This document shows positions 1 to 64,000 of a DNA stretch of 64,000 nt, piece by piece. A program made the translations under genes and the position numbers. The stretch is taken from assembly GCF_002733835.1 (NCBI RefSeq), contig NZ_NVWY01000001.1, positions 186,001 through 250,000 on the forward strand. Direction: 5' to 3'. The stretch is from Alcanivorax sp. Its GTDB lineage: Bacteria > Pseudomonadota > Gammaproteobacteria > Pseudomonadales > Alcanivoracaceae. Numbering within the stretch: the first letter of the stretch is position 1; each line of letters begins with the position of its first letter. The notes under the pieces are model-generated. The model saw only the letters and a program-made list of their open reading frames with translations, was not told the DNA's origin and made no database searches.

Positions 1-1
1 G

Positions 2-241
2 CGCAGCACCGGTGTTTTCCCTGCAATGGCGCTGCAAATGACTGCCATTGGTGAAGAATCCGGTGCCCTGGATGCCATGCTGGAAAAAGTCGCCATTTAC
101 TACGAAGATGAAGTAGACAACGCGGTCGACGGCCTGACCAGCATGATGGAGCCTCTGATCATGGCAGTGCTGGGCGTACTGATTGGCGGCTTGATTATCG
201 CCATGTACCTTCCCATCTTCCAGCTGGGGGCAGTGGTATAA
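2..241 (+). CDS. pilC: PilC, type IV pilus inner-membrane platform protein (C-terminal part)
   Basis: The reading frame is open from the window edge, so only the last 79 codons are present. The end reads as the second GspF/PilC repeat: an amphipathic stretch containing [11 protein letters not shown], then [11 protein letters not shown], and a final membrane segment ending [11 protein letters not shown], typical of PilC C-termini. PilC is the inner-membrane platform that couples the assembly and retraction ATPases to the pilus. The stop lies one base before the pilD start, so the two genes are co-transcribed, as in the usual pilBCD order. Confidence 0.93.
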
Positions 242-242
242 C

Positions 243-1118
243 GTGTCCGAAACACTCAACCTTCTCTTTTCCAGCCCGACCCTTTTGGTCGGGCTTTGTG
301 TTGTTATGGGGCTGCTGGTAGGCAGTTTTTTGAATGTTGTCATTCATCGTTTGCCGTTGATGATGGAGCGGAGCTGGAAGCAGGAAGCCCGCGAGATCCT
401 GGAGCTGCCAGCGGAAGACAGTGGCGGCATTTTCAACCTGGTGACACCGCGCTCGCGCTGCCCGAAATGCAGCCATGCGATCAGTTGGTATGAAAACATC
501 CCCGTGTTTAGCTGGCTGGCCCTGCGCGGCAAGTGCAGGGGCTGCAAAACCCCGATCAGCAAGCGCTACCCCATTATCGAACTTGTCAGCGGTGTGCTCG
601 CCGGGCTGTGTGCCTGGCACTTTGGTTACGGCCCTTGGCTGGTGTTTACCCTTTTTGCCACCTGGGTATTGCTGGCCGCCGCCATGATTGACGCAGACAC
701 CACCCTGCTGCCGGATAGCCTGAACTACTGGTTGCTTTGGGCAGGCTTGTTGGCGGCCGTTATGGGCGTATCGCCGGTTTCATTGAGCGATGCGGTAATC
801 GGCGCCATGGCCGGGTATCTTTCGCTTTGGAGTGTGTACTGGCTGTTCAAGCTGATCACCGGGAAAGAAGGCATGGGCTACGGCGATTTCAAGCTGCTGG
901 CCGCGCTGGGAGCCTGGGTCGGCTGGCAATACCTGCCCGTGATTATTCTGCTGTCATCAGTGGTCGGGCTGGTCTTCGCTATCGCCATGATGATGTTCAG
1001 CGGCGAAAAACGCACGCAAATCCCTTTCGGTCCCTATCTGGCCACCGCCGGGTGGATTGCCCTGCTCTGGGGCGATACTATCGTCAGCTCGTATCTGGGG
1101 ATGTTTAAGGTCGGTTGA
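243..1118 (+). CDS. pilD: Prepilin peptidase / N-methyltransferase PilD
   Basis: 291 aa, normal family length. This polytopic membrane enzyme cleaves and N-methylates type IV prepilins and type II secretion pseudopilins. The N-terminal domain shows GSFLNVVIHRLP and the two CxxC zinc pairs (CPKC about residue 73, CRGC about residue 98). The aspartyl protease residues are in AAAMIDADTTLLPD and GMGYGDFKLL (GxGD motif). The start is GTG at 243, one base after the pilC stop. Followed by coaE, as in many gammaproteobacteria. Confidence 0.95.
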   Translation: MSETLNLLFSSPTLLVGLCVVMGLLVGSFLNVVIHRLPLMMERSWKQEAREILELPAEDSGGIFNLVTPRSRCPKCSHAISWYENIPVFSWLALRGKCRGCKTPISKRYPIIELVSGVLAGLCAWHFGYGPWLVFTLFATWVLLAAAMIDADTTLLPDSLNYWLLWAGLLAAVMGVSPVSLSDAVIGAMAGYLSLWSVYWLFKLITGKEGMGYGDFKLLAALGAWVGWQYLPVIILLSSVVGLVFAIAMMMFSGEKRTQIPFGPYLATAGWIALLWGDTIVSSYLGMFKVG

Positions 1119-1129
1119 CCTGCCGCACT

Positions 1130-1200
1130 GTAGAAGTCTGCTTGCAGGCGAACCGGGTTGGCAGATCAATGTCGTGGTTCGCTTGCAAGCAAGCTCCTAC
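1130..1200. repeat. Inverted pair of REP-like palindromes (type A)
   Basis: Two 25-nt copies in opposite orientation, 1130-1154 and 1176-1200 (minus), about 20 of 25 positions identical. The unit starts GTAGGAG/GTAGAAG and contains the palindromic core TGCTTGCA followed by GCGAA. A GTAG/GTGG head with an adjacent stem is characteristic of REP sequences mobilised by RAYT transposases. The pair fills the pilD-coaE gap. A second pair lies at 3292-3371. Confidence 0.75.
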
Positions 1201-1233
1201 AGCGCTTTTTCATTCGGTAAGGAGTCAAATTCC

Positions 1234-1827
1234 ATGTTTGTTGTCGGTCTTACCGGTGGCATTGGTAGCGGCAAGACCGCTGCCACGGATTATCTTGCAC
1301 AACAGGGCATCACCATTGTGGATGCGGATCTTGCATCACGGGTGGTGGTTGAGCCCGGGCAACCCGCCTTACTCGCCATTGCCGAGCATTTTGGCCAGCA
1401 TGTCATCGCCGACGACGGCGCGCTGGATCGGCGGGCACTCCGCGAGATCGTGTTTGCTGACCCGGACGCACTAAAAACCCTCGAAGGTATTACCCACCCC
1501 GCCATAGGTGATGAACTGCGCCGGCAGATCGGGGCGAGCCAATCGCCCTATACAGTGCTGGTCTCCCCTCTTCTGCTGGAAACATCGCAAAAAGCCTTGG
1601 TCGATCGTATTCTGGTCATTGATGCCTCTGCAGAATTGCAGGTAGAGCGCACCATGGCACGAGATCAGGTGCCAGAAGCTCAGGTCACGGCGATCATGAA
1701 AGCACAGCTGGCGCGAACCAAGCGACTGGATCAGGCCGATGATGTAGTGGAAAATCACGGTTCTTTGGATGCGCTCCACGAGCAACTGAGAATGCTTCAT
1801 CGGCACTATCTGGCATTGGCAAAATGA
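1234..1827 (+). CDS. coaE: Dephospho-CoA kinase
   Basis: 197 aa. It phosphorylates dephospho-CoA at the ribose 3'-OH, the last step of CoA synthesis. The N-terminus carries the P-loop GLTGGIGSGKT (residues 5-15), followed by the DAD motif of CoaE and a C-terminal helical CoA-binding lid. The start at 1234 is preceded by AAGGAG at 1219-1224. An open upstream extension to 1057 overlaps pilD and has no homology feel, so it is rejected. The pilD-coaE-yacG order is conserved. Confidence 0.95.
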   Translation: MFVVGLTGGIGSGKTAATDYLAQQGITIVDADLASRVVVEPGQPALLAIAEHFGQHVIADDGALDRRALREIVFADPDALKTLEGITHPAIGDELRRQIGASQSPYTVLVSPLLLETSQKALVDRILVIDASAELQVERTMARDQVPEAQVTAIMKAQLARTKRLDQADDVVENHGSLDALHEQLRMLHRHYLALAK

Positions 1828-1828
1828 A

Positions 1829-1937
1829 TGTCGGGTTACGCCGCTCCGCGGCTAACACGACCTACGGCAGTTCGCGTGCATACTCCTACAGCCATTTATT
1901 TCTGTAGGTCAGATTAGCCTAAAGGCGTAATCCGACA
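1829..1937. repeat. Inverted pair of second-type intergenic palindromes
   Basis: Copy 1829-1865 begins TGTCGGGTTACGCC and ends ACGACCTAC. Copy 1904-1937 is the same unit on the minus strand (TGTCGGATTACGCC, ending TGACCTAC). Each is itself a GGTTACGCC/GGCTAA stem-loop. Between them, 1871-1889 is a partial type A REP (TTCGCG..CTCCTAC read on plus). The pair occupies much of the coaE-yacG gap, which is normally short. Confidence 0.7.
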
Positions 1938-2065
1938 TGAAACATTTGCCGCGAACAACAGGCTTGTTGCCAAAGCCTAACACCGCATAGACGATTCGCA
2001 GTGGACAGGAGAGTATTCCTGCCCACACAACACCCCCGTAAATGGATGAACACGCGCGCCTAACC

Positions 2066-2266
2066 ATGACTGACAAAGCCCCGGCGAAAAAAGCCACCCA
2101 AACCTACCCCTGCCCGCAGTGCAAAAGCCTCACTCGCTGGGACAACAATCCCTGGCGGCCGTTTTGTAGTGAACGCTGCAAGTTAATTGATCTCGGGGAC
2201 TGGGCGACAGAACGCCACGCTATTCCAGGTGATGATGATGCCCCTGGGGATTTTGACGAGTTTTAG
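2066..2266 (+). CDS. yacG: DNA gyrase inhibitor YacG (zinc protein)
   Basis: 66 aa from ATG 2066; an in-frame ATG at 2042 would add eight residues (MDEHARLT) and cannot be excluded, as neither start has a good ribosome-binding site. The protein is a small treble-clef zinc finger with CPQC then CSERCK. The conserved [17 protein letters not shown] block is diagnostic. YacG binds the gyrase B subunit and inhibits DNA binding by gyrase. It sits downstream of coaE as usual, although repeats have widened the gap. Confidence 0.92.
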
Positions 2267-2276
2267 CCCCCCCCCC
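2267..2276 (+). repeat. Run of ten C immediately after the yacG stop
   Basis: Ten consecutive cytosines follow the TAG stop directly. The tract is a slippage-prone homopolymer but lies outside coding sequence, between the convergent yacG and mutT genes, so no frame switching is expected. Confidence 0.9.
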
Positions 2277-2310
2277 TCAAAAGCGCCCTAACACGTCTGC
2301 AGAACACTAA

Positions 2311-3252
2311 TCACGGCCAGAAGGCGCGGATACCCGCCACGCCCACCGCGCCGTGGTCACGGGCACTGACCAGATCGCCCGGTGTCACGCCTCCCAGTGC
2401 ATAACAGGCAAGCGGCGCCCCCTTCATTAGCAACGCCGCTTGCGGCCAGCCCAATGCAGGCTTACCCGGATGTGTCGGCGTGGGCAGGACAGGTGAAACC
2501 AGCGCCATATCCAGGCCCAGATTGCTTGCCTTATCCCGGGCCACCTGATCATGCACCGCAGCACTGATGATCCCATCAAATGCGGGTCGCTCATCCAGCC
2601 GGGCCAATGTTCTGCCTGGAAAATGCAGGGCGAATACACCCAACGCCTTTGCTGTCGCCACACTCTGCGTGTCCACAGCACGCAACCAGACTTTTACGCC
2701 GCGTTGCTGACATTGCGTCACAACCGCTGCCACCTCGGCATGGTCACTCCACTGCCGCAAATACAGCCCCTGCTGCTCCCCATTCAATCGATCAATCCCG
2801 GCCAACAACTCGTGCAGAGTGATATCTTCCGGCGCGACCACTAACTGCTCAGGCAGCTGTATGGCATTCACCACCGGCTGATTGGCCGCCGGGAAGCGCA
2901 AATCCGACAGTGCATCCGGAAGAAACCACTGCACCCGCTGCCCTTCCCGTCCTTGCGGCTCACCCTGCCAGGCGCAAACATCACGAAAATGCAGGGTCAC
3001 GTGGAGATCATCGTACTGGTGGGCAATCGTCATAAAAGGGCTGGACGTCGCCCCTGTCATGCCAAGCTCTTCTTCCAGCTCGCGAGCCAACGCTTCGTCC
3101 AACGCTTCGCCTTGCTCCACCTTGCCACCGGGAAATTCCCAGCGCCCACCCTGATGCTTATTGTCAGGGCGCTTGCTAATACAAATCCGGCCATCTTCGC
3201 CACGGATGATGGCGGCGACGACGGTAATGGCGGGAGTAGGTTCGGTGGTCAT
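2311..3252 (-). CDS. mutT: MutT Nudix hydrolase fused to a ThiE-like domain
   Basis: 313 aa. Residues 1-135 are a MutT-type Nudix domain with the Nudix box GGKVEQGEAL..RELEEELGM, expected to sanitise 8-oxo-dGTP. Residues 150-313 resemble thiamine-phosphate synthase (ThiE TIM barrel), with segments such as ALHFPG, PVLPTPTHPG and ALGGVTPGD. This fusion is known in Pseudomonas and relatives near argJ/secA. Whether the ThiE half is catalytic is unclear, because the N-terminal part of the barrel looks shortened. The start at 3252 lacks a clear ribosome-binding site. Confidence 0.9.
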   Translation of the reverse strand: MTTEPTPAITVVAAIIRGEDGRICISKRPDNKHQGGRWEFPGGKVEQGEALDEALARELEEELGMTGATSSPFMTIAHQYDDLHVTLHFRDVCAWQGEPQGREGQRVQWFLPDALSDLRFPAANQPVVNAIQLPEQLVVAPEDITLHELLAGIDRLNGEQQGLYLRQWSDHAEVAAVVTQCQQRGVKVWLRAVDTQSVATAKALGVFALHFPGRTLARLDERPAFDGIISAAVHDQVARDKASNLGLDMALVSPVLPTPTHPGKPALGWPQAALLMKGAPLACYALGGVTPGDLVSARDHGAVGVAGIRAFWP

Positions 3253-3291
3253 TTATTTGGGGCCATTCGCTCTGGCAGCAGCCGGATTAAT

Positions 3292-3371
3292 GTGGGAGCG
3301 TGCTTGCACGCGAAGCAATGAACTGCAGCAGGGCCCGAGTAAAAGCCTTTCGCTTACAAGCAAGCTCCTAC
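3292..3371. repeat. Inverted pair of REP-like palindromes (type A)
   Basis: Copy 3292-3314 (GTGGGAGCGTGCTTGCACG..) and minus-strand copy 3349-3371 (GTAGGAGCTTGCTTGTAAGC..) have the same head and core as the 1130-1200 pair. They fill the gap between argJ and the mutT start, both on the minus strand, so they may form a structured transcript. Confidence 0.75.
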
Positions 3372-3392
3372 GGGGCGATGAAGCCACAGCCT

Positions 3393-4595
3393 CTAGGTCC
3401 GATACTCCGCATTGATCTTCACGTAGTCATAGCTAAAGTCACAGGTCCACACGGTGCACTGTGCATCACCAGACGCCAGATCCGCCCGAATGGTGATTTC
3501 CGGCTTCGCCATCACGGCGGCACCTTGTGCTTCCTCGTAGCTATCCGCCACGCCGCCCTGTTCTACCAGCGGCAAATCACCCAGCCAAACACTGACTTTG
3601 TCCACATCCAGCGCCGCAATCGGCGCCCGGCCAATGGCAGCCAAAATACGGCCCCAATTAGGGTCCGAGGCAAACAGCGCCGTTTTCACCAGAGGGGAAT
3701 GGGCAATGGTTTCAGCCACCGCTCGTGCGTCGCTTTCGCTGGCGGCTCCGGTTACGGTAATTTCCACAAACTTGGTCGCGCCTTCACCGTCACGAACCAG
3801 TGCCTGAGCCAGGTCAGTGAAGACCTCTTCCAGCGCCTGGTACAGCAACTGACTGTGATCATCCAGCGCGGTAATTTCATCCATGGCAGCCTGGCCGGTG
3901 CTGATCAGCATGCAGGCATCATTGGTAGAGGTATCCCCGTCCACCGTCACCCGGTTGAAGGATTTGTCCGCCAGGGCTTTCACCCACTCATCCAACAGTG
4001 GCTTGGCTATCGGCGCATCGGTGGCGATAAAACCCAGCATGGTGGCCATGTTTGGCTTGATCATGCCGGAGCCCTTGGACATCCCTGTAATCGTCACTGG
4101 CACGCCATCCATCTCCACCCGCCGACTGGTGAGCTTGGGGTAGGTATCGGTGGTCATTATGCCTTCCGACGCCCGCCCCCAATGATGGACATCCAGTGTA
4201 TCCAGCGCTTTGGGCAAGCCGGAGGCAAAGGCATCCAGCGGAAACTGTTCCCCGATAACGCCGGTTGAATACGGCAGGATTTCATCGGCATCGCAACCTG
4301 CGGCTTTCGCCAGCAATTCACAGCTGGCCAGGCAGTTTTCCAGGCCTTTTTTGCCGGTACCGGCATTGGCGTAGCCGGTGTTGATCATCAGGTAGCGTGG
4401 CGTAGTGGCAGCCAGACGGGACTTGGCTACCTGTACTGGCGCAGCACAGAACCGATTAAGGGTAAACACACCACTGACACGACTCCCCTGGGCCAGCTCC
4501 AGCACCACCAAATCCTTGCGATTGGCTTTTTTGATGCCGGCTTCCACGGCGGCAAGCCGCACGCCGGGGACTGGCAACCACTCAGACTGTGTCAT
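3393..4595 (-). CDS. argJ: Bifunctional ornithine acetyltransferase / N-acetylglutamate synthase
   Basis: 400 aa. ArgJ recycles the acetyl group between N-acetylornithine and glutamate in arginine synthesis. The precursor self-cleaves before the threonine of the conserved PNMATMLG segment (near residue 190), giving alpha and beta chains. The N-terminus has VAAVEAGIKK-like ArgJ sequence and GKKGLEN. The start is ATG at 4595, seven bases after AAGGA (4603-4607); the in-frame GTG at 4598 sits too close to that site. Its 5' side abuts a heptad repeat array, leaving little room for a promoter. Confidence 0.95.
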   Translation of the reverse strand: MTQSEWLPVPGVRLAAVEAGIKKANRKDLVVLELAQGSRVSGVFTLNRFCAAPVQVAKSRLAATTPRYLMINTGYANAGTGKKGLENCLASCELLAKAAGCDADEILPYSTGVIGEQFPLDAFASGLPKALDTLDVHHWGRASEGIMTTDTYPKLTSRRVEMDGVPVTITGMSKGSGMIKPNMATMLGFIATDAPIAKPLLDEWVKALADKSFNRVTVDGDTSTNDACMLISTGQAAMDEITALDDHSQLLYQALEEVFTDLAQALVRDGEGATKFVEITVTGAASESDARAVAETIAHSPLVKTALFASDPNWGRILAAIGRAPIAALDVDKVSVWLGDLPLVEQGGVADSYEEAQGAAVMAKPEITIRADLASGDAQCTVWTCDFSYDYVKINAEYRT

Positions 4596-4614
4596 CACGT
4601 TTTCCTTAACATTC

Positions 4615-4719
4615 AGCGACTAGCTTCTAGCTGCGAGCAACTAGTCATCATAAAGAAAAGCACCGACTTTCACCGGTGCCTTTGTTTTTCTCGTAGCTGG
4701 AAGCTCGTCGCTAGCAGCT
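4615..4719. repeat. Inverted heptad arrays, xxxxGCT class, argJ/secA
   Basis: Four 7-nt units ending in GCT read on the minus strand at 4615-4642 (for example AGAAGCT). Four more read on the plus strand at 4692-4719 (for example GGAAGCT, AGCAGCT). GCT recurs at exactly seven-base spacing in both arms. The arms flank the secA terminator hairpin, end three bases from the secA stop and come within a few bases of the argJ Shine-Dalgarno. Confidence 0.8.
4654..4690 (-). terminator. Rho-independent terminator of secA
   Basis: Six-bp stem GCACCG (4660-4665) / CGGTGC (4674-4679) with a T-rich tail on both strands. It is placed just past secA and ahead of argJ. Confidence 0.75.
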
Positions 4720-4722
4720 GCT

Positions 4723-7437
4723 TTATTCAATCTTACCGTGACACTGCTTGTACTTCTTGCCGGAACCACAAGGGCACGGCTCATTACGCCCGACTTTACG
4801 GCCCTCCCGGACCACCGTCTTGGGCTGCTCGCCCTGTTGACGGGGCTGGGCATCGCCGTCGGTGCCCGGCTCGGCCACCGCCTGCATTTTCATTTTTTCC
4901 GCCTGCAGACGCGCCTCTTCCTCGCGCTGCTGCTCCAGACGTTCCACTTCGTCATCACGACGCACCTGGAAGCTGTGCAGCACACGAATCAGTTCATGCT
5001 GGATCTGGTTAAGCAAGCCCTGGAACAACTCGAAAGCTTCTTTCTTGTATTCCTGCTTGGGGTTTTTCTGGGCGTAGCCGCGCAGGTGGATGCCCTGGCG
5101 CAGGTGATCCATGCTCGCCAGGTGCTCTTTCCAGTGGCGATCCAGAATTTGCAGCATCAGGTGCTTCTCGATCTTGCGCAAATCCTCGGTACCGATCTCG
5201 CCTTCCTTACGCTGGTAATCCTCGTCCATGCGCTCGACCAGCTTTTCGATTAGGCCCTCGATATGCAGCTGATTGTCTTCGTTGAGCCACTGGCCAATCG
5301 GTGCATGGCACTGGAACTCCGCATCCAGGGTTTTCTCCAGGCCCGGGATATCCCACTGATCTTCCACAGAGCCCGGCGCCATGTAATCGTGGACCACTTC
5401 GGTCACCACATCGCGACGAATCCCTTTCACGGAATTTACCAGATCATCGGCTTCCAGAATCTGGTCACGCTGGCCGTAGATGACCTGACGCTGGTCGTTG
5501 GCAACGTCATCGTATTCCAGCAGGTTCTTGCGGATATCAAAGTTGCGCCCTTCCACCTTGCGCTGGGCATTTTCGATGGCGCGAGTTACCCAGCGGTGCT
5601 CAATGGCTTCGCCGTTTTCCAGGCCCAGAGAGCGCATCAGGTTGCGAATCTTGTCTGATGCGAAGATGCGCATCAGGTCATCTTCCATGGACAGGAAGAA
5701 ACGGGTGTAGCCCGGATCACCCTGACGACCCGCACGACCGCGCAGCTGATTATCGATACGGCGGGACTCATGGCGCTCGGTACCGATAATGTGCAAACCG
5801 CCGGCTTCCATGACGGTATCGTGGTTCGCCTGCCACTCGGCCCGGATTTTCTCCGCTTCTGCCTCGGACGGGGTATCCATATGCTTGATCTGCTCTTCGG
5901 GATTACCGCCGAGCACAATATCCGTCCCCCGACCCGCCATATTGGTGGCAATGGTGACCGCTCTCGGCCGGCCGGCCTGGGCAATAATCTGGGCTTCGCG
6001 CTGATGGAACTTGGCGTTCAGTACCTCGTGGGCGATCTTGTCCTGCTTCAAACGCTTGGACAGATACTCCGACGCTTCAATGGTGGCAGTACCCACCAGC
6101 ACCGGCGCACCTTTAGCCACCGCCTCGGTCACTTCCTTGACGATAGCGTCGAATTTTTCTTGCAGGCTCAGGTACACCAGATCATTGGCGTCAATCCGCA
6201 CCATGGGTTTGTTGGTGGGGACCACGACCACATCCATGCCATAAATCTGGCGGAATTCCAGCGCCTCGGTGTCCGCGGTACCGGTCATGCCGGACAGCTT
6301 GTTATACAGGCGGAAATAGTTCTGGAAGGTGGTGGACGCCAGGGTCTGGTTTTCCTGCTGGATATTCAGCCCTTCTTTCGCCTCGATGGCCTGATGAATA
6401 CCTTCGGACCAGCGACGCCCCGGCATGGTACGGCCGGTGTGTTCATCCACGATCACGATCTGGTCGTTCTGAACAATGTAATCCCGGTCGATGTGGAACA
6501 GGGCATGGGCTTTCAGCGCCGCATGCACATGATGCAGCAGCGCCAGGTTATGGGCCGCGTACAGGCTTTCGCCCTGTTCCAGCAACTGGTTGCTGACCAG
6601 TAGCGCTTCAATCTTCTGATGACCCGCCTCGGTCAGCTCAACCTGACGCTGCTTTTCGTCAACGAAGTAATCGCCTTCGCTCTCTTCTGTCTCTTTCTCC
6701 AGTTGCGGCATCAACTGATTCACCGCCTGGTACAGCTCGGAGGAATCTGCCGCCGGGCCGGAAATAATCAGTGGCGTTCTCGCCTCATCAATCAGGATGG
6801 AATCCACCTCATCGACGATGGCGTAATTCAACCCACGCTGCACCCGGTCTTCCAGGCGGAAGGCCATGTTGTCGCGCAGGTAATCGAAGCCGTATTCGTT
6901 GTTGGTTCCGTAGGTAATATCCGACGCGTACGCGGCGCGCTTCTGCTCGGTGGGCTGCTGGGACAGAATGATGCCCACGGATAACCCGAGGAATTCGTAC
7001 AGGGGACGCATCCAATTGGCGTCACGCTCGGCCAGGTAATCATTTACCGTAACCACATGCACGCCTTCACCGGAGAGCGCATTCAGGTAGGCCGGCAGGG
7101 TCGCCGTCAGGGTTTTACCTTCACCGGTACGCATCTCGGAAATGCGCCCTTCGTGCAGGGCGATCCCGCCCATCATCTGCACATCAAAATGGCGCATCCC
7201 CATGACCCGGGTAGAGGCTTCGCGGACTACCGCAAAGGCTTCGGGCAACAATTCATCCAGGGTTTTGCCATCTTTAAAGGCCTGCCGGAAAGCGATCGTC
7301 TTGTGCTGCAGGTCGCCATCGGTAAGCTGCCCCAACGCCTCTGCGTGGCTATTAATGGCATCGACCAGCTTTGCCATTCGCTTGATTTCACGATCATTCT
7401 TGGTGCCGATGATTTTTTTTACGATGGTACCCAGCAT
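4723..7437 (-). CDS. secA: Preprotein translocase ATPase SecA
   Basis: 904 aa, full length. SecA drives post-translational export through SecYEG. The nucleotide-binding fold has Walker A MRTGEGKT near residue 105, the [15 protein letters not shown] block, and the second fold with [10 protein letters not shown]. The C-terminal zinc motif [13 protein letters not shown], which binds SecB and phospholipids, is intact. The start ATG 7437 has GGAAG upstream. No SecM-like gene lies between the M23 gene and secA, as expected outside enterics. Confidence 0.98.
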
Positions 7438-7570
7438 AAAACTTCCGGTTCAGTAAAAGTCAGGACAAACAGCCCGGTGGCGGCAAGGTGATTCCCCCGC
7501 AAGGTGAGCCATTCTAAACACAATAGGATTGAGAGATAAGGTGGTATTCGCCGTAATCAAGGCCCGATAA

Positions 7571-7600
7571 CGAAAAACGGCCCCATTGGGCCGTTTCCGA
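7571..7600 (-). terminator. Terminator after the M23 peptidase gene
   Basis: Perfect 9-bp stem AAACGGCCC (7575-7583) / GGGCCGTTT (7588-7596), CATT loop, then a T-run on the minus strand. It lies 14 bases past the M23 stop and separates it from secA. The 172-nt gap 7438-7609 otherwise holds the presumed secA promoter, which I could not place with confidence. Confidence 0.8.
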
Positions 7601-7609
7601 TTTTCAGTT

Positions 7610-8542
7610 TTAGCGGCGAGCGCGGTAAATATAGGGCTGTGGGTTCACCTGAGCGCCGTTTTTCAGCACTTCGTAGTGCACATGCGGCCCAGTGGAACGG
7701 CCGGAATTGCCCACCTTGGCCACCGTATCACCGGTGCGAACAATGTCCCCCGGCTCCACCAGCAGCTCCATCGCGTGCCCGTAGCGGGTGGACAGGCCGT
7801 TACCGTGGTTGATCTCCACCATTTTGCCGTAACCGGAACGCTCACCGGAATAGGTCACAACGCCAGCACCGGTGGCCACGATGGGCGTGCCTTCCTTACC
7901 CGCGAAATCCACCCCTTTATGCCAGGCCACCCGGCCGGAAAAGGGATCGGAACGCCGGCCAAAACGGCTAGACATCCAGCCTTTGGTCAGCGGGCGGCCA
8001 GACAGATAAGTCTGGTCTTCCAACTGTTTATCCGCCAGCAGGTCTTCCAGGATATCCAGCTGACGCTCACGGCGTTCCAGGGTGGCCGTCATTTGATCCA
8101 GCGCCCCCATAAAGGAAGGCAACTCATAACTGGCCCCCTCATCCGGCGATTCCGGTCCACCGACACCGGGCACACTACTGAAATCGAATTCGTCACCGCC
8201 GATATCAGCCACTTCCACCAGTCTCTCACCCAGTGCATCCAGGCGAACCAGCCGAGCCTGAGCCTGGGCCAGCTTGAGCGTCAGGGCACGAAACTGCTCC
8301 TGGCTTTGCTGATCCAGCTCGGAAAGAGCTTGTTGCTGCTGCTCCAGCTGCCCCGCAAAACGCTCCGTCATTACCGGGGTAAATTCAGGCTGACCACCCA
8401 CTCGATAGGCCAGAAGATAGGCGCTAACGCCAATAATCGCGGGAAACACCACCAACGCCGCAGCCAATAACCAGGGCCAATGGCGAGGAACGGGCAGTGT
8501 GCGCGAATGGCCGCGCTTGCTGTTAAGGACTATGATGTTCAT
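7610..8542 (-). CDS. M23 (LytM-type) peptidase, membrane-anchored
   Basis: 310 aa. An N-terminal cytoplasmic tail and one transmembrane helix (residues 24-46) lead to a coiled-coil stretch (about 60-110) rich in Gln/Leu, then a LytM/M23 domain. Catalytic zinc residues are seen in WHKGVDFAG (HxxxD) and HVHYEV (HxH). It is a periplasmic endopeptidase or amidase activator candidate. The position between secA and lpxC, divergent from dciA, is the usual place of the Pseudomonas homologue. The exact peptidoglycan substrate is unknown. Confidence 0.9.
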   Translation of the reverse strand: MNIIVLNSKRGHSRTLPVPRHWPWLLAAALVVFPAIIGVSAYLLAYRVGGQPEFTPVMTERFAGQLEQQQQALSELDQQSQEQFRALTLKLAQAQARLVRLDALGERLVEVADIGGDEFDFSSVPGVGGPESPDEGASYELPSFMGALDQMTATLERRERQLDILEDLLADKQLEDQTYLSGRPLTKGWMSSRFGRRSDPFSGRVAWHKGVDFAGKEGTPIVATGAGVVTYSGERSGYGKMVEINHGNGLSTRYGHAMELLVEPGDIVRTGDTVAKVGNSGRSTGPHVHYEVLKNGAQVNPQPYIYRARR

Positions 8543-8642
8543 AAGATTTCGTAACGCACTAGCTAAAAATCATTCAATTCAATATGTTACGCTGTTTTTT
8601 ATAAATTCTTTTACAATCTTCAGGCTAGTCTAAGTAAAACTC

Positions 8643-9086
8643 ATGAGCAAGACAACGTCGCCTAAAGCCCTGCTCGCCCTGCTAAGCGGTCATCCCGCTC
8701 TATCAGCTCTGGCGAAAGAAGCCAGGAAGAGCCCCGCCCAGGAGCAAAGTGACCCTATACATTGCCTGCCTCCGGCGTTGCGTGAGCGTGTCACCCTGGT
8801 AGAAGACCAGCATCGCTGGCTGGCCATCGCGGAAACCAGTGCCACCGCGCAACTACTACGTTTTCATCTGCCGAAATTGCAACAGGCCATGCCCGGGCAA
8901 CAAATCAAGATCGTGGTAGGCGGCAAACGCCAACCCATGTCGAGCAATAACCATGCCAGCAAGCCGGCGGGGCCGCATTTGGCCCGAGAAAGCGCTCGAC
9001 ACATCGAAGCTGTGGCCGAAGCCATTGAGGATGACGCGCTAAAAGCGTCATTGCAGCGGCTGGCAAGCCGCGGTGAGCCCGATTGA
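8643..9086 (+). CDS. dciA: DciA (DUF721) replicative helicase loader
   Basis: 147 aa, DUF721 family. DciA proteins help load DnaB at the origin in bacteria that lack DnaC/DnaI. The conserved core is seen around LPPALRERVTLVEDQHRWLAIAETSATAQLLRFHLP, a KH-like fold. The C-terminal half is low-complexity and basic, as is common. The neighbourhood (secA, M23 peptidase, lpxC) is that of Pseudomonas and Vibrio dciA. The AT-rich 100-nt divergent gap 8543-8642 should carry the promoters of both genes. Confidence 0.85.
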   Translation: MSKTTSPKALLALLSGHPALSALAKEARKSPAQEQSDPIHCLPPALRERVTLVEDQHRWLAIAETSATAQLLRFHLPKLQQAMPGQQIKIVVGGKRQPMSSNNHASKPAGPHLARESARHIEAVAEAIEDDALKASLQRLASRGEPD

Positions 9087-9120
9087 GGAACACTAACCGT
9101 CCATCTCTCCGCCCTTGAAA

Positions 9121-9156
9121 CGAAAAACCACCTGACTGCGGGAGACAGCCAGGTGG
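9121..9156 (-). terminator. Terminator of lpxC
   Basis: Stem CCACCTGACTG (9128-9138) with CAGCCAGGTGG (9146-9156), one mismatch, followed on the minus strand by TTTTTCG. The remaining bases to lpxC (9157-9264) hold no recognised gene. Confidence 0.75.
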
Positions 9157-9264
9157 CCAACAGGGCTTCGACGTACAGCCGAATCGCTTCGGCCAGAGTC
9201 AGCCACCTTCCGGATCATACTGACCCGAAGCGGCCAACCTCTTTCTTTACTACTTTGCCGCCAC

Positions 9265-10179
9265 TTATTCTGCTGCCAGAACAGGACGCATATAGGACAC
9301 AGGCGCATTGGTGGCATCTTCGAACGTCACCACCTCGTAGGAGTCCTCCTGACGGAGAATTTCCCGCAACAGCGCATTGTTGAGTGCATGGCCGGATTTG
9401 TGGCCGATGAACTCGCCAATCAGACTGTGACCCAGCAGATACAGGTCGCCAATGGCGTCCAACATCTTGTGTTTGACGAACTCGTCGTCATAACGCAGGC
9501 CGTCTTCGTTGAGGATACGATACTCGTCCACCACGATGGCGTTATCCACGCTGCCACCCAGGGCCAGGTTCTGGCTGCGCAGGAACTCGATATCGCGCAT
9601 AAAGCCAAAGGTCCGGGCACGGGCTACTTCTTTCACGAACGAGGTCGTGGAGAAGTCGATACTGGCCAGCTGGTTGCGATCTTCAAACACCGGGTGATCG
9701 AACTCGATGGAAAAAGTCACCTTGAAGCCGTCAAAAGGCACGAACGTCGCCGTTTTGTCGCCTTCACGCACCGTCACTTCTTTCTTGATGCGGATGAACT
9801 TCTTGGCGGCTTCCTGCTCTTTGATACCGGCAGATTGCAACAGGAAGACGAACGGACCGGCACTGCCATCCATGATCGGCATTTCCGGGGCGGACAACTC
9901 CACAAAGGCGTTATCAATGCCCAGGCCTGCCATGGCGGACAGGAAGTGCTCTACCGTACCCACTTTCACGCCATCCTGAACCAGCGTGGAAGAGAGGGTG
10001 GTTTCGCCCACCGCGTCCGCGGCAGCCTTGATCTCCACCACCGGGTCCAGGTCCACACGCCGGAACACGATACCGGTATTTACCGGTGCCGGGCGCACGG
10101 TCATGTAGACCTTTTCGCCGGTGTGAAGCCCTACGCCAGTGGCGCGGATCACGTTTTTTAGCGTTCGTTGTCTGATCAT
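9265..10179 (-). CDS. lpxC: UDP-3-O-acyl-N-acetylglucosamine deacetylase
   Basis: 304 aa. This zinc enzyme catalyses the committed step of lipid A synthesis in the cytoplasm. Ligand motifs are visible: [10 protein letters not shown] (first zinc His), then [12 protein letters not shown] (H..D pair). [10 protein letters not shown] is the conserved substrate loop. It follows ftsZ but has its own -10 element upstream, as in Pseudomonas. The C-terminus is family length; I cannot judge FtsH degradation signals from the sequence. Confidence 0.97.
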
Positions 10180-10245
10180 CAGTCTGTCACACAGCTGCGG
10201 GTACCCTTGAGGATACCGCTTTCCTCAACACAAAATTAGGGCGCG

Positions 10246-10251
10246 ATTATA
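10246..10251 (-). promoter_or_regulatory. -10 element of an lpxC promoter
   Basis: Perfect TATAAT on the minus strand followed by a GC-rich discriminator. No good -35 is seen at 17 nt. Downstream, 10200-10217 forms a seven-bp hairpin (GGTATCC/GGGTACC with one wobble) in the lpxC leader. Confidence 0.55.
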
Positions 10252-10289
10252 CTGGAACACCCCGATTTTGCACCAATCTCGCCAGACCG

Positions 10290-11456
10290 TTAGTCGGCCT
10301 GGCGGCGCAGGAAGGTCGGAATATCAATGAAATCCAGATCTTCTGCGGTGCTCACTGCCTGCTGGCCACGGCCACCGGCAGCCTGCTGGGCGGCGCGTTT
10401 ACGCTCCACAGCCGGGCGATCCAGGTCGCTGTAGTCCACCCGACCGTCTGCCGCGACAGGGGTCTGACGGCCACGTACCACTTTTAGTTCCTGCTGAGCG
10501 GCACCCAAGCCGGTCGCTACCACGGTAACGCTGATGCTCTCGCCCATATCCGGGTCGATAGCGGTACCGATGATCACGTTGGCATCGTCACTGGCCAGCT
10601 CGCTGACGATATCACCCACTTCAGAGAACTCATCCAGAGCGATGGACTCGTTGGCAGTGATATTGATCAGGATACCCCGCGCGCCGCGCAGATCCACATC
10701 TTCCAGCAGCGGGCTGGAGATAGCCGCCTGCGCCGCTTCTGCCGCCCGGCCTTCACCGCTGGCAGTACCGGTACCCATCATGGCAGTACCCATTTCGCTC
10801 ATCACCGTGCGCACGTCAGCGAAATCCACGTTGATCATGCCGGGTCGAACGATCAGGTCCGCAATCCCTTTCACTGCGCCCTGCAGCACTTCGTTGGCCG
10901 CCTTGAAGGCGTCCAGCAGGCTGGTGGAGCCACCGAGAACCGCTTGCAGCTTCTCGTTGGGGATGGTGATCAGGGAGTGAACGTGCTCTTTCAGCTCTTC
11001 GATCCCCTGCTGGGCAGAGCGCATGCGCTTTTTGCCTTCGAAGGGGAACGGCTTGGTGACCACAGCCACGGTCAGGATGCCCAGTTCCTTGGCAATTTCA
11101 GCCACAACCGGGGCCGCACCGGTACCCGTGCCACCGCCCATGCCGGCGGTCACGAAGACCATATCTGCACCATCCAGCAGCTCGGCGATGCGATCGCGAT
11201 CTTCCTGAGCGGACTGACGGCCGATTTCCGGGTTTGCGCCGGCGCCCAGCCCTTTAGTCACCTGGCTACCCAGCTGAATCACGGTCTTGGATGAGGCATT
11301 ACGCAGGGCCTGGGCGTCAGTGTTGGCGCAGATGAAATCCACCCCTTCCACACCGGAACGCACCATGTGATCCACGGCGTTACCGCCGCCACCACCGACA
11401 CCTACCACTTTGATTACCGCACCATGCGGTACGCTGTCTTCCAGTTTGAATTGCAT
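10290..11456 (-). CDS. ftsZ: Cell division GTPase FtsZ
   Basis: 388 aa. This tubulin homologue forms the Z ring. The N-terminus has [15 protein letters not shown], the tubulin signature [10 protein letters not shown] and the T7 loop [11 protein letters not shown]. The C-terminal peptide [12 protein letters not shown], which binds FtsA and ZipA, is intact after a variable linker. ATG 11456 is preceded by GGGAG; the upstream in-frame start at 11495 would add 13 unconserved residues. Separated from ftsA by a heptad repeat pair rather than being tightly coupled. Confidence 0.97.
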
Positions 11457-11559
11457 GGTTGATCTCCCGTTGTTGCTTCCCTGTTTACTACTCATTACGT
11501 CGAAGTGTTCCGGTCATCTTGCCGCGGCCCGGAACCACCGCTTGCGCTCAGTAAACGCT

Positions 11560-11640
11560 GGATGCCTGATGCTTGAGGCCTGACGCTTTGGCGGCTTTGC
11601 CGCCTGTTTTACGTCCGGCTTCGGGCGTCCGGCATCCGGC
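11560..11640. repeat. Inverted heptad arrays, GGATGCC class, ftsA/ftsZ
   Basis: Four units read on plus at 11560-11587 (GGATGCC, TGACGCT among them). Four more read on minus at 11613-11640 with the same word (GGATGCC, GGACGCC). Between the arms 11590-11605 is a GGCGG/CCGCC hairpin with T-rich sequence on the plus side only, so ftsA-to-ftsZ readthrough should be possible. The right arm ends five bases from the ftsA stop. Confidence 0.8.
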
Positions 11641-11645
11641 GCCCC

Positions 11646-12881
11646 TTAAAAGTTGCCTTTGAACCAGCTCTTGATACGTTCCAGCCAGTCCAGCTCACCC
11701 CCGCCGGCCTGGGCCTTGGCGCTGGTGCCTTCCTTCTCCATGCGCTGGCCGTACAAGAGCAAGCCCACGGAGGTGGAATAAATCGGGTTCTTCACCACGT
11801 CGATCAGCCCGGAAATTCCCTGCGGCGCCCCCAGGCGCACCGGCATATGGAAGATTTCCTCGGCCAGATCCACAGCCCCTTCGATCTTCGAGGAACCACC
11901 GGTGAGCACGATGCCACCGGGAATCAGGTCTTCGAATCCGGAGCGGCGAATTTCTGCCTGCACCAGGGTGAACAGCTCGTCGTAGCGCGGCTCCACCACC
12001 TCGGCCAGGTTCTGGCGGCTGAGGGTGCGCGGCGGACGGTCGCCCACGCTGGGCACCTTGATGGTCTCGTCAGCGCCGGCCAGCTGCGTCAACGCGCAGG
12101 CGTACTTGATCTTGATTTCATCCGCATGCTGCTTGGGCGTGCGCAGGGCCATGGCGATATCGTTGGTCACCTGATCCCCGGCGATGGGAATGTTGGCCGT
12201 GTGACGAATGGCGCCTTCGGTGAAGATGGCGATATCCGTGGTGCCACCGCCGATATCGACGATGCAGACGCCCAGTTCACGCTCGTCTTCGGTGAGCACG
12301 GCGTGAGCACTCGCTAACTGCTCAAGGATGACGTCATCGACCTCCAGGTTGCAGCGCCGCACGCATTTCTCGATGTTCTGCACCGCATTCACCGCACAGG
12401 TCACCAGATGCACCTTGGCTTCCAGGCGCACACCGCTCATGCCGATGGGCTCGCGCACCCCTTCCTGGTTGTCCACCACATATTCCTGCGGCAGTACGTG
12501 CAGGGTTTTCTGGTCTGCCGGAATCGCCACCGCCTGCGCCGCGTCGATCACCCGGTCGATATCCGCCTGTGCCACTTCCCGGTCGCGAATAGCGACAATG
12601 CCGTGGGAGTTGAGGCTGCGCACATGGGAGCCGGCGATGCCGGCGTACACCGTGTGGATATGGCAGCCCGCCATCAGCTCGGCTTCTTCCACAGCGCGCT
12701 GAATGGAGCGCACGGTGGCTTCGATATCCACCACCACGCCCTTTTTCATGCCCCGTGACGGTTGCGAGCCCAGCCCGACGATTTCCAAGGTGCCATCGGC
12801 TGCTGTCTGGCCGACGATGGCAACCACCTTGGAGGTGCCAATATCGAGTCCGACAATCATGTTTTCTGTTGCTGTCGCCAT
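11646..12881 (-). CDS. ftsA: Cell division actin-like protein FtsA
   Basis: 411 aa. FtsA tethers FtsZ to the membrane and recruits later division proteins. Actin-fold phosphate loops are visible: VGLDIGTSKVVAIVG near the N-terminus, VCIVDIGGGTTDIAIF near residue 205 and VLTGGSSKIEG. The C-terminal amphipathic membrane helix is WLERIKSWFKGNF. Thirteen bases separate it from ftsQ. Confidence 0.97.
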   Translation of the reverse strand: MATATENMIVGLDIGTSKVVAIVGQTAADGTLEIVGLGSQPSRGMKKGVVVDIEATVRSIQRAVEEAELMAGCHIHTVYAGIAGSHVRSLNSHGIVAIRDREVAQADIDRVIDAAQAVAIPADQKTLHVLPQEYVVDNQEGVREPIGMSGVRLEAKVHLVTCAVNAVQNIEKCVRRCNLEVDDVILEQLASAHAVLTEDERELGVCIVDIGGGTTDIAIFTEGAIRHTANIPIAGDQVTNDIAMALRTPKQHADEIKIKYACALTQLAGADETIKVPSVGDRPPRTLSRQNLAEVVEPRYDELFTLVQAEIRRSGFEDLIPGGIVLTGGSSKIEGAVDLAEEIFHMPVRLGAPQGISGLIDVVKNPIYSTSVGLLLYGQRMEKEGTSAKAQAGGGELDWLERIKSWFKGNF

Positions 12882-12894
12882 GTCACCCTTTCTC

Positions 12895-13671
12895 CTAACT
12901 CTGCTGCTCGCGCCAGGTCACTGCCATGCCGTCCGCATAACGCAGATCAACACGAGCTACCTGGCGGCTATCCGTGCTCAGCACGCCACGATAAAGCCGC
13001 ACAAAACGGCGTAATTTGGTGGTGTAATGCTCACGGTCTACCACCAGTTCCATGTCGTTATTCAGCGTCAGGCGCGCGGTCAGGCGCGCGTTGACGTCCA
13101 TGCTGCGAATGCTCAGGTCCACATCCGCCAGCGTCTTGCCCATGCTGTGGTAGAAGCCCATGACTTCCTCCAGCCGTTGCTCCGGGCCGCTCAGGTGGGG
13201 CAGATCCGTCAGGTCATACTGCTTGAGCGCCTTGAACGGCTGCCCGCTGTCCGACACCAGCACTGCCTCGTTCCACACGGCCACCGGGCGACGCTCTTCC
13301 ACTGTCAGCACCACGGTATCGGGCCACTGACGACGGACGGAGACCTCCTCCACCCAACTCAATCCCTGTGACTGCTGGTAAATATCTTCCAACGGCACAG
13401 AGAAATAATTCTCTTCGCGCACCAGCGCCGCCAAGGCGGTCTCGATCTGTTGCTGACGGCGTACATCGGTGACACCGTCCACGCCCACCTTGCGGATCGG
13501 GTAGCCATCCAGTGCTGACGGCAGGTAGATCACCGCCAGCAGGATGACCAGCGCCACCGAGCTCACCAGCATCCACGGCACCGCCGCTGCAATGCGCTCG
13601 CGCAGCGGTACGCCGGCCTTTTTCACCGGCTTGCGGCGGGCGCCACGCGGCGCGGGGGCGTTTCTAGCCAC
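12895..13671 (-). CDS. ftsQ: Cell division protein FtsQ
   Basis: 258 aa. Bitopic inner-membrane protein: a basic cytoplasmic tail (RRKPVKK), one transmembrane helix (about residues 32-54) and a periplasmic POTRA domain beginning YPIRKVGVDGV, then the beta domain that binds FtsB/FtsL. The start chosen is GTG 13671, which overlaps the ddlB stop by eight bases; a longer open frame to 13719 lies inside ddlB. Confidence 0.93.
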   Translation of the reverse strand: MARNAPAPRGARRKPVKKAGVPLRERIAAAVPWMLVSSVALVILLAVIYLPSALDGYPIRKVGVDGVTDVRRQQQIETALAALVREENYFSVPLEDIYQQSQGLSWVEEVSVRRQWPDTVVLTVEERRPVAVWNEAVLVSDSGQPFKALKQYDLTDLPHLSGPEQRLEEVMGFYHSMGKTLADVDLSIRSMDVNARLTARLTLNNDMELVVDREHYTTKLRRFVRLYRGVLSTDSRQVARVDLRYADGMAVTWREQQS

Positions 13672-14587
13672 GACCCCGTTCCAGTGCGTCCAGCAGGATT
13701 TCACCCACCAGCACGTCAAAATCGCGGCCGGTGGCCTTTGCCGCCATGGGCACCAGCGAGTGATCAGTCATGCCGGGCACCGTGTTCACTTCCAGCAGCT
13801 GCCACTGGCCCTGCGCATCGCGCATCACATCGACCCGGCCCCAGCCACGGCAACCGGCAACCCGGAATGCGGTCAGCGCCAGCTGCCGCAGCGCCTGCTC
13901 ATCAGCATCATCCAGCCCCGCCGGGCACAGGTACTCGGTGCTGTCGGACTGGTACTTGGCTGCAAAGTCATAGAACGCATGGGGCGTTTGCAGGCGGATG
14001 GCCGGCAAGGCTTCATCGCCCAGCACCGCCACGGTGTATTCCGGCCCGTTGACCCAGGCTTCCACCAGCACGTCCTGATCAAATTTTTCTGCGGCAACCA
14101 GCGCCTCGGCCAGCTCTTCAGCGTTATCCGCCTTGGCCATACCGATGGAGGAGCCTTCGTGGGCCGGTTTCACGATGACCGGGAAGCCCAGGTCTACCTC
14201 ATCGCGGCCGGACACATAAAACGCCGGGGTCGGCAAACCCGCCCCTTTCCACAGTTGCTTGGTGCGCACCTTGTCCATGCCAATGGCCGATGCCATCACT
14301 CCGGACCCGGTGTAGGGAATCTCCAGATGTTCCAGTACACCCTGGATCACGCCGTCTTCGCCGCCGCGACCGTGCAGGGCAATAAAGGCGGCATCAAAGC
14401 CTTTCAGGGTGTCCACGCTCTTGTCCGCCGGATCCACCAATTCTGCGATCAAGCCCAGATTGCGCAGGCCCTGATGCACCGCCGCACCGCTCTTCAGCGA
14501 CACCGGGCGCTCTGCGGATTTGCCGCCGGCCAGCACCGCCACGCGGCCCACCCGGCTCAATCGCTGTTTCAATGCACGCTTATCCAT
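13664..14587 (-). CDS. ddlB: D-alanine--D-alanine ligase
   Basis: 307 aa, ATP-grasp enzyme that makes the D-Ala-D-Ala dipeptide for MurF. Visible motifs: [31 protein letters not shown], the ATP-binding [15 protein letters not shown] and the metal-binding [18 protein letters not shown] 14587 overlaps the murC stop by eight bases, indicating translational coupling. Confidence 0.97.
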
Positions 14588-16004
14588 GGCTGCCTCCCTG
14601 AGCGGCCAACTGCTTGGCAATGGTGCCGACGTTACCGGCGCCCTGCGTGACGAGCAGATCTCCGTCCTGAAGCTGGCTGGCCAGCAAGGCCGGCAGCTTG
14701 TCCGGGTCATCCACAAACACCGGTTCCAGACCACGCTTGCGCAAGCTGCGGCACAGTGCCCGGGCATCGGCACCGGGAATCGGGTCTTCGCCGGCGGCAT
14801 ACACTTCCAGCATCAGCAACACATCCACCCCGGAGAGCACTTCCACAAAGTCCTCGTACAGGTCCTGGGTACGGGTATAACGGTGCGGCTGAAACAACAT
14901 GGCCAGGCGACGGTTTGGCCAGCCATCGCGAATGGCAGCAATGGTGGCGGCCACTTCACGGGGATGGTGACCGTAGTCGTCCACCAGGGTCGCACTGCCG
15001 CCCTCGAAGTGGTATTCGCCCTGCACATCAAAGCGACGCCCCACCCCGGTAAAATTATTCAGGCCACGGATAATGGCGTCATCATCAGCCCCTTCGTCCG
15101 CCGACACGGCGATGGCCGCCAGCGCATTCAGGACGTTATGGCGGCCCGGCATGTTCAGGGACACCTCCAGTGGCTCGCCTTCGGCGCGCACTACCCGGAA
15201 ATGGGTAACCATGCCGTCCTGGCGTACGTTCTCGGCACGCAGGTCTGCATCCTCGCTGAAGCCATAGCGAATCACTTGACGGTTGACCCTGGGCAGCAAC
15301 TTGCGCACCACCGGATCATCCACACACATCACTGCCACGCCGTAGAACGGCAGGTTGTGGAGGAACTCGATAAAAGTGTTCTCCAGCTGGGCGAAATCGC
15401 CGCCGTAGGTGTGCATGTGGTCCGCATCGATATTGGTGACGATGGCGCTCATGGGCTGCAGGTGCAGGAAACTGGCATCGGACTCATCAGCCTCTGCCAC
15501 CAGATAACGGCTCTGCCCCAGACGGGCATTGGTGCCAGCGCTATTCAGCCGCCCGCCAATAACAAACGTCGGATCCAGTCCGGCCTCAGCCATGATCGCT
15601 GCGGTCAGTGACGTGGTGGTGGTCTTGCCATGGGTGCCGGCCACGGCAATGCCATGACGGAAGCGCATCAGCTCCGCCAGCATCTGGGCGCGTGGCACCA
15701 CCGGAATACGACGCTCATGGGCCGCCGCCACTTCCAGGTTTTCGGTATTCACCGCCGTGGAGGTCACCACTACATCCGCGCCATCGATATTCTCGGCACG
15801 GTGGCCGATGTCCACCCGCACACCAAGACTGCGCAGGCGCTCTACCACCGGTGATTCCTTGATGTCGCTGCCGCTGATGGCATAGCCCTGATTGGCCAGC
15901 ACTTCGGCAATGCCGCACATGCCCACACCGCCGATCCCCACAAAGTGGATCCCGCGAATGCGGCGCATCTCCGGCACCGTATGAATCATGTCGTTATCGG
16001 CCAT
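14580..16004 (-). CDS. murC: UDP-N-acetylmuramate--L-alanine ligase
   Basis: 474 aa. It adds L-alanine to UDP-MurNAc. The N-terminal Rossmann-like domain has [17 protein letters not shown], the ATP loop is [10 protein letters not shown], and the C-terminal domain has DDYGHHP. ATG 16004 is chosen by family length; it overlaps murG by 11 bases. Confidence 0.97.
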
Positions 16005-17067
16005 TGGCCACCTCCTCACACAGCGTGGCGGCGCGCTCAGCACTATCCGCCATCGCCTGCTCACGGGCCCGCTCGGCGATTTGCGCCAGCAGGCCACGCT
16101 CAGCAACCGGTTTCAGGGTGCCGGCAAGGCTTGCCGCACCCAGGTCCCGCTGGGGCAACAGCAACGCGGCTCCGCGCTCTGACAACCAACGGGCATTCAA
16201 TGTCTGGTGGTCATCCACTGCGCTGGGCAGGGGAACAAACATGGCGGCCACGCCCGCCGCCGCCACTTCCGCCACGGTCAGCGCGCCGGCCCGACAAATC
16301 ACCAGATCCGCCCAGCCGTAGGCTTCTGCCATGTCATCAATAAACTCGCTGACCTGAGCCTGCAGACCCAGCGCCTGGTAAATCGGCGCCGCTTCCGCAG
16401 TACGTCCGGCGCCGCACTGGTGGCGCACCTGTATGTCGCGCCCCAGTACCGCCAACAGCAGCTCGGGCAAATCCTGGTTCAGTACCAGCGCGCCCTGGCT
16501 ACCACCCAGCACCAGCACCCGCAAGCCGCCCTGATGTTGGGCATAGCGGCGAGCAGGCTCATCCAGAGCGGTAATTTCCGGACGCACCGGGTTGCCCACC
16601 CAGCAGGCCTGCGGATTGCCAAAGGCACCCTGAAAGCCTTCCAGGGTTACCGTGGCCAGACGGGACAACAGGCGATTGGTCAGCCCGGGAACCGCATTCT
16701 GCTCATGGACCACCACCGGCACCTTGCACAGCTTGGCCGCCAGTCCGCCTGGGCCACTGGCAAAGCCGCCAAAGCCCACCGCCAGCACCGGCTGACGGGC
16801 ACGAATCAACTGGCGCGCCTGTAATACAGCCCGCAGCAAATTGAAGGGGGCCGTCAGCTTGCGCTTGATGCCACCACCGCGCAGACGGGACACGGACAGC
16901 TCAGCAATCTCGTAGCCATACTGGCGCACCAGCTTGCCTTCCATGCCGTTTTCCGCGCCCAGCCAGAGGATTTCGAAGCCCCGCGCACGCAGTTGGTCGG
17001 CCACGGCCAAGGCCGGGAACACATGCCCGCCGGTACCACCCGCCATAATCAGGACGGTGCGACTCAT
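15994..17067 (-). CDS. murG: UDP-GlcNAc--lipid I GlcNAc transferase
   Basis: 357 aa, GT28 glycosyltransferase that converts lipid I to lipid II at the inner membrane face. [16 protein letters not shown] is the first G-loop and VLGGSQGA the third. The donor-site residues lie around [15 protein letters not shown]. The start ATG 17067 overlaps the ftsW stop (ATGA). Confidence 0.97.
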
Positions 17068-18221
17068 CGTGCTGCCCTCCCCCTGGCTTTCAGGTGATCG
17101 GCTTCCGCCCCGGCGCGAAGAATAAGCCCTACCATTGCGGCTGAGATCAGCAGCGAAGAGCCCCCGTAACTGATAAACGGCAGCGTCAGGCCCTTGGTGG
17201 GCAACAGGCCCATATTCACGCCCAGGTTGATAAACGCCTGAGAGCAAAAGACGAAGGCACAGCCATAAACCACATAGGCGTGGTACAGCAGCCCGCGCTC
17301 TTCCAGACGATGCCCCACACGAAACACCCGCCAGCCCAGCAGAATAAAACCGCTGATCAGTGCCACATTGCCCAACAAGCCCAGCTCTTCAGACATCACC
17401 GCGTAAACAAAATCCGTATGCGCTTCCGGCAGATAAAACAGTTTCTGCACGCTGTTACCCAGCCCCACGCCCAACCAGTGGCCGCGCCCGAAGGCAATCA
17501 GGCTCTGGGTCAGCTGATAACCGGAACCGAACTGGTCTGCCCAGGGATCGGTAAAAGTCATCAGGCGCGCCACCCGGTAGGGTTCGGCAAAGGCCACCAG
17601 CCCGCCCAAAGCCACCGCGATCAGACCAATCAGCAGGAAGCGCAGGGTCGGCACGCCGGACAGGAACAACATGCCCATGGCGGTAATGCCCAGCACCACC
17701 ACCGCGCCGAAATCCGGTTCCAGCAGCAGCAGCAGCATCAGCACACCCAGCAAGCCCAGTGGTAACAGGAAAGCTTTCCATTCGGTTTCCAGCGCGGCTT
17801 TGCGTTGCGCCACGTAGCCGGCCAGATACAGCACGAAGCACAGCTTGACGATTTCCGAGGCCTGAATGGTCAGGCCGGGCAACGCAATCCAGCGGGTAGA
17901 GCCATTCACGGTGCGGCCCAGCCCGGGAATAAAGACCATCACCAATACCACCAGGGCCACGGGCAACATCACAAAGCGCAGGCGCTCCAGCAGCGCCAAC
18001 GGCACCGCGTAGTACACAAAGGTGCCGACACCCAGCCCCAGCGCCAGATAAATGCCGTGGCGTATGGCGTAATAGAAGGGGTCGCCCAGGCGTGTTTCCG
18101 CAATCTGCAAACTGGCGGAGGACACCATCACCAGCCCCGCCAGCGCCAGCAAAATAGCAGTCCACAACAACGGCTGGTCGATACCCGTGCGGTCCACTTT
18201 CAGGATCATGCGCTCAGTCAT
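17064..18221 (-). CDS. ftsW: Septal peptidoglycan polymerase FtsW
   Basis: 385 aa, SEDS family with about ten membrane helices. It polymerises glycan strands at the septum with FtsI. Conserved segments include RTVNGSTRWI, FGSGYQLTQSLIA, LPEAHTDFVYAV and PFISYGGSSLL. ATG 18221 overlaps the murD stop by eight bases; upstream in-frame codons are inside murD. Confidence 0.96.
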   Translation of the reverse strand: MTERMILKVDRTGIDQPLLWTAILLALAGLVMVSSASLQIAETRLGDPFYYAIRHGIYLALGLGVGTFVYYAVPLALLERLRFVMLPVALVVLVMVFIPGLGRTVNGSTRWIALPGLTIQASEIVKLCFVLYLAGYVAQRKAALETEWKAFLLPLGLLGVLMLLLLLEPDFGAVVVLGITAMGMLFLSGVPTLRFLLIGLIAVALGGLVAFAEPYRVARLMTFTDPWADQFGSGYQLTQSLIAFGRGHWLGVGLGNSVQKLFYLPEAHTDFVYAVMSEELGLLGNVALISGFILLGWRVFRVGHRLEERGLLYHAYVVYGCAFVFCSQAFINLGVNMGLLPTKGLTLPFISYGGSSLLISAAMVGLILRAGAEADHLKARGRAAR

Positions 18222-19539
18222 GGCACACCTCCCGGGCCCGGGCGGTGAAATCATCACCACGAGCGGCAAAACCCCTGAACATGTCAAAAGAGGCGCATGC
18301 TGGCGACAACAACACCGCGTCACCCGGCTGCGCCAGCGCATGGGCGCGGGCAACGGCAGCGGCCATATCAGCTACCAGTTCGCAGGGGGCAGCCGACATG
18401 CCCTGAGCCACGGTATTGCGGTCTTCGCCCATCAACAGGGCGGCACGCAAATATTGCCGCGCCGGCTCGGCCAGCGGGGAAAAGTCCTGCCCTTTGCCCT
18501 GACCGCCCGCCACCAGAATCACCTTGCCTTCAATGCTTTCACCGATACCGGTGAGCGCGGCCAGGGTGGCGCCCACATTGGTCGCCTTGGAGTCGTTGAA
18601 CCAGCGCACGCCACCGGCCTCCGCTACCAACTGACAACGGTGCGGCAGGCCGGTAAAGGCTTTTACGGTGGCCAGGGCCTTGTCCCGGTTCAGGGACAGC
18701 GCGTCACTGATCGCCAGTACCGAGAGAATATTCATGGCATTGTGGTGGCCGGTCAGCGCCAGCTCGGACAGCGACAATAACGGCTCACCCCGACACAGCA
18801 GCTGACCGTTTTCGCTATCCAGCCGGTAATCCGCTTCCGGATGGGCACCAAAACTGATCTGGCGCGCCACGGTGGCCGGCGGACGGGTAGCCAGGTCATC
18901 ACGGTTCCAGACTGCCACTTGGCAACCGTCATACACGCGCTGCTTGGCCGCCAGGTAATCGGCGAAACTGGCGTAACGGTCCAGATGGTCCTGGGACACG
19001 TTGAGAACCGTGGCCACTTCTGCGCTCAGGCTGTAAGTGGTTTCCAGCTGAAAGCTGGACAGCTCCAGCACGTACAGGCGCGCCTTGTCGTCCAGCAATT
19101 CCAGCGCCGGCACACCCAGGTTGCCGCCGATGCCCGGGTTCATCCCACAAGCATCCGCCACCTGCCCCAGCAACGTGGTCACTGTGCTCTTGGCGTTGGA
19201 GCCGGTGATCGCCACCAGCGGTTCGCTGGCCGCGCGGGCGAACAGCTCAATGTCGCCAATCACTTCCTTGCCATCCACCACCTGCTCGGCAATGGCCGGC
19301 GTGGATACCGCCACGCCCGGGCTCACGATCAGGCGACGGGCCTTGCCCATCCAGCCTTTCTTGAAGCCACCGGTGTGCACTTTCAGGTTCGGAAATTCAG
19401 CGCACAGGGCATCCAGCCCGGCCGGCTCAGCACGGGTGTCAATGGCGCGTACGGGCATCCCCTGATCCGTCAGATAACGGATCACGGAGCGGCCTGTTAC
19501 ACCCAGACCAATGACCAGATCAAACCCGTCTTTCGCCAT
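18214..19539 (-). CDS. murD: UDP-MurNAc-L-Ala--D-glutamate ligase
   Basis: 441 aa. It adds D-glutamate to UDP-MurNAc-L-Ala. N-terminal VIGLGVTGRSVIRYL, ATP loop ITGSNAKSTVTTLLG and NDSKATN are present. ATG 19539 is used; a TTG at 19551 is in frame, but the GGGGA Shine-Dalgarno candidate abuts it too closely. Sixteen bases separate it from mraY. Confidence 0.94.
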   Translation of the reverse strand: MAKDGFDLVIGLGVTGRSVIRYLTDQGMPVRAIDTRAEPAGLDALCAEFPNLKVHTGGFKKGWMGKARRLIVSPGVAVSTPAIAEQVVDGKEVIGDIELFARAASEPLVAITGSNAKSTVTTLLGQVADACGMNPGIGGNLGVPALELLDDKARLYVLELSSFQLETTYSLSAEVATVLNVSQDHLDRYASFADYLAAKQRVYDGCQVAVWNRDDLATRPPATVARQISFGAHPEADYRLDSENGQLLCRGEPLLSLSELALTGHHNAMNILSVLAISDALSLNRDKALATVKAFTGLPHRCQLVAEAGGVRWFNDSKATNVGATLAALTGIGESIEGKVILVAGGQGKGQDFSPLAEPARQYLRAALLMGEDRNTVAQGMSAAPCELVADMAAAVARAHALAQPGDAVLLSPACASFDMFRGFAARGDDFTARAREVCHD

Positions 19540-19555
19540 AAATTGACTCAATCCC

Positions 19556-20638
19556 CTATCGGATTTTCAGGGTCGCCAGACCCACCAGTACGAGAATCAC
19601 GGTGATAATCCAGAACCGCACAATGATTTTCGGCTCCGGCCACCCCTTCAGTTCAAAATGGTGATGAATGGGGGCCATGCGGAAAATCCGCCGACCGGTG
19701 AGCTTGTACGAACCCACCTGCAACATCACCGATACCGTTTCCATCACGAACACACCACCCATGATGAAAAGCACAATTTCCTGGCGCACGATGACTGCCA
19801 TCACACCCAGCACCGCCCCCAGGGACAGCGCGCCAACATCGCCCATAAACACCTGGGCGGGATACGCGTTGAACCACAGAAAACCCAGGCCCGCACCACA
19901 CAGGGCAGCAGAGATAATCACCAGCTCACCGGCACCGGCCACGTAGGGAATCTGCAAGTAAGTCGCAAATTCCGTATGCCCTCCGGCGTAGGCGAAGATG
20001 CCCAGGGCGCCACCCACCAGCACGGTGGGCATGATGGCCAGGCCATCCAGACCGTCAGTCAGGTTCACCGCGTTGCTGGTGCCGTTAATCACAAAATAGG
20101 TGAGCACGATGTAGAACCAGCCCATGTTGATGGCTACGTTTTTGAAGAAGGGCACGATCAACTGGGTTTCCACCGGGCTTTGCGCGGTGAAGAACAAGGC
20201 ACAGCCGGCACCAAGCGCCCCCACTGACAACCACAAATATTTCCAGCGGGCGGGCAAGCCGCGCGGGTTCTTTTCCACCACCTTGCGCCAGTCATCCACC
20301 CAGCCCACGGCGCCGAAAATGAACAGCACCCCCAGGGTGATCCAGACGAAGCGGTTTTCCAGGTCGCCCCACAGCAGGGTAGAGATAATAATGGCCACCA
20401 GGATCAGCGCGCCGCCCATGGTGGGGGTGCCCGCCTTGCTCAGATGACTTTTCGGACCATCGTCACGAATGGCCTGGCCCACCTGCTTTTCCTGCAGTTT
20501 GCGGATCATGATCGGGCCGACCCAGAACGCGATGAACAACGCCGTCAGCACACTCAAGATCCCGCGCAGGGTGATGTATTGCACCACCAGAAAACCGCTG
20601 TGGTATTGCGCCAGATATTCCGCCAGCCAAAGCAGCAT
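19556..20638 (-). CDS. mraY: Phospho-MurNAc-pentapeptide transferase
   Basis: 360 aa, ten-helix integral membrane enzyme making lipid I on undecaprenyl phosphate. Signatures: KAGTPTMGG, the aspartate pair in [20 protein letters not shown], and the cytoplasmic [10 protein letters not shown] loop. It shares one base with the murF stop. Confidence 0.98.
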
Positions 20639-21999
20639 CAGCGTGCCCCCTCTGTGTGTGTGCGTTCCTGTGTAAGCCGCTGCACCACCGCTTCCATACC
20701 GGCGCTACGGGATCCTTTCACCAACACCGTGCCGCCTTGCGCCAGCACCGGGGCACTCCAGTCCGCCGCCTGTTGATAGTCCTCGGCAATTTTTGCCGCT
20801 TCGCCATAGCCCCGTGCAGCTGCGGCCGCACCGGTCATGGCAACCAAACCGGAAAGCCCGGCCTGACGAGCGTATTCACCCAGTTCCTCTACCAGCGAAT
20901 CAGCCTGCGGGCCCAACTCGCCCATGGCGCCCAGCACCAGCATTTGTGGTGCCGGCTGCGCGGCCAGCCAATCGATGGCGGCACGCACTGAACCCGGGTT
21001 GGCGTTGTAGGTGTCATCCACCACGGCGCCGGCACCGGCGGCCTGGATATGCATTCGTCCGGGGACCGGTTTCAGTGCTGCCAGACGCGGCAACACCTGA
21101 GGTAAATTTACGCCCAAGGCACGCACCGCCGCGCAGGCCATCAGAGCATTGCTCACCTGATGTGCACCGGGCAGCGGTACCGTCACCGCTTCGCCCAGCG
21201 GCTGAAGCACAAACTCCGCGCGATCACGGTGCAAAACAATGTTGTCGGCATACAGATCGGCACCGGTGCGCGTGCTCTCATCCATGCTGACCCGCACCAC
21301 GGTCAACCCGGCGGCACGGGCTTTTTCGGCGAAGAAATCCGCGAAGCTGTCATCGTTGTTGATGATCGCCTGGCCACCCGGCGTGCAGCCGGCAAAGATT
21401 TCCGCCTTGGCATCGGCAATACCCTGCATGGAACCGAAGCCTTCCAGGTGCGCGCCGGTCACGTTAGTAACCAGCACCACCTGCGGGCGCGTCAGCGAAC
21501 TGGTCCAGGCGATTTCGCCCGGCGCATTGGCGCCCAGTTCGATTACCGCGAAACGATGCTCTGCGCGCAGGCGCAACAGGGTCAGCGGCACGCCCACGTC
21601 ATTATTGAAGTTACCTGCCGTGGCCAAAGTGCCGTCACCCAGCATGGCCGCCGCCATTTCCTTCACCGTGGTCTTGCCGGCATTGCCGGTGACCGCCAGG
21701 CGGGGCAAATCGAACTGGGCGGCATAACCGCCGGCAAGTCGACCCAGACCTTCACGGCTGTCGGCTACGCGCACAGCGCTTTCGAAACTGTCCTGTTCGC
21801 GGTCCACCAGTGCCGCAATGGCGCCACCGCTTTTGGCCGAGGCCAGAAAATCATGGGCATCAAACCGGTCACCACGTAACGCCGCAAACAGGCAACCCGG
21901 CTCGATGGCGCGGGTATCGGTGGCCACCGCATTCACTTTCAGGTCGACACCCTGCAGGCTGCCGCCGGTCCACTGGGCGATTTGTGACAGCCACATCAT
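20638..21999 (-). CDS. murF: UDP-MurNAc-tripeptide--D-Ala-D-Ala ligase
   Basis: 453 aa. It completes the UDP-MurNAc-pentapeptide. ATP loop [25 protein letters not shown] and the [14 protein letters not shown] block near residue 320 identify the family. Overlaps murE by four bases. Confidence 0.97.
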
Positions 22000-23468
22000 T
22001 GCGCACCTCCCCGGGCGATCAACGCCTTGCGGGCCAGGTCGCGGTCATCACTGGGGTAACGCACGCCATCCACTTCCTGATAATCCTCGTGGCCCTTGCC
22101 GGCGAGCAGAATCACATCGCCGTCACTGGCCGCTTGCACGGTATCCAACACCGCCTGGGCACGCTCAACAATGGCCTGCACCGAGGCTGCATTGGTAAGG
22201 CCAGCTCGCATGTCATCGATAATCTGTTGCGGGTCTTCGCTGCGCGGGTTGTCGCTGGTGAGCACCACACGATCCGCGCCACGCTCGGCCACAGCGGCCA
22301 TTTGCGGGCGCTTGCCGGTGTCACGGTCTCCGCCACACCCCACAATGCAGAACAGCCGACCGTGGAAATGGGCGCGGCACGCCTGCAAGGCTTTTTCCAG
22401 CCCGTCCGGAGTATGGGCGTAATCAACGATCACGGTGGGACAACCCGGTTGCTGTACCGGTTCCATGCGACCGGGCACCGGTGTCACCGCCGCCAGTGCA
22501 CCGCCCAGTGAAGCAGTGTTGACGCCCTGACCATGCAGAATGCCGGCAACGGCCATCACATTGCTGAGATTGAAACGACCGAACAGTGGCAACGTCACCG
22601 CGAGGGACTCACCGCCGACCGTCAGCTCTGCCTCCATCCCATCAGCAGTAAAGTCAACCGAGGCGCAGCGGACCGTGGCACCCTGCTGATCGCCGAAGGT
22701 CACGCAACGCACGCCATCAGCCAGGCATCCGATCAACGAACACGCCGCCGGGTCATCGCAATTGATGACTGCAAGCTTCACTCCATCGCGGGTGAACAGC
22801 ACGGATTTGGCCGCCAGATAGGCTTCCATGTCCCCGTGGTAGTCCAGATGATCCCGGCTCAGATTGCTGAACACCGCCACGGGTACTGGCGTTGACCCCA
22901 GCCTATGCTGATCCAGCGCATGGGAAGACACTTCCATGGCCACACAATCCGCGCCCGCATCACGCACCCGGGCCAGACCGGCCTGCAGGGTAATCGGATC
23001 CGGCGTGGTATGACCGGTTGTCTGCTCATCGCCTTTCAGGCCCAGCCCCAGGGTGCCAACCAGCGCACAACGGTGCCCCAGTGCATTAAGGGCATCGCGC
23101 AGGAACCAGGTGATGCTGGTCTTGCCGTTGGTGCCCGTCACGCCCACCACATTCATGGCCGCACCGGGCTCGCCATACCAGCGCGCCGCCAGCGTACCCA
23201 CGCGACGCCCCAGCCCCGGCAGCGCCACACAGGGCACCGCCTGATCCTGTTGAATCGCAAAGGTTTCTGCGTCCGCCAGCACCGCCACCGCACCGGCGGC
23301 GATCGCCTGGCTGACAAACTGGCGGCCATCGCTGGCCACGCCCGGCACGGCCAAAAAGACATCACCGGGCACAACCTTGCGGCTATCGAGCTGTAACCCG
23401 GAAAGCACAACACCCGCCGCAGAAGCTGGCAGGGTGACATCGGGTAGCAATTGCTGGAGGGTCATCAT
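21996..23468 (-). CDS. murE: UDP-MurNAc-L-Ala-D-Glu--meso-DAP ligase
   Basis: 490 aa. [14 protein letters not shown] is the ATP loop; [12 protein letters not shown] holds the carbamylated lysine. The DNPR motif ([10 protein letters not shown]) is the meso-diaminopimelate selectivity signature, so the peptidoglycan is DAP type. Overlaps ftsI by four bases. Confidence 0.97.
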
Positions 23469-25186
23469 GAGCGATCCTCCGCATCCGGGCCGCCGGCCAG
23501 CAGCCCGTCGGGCTTGTCCGGTGGCACATGCAGCGAACGCAACACGCCACTCATGATGTTGGAAAACGCCGGCGCCGCGACCAGCCCCCCGTAGTAGGCT
23601 TTTCCGCCTGGATCATCGATTACCACCACGGTGACAATGCGCGGATCCGTTGCCGGGGCCAGCCCGGCAAACAAACCAATATAGTTGTCATCGGCATAAC
23701 CGCCGGCCATCACCTTGTGCACCGTGCCGGTCTTGCCGGCCACCTGATAGCCCGGCACCTGCGCACGGCGCGCGGTACCCACACGGCTGACCACGGTTTC
23801 CAGCATCTGCACCAACTGCCGGGCCGTTGCCTTGCCAATCACCTGCTCGCCCTGCGGCACGCCATCCACCTTTTTCAGGGTCAACGGCACTTTGACACCA
23901 TCGTTGGCGATCACCGCGTAGGCCTGGGCCAGCTGCACCGCAGACACGCTCAGGCCGTACCCATAGGACAGCGCCGCGCGCTCCACATCGCGCCACTTGC
24001 TGCGCAGCGGCAACAGACCGTTACTCTCACCGGGAAAGGCAATGTGGGTGGATTGACCAAAACCAAAACGCTCCAGATAGCCCGGCAAGGCCAGCGGCTC
24101 CATGGCCAGCGCCAGCTTGCTGGTGCCCACGTTAGAGCTTTTGGTCAGCACCGTGGTGATGTCGATGACACCATAATCCCGGTGATCACGAATCGTTTTG
24201 CTGCCCACCCGCAAGGTACCCGGGTGGGTATTGATGGTGGTGGACGGTGTCACCATGCCCATCTCCAGGGCCGCCGCCACGGTAAACGGCTTCATGGTGG
24301 AACCCGGCTCGAACAGGTCCGTGACCGCCCGATTGCGCAGCGCGCCGGTATCCAGGTTGCCGCGATTGTTGGGGTTATAGGCCGGCTGATTGACCATGGC
24401 CAGCACTTCCCCGGTGCGCACATCCAACACCACTGCGCTGCCACCCTTGGCCTTGAATTTCTGCACCGCGCCGAGCAATTCCCGGTAGGCCAGGTATTGC
24501 AGCCGCAGATCGATGCTCAGGGTGACATCTTCACCGGGCTCTGCCGGCTCCAGCACTTCGATATCCTGAATCACCCGACCCAGCAGATCGCGCACCACTT
24601 TCTTGCGACCGGAATGACCGGACAGATGATCTTCCATGGACAGCTCAATGCCTTCCTGGCCCTGATCATCAATATTGGTAAAGCCCACCACATGGCTGGC
24701 CACTTCGCCGGCCGGGTAATAGCGGCGGTATTCCGTCAGCGAATAGACGCCGGGCACATTCAGATTCAACACCGCCTTGGCCGCTTCCGGTGCCAGGCCA
24801 CGCTCCAGATAGATAAACTCGCGGGATTCGTGTCGGCGCACTTTCCGGGCAAACGCTTTCTGGTCGATCACCGGGTTGCCGGCCAGGCGCCCCCATTGGT
24901 CCTGGTGCTCCATGGCTTCGCGGGGATTTACCCACAATGTCACCACCGGCGTGCTCACCGCCAGCGGCTTGCCGGCGCGATCACGAATCACCCCACGATG
25001 CGCTGCCAGCGGCTCCACACGCAGGTTGCGGATATCGCCCTGATGGGCCAGAAAATCGTGCTGAATCACTTGCAGATCCACGGCCCGAACCAGCAACAGA
25101 CAGGCACACACCGCCCAGAAGCCCAGCACAAAGCGCCAGCGCATCAGGTGATTCGGTTGCCGTGTCTTGCGGGCCTGTTTCTTCAT
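23465..25186 (-). CDS. ftsI: Septal transpeptidase FtsI (PBP3)
   Basis: 573 aa, class B penicillin-binding protein. A short cytoplasmic tail and one membrane helix (about 17-36) are followed by the pedestal domain and the transpeptidase domain with STMK (Ser296), SSN (350-352) and KTGT (485-488), all intact. It cross-links septal peptidoglycan with FtsW. Overlaps ftsL by four bases. Confidence 0.98.
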
Positions 25187-25449
25187 GGCCGGATCAGCAC
25201 TCTCTCATCGGTCTTGGGTAATTTCATGCCCAGCTTTTCCCGGGCCAGGCTTTCCACCCGGGCGTAACTGCCCCAGGTGCTGTGCTCCAGCAACAACTGA
25301 CTCCACTGGCTCTCCAGTCGGGTCTGACGCTGCTGCAAGCGCTGACTTTCATCCGTGAAACGACGCGCCTGATGCACGCTGTAGCTCACTGCCAGCGCAG
25401 ACATCACCACCAGCACCACCAGGGCACGGATCATCCACGGGGCCGCCAT
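25183..25449 (-). CDS. ftsL: Cell division protein FtsL
   Basis: 88 aa. One N-terminal transmembrane helix (about residues 5-25) followed by a periplasmic coiled coil with QRLQQRQTRLESQW and the AREKLGMKLP end typical of FtsL. It forms the FtsQLB complex that activates FtsWI. It shares one base with rsmH. Confidence 0.93.
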   Translation of the reverse strand: MAAPWMIRALVVLVVMSALAVSYSVHQARRFTDESQRLQQRQTRLESQWSQLLLEHSTWGSYARVESLAREKLGMKLPKTDERVLIRP

Positions 25450-26387
25450 CAGGCCACCTTCTCCGCGACGCGCAACACTGCACTGCGCGAACGCACATTC
25501 ACTTTCAGCTCCGCCTTGCCTGCACGCATGGCTTTGCCCACCGGCTCCAGCCGCTGGGGCATTTCATCGCCCAACGGCAAACCACCACGCCCTTTCGGCG
25601 CCCGGCCGGAATGATCGCGAATAAACAGCTTCACGATGCGGTCTTCCAGAGAATGGAAGCTGATAATGGCGAGACGCCCGCCGATGGCGAGCGTCTCGAG
25701 GGACTGTTCGAGCACTTGATTCAGCGCATCCAGTTCCCCGTTTATATGTATTCGCAGCGCCTGAAAACTGCGCGTGGCCGGATGCTTACCCTGCTCGTTA
25801 CGCCCCAGCACCGACTCAATCAAATCGGCCAGCTGCAGGGTGCGGGTAATCGGCTGCTCTTTGCGGGTTTCGCAAATACGCTTGGCTATCCAGCGCGATT
25901 TGCGCTCTTCACCATAGCGATACAGCACATTGGCAATGTCTTTTTCCGCCGCATGGGACAACCACTCCGCCACGCTTTCGCCCTGGGTCGGATCCATGCG
26001 CATGTCCAACGGGCCATCGCGCAAAAAGCTGAAACCGCGGGAAGCATCGTCCAGTTGCGGTGAGGACACACCCAGATCCAGCAACAGGCCGTCGATCGGC
26101 CGGCCCGCCTGTTCCACCACTTGCGGCAGGCAATCAAAACGGCTGGCCATCATGTGAAAGCGGCTATCACTGGCTGCCAGCTCCTGCCCGGCGGCAATGG
26201 CTTGCGGATCACGATCAATGCCGGTCAGGCGGCCGCTGTCGTCCAGGCGCGCGAGCAAGGCACGGCTGTGGCCACCACGACCAAAAGTGCCGTCCACATA
26301 AAAGCCTTCGCTCTGGCTGAACCACATATCCAGCACCTCTTCCAGCATGACCGGCTGGTGTGCGTACTGCGTGTTTTCGGTCGTCAT
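25449..26387 (-). CDS. rsmH: 16S rRNA m4C1402 methyltransferase
   Basis: 312 aa (MraW). SAM-binding motif VDGTFGRGGHSRALL and the conserved DLGVSSPQLDDASRGFSF and FHSLEDRIVK blocks are intact. It methylates C1402 in the decoding centre. It shares one base with the mraZ stop. Confidence 0.97.
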   Translation of the reverse strand: MTTENTQYAHQPVMLEEVLDMWFSQSEGFYVDGTFGRGGHSRALLARLDDSGRLTGIDRDPQAIAAGQELAASDSRFHMMASRFDCLPQVVEQAGRPIDGLLLDLGVSSPQLDDASRGFSFLRDGPLDMRMDPTQGESVAEWLSHAAEKDIANVLYRYGEERKSRWIAKRICETRKEQPITRTLQLADLIESVLGRNEQGKHPATRSFQALRIHINGELDALNQVLEQSLETLAIGGRLAIISFHSLEDRIVKLFIRDHSGRAPKGRGGLPLGDEMPQRLEPVGKAMRAGKAELKVNVRSRSAVLRVAEKVA

Positions 26388-26827
26388 CAGAACGACAGCT
26401 CCTGCACACTTTCCGGCAAGGCCGCCGGATCCAGGGTGCCATCCACGTCGGACCAGCTTTCCTCTTTCCAGATCTCGAACCGGTGCATCTGCCCGATCAG
26501 CATGGCGCGTTTTTCCAGGCTTATTGCCGCTCGCAACTCCGGCGGCACAAGCAACCGGCCATTGCTGTCCATCTCGATTTCGGCAGCCTGCCCCAGGAAG
26601 CGCCTCTTCAGCTGACGCACCTGCGGGTTGGAATCACGCTGCTCGGACAGCTTCTTGGCGGTATCCATAAATTCGGCACGCGGGTAGAGCGCCAGACAGT
26701 CATCGAACGGGTGCAGCGTGAGCACAAGCTGGCCGCCGCACGTGTCGATTAACGACGCACGGTACCGGGTCGGCATGGTTAGCCGCCCTTTGGCATCCAG
26801 ATTGAGTGCTGCGCTCCCAGTAAACAC
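26387..26827 (-). CDS. mraZ: Transcriptional regulator MraZ
   Basis: 146 aa, two SpoVT-AbrB-like halves, each with the DxxGR signature (LDAKGRLTMPTRYR near residue 10; MDSNGRLLVPPELR near residue 85). MraZ oligomers bind spaced TGGG repeats in their own promoter and control the dcw operon. The start is GTG 26827, with GAGGA a few bases upstream. Confidence 0.96.
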   Translation of the reverse strand: MFTGSAALNLDAKGRLTMPTRYRASLIDTCGGQLVLTLHPFDDCLALYPRAEFMDTAKKLSEQRDSNPQVRQLKRRFLGQAAEIEMDSNGRLLVPPELRAAISLEKRAMLIGQMHRFEIWKEESWSDVDGTLDPAALPESVQELSF

Positions 26828-26876
26828 TGGCCGTCCTCTTGCTCTTGGTTATGCGGTTCCTTCCCGGGGCTTTTAC

Positions 26877-26970
26877 CCCACTTTGTGACACCGGCCACTA
26901 AGAAATTCCCACTTTTTCCCACTTTTCACCACATTGAGACACTCTAGGGCCACTGCAAAGCCCAAGTCAA
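26877..26970 (-). promoter_or_regulatory. dcw (mraZ) promoter with MraZ operator boxes
   Basis: On the minus strand: -35 TTGACT (26965-26970), 18-nt spacer, -10 TAGAGT (26941-26946). Downstream of it are GTGGT (26928-26932), GTGGG (26918-26922) and GTGGG (26908-26912), each ten bases apart start to start, the known MraZ box geometry. A further GTGGG lies at 26877-26881. The remaining 26971-27182 carries AT-rich sequence with no gene I recognise. Confidence 0.85.
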
Positions 26971-27182
26971 GCGTGACGGCACAGGGAAACGTAAAAGAAT
27001 TTCCAGATAAATCAGCCTGTTAGCGGCTCATTTGGGCAAAAGGAAGGGTGCAGAGAAGCGATGGGCGGAAGGAGTTCCGTGACGAATCAGAGCGCTGGGA
27101 CGCGCAGGTGAGAAAGCACTTTAAGTGTTAGACGGATTAGTTATTACTAACTTTATTTATATACCACTATTCACATAACGCA

Positions 27183-27971
27183 TTACCAATCCGCTGAAGG
27201 AATCCGATAGTTACCACTATCCAGCAAGTCCACGCCGCACTCCAGCTGCGCCAGCCAGTCCAGAAAGTGGCCCACCTTATCTCCCTCAAAGTAGCCACCA
27301 TGCTGAGGCACAATCATCCGCGGCGAGAGCTTGCGCACCATCGCCACCCACAGCCGGCAGGCCCGATTGCTGGCCATGTAACGCCGGTGAAAGCCCAGCA
27401 TGCTGTGGCAATGATCTGCAAAATTATCCACCCGCCCCTCTTCGCCCCCCAGGCTGGCGCCCACGTCGCCGGAAAAGAGAATGCCACTGAGCGGATCATA
27501 GAAGCTGAAATTTCCCACCGAATGCAGAAAATGCGCCGGCAACACCCACAACTCGGTACCGGCAAAAGGCAACACCTTGCCTTCATCGGCAACCCCCAGA
27601 ATACGTGCCTGTAGCTGCTCGCCCATCTTTCCGGTGACGTAGGACGACGCCAGGTGCGGCAAAAAGCGGGACCAAAGACGACTGACCACCACCTGACAAC
27701 GGGTATGCATTAACCAGCGCGGCAGCGATGCGATGATGTCCGGATCCTGGTGCGATGCAAGAATGTAGTCCAGCCCATCCAGATTAACGCGACGACTGAG
27801 CGCAATAGTCAGCGGGGTATAGGTGAGATCACCACCGGGGTCGATCAGCGCCGCCCGGTCGTTATGGCGAATACAGAACTGGTTGGCCTGCACGCCCTCG
27901 CCCACCACCAGGTCGGCAAAGCGCAGCACTTCATGGCCATTTTCACTAAAAAGAGTATCCACCTGTGCCAT
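27183..27971 (-). CDS. MBL-fold protein of the oxygen-binding diiron (ODP) type
   Basis: 262 aa, single-domain metallo-beta-lactamase fold like the diiron half of flavodiiron proteins but without flavodoxin. Metal-site residues are H74/D76/D78 in SHQDPDII, H148 in LPAHFLHS, D170 in LFSGDVGAS and H225 in VPQHGGYF. The sixth His of the flavodiiron HxExDH motif is replaced by Ile. Probable O2- or NO-binding sensor or reductase partner; no partner gene is adjacent. It is inserted between mraZ and rnpB relative to Pseudomonas order. Confidence 0.8.
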   Translation of the reverse strand: MAQVDTLFSENGHEVLRFADLVVGEGVQANQFCIRHNDRAALIDPGGDLTYTPLTIALSRRVNLDGLDYILASHQDPDIIASLPRWLMHTRCQVVVSRLWSRFLPHLASSYVTGKMGEQLQARILGVADEGKVLPFAGTELWVLPAHFLHSVGNFSFYDPLSGILFSGDVGASLGGEEGRVDNFADHCHSMLGFHRRYMASNRACRLWVAMVRKLSPRMIVPQHGGYFEGDKVGHFLDWLAQLECGVDLLDSGNYRIPSADW

Positions 27972-28026
27972 GCCGAGCTCCGAACTGCGTGAGCGGGCAA
28001 GCCTAGCGGCACATCATTTTTGCATC

Positions 28027-28040
28027 ATGACCCAGATCAA
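28027..28040 (-). promoter_or_regulatory. FNR/Anr-like box upstream of the diiron MBL gene
   Basis: TTGATCTGGGTCAT on the minus strand matches TTGAT-N4-GTCAA at nine of ten defined positions. Its centre is about 41 nt upstream of a start point predicted from a weak -10 TAGGCT (28000-28005), the class II activator position. Confidence 0.4.
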
Positions 28041-28062
28041 GAAGGGAAAGGATTGCGAATAA

Positions 28063-28111
28063 CAAGCAACGAGACACGAAAACCTTGCTGGCCTTCGCTT
28101 CTCGTCACTTG
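28063..28111. repeat. Inverted heptad arrays, CGA class, MBL/rnpB
   Basis: Three units on plus at 28063-28083 (CGAGACA, CGAAAAC) and three on minus at 28091-28111 (CGAGAAG, CGAAGGC) in matching order, separated by seven bases. They lie between the MBL promoter region and the 3' end of rnpB. Confidence 0.6.
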
Positions 28112-28127
28112 CAACGCACAGGGAATA

Positions 28128-28506
28128 AGGTGGACCGGTCGATAAGCCGGGTTCTGTCGTGGACAGTCATTCATCTCGGGTTTGCGTCGCCACAAACCTC
28201 TAGCAACCTACCCGGATCCAGCGCGGGCCACGCCAACGGATCCCTATTTGGTCTTGCTCCGGGTGGGGTTTACCCTGCCACCGCTGTTGCCAGCGGCGCG
28301 GTGCGCTCTTACCGCACCTTTTCACCCTTACCGGTTCCGACACGAGGAAGGAACAGGCGGTATCTTCTCTGTGGCACTAGCCGTAGCCACACCGTTCCCA
28401 GTGTGGCCCCCAGGCGTTACCTGGCACCCTGCCCTGTGGAGCCCGGACTTTCCTCCAGCGGCCATCCTTCAAAAGAATCGCCGCCAGCGACTGCCTAACC
28501 GGTCCG
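28128..28506 (-). ncRNA. rnpB: RNase P RNA (M1, bacterial type A)
   Basis: About 379 nt; ends are approximate. The minus strand contains the universal GAGGAAAGTCCGGGC near the 5' end, the CAGGGTGCCAGGTAACGCC segment, and ACAGAACCCGGCTTATCG near the 3' end. The termini pair through GGACCGGT/ACCGGTCC (helix P1). A -10 like TAGAAT lies at 28513-28518 on the minus strand, placing the 5' end near 28506. The position between mraZ and rsmI matches Pseudomonas. RNase P RNA is the catalytic subunit for tRNA 5' maturation. Confidence 0.95.
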
Positions 28507-28526
28507 GGGCGGATTCTAGTTGAAGC

Positions 28527-28633
28527 CGTTGATAGTTGACAGTGAAGAGTTGATCGCCAAGAGAAAAATCGCCCCCAAACCGCTCCCGGCAAGCGGTTTC
28601 CGGTTTTTCGCTATCCACTGCCAATCATCAACT
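28527..28633. repeat. Inverted heptad arrays, AGTTGAT class, with hairpin, rnpB/rsmI
   Basis: Four units on plus at 28527-28554 (CGTTGAT, AGTTGAC) and four on minus at 28606-28633 (AGTTGAT, AGTGGAT). The right arm covers the rsmI stop codon and its last codons. Between the arms 28577-28600 is an AAACCGCT/AGCGGTTT hairpin that could terminate rsmI transcription. The left arm overlaps the likely -35 region of rnpB. Confidence 0.75.
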
Positions 28634-29458
28634 CTCGATTGATTGCAGCAGCGCATACAGCTCCTGGCGCTTCAAGCCAGTGTGAGCCGCCATGATTTTG
28701 GCCACCCTCGACACCGGCAACTCAGCCAACAAGGTTTTTGCCAGCGCTTCGTCCTTTTCTGTCCACGCTGACGATTGCGCCAGCGGCGACAGCACCAGCA
28801 CCAGCTCGCCGCGTCGCTGGTTACTGTCCGACGCCACCCAATCGCAGATTTCAGCCACCGGACCACGCCGAATCGTTTCAAATTGCTTGGTCAGCTCACG
28901 GCACAGGGTAATTTCACGATCTTTTTCAACCAGCTCTTTCAGGGTTTCCAAAAAGGACAACACCCGGTGAGGCGCCTCATAGATAATACTTGTGACTGAC
29001 AAGGCCGCCAGGCGCGCAATGGCTTGCTGACGCGGCGCGCCCTTGGCTGGCACAAAGCCTTCGAACAGGAAACGATCGGAAGGCTGTCCCGCTGCCGCCA
29101 ATGCAGCCAACAACGCTGACGCGCCCGGAATAGGCACCACGCTTACCTGTGCCTCCTGGCAGGCTCGAACCAGCCTGTAGCCGGGATCACTAATCAACGG
29201 CGTCCCCGCATCACTGATCAGCGCCCCCTGCTCGCCACCCTGCAACCGCGCCACCAACTCATCGCTGCGCTGGCTTTCATTATGGTCATGGCAACTGATC
29301 ATGCGGTTGCGGATACCCAACTGATCAAGCATCCGCTGGCTATGCCGGGTGTCCTCCGCCGCAATCCAGTCCACCTCCGCCAGTACGTCAATCGCCCGAC
29401 GGGTAATGTCATCCAAATGACCGATCGGTGTACTGACAATAAACAAAGTCCCGCTCAT
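28628..29458 (-). CDS. rsmI: 16S rRNA 2'-O-ribose C1402 methyltransferase
   Basis: 276 aa, tetrapyrrole-methylase fold. Conserved TPIGHLDDITRRA, AEDTRHSQRML, DAGTPLISDPGY and PGASALLAALAAAGQP blocks. It modifies C1402 together with RsmH, which is encoded just downstream in the same window. The last codons are made of heptad repeat sequence. Divergent from lpoA across a 79-nt gap. Confidence 0.96.
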   Translation of the reverse strand: MSGTLFIVSTPIGHLDDITRRAIDVLAEVDWIAAEDTRHSQRMLDQLGIRNRMISCHDHNESQRSDELVARLQGGEQGALISDAGTPLISDPGYRLVRACQEAQVSVVPIPGASALLAALAAAGQPSDRFLFEGFVPAKGAPRQQAIARLAALSVTSIIYEAPHRVLSFLETLKELVEKDREITLCRELTKQFETIRRGPVAEICDWVASDSNQRRGELVLVLSPLAQSSAWTEKDEALAKTLLAELPVSRVAKIMAAHTGLKRQELYALLQSIES

Positions 29459-29537
29459 ATTCGTGCACTACTCAAGTGTTAAGACGCCCGGAAAGCGCCT
29501 ACAATAGCCGCTTCATTCTGGTAATACGAACCTCGCC

Positions 29538-31418
29538 ATGGAATTTAGAAAGGCTTATCTGGCAGCACTTCTGGCTGCCGCTGTAGTGGCCGGCTGCTCC
29601 ACCACTCCTTCATCAAAGACCAAGGTCTATGAAACCCCCGCCGTTGCCACGCCCCGCGCACCGACAGACGCGCCCGCTGCGCTCTCTGCCGCCCGCAACC
29701 AACTTGCCGGCATGGATGCCGACGAACGCATTACCTCTACGCTATCCTGGGCCTCCACCTATCTGGGCGAAAAACGGGCTGCCGATGCAAGCCAATTGCT
29801 CGCCGACCTGAACCCCGGACAACTCAGCAGTGAGCAGCGTTTTACCTGGTTGCTACTCAGCGGCCGCGCCCAGCTCGGCCAACAGCAAGCGGACAAGACC
29901 CTGACACTGCTACAGCAGTACCAGGACGAAATACTGCAATATCCCGCCGAGCATCAAGCCCAGCTGGATCTGTTGCGCGCCGACGCCCTGGCCATGCAAG
30001 GCAAGCTGCTGGACAGCCTGCAGCAACGCGTCGCCGCCCACCCGCTCCTCAGCGAGGATGACCAGGGCTACAACCACAACATGATCTGGCAGCTGCTGAT
30101 GCAACTGCCCAACACCGATCTGGCCGACGCCATCGATGGCAGCAGTGGCGACTTGCGTGGCTGGCTTACCCTGGCCCAGCTGTACCGCGACCCCATTGCC
30201 GACCTGGACGCCCAGGTCACCCGGCTGAATCAGTGGAGCGCCCAGTGGCGTACCCACCCGGCCATCGACGATGTGCCGCAAATGCTGGACGCCCTGGAAA
30301 AAGCCGCCAGCCAGCGCCCCAGCCAGGTCGCCATCCTGCTGCCGACCACCGGCCCACTGCAAACCGCCGGCAAGGCCCTGCAGGAAGGCATCATGACCGC
30401 CTTTTACCAGCAGCAGAAAAACGGCCAACCGCCCACGTTGCGCTTCTACGATTCCGGTGGCGACGATGTGCTTGCGGTGTATCAACAAGCCGTCACGGAT
30501 GGCGCTGATTTCGTTCTCGGCCCTCTGGCCAAAGACAAAGCTGCAACCATCGCGGCCCAGGGCACGCTGCCAGTCACCACACTGGCATTGAACTACATCG
30601 ACACCGACAACCGCCCCGATAATTTTTTCCAGTTTGGCCTGGCGCCGGAAGATGAAGCCCGCCAGATTGCTAACCATGGCGCCCGCAAAGGCGCCCTGCA
30701 GGCCGGCATTCTCTATCCGGAAGGAGAATGGGGTGCCCGGGTTGCCCAGGCCTTCGTTGATCGCTGGCAGGAGCTGGGCGGCTCAGTCACCATCACTCGC
30801 ACCTACCAGGAAGGGCCCAGCATCGGCGAAACCGTCAAGGAAATGCTGCTGGTGGCACAAAGCCAGAAACGCGGCAATGCTGTCAGCCGTTTCACCAGCC
30901 TGAAGATGGATAACCAGCCTCGCCGTCGCCAGGACATGGATTTCCTGTTCCTGCTTGCTGACCCCAATCAGGGGCGCCAGGTGAAACCCGCACTGAACTT
31001 CCACTACGCCAAAGACCTGCCGGTCTACTCCACCGCCCTGATTTACAGCGGTGAAGACAACCCTCGTCGTGACCAGGATCTTAACGGCATCCGCTTTGTC
31101 GACATGCCCTGGATTCTCACTGACGACAACCAGGCCCTGCATGACGCCGCCAACGAGCAATGGCCAGACGGCCATGGCCGCTACGAACGCCTGTTTGCCA
31201 TGGGCATCGATGCCTACCGGCTGCAAGGGCGGCTGTATCTGCTGAACGCCCTGCCCTCCAGCGAGCTCCCCGGTGTCACCGGCCGCCTGCACATGGAAAA
31301 CCAGCGCATTGTTCGCGAACTGAACTGGGCGGTTTTTGTGGGCGGCAAGGCAAAAACGCTGCCACAAGTGACCGAGACAGGCCAAAACAACCTTCCCCAT
31401 GCCGCTACTACGCAGTAA
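29538..31418 (+). CDS. lpoA: Penicillin-binding protein activator LpoA
   Basis: 626 aa outer-membrane lipoprotein: signal peptide with lipobox VVAGC (Cys20), helical TPR-like N-domain to about residue 265, then a periplasmic-binding-protein-like C-domain starting QVAILLPTTGPLQTAG. LpoA stimulates PBP1a from the outer membrane. A TACAAT -10 candidate is at 29510-29515. First gene of the lpoA-yraN-diaA-dolP run; its end overlaps yraN by 20 bases. Confidence 0.95.
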   Translation: MEFRKAYLAALLAAAVVAGCSTTPSSKTKVYETPAVATPRAPTDAPAALSAARNQLAGMDADERITSTLSWASTYLGEKRAADASQLLADLNPGQLSSEQRFTWLLLSGRAQLGQQQADKTLTLLQQYQDEILQYPAEHQAQLDLLRADALAMQGKLLDSLQQRVAAHPLLSEDDQGYNHNMIWQLLMQLPNTDLADAIDGSSGDLRGWLTLAQLYRDPIADLDAQVTRLNQWSAQWRTHPAIDDVPQMLDALEKAASQRPSQVAILLPTTGPLQTAGKALQEGIMTAFYQQQKNGQPPTLRFYDSGGDDVLAVYQQAVTDGADFVLGPLAKDKAATIAAQGTLPVTTLALNYIDTDNRPDNFFQFGLAPEDEARQIANHGARKGALQAGILYPEGEWGARVAQAFVDRWQELGGSVTITRTYQEGPSIGETVKEMLLVAQSQKRGNAVSRFTSLKMDNQPRRRQDMDFLFLLADPNQGRQVKPALNFHYAKDLPVYSTALIYSGEDNPRRDQDLNGIRFVDMPWILTDDNQALHDAANEQWPDGHGRYERLFAMGIDAYRLQGRLYLLNALPSSELPGVTGRLHMENQRIVRELNWAVFVGGKAKTLPQVTETGQNNLPHAATTQ

Positions 31419-31776
31419 GAAAGACACCGGCCGGGACGCGGAAAAGCTTGCCGCGAAGTGGCTGGTCGACCAGGGACTGACCGTTGTGGAGCGCAACTTC
31501 CATTGCCGTCAGGGAGAAATTGATCTGATCCTGCTGGATCAGGACACTCTGGTCTTCACCGAAGTACGCTGGCGCAAACACCAGAGCCATGGTGGCGCGC
31601 TTGCCTCGGTGGATCAGAATAAACAACGGCGACTGATCAGCGCGGCCCAGCACTTTCTGGCCCGCCACCCGGAACATCATCACCGGCCCTGCCGATTCGA
31701 TGTGCTGGGCATGGAACCGGACAACCAGCAGACTGTCCTTTACCAATGGATACAAAACGCCTTTTATAGCGAATAA
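31399..31776 (+). CDS. yraN: YraN family (UPF0102) endonuclease-like protein
   Basis: 125 aa. Restriction-endonuclease-like fold; signature GRDAEKLAAKWL near the N-terminus, GEIDLILLDQDTLVFTEVRWR with D and E of the putative metal site, and the KQRRLISAAQHFL helix. The substrate is not established. The start lies inside lpoA, so translation is coupled. Confidence 0.92.
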   Translation: MPLLRSKKDTGRDAEKLAAKWLVDQGLTVVERNFHCRQGEIDLILLDQDTLVFTEVRWRKHQSHGGALASVDQNKQRRLISAAQHFLARHPEHHHRPCRFDVLGMEPDNQQTVLYQWIQNAFYSE

Positions 31777-31803
31777 GCTACACAGCAGAATGTGAAAGAT
31801 TGA

Positions 31804-32432
<629 letters not shown>

Positions 32433-32433
<1 letters not shown>

Positions 32434-33020
32434 TGGTCGCACGCTTCATCCGCTTATCGACTCTTGCAACCCTGGCTCTGTTGTTCAGCCTGACCACCGG
32501 GTGCGCCTCCCTGTCCAAGGGCATGTCCGACCAGCCCACGGACCAGGATCATGGCTCACGGACTCTTGGCGCCTTTGTGGAAGATGGCAACATCGAGCGA
32601 AAAGTCGCCGTCAACCTGTCGCGGGCCAGCGCCGAGCTGGACGAGTCCCGTATCGTGGTAGTCAGCTACAACGGCAACGTCTTGCTTGCAGGCCAGGTAG
32701 CCAATGAAGACCTGAGCACCCAGGCGGAAAATATCGCCAGCCAGGTACGCCATGTGCGCAACGTGCACAACGAACTGCAGATAGTGGGCTCAGGCTCCTT
32801 CCTGGCTCGCACCAATGACACCTGGCTCACCAGCAAGGTAAAAAGCCGCCTGCTGATCAACGGCGATGCGCCGGGCTGGCGCACCAAGGTGGTGACGGAA
32901 AACGGCGTGGTCTACCTGATGGGCCTGCTCACCCATGCCGAAGCCGACGCCGTGGTCGCCCAGGTACAGAAGGTGTATGGCGTACAGAAGATCGTAAAGA
33001 TCATCGAGTATATCGACTAG
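32433..33020 (+). CDS. dolP: Outer-membrane BON-domain lipoprotein DolP
   Basis: 195 aa (YraP). Signal peptide with lipobox LTTGC (Cys24), then two BON domains (about 53-120 and 125-193), e.g. VSYNGNVLLAGQV and VVTENGVVYLMGLL. DolP supports outer-membrane integrity at division sites and BAM function. The start overlaps the diaA stop by one base (TAATG). Confidence 0.94.
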
Positions 33021-33068
33021 GCGCTGCGCGCCGGCAACCCACCTCCGCGTCACGGCCCACGGAAAACA

Positions 33069-33095
33069 AAAAGCCCGCTCAGTGAGCGGGCTTTT
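33069..33095. terminator. Bidirectional terminator between dolP and sspB
   Basis: Perfect 11-bp stem AAAAGCCCGCT / AGCGGGCTTTT with loop CAGTG and T-runs on both strands. It serves the convergent dolP and sspB genes. Confidence 0.88.
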
Positions 33096-33130
33096 GCGTG
33101 TTGCATGCAGCGTGAGGCGTGCTGCGTCTC
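33096..33130 (+). repeat. Heptad array, GCGTGxx class, dolP/sspB
   Basis: Five units in exact register directly after the terminator T-run (GCGTGTT, GCGTGAG, GCGTGCT among them), ending six bases from the sspB stop. The opposite side (33021-33060) shows only a weak, doubtful mirror arm. Confidence 0.65.
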
Positions 33131-33136
33131 ACTTTC

Positions 33137-33538
33137 TTATTTTACCACTTTCAGGTGGCTGACCTTGCCTTTGCCTTCCTCTTTCTTCTCAGGCTCCGGG
33201 GTCGTCGGTGGCTCCGGTGGGTCCACCGGGTCAAACGCCATACCCTGGCCGTTTTCACGGGCAAAGATCGCTACCACCGCATTCACTGGCACCCGGATCG
33301 TCATGGGCATGCCACCAAAGCGGGCAGAAAAGGCAATTTCATCATTATCCGCCACAAACTGGGTTACCGCGCGCGGCGCAATGTTCAGCACGATCTGGCC
33401 GTCCTGCACAAAGTCCTGCGGCACTTCCACACCCGGGAAACTGGCATTCACTGCCAGGTGGGTAGTCAGGCCGTTATCGCAGATCCATTCGTGGATCGCC
33501 CGTATCAGATACGGGCGATTGGAGGTCATTTCGGACAT
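33137..33538 (-). CDS. sspB: ClpXP adaptor SspB
   Basis: 133 aa. N-terminal substrate-binding domain (NRPYLIRAIHEWICDNGLTTHLAV), then a Pro/Glu-rich flexible linker and the C-terminal ClpX-docking peptide VSHLKVVK. It delivers ssrA-tagged proteins to ClpXP. Two bases separate it from sspA. Confidence 0.95.
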   Translation of the reverse strand: MSEMTSNRPYLIRAIHEWICDNGLTTHLAVNASFPGVEVPQDFVQDGQIVLNIAPRAVTQFVADNDEIAFSARFGGMPMTIRVPVNAVVAIFARENGQGMAFDPVDPPEPPTTPEPEKKEEGKGKVSHLKVVK

Positions 33539-33540
33539 GG

Positions 33541-34179
33541 TTACAGCGGGTTACGCAGTTCGCGCTCGGCGTCGGTCAGGCTGGCCTGGAACGCATCACG
33601 ATCAAACAGACGCTCGGCGTAGTCCAGCAACGGCTTGACCTGCTTGGCAGGCAGCTCAATACCCAACGCCGGCAACCGCCACAAGATCGGCGCCACCACG
33701 CAGTCCACCAAGGTGAACTCTTCGCTCATGAAGTACGGCAGCTCGCTGAAGATCGGCGCGGTGGCAATAATCGCCTCACGCAGTTCCTTGCGACGCTTGT
33801 TCAGGCTGGCGTCTTTCTCTTCACCGGCCAGGATCGCATCCACATGACCACACCAGTCACGCTCCACGCGGTGAATCAACAGGCGGCTCTGGGCACGCGC
33901 CACCGGGTAAACCGGCAACAACGGCGGATGCGGGAAACGCTCGTCCAGATACTCCATGATCACCGTGGACTGAAACAGGGTCAGCTCACGATCAACCAGC
34001 GTGGGCACTTCATTGTACGGGTTCAGCGAGGCCAGATCTTCCGGCTTGTTGCTGCTGTCCACATCAACGATATCGACTGTGACCCCTTTTTCTGCCAGCA
34101 CGATACGCACGCGATGGCTGTAATGATCTTCCGGGGAAGAAAAGAAAGTCATTGAAGAACGCTTGGTCACCACACCCAT
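33541..34179 (-). CDS. sspA: Stringent starvation protein A (GST fold)
   Basis: 212 aa. Glutathione-transferase-like protein that binds RNA polymerase. Thioredoxin-like N-domain with [19 protein letters not shown] and the cis-Pro [11 protein letters not shown]; an all-helical C-domain. The usual GST catalytic residue is absent, as in SspA. Co-transcribed with sspB; downstream of petABC. Confidence 0.94.
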
Positions 34180-34215
34180 TGTCGAGTCATCTCCACACTA
34201 GTGATCTATAACAGA

Positions 34216-34247
34216 AACAGGGTAACCGCTTACGCGGATACCCTGTT
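34216..34247 (-). terminator. Terminator of the petABC operon
   Basis: Long stem AACAGGGTA-x-CCGC / GCGG-x-TACCCTGTT with a TTAC loop and one internal mismatch, 27 bases past the petC stop. Confidence 0.75.
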
Positions 34248-34273
34248 CAACGCTGGAATCCTACACTGAAGTA

Positions 34274-34930
34274 TCAGTGTACGTCTTTCCAGTATTCCTT
34301 TTTGAGCAGGTAAGCCGGGATCAACAGGATGCCCAGGAAGACCAGCACATAAACACCCAGACGTTCACGCTGCGGGCGAACCGGCTCCGCAGTGTAGGTC
34401 AGGAAGTTAGTGATATCGCCCATGGCCTGCTTGAACTCGTCTTCGCCCAACTCTTCTTCCAGACCCGCCATCACGTGGGGCATACCCACGCTCGGGAACA
34501 CATGGTTGTTGTAACCGAACGGACGGGACTCATCTTCGTAGAAGTTGATCAGGTACGAATACACCCAGTCGGAAGAACGGTACCGGGTCACCATGGTGAG
34601 ATCCGGCGGTGCATTACCAAACCACTTCTTCGCGTCGTCCTGGTCCATGGCGTTATGCATCTGGTCACCGAACTTGTCACTGACGAAGTTCAGGTTCTCC
34701 ATCACCAGCTCTTCCGGCATGTCCAGATCTTCCGCCATGCGGCTGTAGCGCTGGTACTGCAGGGTATGGCAACCCAGGCAGTAGTTGACGAACAGCTTGG
34801 CACCGTTTTGCAGGCTGACCTTGTCTTGCAGGTTTACCGGCGCTTTAACCACGTACTCGTTGTGGCCACCGCCAGCCGCGAATGCGACCAACGGCAGGCA
34901 GCTGAAAAGAATAACCGCTAGTTTCTTCAT
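34274..34930 (-). CDS. petC: Cytochrome c1 of the bc1 complex
   Basis: 218 aa. Sec signal peptide (MKKLAVILFSCLPLVAFA), haem c motif CLGCH (51-55), a methionine ligand region near VGMPHVM, and a C-terminal anchoring helix (YVLVFLGILLIPAYLL). It passes electrons from the Rieske protein to soluble cytochrome c. It shares one base with petB. Confidence 0.96.
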   Translation of the reverse strand: MKKLAVILFSCLPLVAFAAGGGHNEYVVKAPVNLQDKVSLQNGAKLFVNYCLGCHTLQYQRYSRMAEDLDMPEELVMENLNFVSDKFGDQMHNAMDQDDAKKWFGNAPPDLTMVTRYRSSDWVYSYLINFYEDESRPFGYNNHVFPSVGMPHVMAGLEEELGEDEFKQAMGDITNFLTYTAEPVRPQRERLGVYVLVFLGILLIPAYLLKKEYWKDVH

Positions 34931-36213
34931 CAGTGTCCCCCCGTTACCCGTTCCGGAACCGGCTTGGATTTCTCGAATTTATGCACGAACGGCATGATCA
35001 GCAGGAAGTAGCTGAAATAATAGATCGTGCCGAACTGCGCCATCATCGTCTTGCCTGGAGTTGCCGGCTGAGTACCGAAATAGCCCAGCATCAGGAAGTC
35101 CAGCACGAAGAGCGTCATGAAGATCTTGCTCCAGATACCGCGATAGCGAATGGACTTCACCGGGTGACGATCCAGCCACGGGATCACGAACAGGATCACG
35201 ATCGCGCCGCCCATGGCCACCAGACCCCATGCCTTGGAAGACATGATGAAGTCGATGGTTGTGGCACGCAGCATGGCGTAATACGGGCCGTAGTACCAAA
35301 CCGGCGCAATGTGGTCAGGAGTTTTCAGCGGGTTGGCCGGCTCGAAGTTCGGCTTCTCCAACAGGTAACCACCACCATCCGGGAAGAAGAAGATCACCAC
35401 GGAGAAGATCATCAGGAAGACAATCACGCCGGGCAGGTCCTTCACGGTGTAGTAAGGGTGGAACGGAATGCCGTCAACCGGAACGCCGTTTTCATCCTTG
35501 TTCTGCTTGATTTCCACGCCGTCCGGGTTGTTGGAACCCACTTCGTGCAGCGCCAGAATGTGCAGCACCACCAGAGCAAGCAACACAATCGGAATAGCGA
35601 CAACGTGCAGCGCGAAGAACTTGTTCACCGTGGCAGTGGACAGCAGGTAATCGCCGCGCACCCAGGTAGTCAGGCCTTCACCAATTTCCTTGGCGTCTGC
35701 CGCACTAATGAACGGCAGCAGATCAAACGGGATCGCGCCCGCCAGGGAGATAATTACCTGGGCACCCCAGTAGGACATGTTGCCCCAGGGCAGTACGTAA
35801 CCGAGGAAACCTTCGGCCATCAGCGCCAGGTAGATCAGCATACCGAAGATCCACACCAGCTCCCGCGGCGGCTTGTAGGAGCCGTACATCAGGCCACGGA
35901 ACATGTGCAGGTACACCACAGCAAAGAACGCAGACGCGCCCACTGCGTGCATGTAGCGGATCAGCCAGCCCCACTCCACATCACGCATGATGTATTCAAC
36001 GGAGGCAAAGCCTTCGTTGGGGGAGAAGAACATGGTCAGCCAGATGCCGGTGAGCAGCTGGTTTACAAGCACCACGATGGAAAGCACACCAAAGTAGTAC
36101 CAGAAGTTGAAGTTCTTCGGCGCATAGTATTCGGACATGTGACGCTTGTAGGCGTCTACCACGGGCAGACGGGCATCTACCCAATCGACAACGCGATTCA
36201 CCATTCCCATCAT
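34930..36213 (-). CDS. petB: Cytochrome b of the bc1 complex
   Basis: 427 aa, eight membrane helices with the bis-haem four-helix bundle. Haem His pairs are in IRYMHAVGASAFF/HMFRG and in LHVVAIPIVLLALVVLHILALHEVG. The quinol site segment is a PEW-like turn (PVWYYG). Overlaps petA by four bases. Confidence 0.96.
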   Translation of the reverse strand: MMGMVNRVVDWVDARLPVVDAYKRHMSEYYAPKNFNFWYYFGVLSIVVLVNQLLTGIWLTMFFSPNEGFASVEYIMRDVEWGWLIRYMHAVGASAFFAVVYLHMFRGLMYGSYKPPRELVWIFGMLIYLALMAEGFLGYVLPWGNMSYWGAQVIISLAGAIPFDLLPFISAADAKEIGEGLTTWVRGDYLLSTATVNKFFALHVVAIPIVLLALVVLHILALHEVGSNNPDGVEIKQNKDENGVPVDGIPFHPYYTVKDLPGVIVFLMIFSVVIFFFPDGGGYLLEKPNFEPANPLKTPDHIAPVWYYGPYYAMLRATTIDFIMSSKAWGLVAMGGAIVILFVIPWLDRHPVKSIRYRGIWSKIFMTLFVLDFLMLGYFGTQPATPGKTMMAQFGTIYYFSYFLLIMPFVHKFEKSKPVPERVTGGH

Positions 36214-36797
36214 GCCTTGGTCTCCCCTTCCTCAGAGCCGACGATAACGACAGCTTCGCTCAGGTAAGAATGCGGCGGAACCACCAGATTGGTGGGTGCC
36301 GGAACGCTCTTGTACACCCGGCCGGCCAGATCGAACTTGGAGCCATGACAGGGGCAGAAGAAGCCACCATGCTCCAGTTCTACCGTCGGCTGATCCTCAA
36401 AGAGCGGGGAGCAGCCCAGGTGAGTACAAGTACCAATCAGGACCAGATATTCCTTCTTGATAGAGCGCCACTCGTTTCTGGCATATTCCGGCTGCTGATC
36501 CGCTTCGGAAGCAGGGTCACGAAGCTTCTCGTCCAGCTTCGGCAAGGTATCCAGCATATCGTCCGTGCGACGCACCACCCAGATGGGCTGGCCTCGCCAT
36601 TCTTCTACTACGCGCTGCCCCGCTTCCAACCGGCCAATATCCACTTTTACCGGCGCACCGGCATTTTTGGCTTTGGCACTAGGTTGCCAGGACTTAACGA
36701 AAGGTACAGCCACGCCAACGGCTCCTGCGGCACCAATCGCCGAAGTCAAGCCAATCAGGAAAGTGCGGCGGCTGCTATTAACGCCGTCGTTGCTCAT
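36210..36797 (-). CDS. petA: Rieske iron-sulfur subunit of the bc1 complex
   Basis: 195 aa. N-terminal twin-arginine signal (SSRRTFLIGL) with a membrane anchor, then the 2Fe-2S cluster boxes CTHLGC (124-129) and CPCHGS (148-153). First gene of petABC. The 214-nt gap to rpsI should carry the promoter; no convincing -35/-10 pair was found. Confidence 0.96.
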   Translation of the reverse strand: MSNDGVNSSRRTFLIGLTSAIGAAGAVGVAVPFVKSWQPSAKAKNAGAPVKVDIGRLEAGQRVVEEWRGQPIWVVRRTDDMLDTLPKLDEKLRDPASEADQQPEYARNEWRSIKKEYLVLIGTCTHLGCSPLFEDQPTVELEHGGFFCPCHGSKFDLAGRVYKSVPAPTNLVVPPHSYLSEAVVIVGSEEGETKA

Positions 36798-36956
36798 TGA
36801 GTTATTCTCCCCTTAGATCCCACGCTCGGGGTTAATCCGGGACGCGAAGTTTATCCTCGTGTCACGGACGGAGTAAGGCGGCGCAAATGGTAAAGAAAAA
36901 GCCCACACCTGACAACCGGTTATTACCCCGCCAGAATCGCTAAACACCTGATTTGA

Positions 36957-36993
36957 ACACAAAAAAGCCCAGCATTGCTGGGCTTTTTTGTGT
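36957..36993 (-). terminator. Terminator of rplM-rpsI
   Basis: Perfect 17-bp stem 36957-36973 / 36977-36993 with three-base loop ATT and six-T runs on both strands, 18 bases past the rpsI stop. Confidence 0.92.
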
Positions 36994-37019
36994 AGCTGTA
37001 GTGCTTGAAGCTTAACGCT
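36991..37019 (+). repeat. Heptad array, xxxxGCT class, at the rpsI 3' end
   Basis: GCT recurs at spacing 8, 7, 7 (units such as TGAAGCT and TAACGCT). The array runs from the terminator stem into the last two codons of rpsI. No mirror arm is seen on the other side of the terminator. Confidence 0.5.
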
Positions 37020-37407
37020 TGGAGAACTGCGGACGACGACGCGCCTTGCGCAGACCCACTTTCTTACGCTCAACTTCACGGGCATCACGTGTCACGTAAC
37101 CGGCACGACGCAGCTGACCACGCAGCTCACCGTCATACTCCATCAGCGCACGGGTAATACCGTGACGGATGGCGCCAGCCTGACCGTTGTTACCGCCACC
37201 GCTAACGGTAACCAGCACATCAAACTTGTCCGTCGCTTCCACCAGCTCCAGCGGTTGACGAACAACCATCTGGTTGGTTTTACGGCCGAAATACACATCC
37301 AGCGGGCGACCATTAACGCTGATCTTGCCACTACCCGGACGCAGAAAAACGCGAGCGGAAGAGGTCTTGCGGCGACCGGTTCCGTAGTTGGTTTCTACAG
37401 TTGCCAT
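37012..37407 (-). CDS. rpsI: 30S ribosomal protein S9
   Basis: 131 aa from ATG 37407, with AAGGGG seven bases upstream; a TTG at 37413 is in frame but unlikely. Typical [15 protein letters not shown]-terminus and the C-terminal tail RRPQFSKR that reaches the P-site tRNA. Eleven bases downstream of rplM, forming the universal L13-S9 operon. Confidence 0.98.
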
Positions 37408-37418
37408 CGACAAACCCC

Positions 37419-37847
37419 TTAAATTTCCAGCTGCTGCGGCTGCTGAGCGGTATGCGGATGCTCAGTGCCTGCGTAAACTTTCAGTTTGCGGAACATGGCG
37501 CGGCCCAGCGGGTTACGCGGCAACATGCCCTTGATCGCCTTCTCGATGATCATCTCAGGCTTTTCCGCCTGCAGAGTCGCAAAGTTGGCTTCTTTCAGGC
37601 CACCCGGGTAACCGGTGTGACGGTAATACATTTTGTCTGACGCCTTGTTACCGGTAACGGCCACTTTATCGGCATTGATCACAACAATGTAATCACCGGT
37701 ATCGACATGTGGAGTAAACTCCGGCTTGTGCTTACCGCGCAGACGGCTGGCGACTTCAGTAGCCAACCGACCCAACGTTTTGCCGGAGGCGTCTACCACA
37801 TACCAGTCGCGCTTTACGCTTTCCGGTTTTGCGCTGTAGGTCTTCAT
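37419..37847 (-). CDS. rplM: 50S ribosomal protein L13
   Basis: 142 aa from ATG 37847 with AGGG upstream. Starts [15 protein letters not shown] and has the conserved [11 protein letters not shown] and [20 protein letters not shown] blocks. The leader (37860-37915) can form a GCCCGGC/GCCGG-type hairpin that might be an autoregulatory target; this is inference. Confidence 0.98.
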
Positions 37848-37925
37848 GGAATTCTGCCCTAAATTCAATATGTTACGGGTAGTAAACACCCGCCGGCGAC
37901 GGTTACGCCGGGCAAGAGAGCGCGA

Positions 37926-37954
37926 ATTCTACCCAAGCCCCCAAAAGAACACAA
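37926..37954 (-). promoter_or_regulatory. rplM-rpsI promoter
   Basis: Minus strand -35 TTGTGT (37949-37954), 17-nt spacer, -10 TAGAAT (37926-37931) followed by a GC-rich discriminator TCGCGC, typical of ribosomal promoters. A second TAGAATCGCGC lies farther upstream near 38070 and may be a tandem promoter. Confidence 0.7.
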
Positions 37955-38106
37955 GCAGTTCGGGGGCATTTGTTGTCACGGCACCGGATGGCCACAGATA
38001 AAGCCATGCCCCTCTGTACAAGCGGGTCATTGTGAAGCCGGCGGCACCATGTTGAGATTGAGCGCGATTCTACACCCTTGCAGCCCCCTCTTTAAAGGAG
38101 CAGACA

Positions 38107-39144
38107 ATGCAGTACCGCCGTCTCGGACGCACCGACCTTGAGGTTAGCGCCCTGTGCCTGGGCACCATGACCTGGGGAAGCCAGAATACCGCCGAACAAG
38201 GCCATGCACAGATGGACATGGCCCTGGAACATGGCATCAATTTTTTTGATACCGCCGAAATGTATGCGGTGCCCGCCAGCCCGGAAACGTCTTTTCGCAC
38301 CGAAACCATTATTGGTGAGTGGTTTGCCCGCAGCGGGAATCGCGACAAGGTTGTGCTGGCCACCAAGGCTGCCGGCCCCGGCGAGTACGTGAAACATATC
38401 CGTGGCGGCCCGCGCTTTAGCGCTGACAGCCTGCAAAACGCCGTGGAAGGCAGCCTGAAGCGCCTGCAGACCGATGTGATCGACGTTTACCAGCTGCACT
38501 GGCCCGAGCGCACCACCAATTTCTTTGGTCGTCTGGGCTACAAACACCGGGATGGCGAGGACGGCATTGCCATCAGCGAAACCGTTGCCGGGCTTAAAGC
38601 ACTGGTGGATGCAGGGAAAATTCGCCACTGGGGCCTGTCCAATGAAACCCCCTGGGGCACCATGCGCTTTATCCATGAAGCAGAGAAAATCGGCCTGGCG
38701 CCACCGGTCAGCATCCAGAACCCCTATTCACTGCTCAATCGCAGCTTCGAGGTGGGCCTGGCGGAAGTGGCACACCGGGAACAGGTGGGCCTGCTGGCCT
38801 ATTCGCCACTGGCCTTTGGCATGCTCAGCGGCAAGTACCGCAACGATCAGTGGCCGGAAGGCGCTCGCCTCACCCTGTTCAAGCAGTTCGCCCGCTACAC
38901 CAACCCCCAGGCCATCGCAGCCACCGAAGCCTACTGTGAACTGGCCAGTGAGCGCGGCATCACCCCGACCCAACTGGCGCTGCAGTTCGTCACCACACGC
39001 CCTTTCGTGACCAGCAACATTATTGGCGCTACCAACCTGGCGCAGCTGGAAGAAAACCTGAAAAGCATCGATGTGCCCTGGGACAAGGATCTGGAAAAGG
39101 CCCTGGAGGTCATCCATACCCGCTTCCCGTATCCGGCGCCCTGA
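38107..39144 (+). CDS. Aldo/keto reductase (Tas-like)
   Basis: 345 aa, AKR TIM barrel. Catalytic tetrad positions are visible: Asp and Tyr in FFDTAEMYAVP, Lys in VLATKAAG, His in YQLHWPER. NADPH-binding segments lie in the C-terminal part (IIGATNLAQLEENL). Substrate unknown. The start has AAAGGAG upstream. An AKR next to rplM, divergently oriented, also occurs in Pseudomonas, so this is a conserved neighbour and not a new arrival. Confidence 0.9.
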   Translation: MQYRRLGRTDLEVSALCLGTMTWGSQNTAEQGHAQMDMALEHGINFFDTAEMYAVPASPETSFRTETIIGEWFARSGNRDKVVLATKAAGPGEYVKHIRGGPRFSADSLQNAVEGSLKRLQTDVIDVYQLHWPERTTNFFGRLGYKHRDGEDGIAISETVAGLKALVDAGKIRHWGLSNETPWGTMRFIHEAEKIGLAPPVSIQNPYSLLNRSFEVGLAEVAHREQVGLLAYSPLAFGMLSGKYRNDQWPEGARLTLFKQFARYTNPQAIAATEAYCELASERGITPTQLALQFVTTRPFVTSNIIGATNLAQLEENLKSIDVPWDKDLEKALEVIHTRFPYPAP

Positions 39145-39146
39145 GA

Positions 39147-39212
39147 ACGCCTGACGCAACACGCCCGATGCATGACGCTAAAAGCGCAGGCTCCTCGCTG
39201 CAGGAGCCTGCG
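39147..39212 (+). repeat. Heptad array, ACGCxxx class, with hairpin after the AKR gene
   Basis: Five units at 39147-39181 (ACGCCTG, ACGCAAC, ACGCCCG among them), starting three bases after the stop. An 11-bp hairpin (39185-39195 / 39202-39212) without a T-run follows. A mirror arm around 39213-39252 is weak. Confidence 0.6.
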
Positions 39213-39321
39213 GCCAGCCTTGATGGCATGCCTGCAGCCAGGCGTCTACAGAACCCAAAGCGCAGCCGAGACCACAATCCATCCCGACAGACCTTGACGA
39301 TAGCACTCGTGCCGTGCCAAT

Positions 39322-39336
39322 GTTAACGCCGTTAAC
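39322..39336. promoter_or_regulatory. Palindromic operator upstream of the TetR gene
   Basis: GTTAACG-C-CGTTAAC, a perfect 7-1-7 palindrome 18 bases before the start codon, in the usual position for TetR autoregulation. The binding protein is inferred from position. Confidence 0.55.
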
Positions 39337-39354
39337 TTATCACAACGGATCAGT

Positions 39355-39981
39355 ATGGCACGCACCGCATATCACCACGGCGATCTCCACCAGCAGGCCC
39401 ACGATCAGGCCCTGGCCGTGCTTCGCCTTGAAGGCGACAGCGCTATCAGTTTGCGCGGCATTGCCAAGCAGATTGGCGTCAGCGCCCCTGCGCTTTATCG
39501 CCACTATGCGGACCGGGAAAGCCTGCTGGCTGAGCTGGCCATCAGTGGCTTCGCCGCCCTGCGTCAGCAACTACTCAGTGTGGAGCAGCATGCTCCTCGC
39601 GCAGCGCTGATCGGCATCGGCCTGGCTTATGTGGCGTTTGCCCAATCCGAGCCCAACCTGTACCGGCTGATGTTTGGCGGCCGGGTACTTCCCAAAGGCG
39701 CCCATCCACGGCTCGATCAGGCCGGACTTGGCGCCTTCAATGTACTGCAGGACACGATTGCCCGGGGCCAACGGGCGGGCTATCTGAAGCCCGCACCGCT
39801 ATCGCTGATGACCGCCACCGCCTGGTCGCTGGTGCACGGCCTTTCACAGCTGACCATCGACGGCCATCTGCCCAATGCAGATGCCGAACCCCAACTCGCC
39901 GAAGGCATCACCAGCCTGTTGCTGGAGGGCGCCATCGCCCATACCGACGCCCATACCGATAACAACGAGGACACCCCATGA
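39355..39981 (+). CDS. TetR/AcrR family transcriptional regulator
   Basis: 208 aa. N-terminal helix-turn-helix ISLRGIAKQIGVSAPALYRHYADRESLLAEL (about 30-60), then an all-helical ligand domain (TetR_C-like, with AYVAFAQSEPNLYRLMF). It probably represses its own operon with the two downstream genes; its stop overlaps the next start (ATGA). The ligand is unknown; partner genes suggest a lipid or isoprenoid-like molecule. Confidence 0.88.
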   Translation: MARTAYHHGDLHQQAHDQALAVLRLEGDSAISLRGIAKQIGVSAPALYRHYADRESLLAELAISGFAALRQQLLSVEQHAPRAALIGIGLAYVAFAQSEPNLYRLMFGGRVLPKGAHPRLDQAGLGAFNVLQDTIARGQRAGYLKPAPLSLMTATAWSLVHGLSQLTIDGHLPNADAEPQLAEGITSLLLEGAIAHTDAHTDNNEDTP

Positions 39982-41603
39982 GCAGCCCAACCCCCAGCAC
40001 CCTTCGCGTCGGCCGCCGCTACCGCGCCAAACGTCTCGACGGGCCCTATGACGCCATCGTCATCGGTTCCGGCATTGGCGGTCTCACCGCCGCCGCCTGC
40101 CTGAGCAAAATGGGCAAGAAAGTGGTGGTGTTCGAGCAGCACTACACCGCCGGGGGCTTTACCCACAGCTATGACCGCAATGGCTACGAATGGGATGTGG
40201 GCGTGCACTACATCGGCGACATGGGCGCCGACCACACCATGGCCAAACGTCTGTTCGACCATGTCACCGACGGCGAGCTGAAATGGGCACCCATGGACGC
40301 CAACTACGACCGGCTGTTTATTGGCGACCGCCAGATCGACCTGATGGCCGGCCCCAAGGCCTTCGTGGACAGCCTAAAAAACGACTTCCCGGATGAGCAT
40401 CAGGCCATCGATACCTACATGGGCTACCTTAACCAGGTCGCCAAGGCCCTTCCCGGCGTCACCCTGGCAAAGGTGCTGCCGAACCTGCTGGCCGGCCCCT
40501 TCCGCCGTCTGGCCAACCGCAAGGCGCCGGCCTTCCTCAACCGCCCCACCCAGGAGGTACTCGAAGGCCTTACCAGTAATCAGGAACTGATCGCCGCCCT
40601 TACCGGCCAGTGGGGCGATAACGGCCTGGTCCCCACCGAGTCCAGCTTTATCATCCACTCGCTGATTGCCCGCCACTATCTTTATGGCGGCTATTACCCG
40701 GTCGGTGGCGCCTCGGAAATGGCCAAGACCATCATCCCCGTCATTCAGCAAAGCGGCGGCGAGGTGTTTACCTACGCGGACGTGAAAGAAATCCTTGTCG
40801 AGAAAGGCCGCGCTGTCGGCGTGCTGATGGCCGACGGAGAAACCGTCCGCGCCCCGGCCGTGATCAGCAACGCCGGGGTATACAACACCTTCGGCCCGCT
40901 GTTGGCCGATAAGGCGCCACACAAGGCCTTCTACCAGATGAAACTGGGCAACGTGCAGCGCTCCATGGCCAGCGTCTGCCTGTACATCGGTATTCAGGAC
41001 ACCGCAGAAAACCTGCAACTGCCGAAGACCAACTTCTGGATTTATCCGGGCACCGACCACGCCACACAAGTGGACAATTTCCTCAAGGCACCGGACGAGC
41101 ACGACATTCCGCTCACCTATATTTCCTTCCCCTCTGCCAAGGATCCCAGCTTTGCGGCACGCTATCCCGGCCGCGCCACCGTGGAAATTGTCGCGCCCGG
41201 CCCGTTCGAGTGGTATGCCGACTGGGCCGACAAGCCCTGGGGCAAACGCGGTGATGATTACGAAGCCAAAAAAGAAGCGTACTCGCAGCGTCTGCTGGAA
41301 AAGCTATACGAGAAGATGCCGCAGCTGCGCGGCAAGGTGGATTACTATGAATTGTCCACACCACTCTCCACCGACTACTTCTGCCGTTACAGCACCGGTG
41401 AGATTTATGGCCTGGATCACAATCCCGAACGATTCGAACAGGACTGGCTGAAACCGAAGACACGCATCCCCGGCCTGTACCTTACCGGGCAAGACGTGAT
41501 GACCTGCGGCGTGGTCGGTGCCATGGTCGGCGGCCTGCTTACCACCGTGGCGATCAGCGGCCTGAAAGGCCTGCCGCTGGCCAAGAAAATGTTTGTGGGC
41601 TAA
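39978..41603 (+). CDS. FAD-dependent oxidoreductase, CrtI / retinol-saturase type
   Basis: 541 aa. N-terminal dinucleotide fold DAIVIGSGIGGLTAAACL (near residues 26-43) with VVVFEQHYTAGGFTHSY, and a C-terminal FAD segment LYLTGQDVMTCGVVGAM. This is the phytoene desaturase/all-trans-retinol 13,14-reductase superfamily, which saturates or desaturates polyenes or lipids. The real substrate cannot be told from sequence. It sits between the TetR gene and an SGNH hydrolase, so it is likely co-regulated. Confidence 0.85.
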   Translation: MSSPTPSTLRVGRRYRAKRLDGPYDAIVIGSGIGGLTAAACLSKMGKKVVVFEQHYTAGGFTHSYDRNGYEWDVGVHYIGDMGADHTMAKRLFDHVTDGELKWAPMDANYDRLFIGDRQIDLMAGPKAFVDSLKNDFPDEHQAIDTYMGYLNQVAKALPGVTLAKVLPNLLAGPFRRLANRKAPAFLNRPTQEVLEGLTSNQELIAALTGQWGDNGLVPTESSFIIHSLIARHYLYGGYYPVGGASEMAKTIIPVIQQSGGEVFTYADVKEILVEKGRAVGVLMADGETVRAPAVISNAGVYNTFGPLLADKAPHKAFYQMKLGNVQRSMASVCLYIGIQDTAENLQLPKTNFWIYPGTDHATQVDNFLKAPDEHDIPLTYISFPSAKDPSFAARYPGRATVEIVAPGPFEWYADWADKPWGKRGDDYEAKKEAYSQRLLEKLYEKMPQLRGKVDYYELSTPLSTDYFCRYSTGEIYGLDHNPERFEQDWLKPKTRIPGLYLTGQDVMTCGVVGAMVGGLLTTVAISGLKGLPLAKKMFVG

Positions 41604-41606
41604 GCC

Positions 41607-42350
41607 ATGCATTTGCCGTTCTGGTTCAGCGTTGGCGCGCTCAGCCCCGTGGTGATACCACTGGCACTCTACACCCGCCGCACCACCGTGCGGCTCCCGG
41701 AGGCCAGTGGCGAACCCCGGGGGCAATGGGGTAAAGGCGCGCCGGCAACACGCCTGCTGGTCATCGGCGAGTCTACGGCTGCCGGTGTTGGCACCGCGCA
41801 TCATCGCCAGGGGCTGGCCAGCCAGTTGGCCCTGCAGCTGCACCAGCACTCCGGGCACGCCGTCGCCTGGCACACTCTCGGGGTTAACGGCATTCGCCTG
41901 GAGGCACTGCTCGCCAACCTTGCCAACATCGCTCTGCCAGAGGTGGATGAGATTTTCATCAGTATGGGCGTCAATGACACCACCGGGCTGACCTCCCGGC
42001 GGCGCTACCGCGCAGGGCTGCTCCGCCTGGTTCAGGCACTGCGCAAGCAGCACCCCGCTATTCGGGTCACCCTGCTGGCCGTGCCCCCCATGCACCGCTT
42101 TACCGCCCTGCCCATCCCGTTAAGACAACTGCTCGGGTGGCGCGCCAGGCAACTGGACCAGCAACACCGCCATGTGGTCGCCGACGATAACACCCTGCTC
42201 TATCTCGGCTACCCCGCCCTGCAGGATCCCACCCTGCTCGCCGAAGACGGCTACCACCCCAGCGCCAGCGGTTACCGGGCCATGGCTGGCGCCCTGGTGG
42301 AACAGCTCCTCAGTGACCAGGAAACGCGACCCCCATCACAAATGTCATGA
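41607..42350 (+). CDS. SGNH/GDSL hydrolase
   Basis: 247 aa. Starts with a hydrophobic N-terminal helix (probable uncleaved anchor, residues 5-20). Block I GESTAAG holds the catalytic Ser, block III GVND the Asn, and block V DGYHPS the Asp/His. Likely an esterase or lipase at the membrane. It starts three bases after the FAD oxidoreductase stop, as the third gene of the TetR operon. Confidence 0.85.
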   Translation: MHLPFWFSVGALSPVVIPLALYTRRTTVRLPEASGEPRGQWGKGAPATRLLVIGESTAAGVGTAHHRQGLASQLALQLHQHSGHAVAWHTLGVNGIRLEALLANLANIALPEVDEIFISMGVNDTTGLTSRRRYRAGLLRLVQALRKQHPAIRVTLLAVPPMHRFTALPIPLRQLLGWRARQLDQQHRHVVADDNTLLYLGYPALQDPTLLAEDGYHPSASGYRAMAGALVEQLLSDQETRPPSQMS

Positions 42351-42455
42351 CCTGCCCACCGCCGCGACGGCAAATTTCGTAAGCTTCTCGTCGGGGAAAG
42401 CCACACCTTCACATTATCAAAAATCCATTACACCGCTTGCTACAAGGGAATGACT

Positions 42456-42953
42456 ATGAACGCATGGAGCCATGCGGCTGGCTGCGTATTGCTGATTGCC
42501 AGCACCGCCATCCACGCCAATACCACCGAACATACCCAACAAGAAGAGCCGAGAACCCTGACCGAAGCAGAGATGCTTCAGCAGTACCAGGAATATGTGG
42601 AACACCTCTGGCAAGGCATGAGCCCTCAACAGGGTCGCATAACCCTGGACGGTGCCGGCGCCGTACTGGAGGTGCCAGACGATTTTTACTATCTGGACAG
42701 CGAAGACGCCCGGGTTGTGCTTGAGGACATGTGGGGCAATCCACCAGACCAGAACACACTGGGCATGCTTTTTCCTGCCAACTACCAGCCCTTTGATGAA
42801 CAGGCGTGGGGCGTGGATATCGCCTACGTGGAAGAAGGGCATGTTGACGACGAGGATGCTTCCAGCATCCTTTCCCAGCTTCTGCCTGAAAACCGGAACC
42901 AAAAAAAAGCGAACCCGAAGGTTCGCTTTTTCTGCTTTCATCATTGCGCCTGA
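42456..42953 (+). pseudogene. Truncated DUF2167 membrane protein gene
   Basis: 165 codons. A signal peptide (ending near AIHA) leads into the DUF2167 start: GRITLDGAGAVLEVPDDFYYLD, WGNPPDQNTLGMLFPANYQPF, AWGVDIAYVEEGHVDDEDAS. Intact family members continue for about another 150-180 residues and end with membrane helices. Here homology stops after residue about 130. The remaining frame runs through the fadL terminator hairpin (KKANPKVRFF) and stops two bases before the fadL stop codon. A 3' deletion fused to the convergent terminator is the simplest reading. ATG 42456 has AAGGGA at good spacing; ATG 42450 is too close. Confidence 0.7.
42903..42931 (-). terminator. Terminator of the FadL-type gene
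   Basis: Stem GCGAACC (42909-42915) / GGTTCGC (42920-42926), loop CGAA, flanked by an A-run and a T-run, so it works in both directions. It lies inside the 3' end of the truncated DUF2167 frame. Confidence 0.85.
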
Positions 42954-42954
42954 T

Positions 42955-44265
42955 TTAGAAGCGGTAGCTCATTTGGGCACCAATAATATCGGCATCCAGT
43001 TCATAGGTACCCTTCAACTGAGCACCTTTATCTGTCCGGTTAATATCCGCATCATCAACAAACACATGGGCATAACCCACATCAATGGTCATATTTTCCA
43101 TCGGTGTAAAGCCTGCACCCAAGGTCGCCCAGACACGGTCAGAGTCTGGAGAAATTGCGGAACGGTTATTGGTTCCCTGAGTAGATTCCTCTTGGGCCAC
43201 ACCGAAACGCAATACCGTGCTTTCATTCAGTGAATGACGGACACCCAATGAATAACGGACCGCATTTTCCCAGTCAAAACTCTCCGTTGGCTCGAATGCC
43301 AAGTCCGGGCTTTCAACTACCAGAGCATCCAGGCTACTCCACTCCATCCACTCTACACCCAAGAGGATTTGGGTTTGATCGGATAAATCACCCGCATAGG
43401 AAAGCTGTAATGAAGCAGGCAAATCAATGTCGGCCGTACCGGAATATTGCCCGGCGGCAACCGGATTACCTGAGGCAGTAGAGAGTGCGGACCCCAACGG
43501 ACTAAAAGTAATATCGCCTTCGACTTCATACGAAATCTCTGAACGATACCCAACACCAAAATGGTTATTATCATCGGGACTGTAGGTCATGCCCACATTC
43601 CAACCATAAGCGTCATCGTCACCTTCAAGGCGCGTCAAGGAGTTGCGAATATCGGCGTCCAGCTTTTGGTAGCTAACGCCAACACCAACACTCAATGAGT
43701 CGCTCAATTCAATACCGATGGATGGATTAATATTATACGTTTTGAGATCAGACTCCGTAGAGTAAGCATCACCTGCCGTCACCGGACCCAAGCCAAGGGC
43801 TGTCAGATCATAACCATTACCCCAGCCATCCTCGTACTCAATTTCAGTACCAAAAGGCGCTGTTACAGACAGACCAAATGTCATGGAATCGCTGATAGGA
43901 ACAGCAAGAAAACCACTTCCTACAAAAGGCTCCACATCTTCAAAGTCACCGGATCCAACGCCACTCTGTGCAGCAATAGGTGGAGGTAATGGAAGGCCCT
44001 GAATGGCACCATCATTATCAGCTTCAAAATGTGTATCAACCCACACCTGGTGCACAGCCACTGAAAGCTCAGTCTTTTTCAGGCCGGCCAGTGTTGCCGG
44101 GTTGTACCATTGATTTGAAGCATTTTCGCTGAGTACTGCCGAACCCGCATACGCGGTACCCATCGCAGAGACGGATTGATACGACACACCAAAACCACTG
44201 GCCATGGTCTGGCCGGCAACCAGTCCTAAAGCGGAACCAATAAGTAACGCACCTGTTTTTTTCAT
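42955..44265 (-). CDS. fadL: FadL/OmpP1/TodX family outer-membrane transporter
   Basis: 436 aa from ATG 44265 with GAGGGAGAG upstream; the open frame to 44340 adds residues with no signal character. Signal peptide MKKTGALLIGSALGLVAGQTMA, then the FadL hatch signature (SVSAMGTAYAGSAVLSENASNQWYNPA) and a beta barrel ending in Phe (AQMSYRF). It takes up long-chain fatty acids or hydrocarbons. A -35 TTGCTG / -10 TATAAG pair with 18-nt spacing lies upstream on the minus strand. Pairs functionally with the adjacent acyl-CoA dehydrogenase. Confidence 0.92.
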   Translation of the reverse strand: MKKTGALLIGSALGLVAGQTMASGFGVSYQSVSAMGTAYAGSAVLSENASNQWYNPATLAGLKKTELSVAVHQVWVDTHFEADNDGAIQGLPLPPPIAAQSGVGSGDFEDVEPFVGSGFLAVPISDSMTFGLSVTAPFGTEIEYEDGWGNGYDLTALGLGPVTAGDAYSTESDLKTYNINPSIGIELSDSLSVGVGVSYQKLDADIRNSLTRLEGDDDAYGWNVGMTYSPDDNNHFGVGYRSEISYEVEGDITFSPLGSALSTASGNPVAAGQYSGTADIDLPASLQLSYAGDLSDQTQILLGVEWMEWSSLDALVVESPDLAFEPTESFDWENAVRYSLGVRHSLNESTVLRFGVAQEESTQGTNNRSAISPDSDRVWATLGAGFTPMENMTIDVGYAHVFVDDADINRTDKGAQLKGTYELDADIIGAQMSYRF

Positions 44266-44422
44266 TGCTGCTCTCCCTCTTCCTAAAATTATTAGCGTAC
44301 ACGCAAGATCATTCCTCGATCTGACTTCACTTATACACAACTTAGGCGAATAACAGCAAGACCCGTAAAATCCTCATACTTTCACACTAGAAACTGTCAC
44401 TTTGTAAAATTACGCCCACAAA

Positions 44423-44448
44423 AAAAGGGCTGCCGAAGCAGCCCTTTT
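44423..44448 (-). terminator. Terminator of the acyl-CoA dehydrogenase gene
   Basis: Perfect 11-bp stem AAAAGGGCTGC / GCAGCCCTTTT with CGAA loop, 20 bases past the stop. Confidence 0.9.
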
Positions 44449-44467
44449 GTTTACCGTCCGGGTGGCA

Positions 44468-45613
44468 TCAATCCGCCAGCACCGCCTTGGCAACAATGGT
44501 TTTCATAATCTCGTTGGTGCCACCGTAAATCCGCTGTACACGGGAGTCGGCGAACATACGGGCGATCGGGTATTCCCACATGTAGCCATAACCACCGTGC
44601 AGCTGCAGGCACTCGTCGATCACTTCGCACTGCAGGTCGGTAATGTAGTATTTGCCCGCCGCTGCGGTAGGAATATCCAGTTCTTTCTTCAGGTGCAGTT
44701 CCAGACAGCGGTCCACATAGGCGCGAGCCACTTCAAGCTTGGTGTGCATCTCGGCAATCTTGAACTGGGTGTTCTGGAAACCGGCGATCGGTTTACCGAA
44801 GGCCTTTCTTTCCTTCACGTATTCGATGGTGTGCGCCAGCGCAGACTCGGCCATGGCCAGACCACCAATGGAAATACCGAGACGTTCCTGGGGCAATTCT
44901 TTCATCAGGTAAATAAAGCCCATGCCTTCTTCACCCAGCAGGTTTTCTGCCGGTACGCGCACGTCCTGGAAAAACAGCTCGGAGGTGTCCTGGGCCTTCA
45001 TGCCCACTTTCTTCAGGTTCTTGCCTTTCTCGAACCCCTCGGAATCGGTTTCCACCACAAACAGGCTGATGCCCTTGGCGCCTTTGGTGGGATCGGTTTT
45101 TGCCACTACAATCACGATGTCCGCATTCTGGCCATTGGTGATGAAGGTCTTGGAGCCGTTCAGCACGTAGTGATCGCCGTCTTTCACCGCGGTGGTTTTC
45201 ACGCCTTGCAGGTCGGAGCCCGCGCCGGGCTCGGTCATGGCGATGGCTCCAATCATTTCACCGGTGACCATCTTCGGCAGGTATTTCTGTTTCAATACTT
45301 CAGAGCCATTGTTCTCAATGTAAGGCGCCACAATTTCTGTATGCAGCCCCCAGCCAATGCCGGTGAGGCCCAGTTTGGCAATCTCTTCACTGATCACCAC
45401 GCTGTAGAGGAAATCAGCGCCGATACCGCCGTATTCTTCACTCACCATGGGGCACAGAAAACCCTGCTCGCCCGCTTTTAACCATACCTCTTTAGGCACA
45501 ACGCCCTGCTGCTCCCATTCTTCATTGAAGGGAACGGCTTCGTTTTCCAGGAATTTGCGTACGGTATCGCGGAAGGTTTCGTGGTCAGAACTAAACAGCG
45601 TACGGGGAATCAT
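44468..45613 (-). CDS. Acyl-CoA dehydrogenase, long-chain/isovaleryl-like
   Basis: 381 aa from ATG 45613 (GGAG six bases upstream; ATG 45616 is the alternative). FAD flavoprotein of beta-oxidation: AIAMTEPGAGSDLQG, FITNGQ, RKAFGKPIAGFQ and LQLHGGYGYMWEYPIAR are family signatures. The medium-chain catalytic Glu position is Gly here (IYGGTNEIMK), as in LCAD and isovaleryl-CoA dehydrogenases, where the base is on helix G. Substrate length is therefore uncertain. Neighbour of a fadL-type porin. Confidence 0.9.
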   Translation of the reverse strand: MIPRTLFSSDHETFRDTVRKFLENEAVPFNEEWEQQGVVPKEVWLKAGEQGFLCPMVSEEYGGIGADFLYSVVISEEIAKLGLTGIGWGLHTEIVAPYIENNGSEVLKQKYLPKMVTGEMIGAIAMTEPGAGSDLQGVKTTAVKDGDHYVLNGSKTFITNGQNADIVIVVAKTDPTKGAKGISLFVVETDSEGFEKGKNLKKVGMKAQDTSELFFQDVRVPAENLLGEEGMGFIYLMKELPQERLGISIGGLAMAESALAHTIEYVKERKAFGKPIAGFQNTQFKIAEMHTKLEVARAYVDRCLELHLKKELDIPTAAAGKYYITDLQCEVIDECLQLHGGYGYMWEYPIARMFADSRVQRIYGGTNEIMKTIVAKAVLAD

Positions 45614-45778
45614 CATGCTCTCCGGCATCAGGTTATCGGGAGTGGCCCCAACGCCGGACTGGCAGGGGCACAGAATGCCCCATAATGTTCACTGTGGCGG
45701 TCATCGGGCAATGACCGAAACGCTCAGGCCCTTGCTCATCTGTGAAACCCGGCCAATGACCCTCCTGCCGGAAGCTGA

Positions 45779-46861
45779 TCAGGCGCGGTGTTCACGGCCC
45801 AGATATTCAGAGGATTGCATCTCTTGCAAGCGGGAACGGGTGCGCTCAAATTCGAAATCCAGCCGTCCACCGGCATAGATATCCTCGATGGGCACCTCGG
45901 CGGCGACCACCAGTTTGACGGCACGGTCGTAGAATTCATCCACCAGGTTGATAAAGCGCCGGGCCATGTCGTCCTTGCCCGCGCCCATCTGCTCCACATT
46001 GGCCAACAGCACGGTGTGGAACTCCCGGGCAATTTCGATGTAATCGGTCTGGCTGCGCGGCCCATCGCACAGTTCCTTGAACTCAAACCAGACCACATCG
46101 TCCGCGCAGACGACGGTAGCAATTTTGCGGCCCTCAATCAGCACATTGCCACGATCCCGGTGGCGGGAGTGATCCGGCTCCAAGGTCTGGAATCGTTCCT
46201 GCAGAAAGGCATCAGCCCCTTTCCCCAGGGGGCAGTGATATAGCTCGACCTGCTCCAGCAGACGCAGGCGGTAGTCATTGCCGCCGTCCACGTTCAGCAC
46301 CTGGGTGTGCTCTTTCAGCAAATCAATGGCAGGGAGAAAACGGGCCCGTTGCAGGCCATCCTTGTACAGGCCATCCGGCTCGATGTTGGAGGTAGCCACC
46401 AGGGTCACGCCGTTGGCGAACAGCTCCTGCATCAAGCCAGCCAGTATCATGGCGTCGGTGATGTCGGTGACAAAGAATTCATCAAAACACAGCACCCGGG
46501 CCTGGCTGGCAAATTTGCGGGCGATGCTGATCAGCGGATTTTTTTCGCCCTGGCGTTCACGCATTTCCCGGTGCACTTTCTGCATAAAACGGTGAAAGTG
46601 CATGCGGCGCTTTTCCTTGAACGGCAGAGTCTGGAAAAACACATCCATCAGGTAGGTTTTGCCACGGCCCACGCCACCCCACATATACAGACCCATCTGC
46701 GGGCGGGGCTTGCGGAAGCGCCCGAACAAACCGCCTGACGATGGCTCTGCCAGCAAACGATGGTAGAGGTCGTCCAGCGCGGCGACGGCCCGCTCCTGGG
46801 CCGGGTCCTGGAAAAAGTCATCGCGCTGAAGGTCGGCCTTGTATTGCTCAAGAGGGGTCAT
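45779..46861 (-). CDS. zapE: Cell division ATPase ZapE (AFG1 family)
   Basis: 360 aa from ATG 46861; the open frame to 47062 overlaps the next gene and is not conserved. Walker A GGVGRGKTYLMD, Walker B VLCFDEFFVTD, sensor ATSNIEPDGLY. ZapE destabilises FtsZ polymers late in constriction. Located ahead of yhcB and the DegS-type protease as in enterics and pseudomonads. Confidence 0.95.
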   Translation of the reverse strand: MTPLEQYKADLQRDDFFQDPAQERAVAALDDLYHRLLAEPSSGGLFGRFRKPRPQMGLYMWGGVGRGKTYLMDVFFQTLPFKEKRRMHFHRFMQKVHREMRERQGEKNPLISIARKFASQARVLCFDEFFVTDITDAMILAGLMQELFANGVTLVATSNIEPDGLYKDGLQRARFLPAIDLLKEHTQVLNVDGGNDYRLRLLEQVELYHCPLGKGADAFLQERFQTLEPDHSRHRDRGNVLIEGRKIATVVCADDVVWFEFKELCDGPRSQTDYIEIAREFHTVLLANVEQMGAGKDDMARRFINLVDEFYDRAVKLVVAAEVPIEDIYAGGRLDFEFERTRSRLQEMQSSEYLGREHRA

Positions 46862-46992
46862 GGGTCGCGGACCTGCCACTATGTAGTTGAAACCGGCTAA
46901 GGGCCTGAAACAGGCCCGGCAAGGGCGGGCCAATGTAGCGCCGGGGCCGCCAGCTGACAACCATCCGGGGAAAATCCACTCGCAGGGCAAAG

Positions 46993-47625
46993 CTAACCGG
47001 GCAGGTGGCTGGCCGCAACCTCCTTCAGGTCCACCAGCTTGCCGTGGAAAAAATGGCCGCAATCCGGGAAACGGACCAGATCGGGGGCAAGGGGTGTTTG
47101 CTCTGCCCAGCGAAACACCTGCTCCGCCGGCACCACTTCATCGTCCTCACCCTGCACCACGGTCACCGGGCAGCCTGTGTCTTCAATTTCGGCAAACGGA
47201 TAATGGTGCACTGGCGGCGCCACCAGCAGCAGTTCCCGGGCGGGCATACCGTTGGCCTTGAGAATTTCCGCCCCGCGCGCCGCCACAAAACTGCCAAAGG
47301 AAAAACCCGACAACCACAGCGGCAATTGCGGATACTGGTGTGTCAGCCAACTGTGGATAGCCAGCAGATCCTCGGTTTCGCCGATGCCATCGCTATAGGC
47401 CCCCTGGCTTTCACCCACACCCCGGAAATTGAAGCGCACCACCACGGCCCCTTTATCCCGGGCCAGCCGAGCCAGGGTTGTCACCACCTTGTTGTCCATG
47501 GTGCCACCAAACAGGGGGTGGGGGTGGCAAACAATGGCCACAAACGGCGGCGTATCACTACCCTGTTCCACGACGACCTCCAGCTGCCCGGCTGGACCGG
47601 ATAAGGTTTGCCGTTGTGCTGCCAT
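46993..47625 (-). CDS. Alpha/beta hydrolase (KAN-L3/TEX30-like, COG2945)
   Basis: 210 aa. HPHPLFGGTMDNKVV near the N-terminus, nucleophile elbow GFSFGS, acid in GEDDEVV and His in CGHFFHGK make a complete triad. NFRGVGESQGAYSDG is a conserved loop. Probable esterase; substrate unknown. The 131-nt gap to zapE contains a perfect 7-bp hairpin GGGCCTG/CAGGCCC (46901-46917) of unknown role. Confidence 0.88.
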   Translation of the reverse strand: MAAQRQTLSGPAGQLEVVVEQGSDTPPFVAIVCHPHPLFGGTMDNKVVTTLARLARDKGAVVVRFNFRGVGESQGAYSDGIGETEDLLAIHSWLTHQYPQLPLWLSGFSFGSFVAARGAEILKANGMPARELLLVAPPVHHYPFAEIEDTGCPVTVVQGEDDEVVPAEQVFRWAEQTPLAPDLVRFPDCGHFFHGKLVDLKEVAASHLPG

Positions 47626-47741
47626 TTTCTACTCCTATCGCATCCTGTTACGCCTTTCACCCTTGGCGGCTGAGCAGCTCTGTGCTGCAATAGCCTCAGC
47701 GTTATCGCCAGCGTCTTGGCGATACCTTACAGGAGTATGCC

Positions 47742-48266
47742 ATGGATATGCTGACAACTGGGGTGCTGTGCTTTGCTGCCGGCGTGGTGGTAGGTGCAGG
47801 ACTGCTTTTCTGGTTGTTACCGGCACGGCGGCAAGCCGGCCAACTGATTCGTGACCGTGACGAGGCCCGTCAGGCACTGAATCATTATCGGGACAAGGTA
47901 GACGATCATTTTCTGCAGACCGCTGATCTGGTCAACGATATGACCCAGGCGTATCGCTCCGTGCATGAGCATTTGTCCAAGGGCGCCCAGGTACTCTGCT
48001 CTGAAGTGGGCCGCAAACGGGCCGTGGCCAAATCCCTGGATTCCGCACCGGACAAGGAGAATAGCGAACCCATGGCGCCACCACTGGATTATGCCCCCAG
48101 CGCCAAGGGCACGCTCTCGGAAGACTTTGGCCTGCAGCAAAAACCCACCGGCCCCTTTGCGCCAGTGGACGTGGCCGATAACCCGATCCCCGACACCGTG
48201 GTCGAGCCGCCCCGGGATTATGCCGAGGGAGATGACGACGCCGCAGATGACAAGAAACCCGGCTGA
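47742..48266 (+). CDS. zapG: YhcB/ZapG (DUF1043) membrane protein
   Basis: 174 aa. One N-terminal transmembrane helix (residues 5-27, with AAGVVVGAGLLFWLL), a coiled-coil stretch with ARQALNHYRDKVDDHFLQTADLVNDM, the family signature, then a disordered acidic tail. It links division and elongation machineries. AGGAG precedes the start. The 116-nt divergent gap has an 8-bp TATCGCCA/TGGCGATA hairpin at its downstream end. Confidence 0.92.
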   Translation: MDMLTTGVLCFAAGVVVGAGLLFWLLPARRQAGQLIRDRDEARQALNHYRDKVDDHFLQTADLVNDMTQAYRSVHEHLSKGAQVLCSEVGRKRAVAKSLDSAPDKENSEPMAPPLDYAPSAKGTLSEDFGLQQKPTGPFAPVDVADNPIPDTVVEPPRDYAEGDDDAADDKKPG

Positions 48267-48302
48267 TGGCCGAGCAACCATAAAAAAAGCCCGCTGATGC
48301 GG

Positions 48303-48450
48303 TAATACCGTTCACTTAAGGTTCTGTGCCAGACCTGAAGCCTTCGCGATGTAAACATCGCCCCCCCTCAAACTTCGGGATTGGTGGGAAGTCATGCTCG
48401 CATGACGAAGATGTTCGCGCAGCGCTGCTTCCCCTAAATGAACAGCATTG
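48303..48450. mobile_element. 148-bp MITE with IS4-like ends inserted in the yhcB terminator
   Basis: Ends are TAATACCGTTCACTTAAGG (48303-48321) and, inverted, CAATGCTGTTCATTTAGGGG (48431-48450), close to the E. coli IS4 end TAATGCCGATCAGTTAAGG. It is flanked by an exact 11-bp duplication CGCTGATGCGG (48292-48302 and 48451-48461). IS4 is known to make 11-13 bp duplications. Removing element and one copy restores a terminator with stem AAAAAAGCCCGC / GCGGGCTTTTTT. No ORF inside. It carries two REP-like palindromes (48340-48362 minus, 48384-48410 plus). Confidence 0.8.
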
Positions 48451-48544
48451 CGCTGATGCGGGCTTTTTTATGGTTCATCACATCTTGGCGTGAATAACAC
48501 GTTTCTCGCCGTTTGACTGGCTTATCGTGAACACTCCGCACTTT

Positions 48545-48579
48545 GCCAAACGCTCGACGCCGGATGCCTGACGTCAAAC
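48545..48579 (+). repeat. Heptad array, GCCxxAC class, downstream of the lipid kinase gene
   Basis: Five units in register (GCCAAAC, GCTCGAC, GCCTGAC among them). A GCCTT/AAGGC mini-hairpin (48596-48607) follows before the stop of the lipid kinase gene. The region 48462-48544 holds the right half of the split terminator and no gene. No second arm is visible. Confidence 0.55.
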
Positions 48580-48619
48580 CCCATGGCCTGGGCGGCCTTT
48601 CAAGGCTTGTGGCAAAACC

Positions 48620-49495
48620 CTATGAATCAAACAGGGTAGCCACCCGCATGGGCACCGGCGCGTCTTCCACTTCAATCTCCGCCGGCAAGTTACCCGCCGG
48701 ATCGCCGTCTGCCTGAATCGGCTCTTCACCGTTCTCACAGCGGATATGCACCCGCTGGGCTCGCAGGCTGGCCACGCCATCCATCCGCTCCATGCGCCCG
48801 AACAACAGGGCAACCAGGCAACGCAGTAAAAACCGCACGCCGGGCTTCTGGAATAACAGCACCTGCACCTGTGGGCGCAGGATATTGGCCTCGTTACTCA
48901 ACACGAAGCTGCCACCGTAATGGCGGCCATTGGTGATAATGGCGGAGAAACAATCCAGTGGCCGGCCATCCACCTCCACCCGATAGTGGCGCTGACCATA
49001 ACGGCCAACCTGGCCAAGCATGGATAGCACATAAGCCAGTTTGCCGAAACGCTCCTTGATGCCCAGGTTGACCCCATTGACCACCCAGGCGTCATAGCCA
49101 ATGCCGCACATCATGATAAACCGCCGGCCATTCAGGCGGGCCGGCGTCACAGACACGCTTTTGCCCTTCACTACCACCTGCGCGGCCTGCTCCGGTTTTT
49201 TCGGCAACCCCAGCTCTTTGGCCAGTACATTCGCGGTGCCGGTGGCAAACACGCCCAGCGCCACGCCGCCAGCCAAGCCGTTGAGCACTTCGTTGGTAGT
49301 GCCATCTCCGCCCACGGCGACGACACAATCGCCTTGGTCCGAGAGCCCATTGAGGTAGTTCGTAGCGTCGTTGGGGCCTTTGGTGTAATACAGGCGCACG
49401 CTGGCTCCCTGGCGCTCCAGCTCAGCCACAAAACGGCAGAGCAACGCCTCCCGACCGCCACCGGCAGTCGGGTTGTAAATCACAGTGACTTTCAT
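48620..49495 (-). CDS. Diacylglycerol-kinase-family lipid kinase (YegS-like)
   Basis: 291 aa. DAGK catalytic domain: IYNPTAGGGRE at the start, nucleotide-binding VAVGGDGTTNEVLNGLAG (about 60-77), GVFATGTANVLAKELGLP and the C-terminal QADGDPAGNLP motif. It probably phosphorylates a lipid or sphingoid alcohol at the inner membrane. The substrate cannot be read from sequence. Confidence 0.88.
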   Translation of the reverse strand: MKVTVIYNPTAGGGREALLCRFVAELERQGASVRLYYTKGPNDATNYLNGLSDQGDCVVAVGGDGTTNEVLNGLAGGVALGVFATGTANVLAKELGLPKKPEQAAQVVVKGKSVSVTPARLNGRRFIMMCGIGYDAWVVNGVNLGIKERFGKLAYVLSMLGQVGRYGQRHYRVEVDGRPLDCFSAIITNGRHYGGSFVLSNEANILRPQVQVLLFQKPGVRFLLRCLVALLFGRMERMDGVASLRAQRVHIRCENGEEPIQADGDPAGNLPAEIEVEDAPVPMRVATLFDS

Positions 49496-49525
49496 CAGAC
49501 AGGAAACCCTCGTACTACTCCCGGT

Positions 49526-50281
49526 TCAGGCCGGGTTATCGATATCAATAAAGGTATGCTCAATGCCGTAATGATCGCTGAGCCACTGGCCCAGCGCCAT
49601 GGCGCCATAACGCTCGGTGGCATGGTGGCCACAGGCGAAATAGTGCATGCCGGTTTCCCGGGCAAAATGGGTGGTCGGTTCGGAAATTTCGCCGCTCAGG
49701 TAGGCATCCACGCCTTTGGCCTGAGCCTTTTCGATAAAGCCCTGGGCCCCGCCGGTACACCAGCCGACCGTTTCAATTTCGTCGCCGGGATCGCCGATAT
49801 GCAAGGGCGTCCGGCCCAATACCGCTTCCACATGGGCGGCGAATTCTGACGCACTCATGGGGCTGTCCAGTCGCCCCACATTGCCGATGGGCCGGGGCGA
49901 ATCATCCAGCCCGCCTTCGGTGGTCAGGCCCAGACGGAGCGCCAACTGGGCATTATTGCCCAGTGTGGGGTGAGCATCCAGCGGCAGGTGATAGGCAAAC
50001 AAGTTGATGTCATGGCGCAACAGAGTCTGCAGCCGTTGCTTCTTCATGCCCCGGATCTGCTGGCTTTCCCCTTTCCAGAAATAGCCGTGGTGGACCAGAA
50101 TGGCATCGGCTTCTTCCACGATGGCCGCGTCAATCAAGGCCTGACAGGCCGTCACGCCGGACACCACCCGATGAATCTGCTCGCGGCCTTCCACCTGCAA
50201 ACCATTGGGGCAGTAATCCTGAAACCGGTCCGTGGCCAGTTCCTGGTCGAGCAGAGACAACATGTAATCGCGCTTGAGCAT
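49526..50281 (-). CDS. Nif3-like dinuclear metal centre protein (YbgI family)
   Basis: 251 aa from ATG 50281 with GGAAGG upstream; ATG 50305 is possible. Metal ligands: HHGYFWKGE, AYHLPLDAHP, GEISEPTTHFA and ACGHHATERYG. Conserved NGLQVEG at the start. Hexameric toroid protein, proposed GTP cyclohydrolase-like, function unsettled. The neighbouring degS start is divergent. Confidence 0.93.
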   Translation of the reverse strand: MLKRDYMLSLLDQELATDRFQDYCPNGLQVEGREQIHRVVSGVTACQALIDAAIVEEADAILVHHGYFWKGESQQIRGMKKQRLQTLLRHDINLFAYHLPLDAHPTLGNNAQLALRLGLTTEGGLDDSPRPIGNVGRLDSPMSASEFAAHVEAVLGRTPLHIGDPGDEIETVGWCTGGAQGFIEKAQAKGVDAYLSGEISEPTTHFARETGMHYFACGHHATERYGAMALGQWLSDHYGIEHTFIDIDNPA

Positions 50282-50600
50282 GGCACCTTCCGGCAGGTCG
50301 GACATGATGAATGTGGTCGCAAAACCCGTGCAGGCTGATCTCTGCGCCAACCCTGCCACTCGCCAGGTGATGTACCCTAGGCGCGTAATCGTTGCAACGC
50401 GGGCCTTCGCAGGGCGTTGCCGAGAGCATGGCAATGGCTGGCGCGCGACCATTTGCCACAGCCAACCGGTGGTAGCAATCACCATTCACAGGTTCTACTA
50501 TTGCGCGCAGTTTACCTATCAGACCCCTCACTTGTCTCGCCAGAGGCCCTTCACCAGGCTCTGACGAAAAAGGGGAACCGCATAAACGGGGGCATTACCG
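50282..50600. other. Gene-free divergent region between the Nif3-like and DegS genes
   Basis: 319 nt with no supportable gene. It must hold both promoters. A CCTAGG palindrome is seen at 50378-50383, but no convincing -35/-10 pair. The minus-strand open frame reaching to 50485 is the upstream extension of the Nif3-like gene and is not conserved. Confidence 0.5.
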
Positions 50601-51698
50601 GTGATCAAACTGCTTCGTTTTCTGGCCGGCCCGGTGATTACCGGCCTGGCCGTCGGCCTTGTCGCCCTGTGGTGGTACCAGTGGGGCCCCAACGCTGAGC
50701 CCGCACAGCATGACACCGGCGTCGCCAGCTATGCCGGCGCGGTAAACCATGCGGCCCCGGCGGTGGTGAACATCTACACCACCCAGATCATCACCAACGA
50801 GGACGTGGCCGAAGACCCGCTGTTCAACCGCTTTATGGAACAACCCCGCCGTGAACGCGCCCTGAGCAGCCTGGGCTCCGGGGTAATTGTCGACGACGGC
50901 GGCTATGTGCTGACCAGTTATCACGTCATCCGCGATGCGGATGAAATTCTGGTGGCCCTGCGTGATGGCCGGGACGCCCCCGCCCGGGTGGTGGGCACGG
51001 ACCCGGAAACCGACCTGGCACTGCTGCATGTTGCCCTGGAAGATTTACCCGAAGTCGAGCTGAACGGTAACGGCCCGGTGCAGGTGGGCGATGTGGTGCT
51101 CGCCATCGGCAACCCGCTGGGTGTGGGTCAGACAGTATCCATGGGCATCGTCAGTGCCACCGGCCGCAGCCACCTGGGCATCGCCACCTTTGAGAACTTT
51201 ATCCAGACCGACGCGGCCATTAACCGGGGCAACTCCGGCGGCGCGCTGATTGATACCCGCGGCCACCTGATCGGCATCAACACCGCCATCCTGTCTGCGG
51301 ACGGCAGCTGGCAAGGCATCGGCTTTGCCACCCCCGCCTCCATTGCCAAGGAAGTGATGAGTGACCTGATCGAACATGGCCGTGTGATTCGTGGCTACCT
51401 GGGCGTCACCGTGCAGGACATGACTCCGTCACTGGCGGACACCTTTGGCATGGAAGACGTACGCGGAGGCGTGGTCACTGAAGTGGTGGTCGACAGCCCT
51501 GCCCATAAAGGCGGCCTCCAGCCCGGCGACGTTCTGGTGGGAATCGACGGCGACGTGATGGCCGACGGCTACGAAGCCATGAACCGGATTGCCGGGATGA
51601 AACCGGACGACAAAGTAACCCTGGAAGTGATCCGCAACCGTCAGCCCCTGTCCGTGGACGTGGTCATCGGCACGCGCCCACCGGCGGAAACGGAATGA
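50601..51698 (+). CDS. algW: Periplasmic serine protease DegS/AlgW (HtrA family)
   Basis: 365 aa. N-terminal membrane anchor (residues 8-26), trypsin-like domain with triad His108 (SYHVI), Asp138 (TDLALL) and Ser212 (GNSGGAL), then one PDZ domain starting near GYLGVTVQDM. One PDZ and an anchor indicate the DegS/AlgW type, which cleaves the anti-sigma factor RseA/MucA under envelope stress. The start is GTG 50601 with GGGGG upstream. Its stop touches a large inverted repeat. Confidence 0.93.
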   Translation: MIKLLRFLAGPVITGLAVGLVALWWYQWGPNAEPAQHDTGVASYAGAVNHAAPAVVNIYTTQIITNEDVAEDPLFNRFMEQPRRERALSSLGSGVIVDDGGYVLTSYHVIRDADEILVALRDGRDAPARVVGTDPETDLALLHVALEDLPEVELNGNGPVQVGDVVLAIGNPLGVGQTVSMGIVSATGRSHLGIATFENFIQTDAAINRGNSGGALIDTRGHLIGINTAILSADGSWQGIGFATPASIAKEVMSDLIEHGRVIRGYLGVTVQDMTPSLADTFGMEDVRGGVVTEVVVDSPAHKGGLQPGDVLVGIDGDVMADGYEAMNRIAGMKPDDKVTLEVIRNRQPLSVDVVIGTRPPAETE

Positions 51699-51865
51699 GG
51701 CAATTAATAGTTAATAATGAATAATTAATAACTACACGGTCTTTTTTTCAGGCTATACAAAACGCAAGAGGCCGCGCCCAAACCATGGGCGCGGCCTCTT
51801 GCGTTTCAAGACAGAGAACCTGTCTCGCGCACTATTAATTATTCATTATTAACTATTAATTGCCT
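51698..51865. repeat. 33-bp perfect inverted repeat made of TTAATAA heptads, filling the algW/DUF4139 gap
   Basis: Arm 51698-51730 is the exact reverse complement of arm 51833-51865. Each arm contains four heptads (TTAATAG, TTAATAA, TGAATAA and one more). The left arm begins on the last base of the algW stop; the right arm ends on the base before the DUF4139 stop. A very strong terminator lies between them. AT content contrasts with the GC-rich surroundings. Confidence 0.92.
51760..51806. terminator. Bidirectional terminator with 21-bp perfect stem
   Basis: Stem 51760-51780 / 51786-51806, loop AACCA, core AAGAGGCCGCGCCCA. A closely related hairpin follows hisC (53735-53771). Poly-T (51743-51749) precedes it on the plus strand. 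A small AGACAG/CTGTCT hairpin lies at 51810-51826. Confidence 0.9.
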
Positions 51866-53464
51866 TTAAAGCCCTTCTACACCGCTCAGCATTGCCCCTT
51901 CCGGGTAGCGAATTTCGAAGCCTTGTTTGAAACTTTCTTCCCCCCCGGCGGGCAAGGTGAACTGCCAGCGTTGCAGCCCTTTCACATCATCCACGTCGCG
52001 GGCATCTGCGGCCTTGCCTTTGGCCGTGACAACAATATCCTCGTTACCGGCCACCGGCAGGCGATCCAGCAGATTCACCGTCACCGCCTTGTCGTAATGG
52101 GACGTCAGAGTGATGTTTTTCAGCGCAGACAGGGTCTTCTCCTTGCTGATCAGGCCGACTTCTCCTTGCTGTGATGGCTCGCGAACCACGGCAATCTGCA
52201 GGCGCGGATCATCGCCGAAACTCATCTTCACCTTTTCGCCCTGCTTGATGCTGTCGCCACGGTGGTAACGGGCCAGCCGCTGACCATCGCGCAACAAAGT
52301 GACGCGCCCCGCCAACCAGGGCAGCGCGCTGGTATTCTTCCATTCCCCCACCAGCAACACCGCCGGCTGCTGCCAGAGATAACTTTCGCGGCTGAGCGTC
52401 ACCGGCAGTTCAGCCTGCTGATAGGGCACACGGGCACTGGCGTTGCCACTGGCCAGAGACAACGGAGACGAAAGCGGCACGCGCATATCAAAACCGTGAG
52501 CCACCGGAGCGGCCACCGGCATCGCCTGCAGATGCTCAGCCATATCGGCTTCGAAGGCGGCCGGTTCCGCCATCACGCTGCGCAGGGACTGTTTGCGCAT
52601 TGCCGGTTGCGGCGTCGCCAGACGCACTATCCAGGGCTGCGGATCCGGCAGGTGACGGTAACCGGCCGGCACCAGCCCCAGGGTGGCACTGACATTCTGC
52701 CAGTCCTCGCCAGTGCGGTTATGAATCAGCGCAATACCGGTAACGGCAACCGTTTCACTACCGCTATCCAGATCGACCCGCAATTGATTCTGCCAGCCGG
52801 CCTGGCCGGTAAAATACTGCAACTCCACCTGCGCGGTGGCCGACGCGTCAGCACCGACAGTGAGCACCAGTTCGCGGCTGCGAGTCTGCCCCTGCCCCAG
52901 CTGCTGCCGCTCCTGCCGCAGCGCCTCCAGCTTGCGTTGCTGTTCTTCCCGGGTCACCACACGCTGATTAATCGCCGCCTGTCGTTGCGCCACCGCCTTG
53001 CCAATGGACTCCCAAGCACTGGCCCATTTTTCCACCGGCACCTGGGCAAACACGGCCTCACCCTGTGGCGCCTGCCCCATCAGCGATTGCAGATGATTGA
53101 TCTGTTGCTGGTCCAGGCTATCAGCCGCGCGGGCGGCGGCCATGGCCTGCTCCAGGTCAAGAATCGCCGCATCCAGCTCGGCACGACGGGCCGAGATATC
53201 GCCCTCAGCAATGGCAAACCCTTGTTGCATCCCCAGCAACCTGGCCCCTTTCACGGCCACCTGCAGGCTATCCAGATCCAGCTCCGGCAAACCTTTCACC
53301 ACCAGCTGGTGCTCACCGGCGGGCAAAGCCTGGGAGAACGTACGACTGAGATGGGCCTGGGCGGGAAACAACACGGCCTTGCTCACCGGAGCGGTAACCG
53401 CAAAGTCAGCGGCAAAAAGGGGAATCGGAATCAGGGCACAGGCGAGCAGTAGCGAACGTTTCAT
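51866..53464 (-). CDS. DUF4139/DUF4140 protein (mucoidy-inhibitor-A-like)
   Basis: 532 aa. Sec signal peptide (MKRSLLLACALIPIPLFA), N-terminal DUF4140 (VSKAVLFPAQAHLSRTF, LPELDLDSLQVAVKGA), a central coiled coil (about 85-195), and a C-terminal DUF4139 beta domain (SYLWQQPAVLLVGEWKNTS, GLISKEKTLS). Predicted periplasmic; biochemical role unknown. Convergent with algW. Confidence 0.88.
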   Translation of the reverse strand: MKRSLLLACALIPIPLFAADFAVTAPVSKAVLFPAQAHLSRTFSQALPAGEHQLVVKGLPELDLDSLQVAVKGARLLGMQQGFAIAEGDISARRAELDAAILDLEQAMAAARAADSLDQQQINHLQSLMGQAPQGEAVFAQVPVEKWASAWESIGKAVAQRQAAINQRVVTREEQQRKLEALRQERQQLGQGQTRSRELVLTVGADASATAQVELQYFTGQAGWQNQLRVDLDSGSETVAVTGIALIHNRTGEDWQNVSATLGLVPAGYRHLPDPQPWIVRLATPQPAMRKQSLRSVMAEPAAFEADMAEHLQAMPVAAPVAHGFDMRVPLSSPLSLASGNASARVPYQQAELPVTLSRESYLWQQPAVLLVGEWKNTSALPWLAGRVTLLRDGQRLARYHRGDSIKQGEKVKMSFGDDPRLQIAVVREPSQQGEVGLISKEKTLSALKNITLTSHYDKAVTVNLLDRLPVAGNEDIVVTAKGKAADARDVDDVKGLQRWQFTLPAGGEESFKQGFEIRYPEGAMLSGVEGL

Positions 53465-53601
53465 TATTAAGGCCTTTGCGTTGGGCGATGCCTGTTAGTA
53501 CCGCAGGTATGGGAAAGGTTCAAGCGGGCAAACCCTGACTTCGGCCAACAGGCGATTTAGGAGCGAGAAGACCTCTGAAAAAGCCAACATTGGTAATATC
53601 T

Positions 53602-53676
53602 GTGGGAAGTAATGCTCGCATCACGAACAACGGTGCAAAGCTAAAGCGCCTTCGCGATGCAAGCATCGCTTCCCAC
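53602..53676. repeat. Inverted pair of REP-like palindromes (type B)
   Basis: Copy 53602-53627 (GTGGGAAGTAATGCTCGCAT..) and minus copy 53648-53676 (GTGGGAAGCGATGCTTGCAT..). Head and core resemble the type A units and the pair inside the 48303-48450 element. They lie upstream of the DUF4139 gene within the 339-nt gap 53465-53803, which otherwise holds a terminator and a heptad array. Confidence 0.75.
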
Positions 53677-53734
53677 GGTAGTATCGCCGTCTTCATAAAA
53701 TGCAAAGTTCAAGCGCGACTCTACCCGTTAACCC

Positions 53735-53771
53735 AAAGAGGCCGCGCCCAAAGGGTGGGCACGGCCTCTTT
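53735..53771 (-). terminator. Terminator of the mlaC-ibaG-murA-hisGDC run
   Basis: Stem 53735-53750 / 53756-53771 with one mismatch and loop AAGGG; core AAAGAGGCCG as in the algW terminator. On the minus strand it is 33 bases past the hisC stop. Confidence 0.8.
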
Positions 53772-53801
53772 GTCTGCATGTGGCAAAACTTATTCCACGC
53801 T

Positions 53802-53829
53802 TTTTAACTTTCAGTTTTCAGCTTTTCAC
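53802..53829 (+). repeat. Heptad array, TTTCAGx class, inside the hisC 3' end
   Basis: Four units in register (TTTCAGT, TTTCAGC, TTTTCAC among them). The array includes the hisC stop codon and encodes the last eight residues of HisC. A weak mirror arm may lie near 53692-53716. Confidence 0.6.
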
Positions 53830-54931
53830 TCAACCCGTCCAGCGCCGCAATCAGCGCCTGATTCTGTTCTGGCGTGCCCACGGTGATCCGCAGGTAGTCG
53901 GCGATGCGCTCGGGTTTGCCAAAATGGCGCACGATAATGCCTTGCTCGCGCAGCCCCTGGGCCAGTTCAGCACCACTATGCCTCTCGTGGCAGGCAAAGA
54001 GAAAATTGGCCGCCGAGGGCAAACTGTCGAAGCCCCGCTGCGCCAGCTGATCGGTGAGCCACTCACGCTGACCAATCACCTGCTCGCAGCCTTTTTCAAA
54101 CCATTCCTGATCCTCAAACGCGGCCACGCCGGCGGCAATGGCCAGACGATCCAGTGGGTAGGAGTTGAAGCTGTCCTTGATGCGATTCAGACCATCAATC
54201 AAGGCCTCATCACCCACTGCCAGCCCGATACGCAAGCCGGCCAGGGAGCGGGATTTTGACAGGGTTTGGGTAACCAGTAGATTCGGGTAGCGGTTTACCA
54301 GGGCGATTGCCGTGGTGTCGCCCTGCCCCGGGCTACCGGCAAAATCGATGTACGCCTCATCGATCACCACCAGGGTTTCCGTATTGATCTGTAACAGGCG
54401 CTCAATCTCACTCAGCGGCAACAGCTTGCCGGTGGGCGCATTGGGATTGGGAAAAATAATACCGCCGTTGGGGCGCGGCTTGTCGCCGGCGAGATAATCA
54501 TCCACCGCAATGCCCAACTCACCATCGAGCGGCACCGGCTGGTAGTCGATCTGATACAGGCCACAATAGACCTTGTAGAAGCTGTAGGTAATATCCGGGA
54601 ACAGCAGCGGCTGATCCTGTTTGAAAAACGCCATAAACAGGTGCGCCAGCACTTCGTCGGAGCCATTGCCAACAAACACCTGGGAACGCTCGATCCCGTA
54701 ACCTTGATTGGAATAGTAATCGGCGATGGCCTGCTTGAGCTGGCTGCTGTCCGGGTCCGGGTACAGCCGCAGCCGCTCGTCCGCCTCAGCGCGGATCGCC
54801 TCAATCACTTTCGGCGACGGGCCGAGCGGATGCTCATTGGTGTTCAGCTTTACCAGCTTGTCCATCTTGGGCTGCTCGCCGGGCACATAAGGCTCCAGCC
54901 CATGAACGAAGTCGCTCCAGTATTGACTCAT
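53804..54931 (-). CDS. hisC: Histidinol-phosphate aminotransferase
   Basis: 375 aa from ATG 54931 (GGAG five bases upstream; the frame to 54970 is rejected). PLP fold type [34 protein letters not shown] and the PLP lysine in [16 protein letters not shown]. It converts imidazole-acetol phosphate to histidinol phosphate. The C-terminus LSEKLKTES is encoded by heptad repeat sequence. Confidence 0.96.
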
Positions 54932-54943
54932 AAGTTCTCCGCC

Positions 54944-55009
54944 GGAAGCCTGACGCCAAACGCCGGACAAAGAGGCCGCACGTCAGGCGTCTGGCATCTG
55001 GCTTCTAGC
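54944..55009. repeat. Inverted heptad arrays, GGAxGCC class, hisD/hisC
   Basis: Units on plus at 54944-54971 (GGAAGCC, TGACGCC) and on minus at 54982-55009 (AGATGCC, AGACGCC), the same word. The right arm covers the hisD stop. Between and overlapping them is AAAGAGGCCGC, half of the terminator core found after hisC and algW, without its partner strand. The locus is inside the operon. Confidence 0.75.
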
Positions 55010-56303
55010 GTTTAATTCTATATTCCGCACTGCGCGCGTGGGCCGTCAGGCTTTCGCCGCGCGCCAGCGGGGAGGCGATTTTTGCCAGGGTGCTGGCCCC
55101 GTCCGGGGAGCAACCAATCAACGAGCTGCGCTTCTGGAAATCGTACACGCCCAGCGGCGACGAAAAGCGCGCGGTAGCGCTGGTGGGCAGCACGTGATTT
55201 GGCCCGGCACAGTAATCACCCAGCGCTTCCGGCGTGTGACGGCCCAGAAAAATCGCACCGGCATGACGAATTTTTTTCGCCCACTGCTCCGCGTCATCAA
55301 TGGATAATTCCAGGTGTTCGGAGGCGATGCGGTTGGCGATCTCAATGGCCTGATCCAGGTCTTTCACCTGAATCAGTGCACCGCGATGCTTCATGGAGGT
55401 ACGAATAATGGTCTCGCGCTCCAGGGTCGTCGCCAGGCTTTCCATGGATTCGGCCACCTGATTCAGGAACGCCGCATCCGGGGACACCAGAATCGCCTGG
55501 GCTTCCTCATCGTGCTCCGCCTGGGAGAACAGGTCCATGGCGATCCAGTCCGGGTCGGTCTTGCCGTCACAAACCACCAGAATTTCCGAGGGACCGGCAA
55601 TCATGTCGATGCCCACTTTGCCAAACACCTGCCGCTTGGCTTCGGCCACATAGATGTTGCCGGGACCGACAATTTTGTCCACCGCGGGCACGGTTTCGGT
55701 GCCGTAGGCCAACGCGGCCACGGCTTGCCCGCCGCCCAGGGTAAAGAGCTTGTCGACCCCGGCGATGGCCGCCGCCGCCAGCACCATGTCATTGATAATG
55801 CCGTCCGGGGCGGGCGAGACCATGATGATTTCGCCCACACCGGCCACCTTTGCCGGCAGCGCATTCATCAACACGGAACTGGGATACGCCGCCTTGCCAC
55901 CGGGCACATAGATGCCGGCCCGATCCAGTGGCGTCACCTGCTGGCCCAGCAAGGTGCCATCGGCTTCGCGGTAGTGCCAGGAATCCTGCTTCTGCTTTTC
56001 ATGGTAACGGCGCACGCGATCGGCGGCGGCTTCCAGGGCCTCACGCTGCTCGGCAGGAATGCGCGCCAGCGCAGCCTGCAACTGGGCGTGATCCACCACC
56101 AGCTTATCCATGCTCGCTACGTCACGACGATCAAAGCGGTTGGTGTATTCCACCAGTGCCGCGTCGCCGCGCCGGGCCACATACTTGAGAATGCCGCGCA
56201 CGCGATCGGCCACTTCGTCATCGCGTTCTTCCGACCAGGCGGTGAGCGCGGCCAGCTTGGCATCGAAGTCCGCATCTTGGGCGTTAAGCCAGGTGGTTTC
56301 CAT
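55005..56303 (-). CDS. hisD: Histidinol dehydrogenase
   Basis: 432 aa. NAD- and zinc-dependent oxidation of histidinol to histidine. Signatures: [56 protein letters not shown] and the C-terminal [20 protein letters not shown]. Normal length. Confidence 0.97.
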
Positions 56304-56349
56304 GATCTCTCTCGTTCAACGCAACAGGCCCGCACACATCCAGCCACCC

Positions 56350-56385
56350 GCGTGACCGCGTGAAGCGTGTTGCATGCAAGCGTTA
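56350..56385 (+). repeat. Heptad array, GCGTGxx class, hisG/hisD
   Basis: Units GCGTGAC, GCGTGAA, GCGTGTT, GCATGCA with one extra base between the first two, ending two bases from the hisG stop. Same word as the dolP/sspB array. A mirror arm near 56305-56330 is weak. Confidence 0.55.
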
Positions 56386-56387
56386 AC

Positions 56388-57032
56388 TTAACCCGCCTTG
56401 CGAGACGCCACCGCCTCGGCCAGCTTGTCCAGGATCGTCTGGATATCACTGTGACGGGTCTTCATGCTGGCCCGGTTGACGATCACACGGGTAGAAATGT
56501 GGGCGATCAGCTCGGTGGGCTCCAGGCCGTTGGCGCGCAGGGTATTGCCGGTATCGACAATATCCACGATGCGGTCCGCCAGCCCCACCAACGGGGCCAA
56601 TTCCATGGCGCCATACAGCTTGATCACTTCTGCCTGTTTGCCCTGCTGGGCGTAATAGGCCTTGGCCACATTCACAAACTTGGTGGCCACGCGCAGGCGG
56701 CTGCCGGTTTCCGGGGCGTCCTTCATGGCCGCCACCATCAATTTGCAGCGGGCAATGTCCAGATCCACCGGTTCAAAGACCCCGTCACCGCCGTGCTCCA
56801 TGAGCACGTCCTTGCCGGCCACACCGATATCCGCCGCGCCATGCTGCACATAGGGCGGCACGTCCGTGGCGCGGATGATGATGATTTTGACGTCGTCACG
56901 GCTGGTGTCGAAAATCAGTTTGCGTGAGGCCGCCGGGTCTTCCAGCAGCTCAATGCCTGCGGCTTTCAGCAGCGGCAGGGTTTCCTTGAGAATACGCCCT
57001 TTGGAGAGGGCGATGGTCAATGGCTTGCTCAT
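56388..57032 (-). CDS. hisG: ATP phosphoribosyltransferase, short form
   Basis: 214 aa from ATG 57032. First step of histidine synthesis. [19 protein letters not shown]-type segment ([13 protein letters not shown]) and the PRPP loop [13 protein letters not shown]. It lacks the C-terminal regulatory domain, so it is the short HisG that needs a separate HisZ subunit, not in this window. 17 bases from murA. Confidence 0.96.
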
Positions 57033-57049
57033 CACAGGTCCCGATCCGA

Positions 57050-58321
<1,272 letters not shown>

Positions 58322-58367
58322 CTAGATGGTTGCGTTCTTCCAGCCCGTTTTCGGCCTGGGGCCGGGG

Positions 58368-58622
58368 TCAGGACAGACCCTGGTTCTGGGCTTTTTCCCA
58401 CTCCGCCGGGGTAAAGGCAATAATCTGCACGGCATGGATGGTGTTACTTTTGATCTGCTCGTCGATGGTGGCGTACACCAGCTGCTGGCGTTTCACCGGC
58501 ATCAGCCCGGCAAAGGCCTCTGACACCACACGAATCTGGAACCGGTCACCGCCGCCTTCCACTGCCACATCGGCATTGTCAAAACCGGCATCAACCAATG
58601 CCTGAACTTCTTCCGGATTCAT
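58368..58622 (-). CDS. ibaG: BolA/IbaG family protein
   Basis: 84 aa. BolA fold with VEGGGDRFQIRVVSEAFAGLMPVKRQQLVYATI; partner of monothiol glutaredoxin in Fe-S handling. Usually encoded between mlaB and murA. Its ATG overlaps the stop of a 44-codon ORF (ATGA). Confidence 0.93.
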   Translation of the reverse strand: MNPEEVQALVDAGFDNADVAVEGGGDRFQIRVVSEAFAGLMPVKRQQLVYATIDEQIKSNTIHAVQIIAFTPAEWEKAQNQGLS

Positions 58623-58753
58623 CTTTGCTCCTCAACAGGGCCCTGGTCAGGCCCAAACAGCACTGGAGCGGCCTGCAGCCGCTCCATCAAATCGTCATCA
58701 AGGGCGTAATAATACGCGAGCACGCTGCCCCTTACCACGGCAGGCGGGTTCAC
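58619..58753 (-). CDS. Candidate 44-aa small ORF in the mlaB position
   Basis: Starts with GTG overlapping the mlaC stop (GTGA) and ends with TGA overlapping the ibaG ATG (ATGA), filling the gap exactly. The product begins MNPPAVVRGSVLAYYYALDD and ends in an acidic tail. No STAS-domain similarity to MlaB is evident and I do not recognise it. Double stop-start coupling is the only support; it could be a decayed mlaB or chance. Confidence 0.4.
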   Translation of the reverse strand: MNPPAVVRGSVLAYYYALDDDLMERLQAAPVLFGPDQGPVEEQR

Positions 58754-59406
58754 TCGCCCTGTTTGGCCTCGTCGATCCCGGCATCAATCTTGGCATCCGC
58801 AGACCAGTTATCGATCACCTTGTCGATATCGTTGTACTGCTGCATGCCTTGGGCGAACTGGCTCTTGAAGGTATCGCGCAAATCCAGGCCATTCACATAC
58901 ACGTTGATCACTTTCCACTGATCATCACGCAGGAACAGGGTGTAGTAGATCGGCACCACCTGCCCGGAGTTGGTTTTCACCTCCATGCGCACCCGTGCAT
59001 AGTCACCTTTACGATCCCCCTCCTGCATGGGCAGGGTTTCGATTTTCTGGCCGTCATACAAGGTAATGCCGGATGCATAGGTGTTGATCAGGCTGTTTTT
59101 GAACACATCCAGAAAACGGTATTTCTGCTCCTTGCTGGACGGACCAAAGTAGTCGCCCATGACCATGCGGGTAATGCGCTTGAAATCCACCAGGTCGGCC
59201 AGCTCTTCACGGACCAGCGCCTTGGCCTTTTCCGGATCCGCCTTGAGCGCCTCGCGCTCCGCCTCGATGCGGGATGTCATGCGCTCCACGGCTTCCGACA
59301 CCACCTGGCGCGGGTCGCTCTCGGCATGAGCCAATGTGGCCATGCCTGCCAATACAACCACCAGGCCGGCGTGCAGCCACGTTCGAATATACCGTTGCAA
59401 ATGCAT
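58750..59406 (-). CDS. mlaC: Periplasmic phospholipid carrier MlaC
   Basis: 218 aa. Signal peptide ending near THLAHA-type site (ATLAHAES), then the Tol_Tol_Ttg2 fold: VSEAVERMTSRIEAEREAL, VDFKRITRMVMGDYF, YKVINVYVNGL-like segment (KVINVYVNGLDLRDTFKSQF). MlaC shuttles phospholipids between outer-membrane MlaA and inner-membrane MlaFEDB. None of mlaF, mlaE, mlaD, mlaB is here. GGAGT precedes the start. Confidence 0.94.
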   Translation of the reverse strand: MHLQRYIRTWLHAGLVVVLAGMATLAHAESDPRQVVSEAVERMTSRIEAEREALKADPEKAKALVREELADLVDFKRITRMVMGDYFGPSSKEQKYRFLDVFKNSLINTYASGITLYDGQKIETLPMQEGDRKGDYARVRMEVKTNSGQVVPIYYTLFLRDDQWKVINVYVNGLDLRDTFKSQFAQGMQQYNDIDKVIDNWSADAKIDAGIDEAKQGE

Positions 59407-59583
59407 AGATTACTCCCTGTTAGTCTCCGGCGGTTTTACGGTGTTCTTTACCCCCTGTCCAGTCATCAACAGCGGCAACATCGTGAACCTTGGTTGTTTT
59501 ATTGGAGTCACAGAGTTCGATACGGTTCCCGCCGTAGAGACCAGGTTACCGATTTCGGGTCAACGTGAAGGGGGCAACCGGTG

Positions 59584-59589
59584 TATAAT
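59584..59589 (+). promoter_or_regulatory. -10 element of the kdsD-lpt operon
   Basis: Perfect TATAAT 25 bases before the kdsD start, with a GC-rich discriminator. The -35 is poor. It lies in the 207-nt divergent gap with mlaC. Confidence 0.5.
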
Positions 59590-59613
59590 CGCCGCCAACG
59601 CCAAGGAGAACGC

Positions 59614-60582
59614 ATGAGTCACGACCATATCAGCGTCGGTCAACGGGTGCTGGATATCGAAGCCCGGGCCGTGGATGCCCTGAAAGACAGCCTGGACACC
59701 CGCTTTTCTGCTGCCTGCGATCTGATGCTGAATGCCAAAGGCCGGGTGATCGTCACCGGCATGGGCAAAAGCGGGCATGTGGGCAGCAAACTGGCGGCCA
59801 CCCTGGCCAGCACCGGCACCCCCTCTTTCTTTGTGCATCCCGGCGAAGCCTCCCATGGCGACCTGGGCATGATTACCCCGGACGACGTGGTACTGGCGCT
59901 CTCCAATTCCGGCGAAACCGCCGAGGTGCTAGCCATTCTGCCTGTGATCAAACGCAAGGGCACCGGCCTGGTTGGCATGACCGGCCGCCCACAATCCGCG
60001 TTGGCACAACTTTCCGATGTACACCTGACCGTCGCGGTCGCAGAAGAGGCCTGCCCCCATAACCTGGCGCCGACCTCCTCCACCACGGCCGCTCTGGCCA
60101 TGGGCGACGCTCTGGCCATCGCCCTGCTGGAAGCCCGTGGCTTCACCCCGGAAGACTTTGCTCTCAGCCACCCCGGTGGCAGCCTGGGCCGTCGCCTGCT
60201 ACTGAAAGTGGATGACATCATGCACGCTGGCGAACAGCTTCCCGTGGTCAGCACGGATACTTCACTCAGCGAAGCCCTTCTGGAAATGACCCATAAAGGC
60301 CTGGGCATGACCGCCGTCACCCACGACGACGGCACCCTGGCGGGCATCTTTACGGATGGTGACCTGCGCCGCATATTCGACCGGGACATCGATATTCGCA
60401 AAGCCACCATTGCCGACGTCATGGTCACCGACCCGATCACCATCGCGCCGGGTCACCTGGCGGCGGAAGCCCTGCAAGTCATGGAGACCCGTAAAATCAA
60501 CGGGCTAATGGTGTGCGATGATGCGGGCAAGCCCCTTGGCGCCTTCAACATGCAGGACCTGCTACGCGCGGGGGTGGTATAA
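59614..60582 (+). CDS. kdsD: D-arabinose-5-phosphate isomerase
   Basis: 322 aa from ATG 59614 with AAGGAG upstream. SIS domain (GMGKSGHVGSKLAATLASTGTPSFFVHP) followed by two CBS domains from about residue 205. First step of Kdo synthesis. Directly followed by kdsC with no gap. Confidence 0.97.
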   Translation: MSHDHISVGQRVLDIEARAVDALKDSLDTRFSAACDLMLNAKGRVIVTGMGKSGHVGSKLAATLASTGTPSFFVHPGEASHGDLGMITPDDVVLALSNSGETAEVLAILPVIKRKGTGLVGMTGRPQSALAQLSDVHLTVAVAEEACPHNLAPTSSTTAALAMGDALAIALLEARGFTPEDFALSHPGGSLGRRLLLKVDDIMHAGEQLPVVSTDTSLSEALLEMTHKGLGMTAVTHDDGTLAGIFTDGDLRRIFDRDIDIRKATIADVMVTDPITIAPGHLAAEALQVMETRKINGLMVCDDAGKPLGAFNMQDLLRAGVV

Positions 60583-61086
60583 ATGCCCATGCAATTTTCC
60601 TCCGTTGATGCCCAGAACCTGCGCCTGATGGCATTCGACGTGGACGGCGTCATGACCGACGGCCGCCTGCTGTTCGGCCCCCAGGGCGAAGAACTGAAAG
60701 TCTTCAACACCCTGGACGGCCATGGCCTGAAAAAACTGGCCGCCAGCGGCGTGACCCTGGCCATCATCACCGGGCGCAACTCCCCCATGGTGGCCAAACG
60801 CGCGGCAGACCTGGGCATTGAACATGTCATCCAGGGTCGCGAAGACAAAGGAGTGGCACTGGAAGCGCTGGCCGATTCACTGAACATCGCCGCCCACGAA
60901 ACCGGTTATGCCGGCGACGACGAACCCGATGTGAGCGCCCTGCTCTGGGCCCAATTGAGTTTTGCCCCGGCCAACGCCCACGACTGCGCCAAAACCGCCG
61001 CCGATCACGTTACCGAGCGCCGCGGCGGCGAAGGCGCAGTGCGGGAAATCTGCGACGCCATTCTTGCCCTGCGGAGCCAGGCATGA
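60583..61086 (+). CDS. kdsC: Kdo-8-phosphate phosphatase
   Basis: 167 aa, HAD type C0 without cap. Nucleophile Asp in AFDVDGVMTDG, Thr in ITGRNS, Lys in GREDKGVAL, metal Asp in YAGDDEPD. Forms tetramers. The stop overlaps the lptC start (ATGA). Confidence 0.96.
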   Translation: MPMQFSSVDAQNLRLMAFDVDGVMTDGRLLFGPQGEELKVFNTLDGHGLKKLAASGVTLAIITGRNSPMVAKRAADLGIEHVIQGREDKGVALEALADSLNIAAHETGYAGDDEPDVSALLWAQLSFAPANAHDCAKTAADHVTERRGGEGAVREICDAILALRSQA

Positions 61087-61640
61087 AGCGTCAGGGACTA
61101 CTCAGCGCCACCGGCATTCTGATGCTGGGGCTGGTCATGCTGATGACGCTCCACGAGTGGGACAGCACCTTGCCCGGGCAGGACAACGCAGTGATGATGG
61201 CGCCGGCCATTATCGCCGACGACGTCACCGCTCGCGCCTTCAGCGAAAAAGACGGCACCCTGCAATATCACCTGACCGCCGACAACCTGGTGCAGTTTGA
61301 CCATAACCCCCTTACCGAAATGGAAGCCCCCGTGCTGGTAATGGCGAACGACAAAGGCAGCTGGACCATCACCAGCGAGCAAGGCACCGTGGAAGACAAC
61401 GGCGACCTGATCACTTTTCTCGGCAAGGTCAACGTGGACAACCCCACCCAGAAAGTGAACCTGGACACCGACGAACTGCGCTTCAACAGCGACACCAATA
61501 TCGCCACAACACCCGGCGAAGTGGAAATGACATTCGACTCCGGCCAGACTCGTGCCGGCGCCCTGGAAGCCGATCTCGACAAGGGCATTCTGAACCTGAA
61601 ACAAGGAGTGAAGAGTGAGTTTGAAGCACCCGCTTCATAG
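61083..61640 (+). CDS. lptC: LPS export protein LptC
   Basis: 185 aa. One N-terminal transmembrane helix (residues 5-22), then a periplasmic beta-jellyroll that passes LPS from LptBFG to LptA. Segments such as ARAFSEKDGTLQYHLTADNL and TPGEVEMTFDSGQTRAGALEADL fit the family. The last 26 bases overlap lptA. Confidence 0.92.
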   Translation: MKRQGLLSATGILMLGLVMLMTLHEWDSTLPGQDNAVMMAPAIIADDVTARAFSEKDGTLQYHLTADNLVQFDHNPLTEMEAPVLVMANDKGSWTITSEQGTVEDNGDLITFLGKVNVDNPTQKVNLDTDELRFNSDTNIATTPGEVEMTFDSGQTRAGALEADLDKGILNLKQGVKSEFEAPAS

Positions 61641-62217
61641 CACCCGCCGCCTCGCCGCACTGGCCTTGCTGGCGGCATTGCCCCTGGGCGCTCAGGCCGC
61701 CCCCATGGACGGCCCCATTCAGGTCACGGCAGACAGTGGCCGCTTCGAACAGGATGCTGGCAGCGGCCTGTACCGGGGCAACGTGGAGCTGATTCAGGGC
61801 AAGCGAAAAATGTTTGCTGACGAAATGCGTCTGTTCACCAAAAATGGCGACCTGGTCCGGGTGGAAGCTGCCGGCTCGCCCGTGCGCATGGAGGAAGGCG
61901 AGGGGCTGAATGCCCACGCTGAAAACCTGGTATACGACATTAACGCTCGCACCCTGGTCCTCACCGGCGACGCCTACATCGAACATCAAGGCAATACATT
62001 TGAAGGCGCCAAGGTGGAATACAGCCTCGATTCCAAGCGCGTGGATGCCAGCAGTGAAGGCGACCAGCGGGTTCGCCTGGTGATCCCCGCCGAGAATCAA
62101 ACCCGCGAAACCAGCGGTGACGCCGACGCCACCGGTGGCGATTCCAGCAACGAAAAAGACACCCCCAGTGAGGACAGCAACACCGCCTCACCTGATGCGG
62201 AGCCCAGCACACCATGA
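61615..62217 (+). CDS. lptA: LPS transport bridge protein LptA
   Basis: 200 aa from GTG 61615 with AAGGAG upstream, inside the lptC end. Signal peptide ending AQA-AP, OstA-like jellyroll ([29 protein letters not shown]). An acidic, Ser/Thr-rich tail of about 40 residues follows. It forms the periplasmic bridge from LptC to LptD. Confidence 0.93.
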
Positions 62218-62939
62218 GCCACTTACGCGCCCACCACCTGGCAAAAAGCTACAAGGGCCGCCGGGTCATCGAGGACGTTTCCCTGGACGTGGAAGCCGGT
62301 CAGATCGTTGGCCTGCTGGGCCCCAACGGAGCCGGCAAAACCACCTGCTTCTACATGATCGTTGGCCTGGTGGAAGCGGATGCCGGCCGCATCGAAATCA
62401 ATGACGGCGACATCACCCACCTGCCCATGCACGGTCGCGCCCAGCGCGGCATCGGCTACCTGCCCCAGGAAGCCAGCATCTTCCGTCGCCTGACGGTGGA
62501 AGAGAACATCATGGCGATTCTGGAAACCCGCAAGGAACTGAGCAAGGCAGAGCGCCACGAACGCATGGAAAGCCTGCTCAAGGAATTCCACATCGGGCAC
62601 ATTCGCGATTCGCTGGGCATGAGCCTGTCCGGCGGTGAGCGCCGCCGGGCGGAGATTGCCCGCGGCCTGGCCACCGACCCGGATTTCATCCTGCTGGACG
62701 AACCCTTTGCCGGGGTTGACCCGATCTCGGTGAACGACATCAAGGGCATCATCCGCCACCTGAAAGACCGCGGCATCGGCGTGCTGATCACTGACCACAA
62801 TGTACGTGAAACACTGGATATCTGCGATACCGCCTATATCGTCAGCGCCGGCCATATCATTGCCTCCGGCGATGCGGACATCATCCTTGCCAACCAGCAA
62901 GTGCGCGACGTCTACCTGGGCGCCGATTTCCGACTATAA
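62214..62939 (+). CDS. lptB: LPS export ABC ATPase LptB
   Basis: 241 aa. Walker [11 protein letters not shown]-loop [18 protein letters not shown], signature [16 protein letters not shown], Walker [15 protein letters not shown]-loop ITDHNV. It powers LPS extraction with LptFG. Overlaps lptA by four bases. Confidence 0.98.
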
Positions 62940-62943
62940 AGGC

Positions 62944-63098
62944 AGTTAAAAGTACAAAGTGTAAAGTTGAAAAACGCGGGGAAGCCCATTGCAACGGCTA
63001 GGCCATACCCGCGATGCTACCGATGAAGCGCGACAGAACAGCCAAGACCGACAACTGGCTAAAGTCGCGCTTGAACTTTGAACTTTAAACCTTCAACT
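62944..63098. repeat. Inverted heptad arrays, AGTTxAA class, lptB/rpoN
   Basis: Four units on plus at 62944-62971 (AGTTAAA, AGTTGAA) and four on minus at 63071-63098 (AGTTGAA, AGTTCAA), the same word. The roughly 100-nt core can pair CGCGGG/CCCGCG but lacks a T-run. The left arm starts four bases after the lptB stop. The word matches the rsmI/rnpB array. Confidence 0.82.
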
Positions 63099-63128
63099 CC
63101 GCACCAGGCCGTACCGCACAAAATATTA

Positions 63129-63144
63129 TGGCACAAATATTGCT
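63129..63144 (+). promoter_or_regulatory. Sigma-54 (-24/-12) promoter upstream of rpoN
   Basis: TGGCACAAATATTGCT: GG (63130-63131) and GC (63142-63143) are separated by exactly ten bases, matching the consensus TGGCAC-N5-TTGCT. The predicted start point is near 63155, about 48 bases before the rpoN ATG, and directed at rpoN. Confidence 0.72.
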
Positions 63145-63202
63145 TGTTTGATGATTCACTTGGTATTCTCGTGTTTTGGGGATCCGCAGAATACCGAGCA
63201 GT

Positions 63203-64000
63203 ATGAAGCCCACACTACAACTACAAATTGGCCAGCAGCTCACCATGACGCCGCAGCTGCAGCAGGCCATACGCCTCTTGCAGCTGTCCACGCTGGACCT
63301 GCGCCAGGAAATCCAGCAAGCCGTGGAAAGCAACCCGCTGCTGGAACTGGCCGACGATTTCGGTGACGACAGCCTGCCCGAACATGACGAAGAGCGTCAG
63401 GACGAGGGGCTGGACACCGAGCGTGACAGCGCCCTGGAAGAGCTGGTGCAGGACGAGCCCGGCGTGGAAACCGAATGGGATGATATCTATTCCGGCCAGA
63501 CCAGCAGCGCCACCGCCTCCCTCCCCGACGACGCAGACGAATGGCAACAACGCCACGCCGTCTCCGGCAACCTGCAGGACCACCTGCTCTGGCAGTTGAA
63601 CCTGACCCCCATGAGCGATGTGGACCGCATTATCGCCATGACAATCATTGAATCCCTGGACGACCGCGGTTACATCACCGTGCCGCTGGACGATATTGTC
63701 GACATGGTGAACGCCCAGCCGGAGCTGCTCACCGAAGGCGATGAACTCGAGCGCGACGAAGTCCTTGCCGTGCAGCACCGCCTGCAGCAGTTCGACCCCG
63801 TGGGCGCAGCCAGCATCGACCTGGCCGACTGTTTGGGCGTGCAACTGCGCCAACTACCCGCTGATACCGCCCTGCGTGACGAAGCTTGTGCCCTGCTGGC
63901 CCATCTGGACCTGCTGGAAAAGCACGATTACGCCGCCCTGCGCCGCACCCTGCAGATCAGCGAGGAGGTTTTGCTGGAGGCCCTGTCCCTGCTACGCACC
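63203..64000 (+). CDS. rpoN: RNA polymerase sigma-54 factor (N-terminal 266 codons)
   Basis: Open to the window edge. Region I starts MKPTLQLQIGQQLTMTPQLQ and continues QAIRLLQLSTLDLRQEIQQ, the activator- and core-interacting glutamine/leucine-rich region. An acidic region II (about 50-120) follows, then the core-binding domain with FDPVGAASIDLADCLGVQL. Sits downstream of the lpt operon as in most gammaproteobacteria. Confidence 0.97.
   Translation, partial: MKPTLQLQIGQQLTMTPQLQQAIRLLQLSTLDLRQEIQQAVESNPLLELADDFGDDSLPEHDEERQDEGLDTERDSALEELVQDEPGVETEWDDIYSGQTSSATASLPDDADEWQQRHAVSGNLQDHLLWQLNLTPMSDVDRIIAMTIIESLDDRGYITVPLDDIVDMVNAQPELLTEGDELERDEVLAVQHRLQQFDPVGAASIDLADCLGVQLRQLPADTALRDEACALLAHLDLLEKHDYAALRRTLQISEEVLLEALSLLRT

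Follow-up and report, generated by a model that had tools for sequence, protein, structure and literature searches.

Short motifs repeated at 7-nt spacing lie at the ends of genes in a 64,000-nt stretch of an Alcanivorax sp. genome (the window; contig NZ_NVWY01000001.1), and they are best read, with a probability of roughly 0.56, as members of several intergenic cassette families, short, symmetric and non-coding, that are MITE- or REPIN-like, non-autonomous and situated at gene 3′ ends. The repeated word varies from one cassette family to the next and the geometry is constant in Alcanivorax-group bacteria.

Across the whole window, lag-7 matches number at least 15 of 21 at 9 places, which coincide with sites 11560, 33096, 51704, 54944 and 62944; third-order Markov resampling, run 20 times, leaves 0.85 ± 1.24 such places and 5 at most. 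Lags 6 and 9 yield 7 and 9 places in this count, which includes codon-periodic coding DNA; the specificity of lag 7 appears once the count is confined to intergenic DNA. In an 845-kb sample of the 3.6-Mb genome, with genes taken from greedy ORF calls rather than annotation, 29 intergenic segments score at least 11 at lag 7, 15 at its harmonic lag 14, 6 at lag 12 and 0–2 at each of lags 4–6, 8–11, 13, 15 and 16, while called coding sequence holds 8 more lag-7 segments.

These counts bear out the first-pass annotation, which had judged the repeats too regular for junk and expected an excess over shuffled controls. Set site by site against local dinucleotide shuffles, 10 of its 13 sites fall below an uncorrected p of 0.05 (Table 1), and only 51704, 54944 and 62944, all three at the floor of the test, remain there after correction for 13 sites; for 28063 (p =.095), 39147 (.227) and 56350 (.070), lag 7 alone is insufficient. 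Arrays do usually have four units, as it had said (109 of 210 round to 4, 54 to 3 and 23 to 5), and its inverted arms with a common word recur in 19 of 22 close pairs (<250 bp) of the 845-kb sample, none being direct, and in 33 of 38 pairs less than 130 bp apart in 11 congeneric genomes. Control lags 5, 6 and 8–11 gave no close pairs (<250 bp) in the same sample. That most sites have two arms was overstated, however, because by eye five are clear in the window (4615, 11560, 51704, 54944 and 62944) and 28527 is degenerate.

Table 1. Heptad arms, hairpins and further listed sites in the window (p, lag 7 against local dinucleotide shuffles).
Feature	Position	Strand	Remark
A6 left arm, NNCNAGC	4618..4645	+	downstream of secA; site 4615, p.015
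Hairpin then T-rich tract, between A6 arms	4660..4679	.	kept in orthologous gaps inspected
A6 right arm	4690..4719	-	orthologous gaps compared
A8 left arm, GCCTGAN/GCTTGAN	11561..11587	+	between ftsZ and ftsA; site 11560, p.005
Short hairpin GGCGGC TTT GCCGCC, between A8 arms	11590..11604	.	
A8 right arm, GCCGGAN on minus strand	11614..11640	-	
AGTTGAY-type left arm, degenerate	28518..28554	+	site 28527, p.007
AGTTGAY-type right arm, degenerate	28613..28634	-	by eye
A9 (GCGTGNN), one clear arm	33094..33127	-	site 33096, p.012; second arm degenerate here, clearer in genome G008 (by eye)
Listed site	36991		p.022
A8 single arm, weak	48550..48571	+	site 48545, p.042
A1 left arm AATTAAT AGTTAAT AATGAAT AATTAAT	51698..51730	+	few nt past stop codon
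A1 central hairpin, 21 bp perfect	51760..51806	.	-43.9 kcal/mol, z -12.7
A1 right arm, perfect inverse of left	51833..51865	-	adjoins convergent gene's stop codon
Single array of AACTTTCAG type	53802..53829	-	p.007
A8 left arm	54941..54964	+	site 54944, p.002
A8 right arm	54981..55009	-	site 54944, p.002
A9 remnant, weak	56358..56375	-	p.070
A2 left arm, AGTTNAA x4 degenerate, then CGCGG border	62944..62971	+	site p.002
A2 right arm	63071..63098	-	

The words had been taken to be locus-specific. They do recur at distant sites, as had been noticed, but they belong to a few genome-wide families, namely TTAAT/AGTTAAC (A1), AGTTNAA (A2), GCCNGAN, AGCTNNN, CACGCNN and CGAGTTN. In the two best-sampled families, cassettes are mostly 137–181 bp long and run from a four-heptad arm through a CGCG border and a variable spacer to a hairpin-bearing core, followed by the mirror image. 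The cassette at 51698–51865, whose arms form a perfect 33-nt inverted repeat (site 51704, p =.002 against local shuffles), matches 8 other genomic places over 159–168 nt at 70–82%, and many further places in the core or the arms only. Among nine aligned A1 copies, mean identity is 0.81–0.82 in the arms and 0.82 in the hairpin; the spacers (trimmed length 18–25 nt) reach 0.49 and 0.53, compared with 0.44 when shuffled, and since they are thus near-random, the copies are not recent copies of the whole unit. Border and hairpin are common to A1 copies genome-wide, and 17 A2-type copies have conserved arms and CGCG borders around variable interiors. The order of units is also position-specific: in counts that include orthologues and overlapping windows, G stands at position 4 in 49 of 61 third units of A1 (15, 23 and 19 of 61 elsewhere), and the first unit of A2 has G in 12 of 13 cases; the p-values attached to these counts are therefore optimistic. 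Of the marks of a MITE, terminal inverted repeats, a short non-coding core and multiple copies are present.

The cassettes lie a median of 4 nt from a stop codon. Convergent gaps hold 25 of 50, co-directional gaps 22 and divergent gaps 3 (baseline gaps 188/378/183), and unpaired arrays show a weak bias, the upstream gene reading into 58 of 90 oriented ones after 16 ambiguous cases were dropped. Cores fold with z < −2 against mononucleotide shuffles in 28 of 49 cases, as opposed to 11 of 60 control gaps. A T-rich tract is clear at 4660–4690 and absent at 51760–51810, leaving the strongest A1 hairpin without a proper T-tract, and terminator-like matches in the 48–64 kb interval are not enriched (16 found, 15.8 expected). 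A known RNA family was rejected, as Rfam at its gathering threshold matched nothing at the arrays and, in the whole window, RNase P RNA alone.

We picture each cassette as a pair of inverted arms, with about four degenerate heptads apiece, and a core that is usually able to fold. Active movement, presumably driven by some enzyme, would have let such cassettes build up at the 3′ ends of genes, chiefly in convergent or co-directional gaps. In A1, arms, CGCG border and hairpin would be maintained, with spacers that hold their length yet drift. At the same gaps, cassettes may be gained, lost and exchanged via copying from elsewhere and recombination between copies, perhaps by conversion, so that the word there would switch either wholesale or according to arm type. 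With their position a few nucleotides past stop codons and a form that can be read from either side, they probably serve as hairpins at transcript ends, or are tolerated in that role.

In different species, the orthologous gap often carries another family or arm type, or no clear arms. At some gaps, including S4 and S9, both arms differ together between species, which agrees with the concerted change suspected at the outset, but the paired arms at S4, S9 and S13 mostly differ unit by unit. Related S4 cores in five clade members (0.71–0.86; background mean 0.65, 90th percentile 0.74) bear two arm types, and those of G008, G004 and G016 compare with the clade at 0.59–0.75, barely exceeding the A1 background. 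At S13, G004 and G016 agree in arm type, but their cores, at 0.64 against an A1 background mean of 0.61, are not shared; elsewhere S13 finds arm matches only (22 others). The pairs G000/G008 (93% identical) and G004/G016 (90%) yielded no clean empty heptad site, the breaks being complex replacements; some clean indels of non-heptad sequence do occur. Between C57 and G008, 92 of 186 kb aligned, and the breaks inspected, those with one short side, included one heptad array inside a 385-bp composite replacement. Inspection by eye showed no target-site duplication, whether among the 9 aligned A1 copies or at the heptad sites of the pairs 90–93% identical. Nor was a longer element with the same arms found, inverted and direct same-word pairs being about equally rare above 300 bp; a long autonomous element with heptad ends was rejected for want of an inverted same-word excess at 300–12000 bp in the sampled regions.

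Alternatively, the arrays could be functional 3′-end elements, immobile and kept by selection; a machine made of protein or RNA would recognise four 7-nt steps past the stop codon, with the symmetry suiting convergent transcription. The closeness to stop codons suits this idea, as do the conserved A1 arms and hairpin beside drifting spacers and an S4 left arm that is identical across five genomes whose cores are 0.64–0.96 alike. In 4 of 6 f15/g24 stretches (two of the six being the same gene pair), moreover, a single AGCT array stands by eye at the stop codon beside a terminator-like hairpin. Yet words at the same gap differ between species or give way to no clear arms, A2 arm hits within one genus number 125 in G209 and none in G381, and no single sequence reader fits all words, because they range from AT- to GC-rich. 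We regard this alternative as rather unlikely.

Slippage that creates heptanucleotide satellites beside hairpins, whose templating then copies one arm onto its partner, is a distinctly improbable source; to it may be joined the polymerase-contact idea attributed to Mrazek 2007 by two papers (PMC4679880, PMC4692102). Expansions of 12–19 units found alongside four-unit arrays are in keeping with it, as is the word that both arms have in common in most close pairs, and identical arms in 2 of 9 A1 copies, the perfect 51698/51833 repeat and one other, count in favour of templating, as does a small excess of arm–arm identity within A1 elements, 0.657 against 0.613 between them (4 of 5000 permutations as high), which goes with two sub-types. 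In A2, however, that identity is 0.642 within elements and 0.643 between them (2473 of 5000). The arm-to-arm templating proposed by the first-pass annotation is therefore rejected for A2 and at most minor for A1; paired arms have a common word chiefly because both belong to one dispersed family. Slippage also accords poorly with the position-specific unit order, with an array number of which half have four units and which falls sharply above five, and with the A1 border and hairpin common to copies genome-wide.

That the arms are REP sequences proper, mobilised by a Y1 (TnpA-REP) transposase, is very improbable. In its favour, the architecture is REPIN-like (inverted conserved ends, variable interior), and of 17 genomes the only one to lack a Y1_Tnp match, G001, has 0 A1 28-mers and only 4 A2 arm hits. 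Lag-7 arrays also occur in 8 of 20 Y1 regions (in three at a distance of 159–237 nt from the match), those of G009 and G006 both repeating the short word TTGGTCA. But the latter two arrays are near threshold (18 nt), 0 of the 20 regions of this enzyme family, the one searched, have arrays on both sides, 11 of 20 contain other REP-like words, and one genome makes no correlation, G002 having 2 Y1 matches and almost no arms.

Wide conservation was rejected: 77 loci of other genera (L012–L088) held 4 arrays, inside the control-lag range of 2–10, and among 86 genomes of the order A2 is present in 2, which belong to a single family. Of 299 genomes sampled from the phylum, 13 contain fivefold AGCT, and G206 and G209 have inverted AGCT pairs hugging stop codons. 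The GGGAATC pattern matched none of 229 genomes sampled from the class, so the sample probably lacks any Xanthomonas.

The open-access literature surveyed gave no account of such heptad cassettes from Alcanivorax. The first-pass annotation could name no known form, which is right in part, since most of the geometry is common to the GGGAATC heptads of Xanthomonas, the closest known system. The latter have mostly four units, are intergenic, near stop codons and rare in divergent gaps, form inverted close pairs (70 in one genome, 75 in another), and had their four-unit rule tied to quadruplexes (PMC4692102). The 7-nt unit, about four copies, stop proximity, few divergent placements and inverted pairs are thus common to both. 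In contrast to the one G-rich word of Xanthomonas, Alcanivorax has at least six words within the one genus and a defined core, and half of its cassettes lie between convergent genes, compared with 16% (PMC4692102); quadruplexes are rejected here, 0 of 210 arrays being capable of them. The same text gives a Nostoc heptameric repeat, GGGGA(C/T)T, and mentions Calothrix heptanucleotides (PMC4692102). Beggiatoaceae TAACTGA repeats differ in being of a single word, direct and mostly just upstream of start codons (PMC4679880). REPINs, the Pseudomonas R-family and MITEs are alike in being short and non-coding with inverted ends, a variable core and a tail-to-tail bias (PMC2718517, PMC3116915). Compared with REPINs and MITEs, the Alcanivorax ends are tandem heptads, and no linked transposase (20 Y1 regions) or empty site was found. 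Cyanobacterial STRR heptamers present several heptamer words in one genome, as in Alcanivorax; we know of no inverted cassette architecture among them.

A bolder and improbable thought is that conservation applies to the geometry (four steps of 7 nt in each arm, mirrored, at the stop codon) and leaves the word nearly free, a cellular machine that measures 7-nt steps writing or reading arms with changeable specificity; the heptads of Xanthomonas, Nostoc, the f15 family and Alcanivorax would then be one general gene-end marking system. Heptads are said, in a paper citing Mrazek 2007, to be the most abundant long simple-repeat category in most genomes examined (PMC4679880), and this abundance has no accepted reason. 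With the same unit rule, position and mirror geometry in at least six non-quadruplex words of one genus, geometry is separable from word, and the question of one versus the other becomes testable in culturable bacteria. The Alcanivorax cassettes extend the little-explained repeat pattern of Xanthomonas.

The 7-nt periodicity at gene ends is regular beyond chance, as the first-pass annotation had held: in 845 kb of the genome, strong intergenic segments number 29 at lag 7 versus 0–2 at neighbouring lags, with 8 further lag-7 segments inside coding sequence according to greedy ORF calls. In the window, nine places reach at least 15 of 21 matches at lag 7 versus 0.85 expected, and ten of the 13 sites initially described as periodic have a local p < 0.05 (uncorrected), while the other three lie above it. 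The description of the arms as inverted and sharing a word was borne out as well. Inverted orientation with a shared word is seen in 19 of 22 close array pairs of the 845-kb sample and direct orientation in none, the inverted test being passed by 7% of random array pairs; the remaining pairs comprise two with a stray AAACCCC run and one bridging two different families. Across 1.53 Mb from 11 genomes, this holds for 33 of 38 pairs less than 130 bp apart (one is direct), and the inverted-pair excess vanishes beyond 130 bp. The heptad-array pattern is thus genuine, and its core length has an upper limit.

Clustering of 151 arrays yielded families A1 (TTAAT/AGTTAAC, 48 arrays), A2 (AGTTNAA, including AGTTGAY, 29), A8 (GCCNGAN plus GTCNGAN, 28), A6 (AGCTNNN, two clusters of 15+7), A9 (CACGC, 14) and A7 (CGAGTTN, 6), an AATTGAT family of two arrays in one genome, and two chance-like single arrays. 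Four units are the mode, found in 109 of 210 arrays overall and in 64 of the 100 paired arms, with a tail up to 19. Used as a query, the A1 cassette of the window matched 8 more places over 159–168 nt and many others by hairpin or arms only; matches to the A2 cassette were confined to the arms. In nine aligned A1 copies a central 43-nt hairpin is flanked on each side by a spacer, a CGCG border and an outermost arm, with a mean identity of 0.81–0.82 in arms and hairpin and of 0.49–0.53 in spacers versus 0.44 when shuffled. Seventeen A2-type copies retain arms and borders around variable interiors. From end to end, cassettes measure 137–168 bp in A1 and 138–181 bp in A2, apart from one A2 of 93 bp.

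Heptad cassette sites and other features (window positions unless a contig or fetched stretch is named)
Feature	Position	Remarks
A1 cassette	51698-51865	
A2 cassette, site S13	62944-63098	
Site S2	11560-11640	
Site S4	28527-28633	
Site S5	33096-33130	
RNase P RNA (class A)	28127-28506, minus strand	degenerate heptad sites flank both sides
Conserved gap	36798-37011	214 bp, nearly invariant in at least three congeners (G008, G001, G004); conserved ATG-started frame of ~18 codons, by eye
GAGGCCGCGCCC hairpin	53734-53772	resembles A1 core, without arms; core-only copies numerous genome-wide
Dispersed repeats	1126-1203, 1826-1938	GCAAGCAAGCTCCTAC-type and GGATTACGCC-type families, genome-wide
Y1_Tnp matches	C15:19288, C60:31185	copies of these dispersed repeats nearby
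Long heptad expansions (L102)	G000:C1:64162-64286, 74569-74650	word switches to another mid-array
TTGGTCA arrays	L232 1647-1664, L233 2505-2522	short, identical in two genomes, 159 nt from Y1 matches
Extra stretch in G004 versus G016	joined segment near 49508-49793 (L161-L164)	clean, 285 bp, one end being an inverted copy of the other; no heptad cassette

We read these elements, with a probability of roughly 0.56, as several families of short non-autonomous cassettes that would be MITE- or REPIN-style units ending in four-step heptad ladders. As to signs of mobility, target duplication, empty site and parent element were all not found in aligned copies, sampled regions and species comparisons. 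Heptad arrays lie on one side of the gene for the REP-associated Y1 transposase in 8 of 20 regions and on both sides in none of the 20. The main rival is a functional element fixed in place and maintained by selection, since drift has affected the spacers of A1 but spared its arms and hairpins. Separately, the proximity of GCAAGCAAGCTCCTAC- and GGATTACGCC-type repeats to Y1_Tnp matches suggests REP/RAYT pairs.

The window, whose genes include secA, ftsZ, ftsA and murA, occupies G000:C57:186001-250000 and keeps its synteny over 64 kb in ten congeners at 79–93% identity (G007 is syntenic only from ~6.9 kb on). By FtsA its nearest relatives are Alcanivorax sp. S6407 and an Alcanivoracaceae MAG (96% each), followed by a Pseudomonadales MAG (95%) and Alloalcanivorax gelatiniphagus (91%), which places it among gammaproteobacteria of the Alcanivorax group. 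Judged by eye, the same gap holds different families across species: at S5 the window has A9 where G004 has A6; at S13 the window has A2, seven others have A1, and G008, G001 and G010 lack clear arms; clear arms are absent at S2 in G001, G004, G016 and G005. S4 has an A1 cassette in eight genomes, its left arm being an identical C-type sequence in G012, G007, G005, G016 and G004 and T-type in G014, G010 and G008 (three of four units in the last). Both arms differ together between species at this gap, right arms following the left-arm type except in the hybrid G007. Core identity at S4 is 0.71–0.86 within the clade of G014, G012, G007, G010 and G005 and 0.96 between G004 and G016, a clear relationship in both cases; other comparisons give 0.59–0.75, near the A1-core background (mean 0.65, 90th percentile 0.74). 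Outside the one clade the S4 cores show no clear orthology, which slightly lowers our confidence in the cassette reading. At S13, G004 and G016 (90% identical overall) have a common arm type and cores at background (0.64). Across the genus, one A1 arm 28-mer recurs without a single difference in at least eight genomes. Exchange between copies would fit S4 and S13 better than copying between two arms, since left and right arms agree in type and mostly not in unit order. The arm-to-arm templating first proposed finds no support in A2 either, where arm identity within an element is not above that between elements; in A1, two of nine copies have identical arms.

Cassettes lie a median of 4 nt from stop codon to outer end, in 25 convergent, 22 co-directional and 3 divergent gaps (n=50), compared with 188, 378 and 183 among 70–500 bp gaps of the same sequence; the Fisher p-values for the convergent excess (0.0004) and divergent deficit (0.0016) are optimistic because some cassettes are orthologues. 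Cores fold more strongly than control gaps, with z < -2 in 28 of 49 cassettes versus 11 of 60 gaps. The cassettes may act as bidirectional terminators, but the strongest hairpin has no T-tract.

Beyond the genus, inverted AGCT arms abut stop codons in one genome of the same family (G209) and one of the same order (G206), and in f15/g24 genomes 4 of 6 fetched stretches have a terminator-like hairpin next to a single AGCT array at a stop codon. Among 86 genomes of the order, A2 was detected in two, both within the family; G381, from the genus of G209, had none. GGGAATC heptads of two Xanthomonas genomes mostly have four units, form 70 and 75 inverted close pairs, lie near stop codons on the coding strand and are scarce between divergent genes, with transcript starts and stops more frequent at quadruplex-capable copies (PMC4692102). 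The Alcanivorax cassettes share this geometry but have several words instead of GGGAATC, none quadruplex-capable (a G3 quadruplex pattern fits 0 of 210 arrays), and a defined core.
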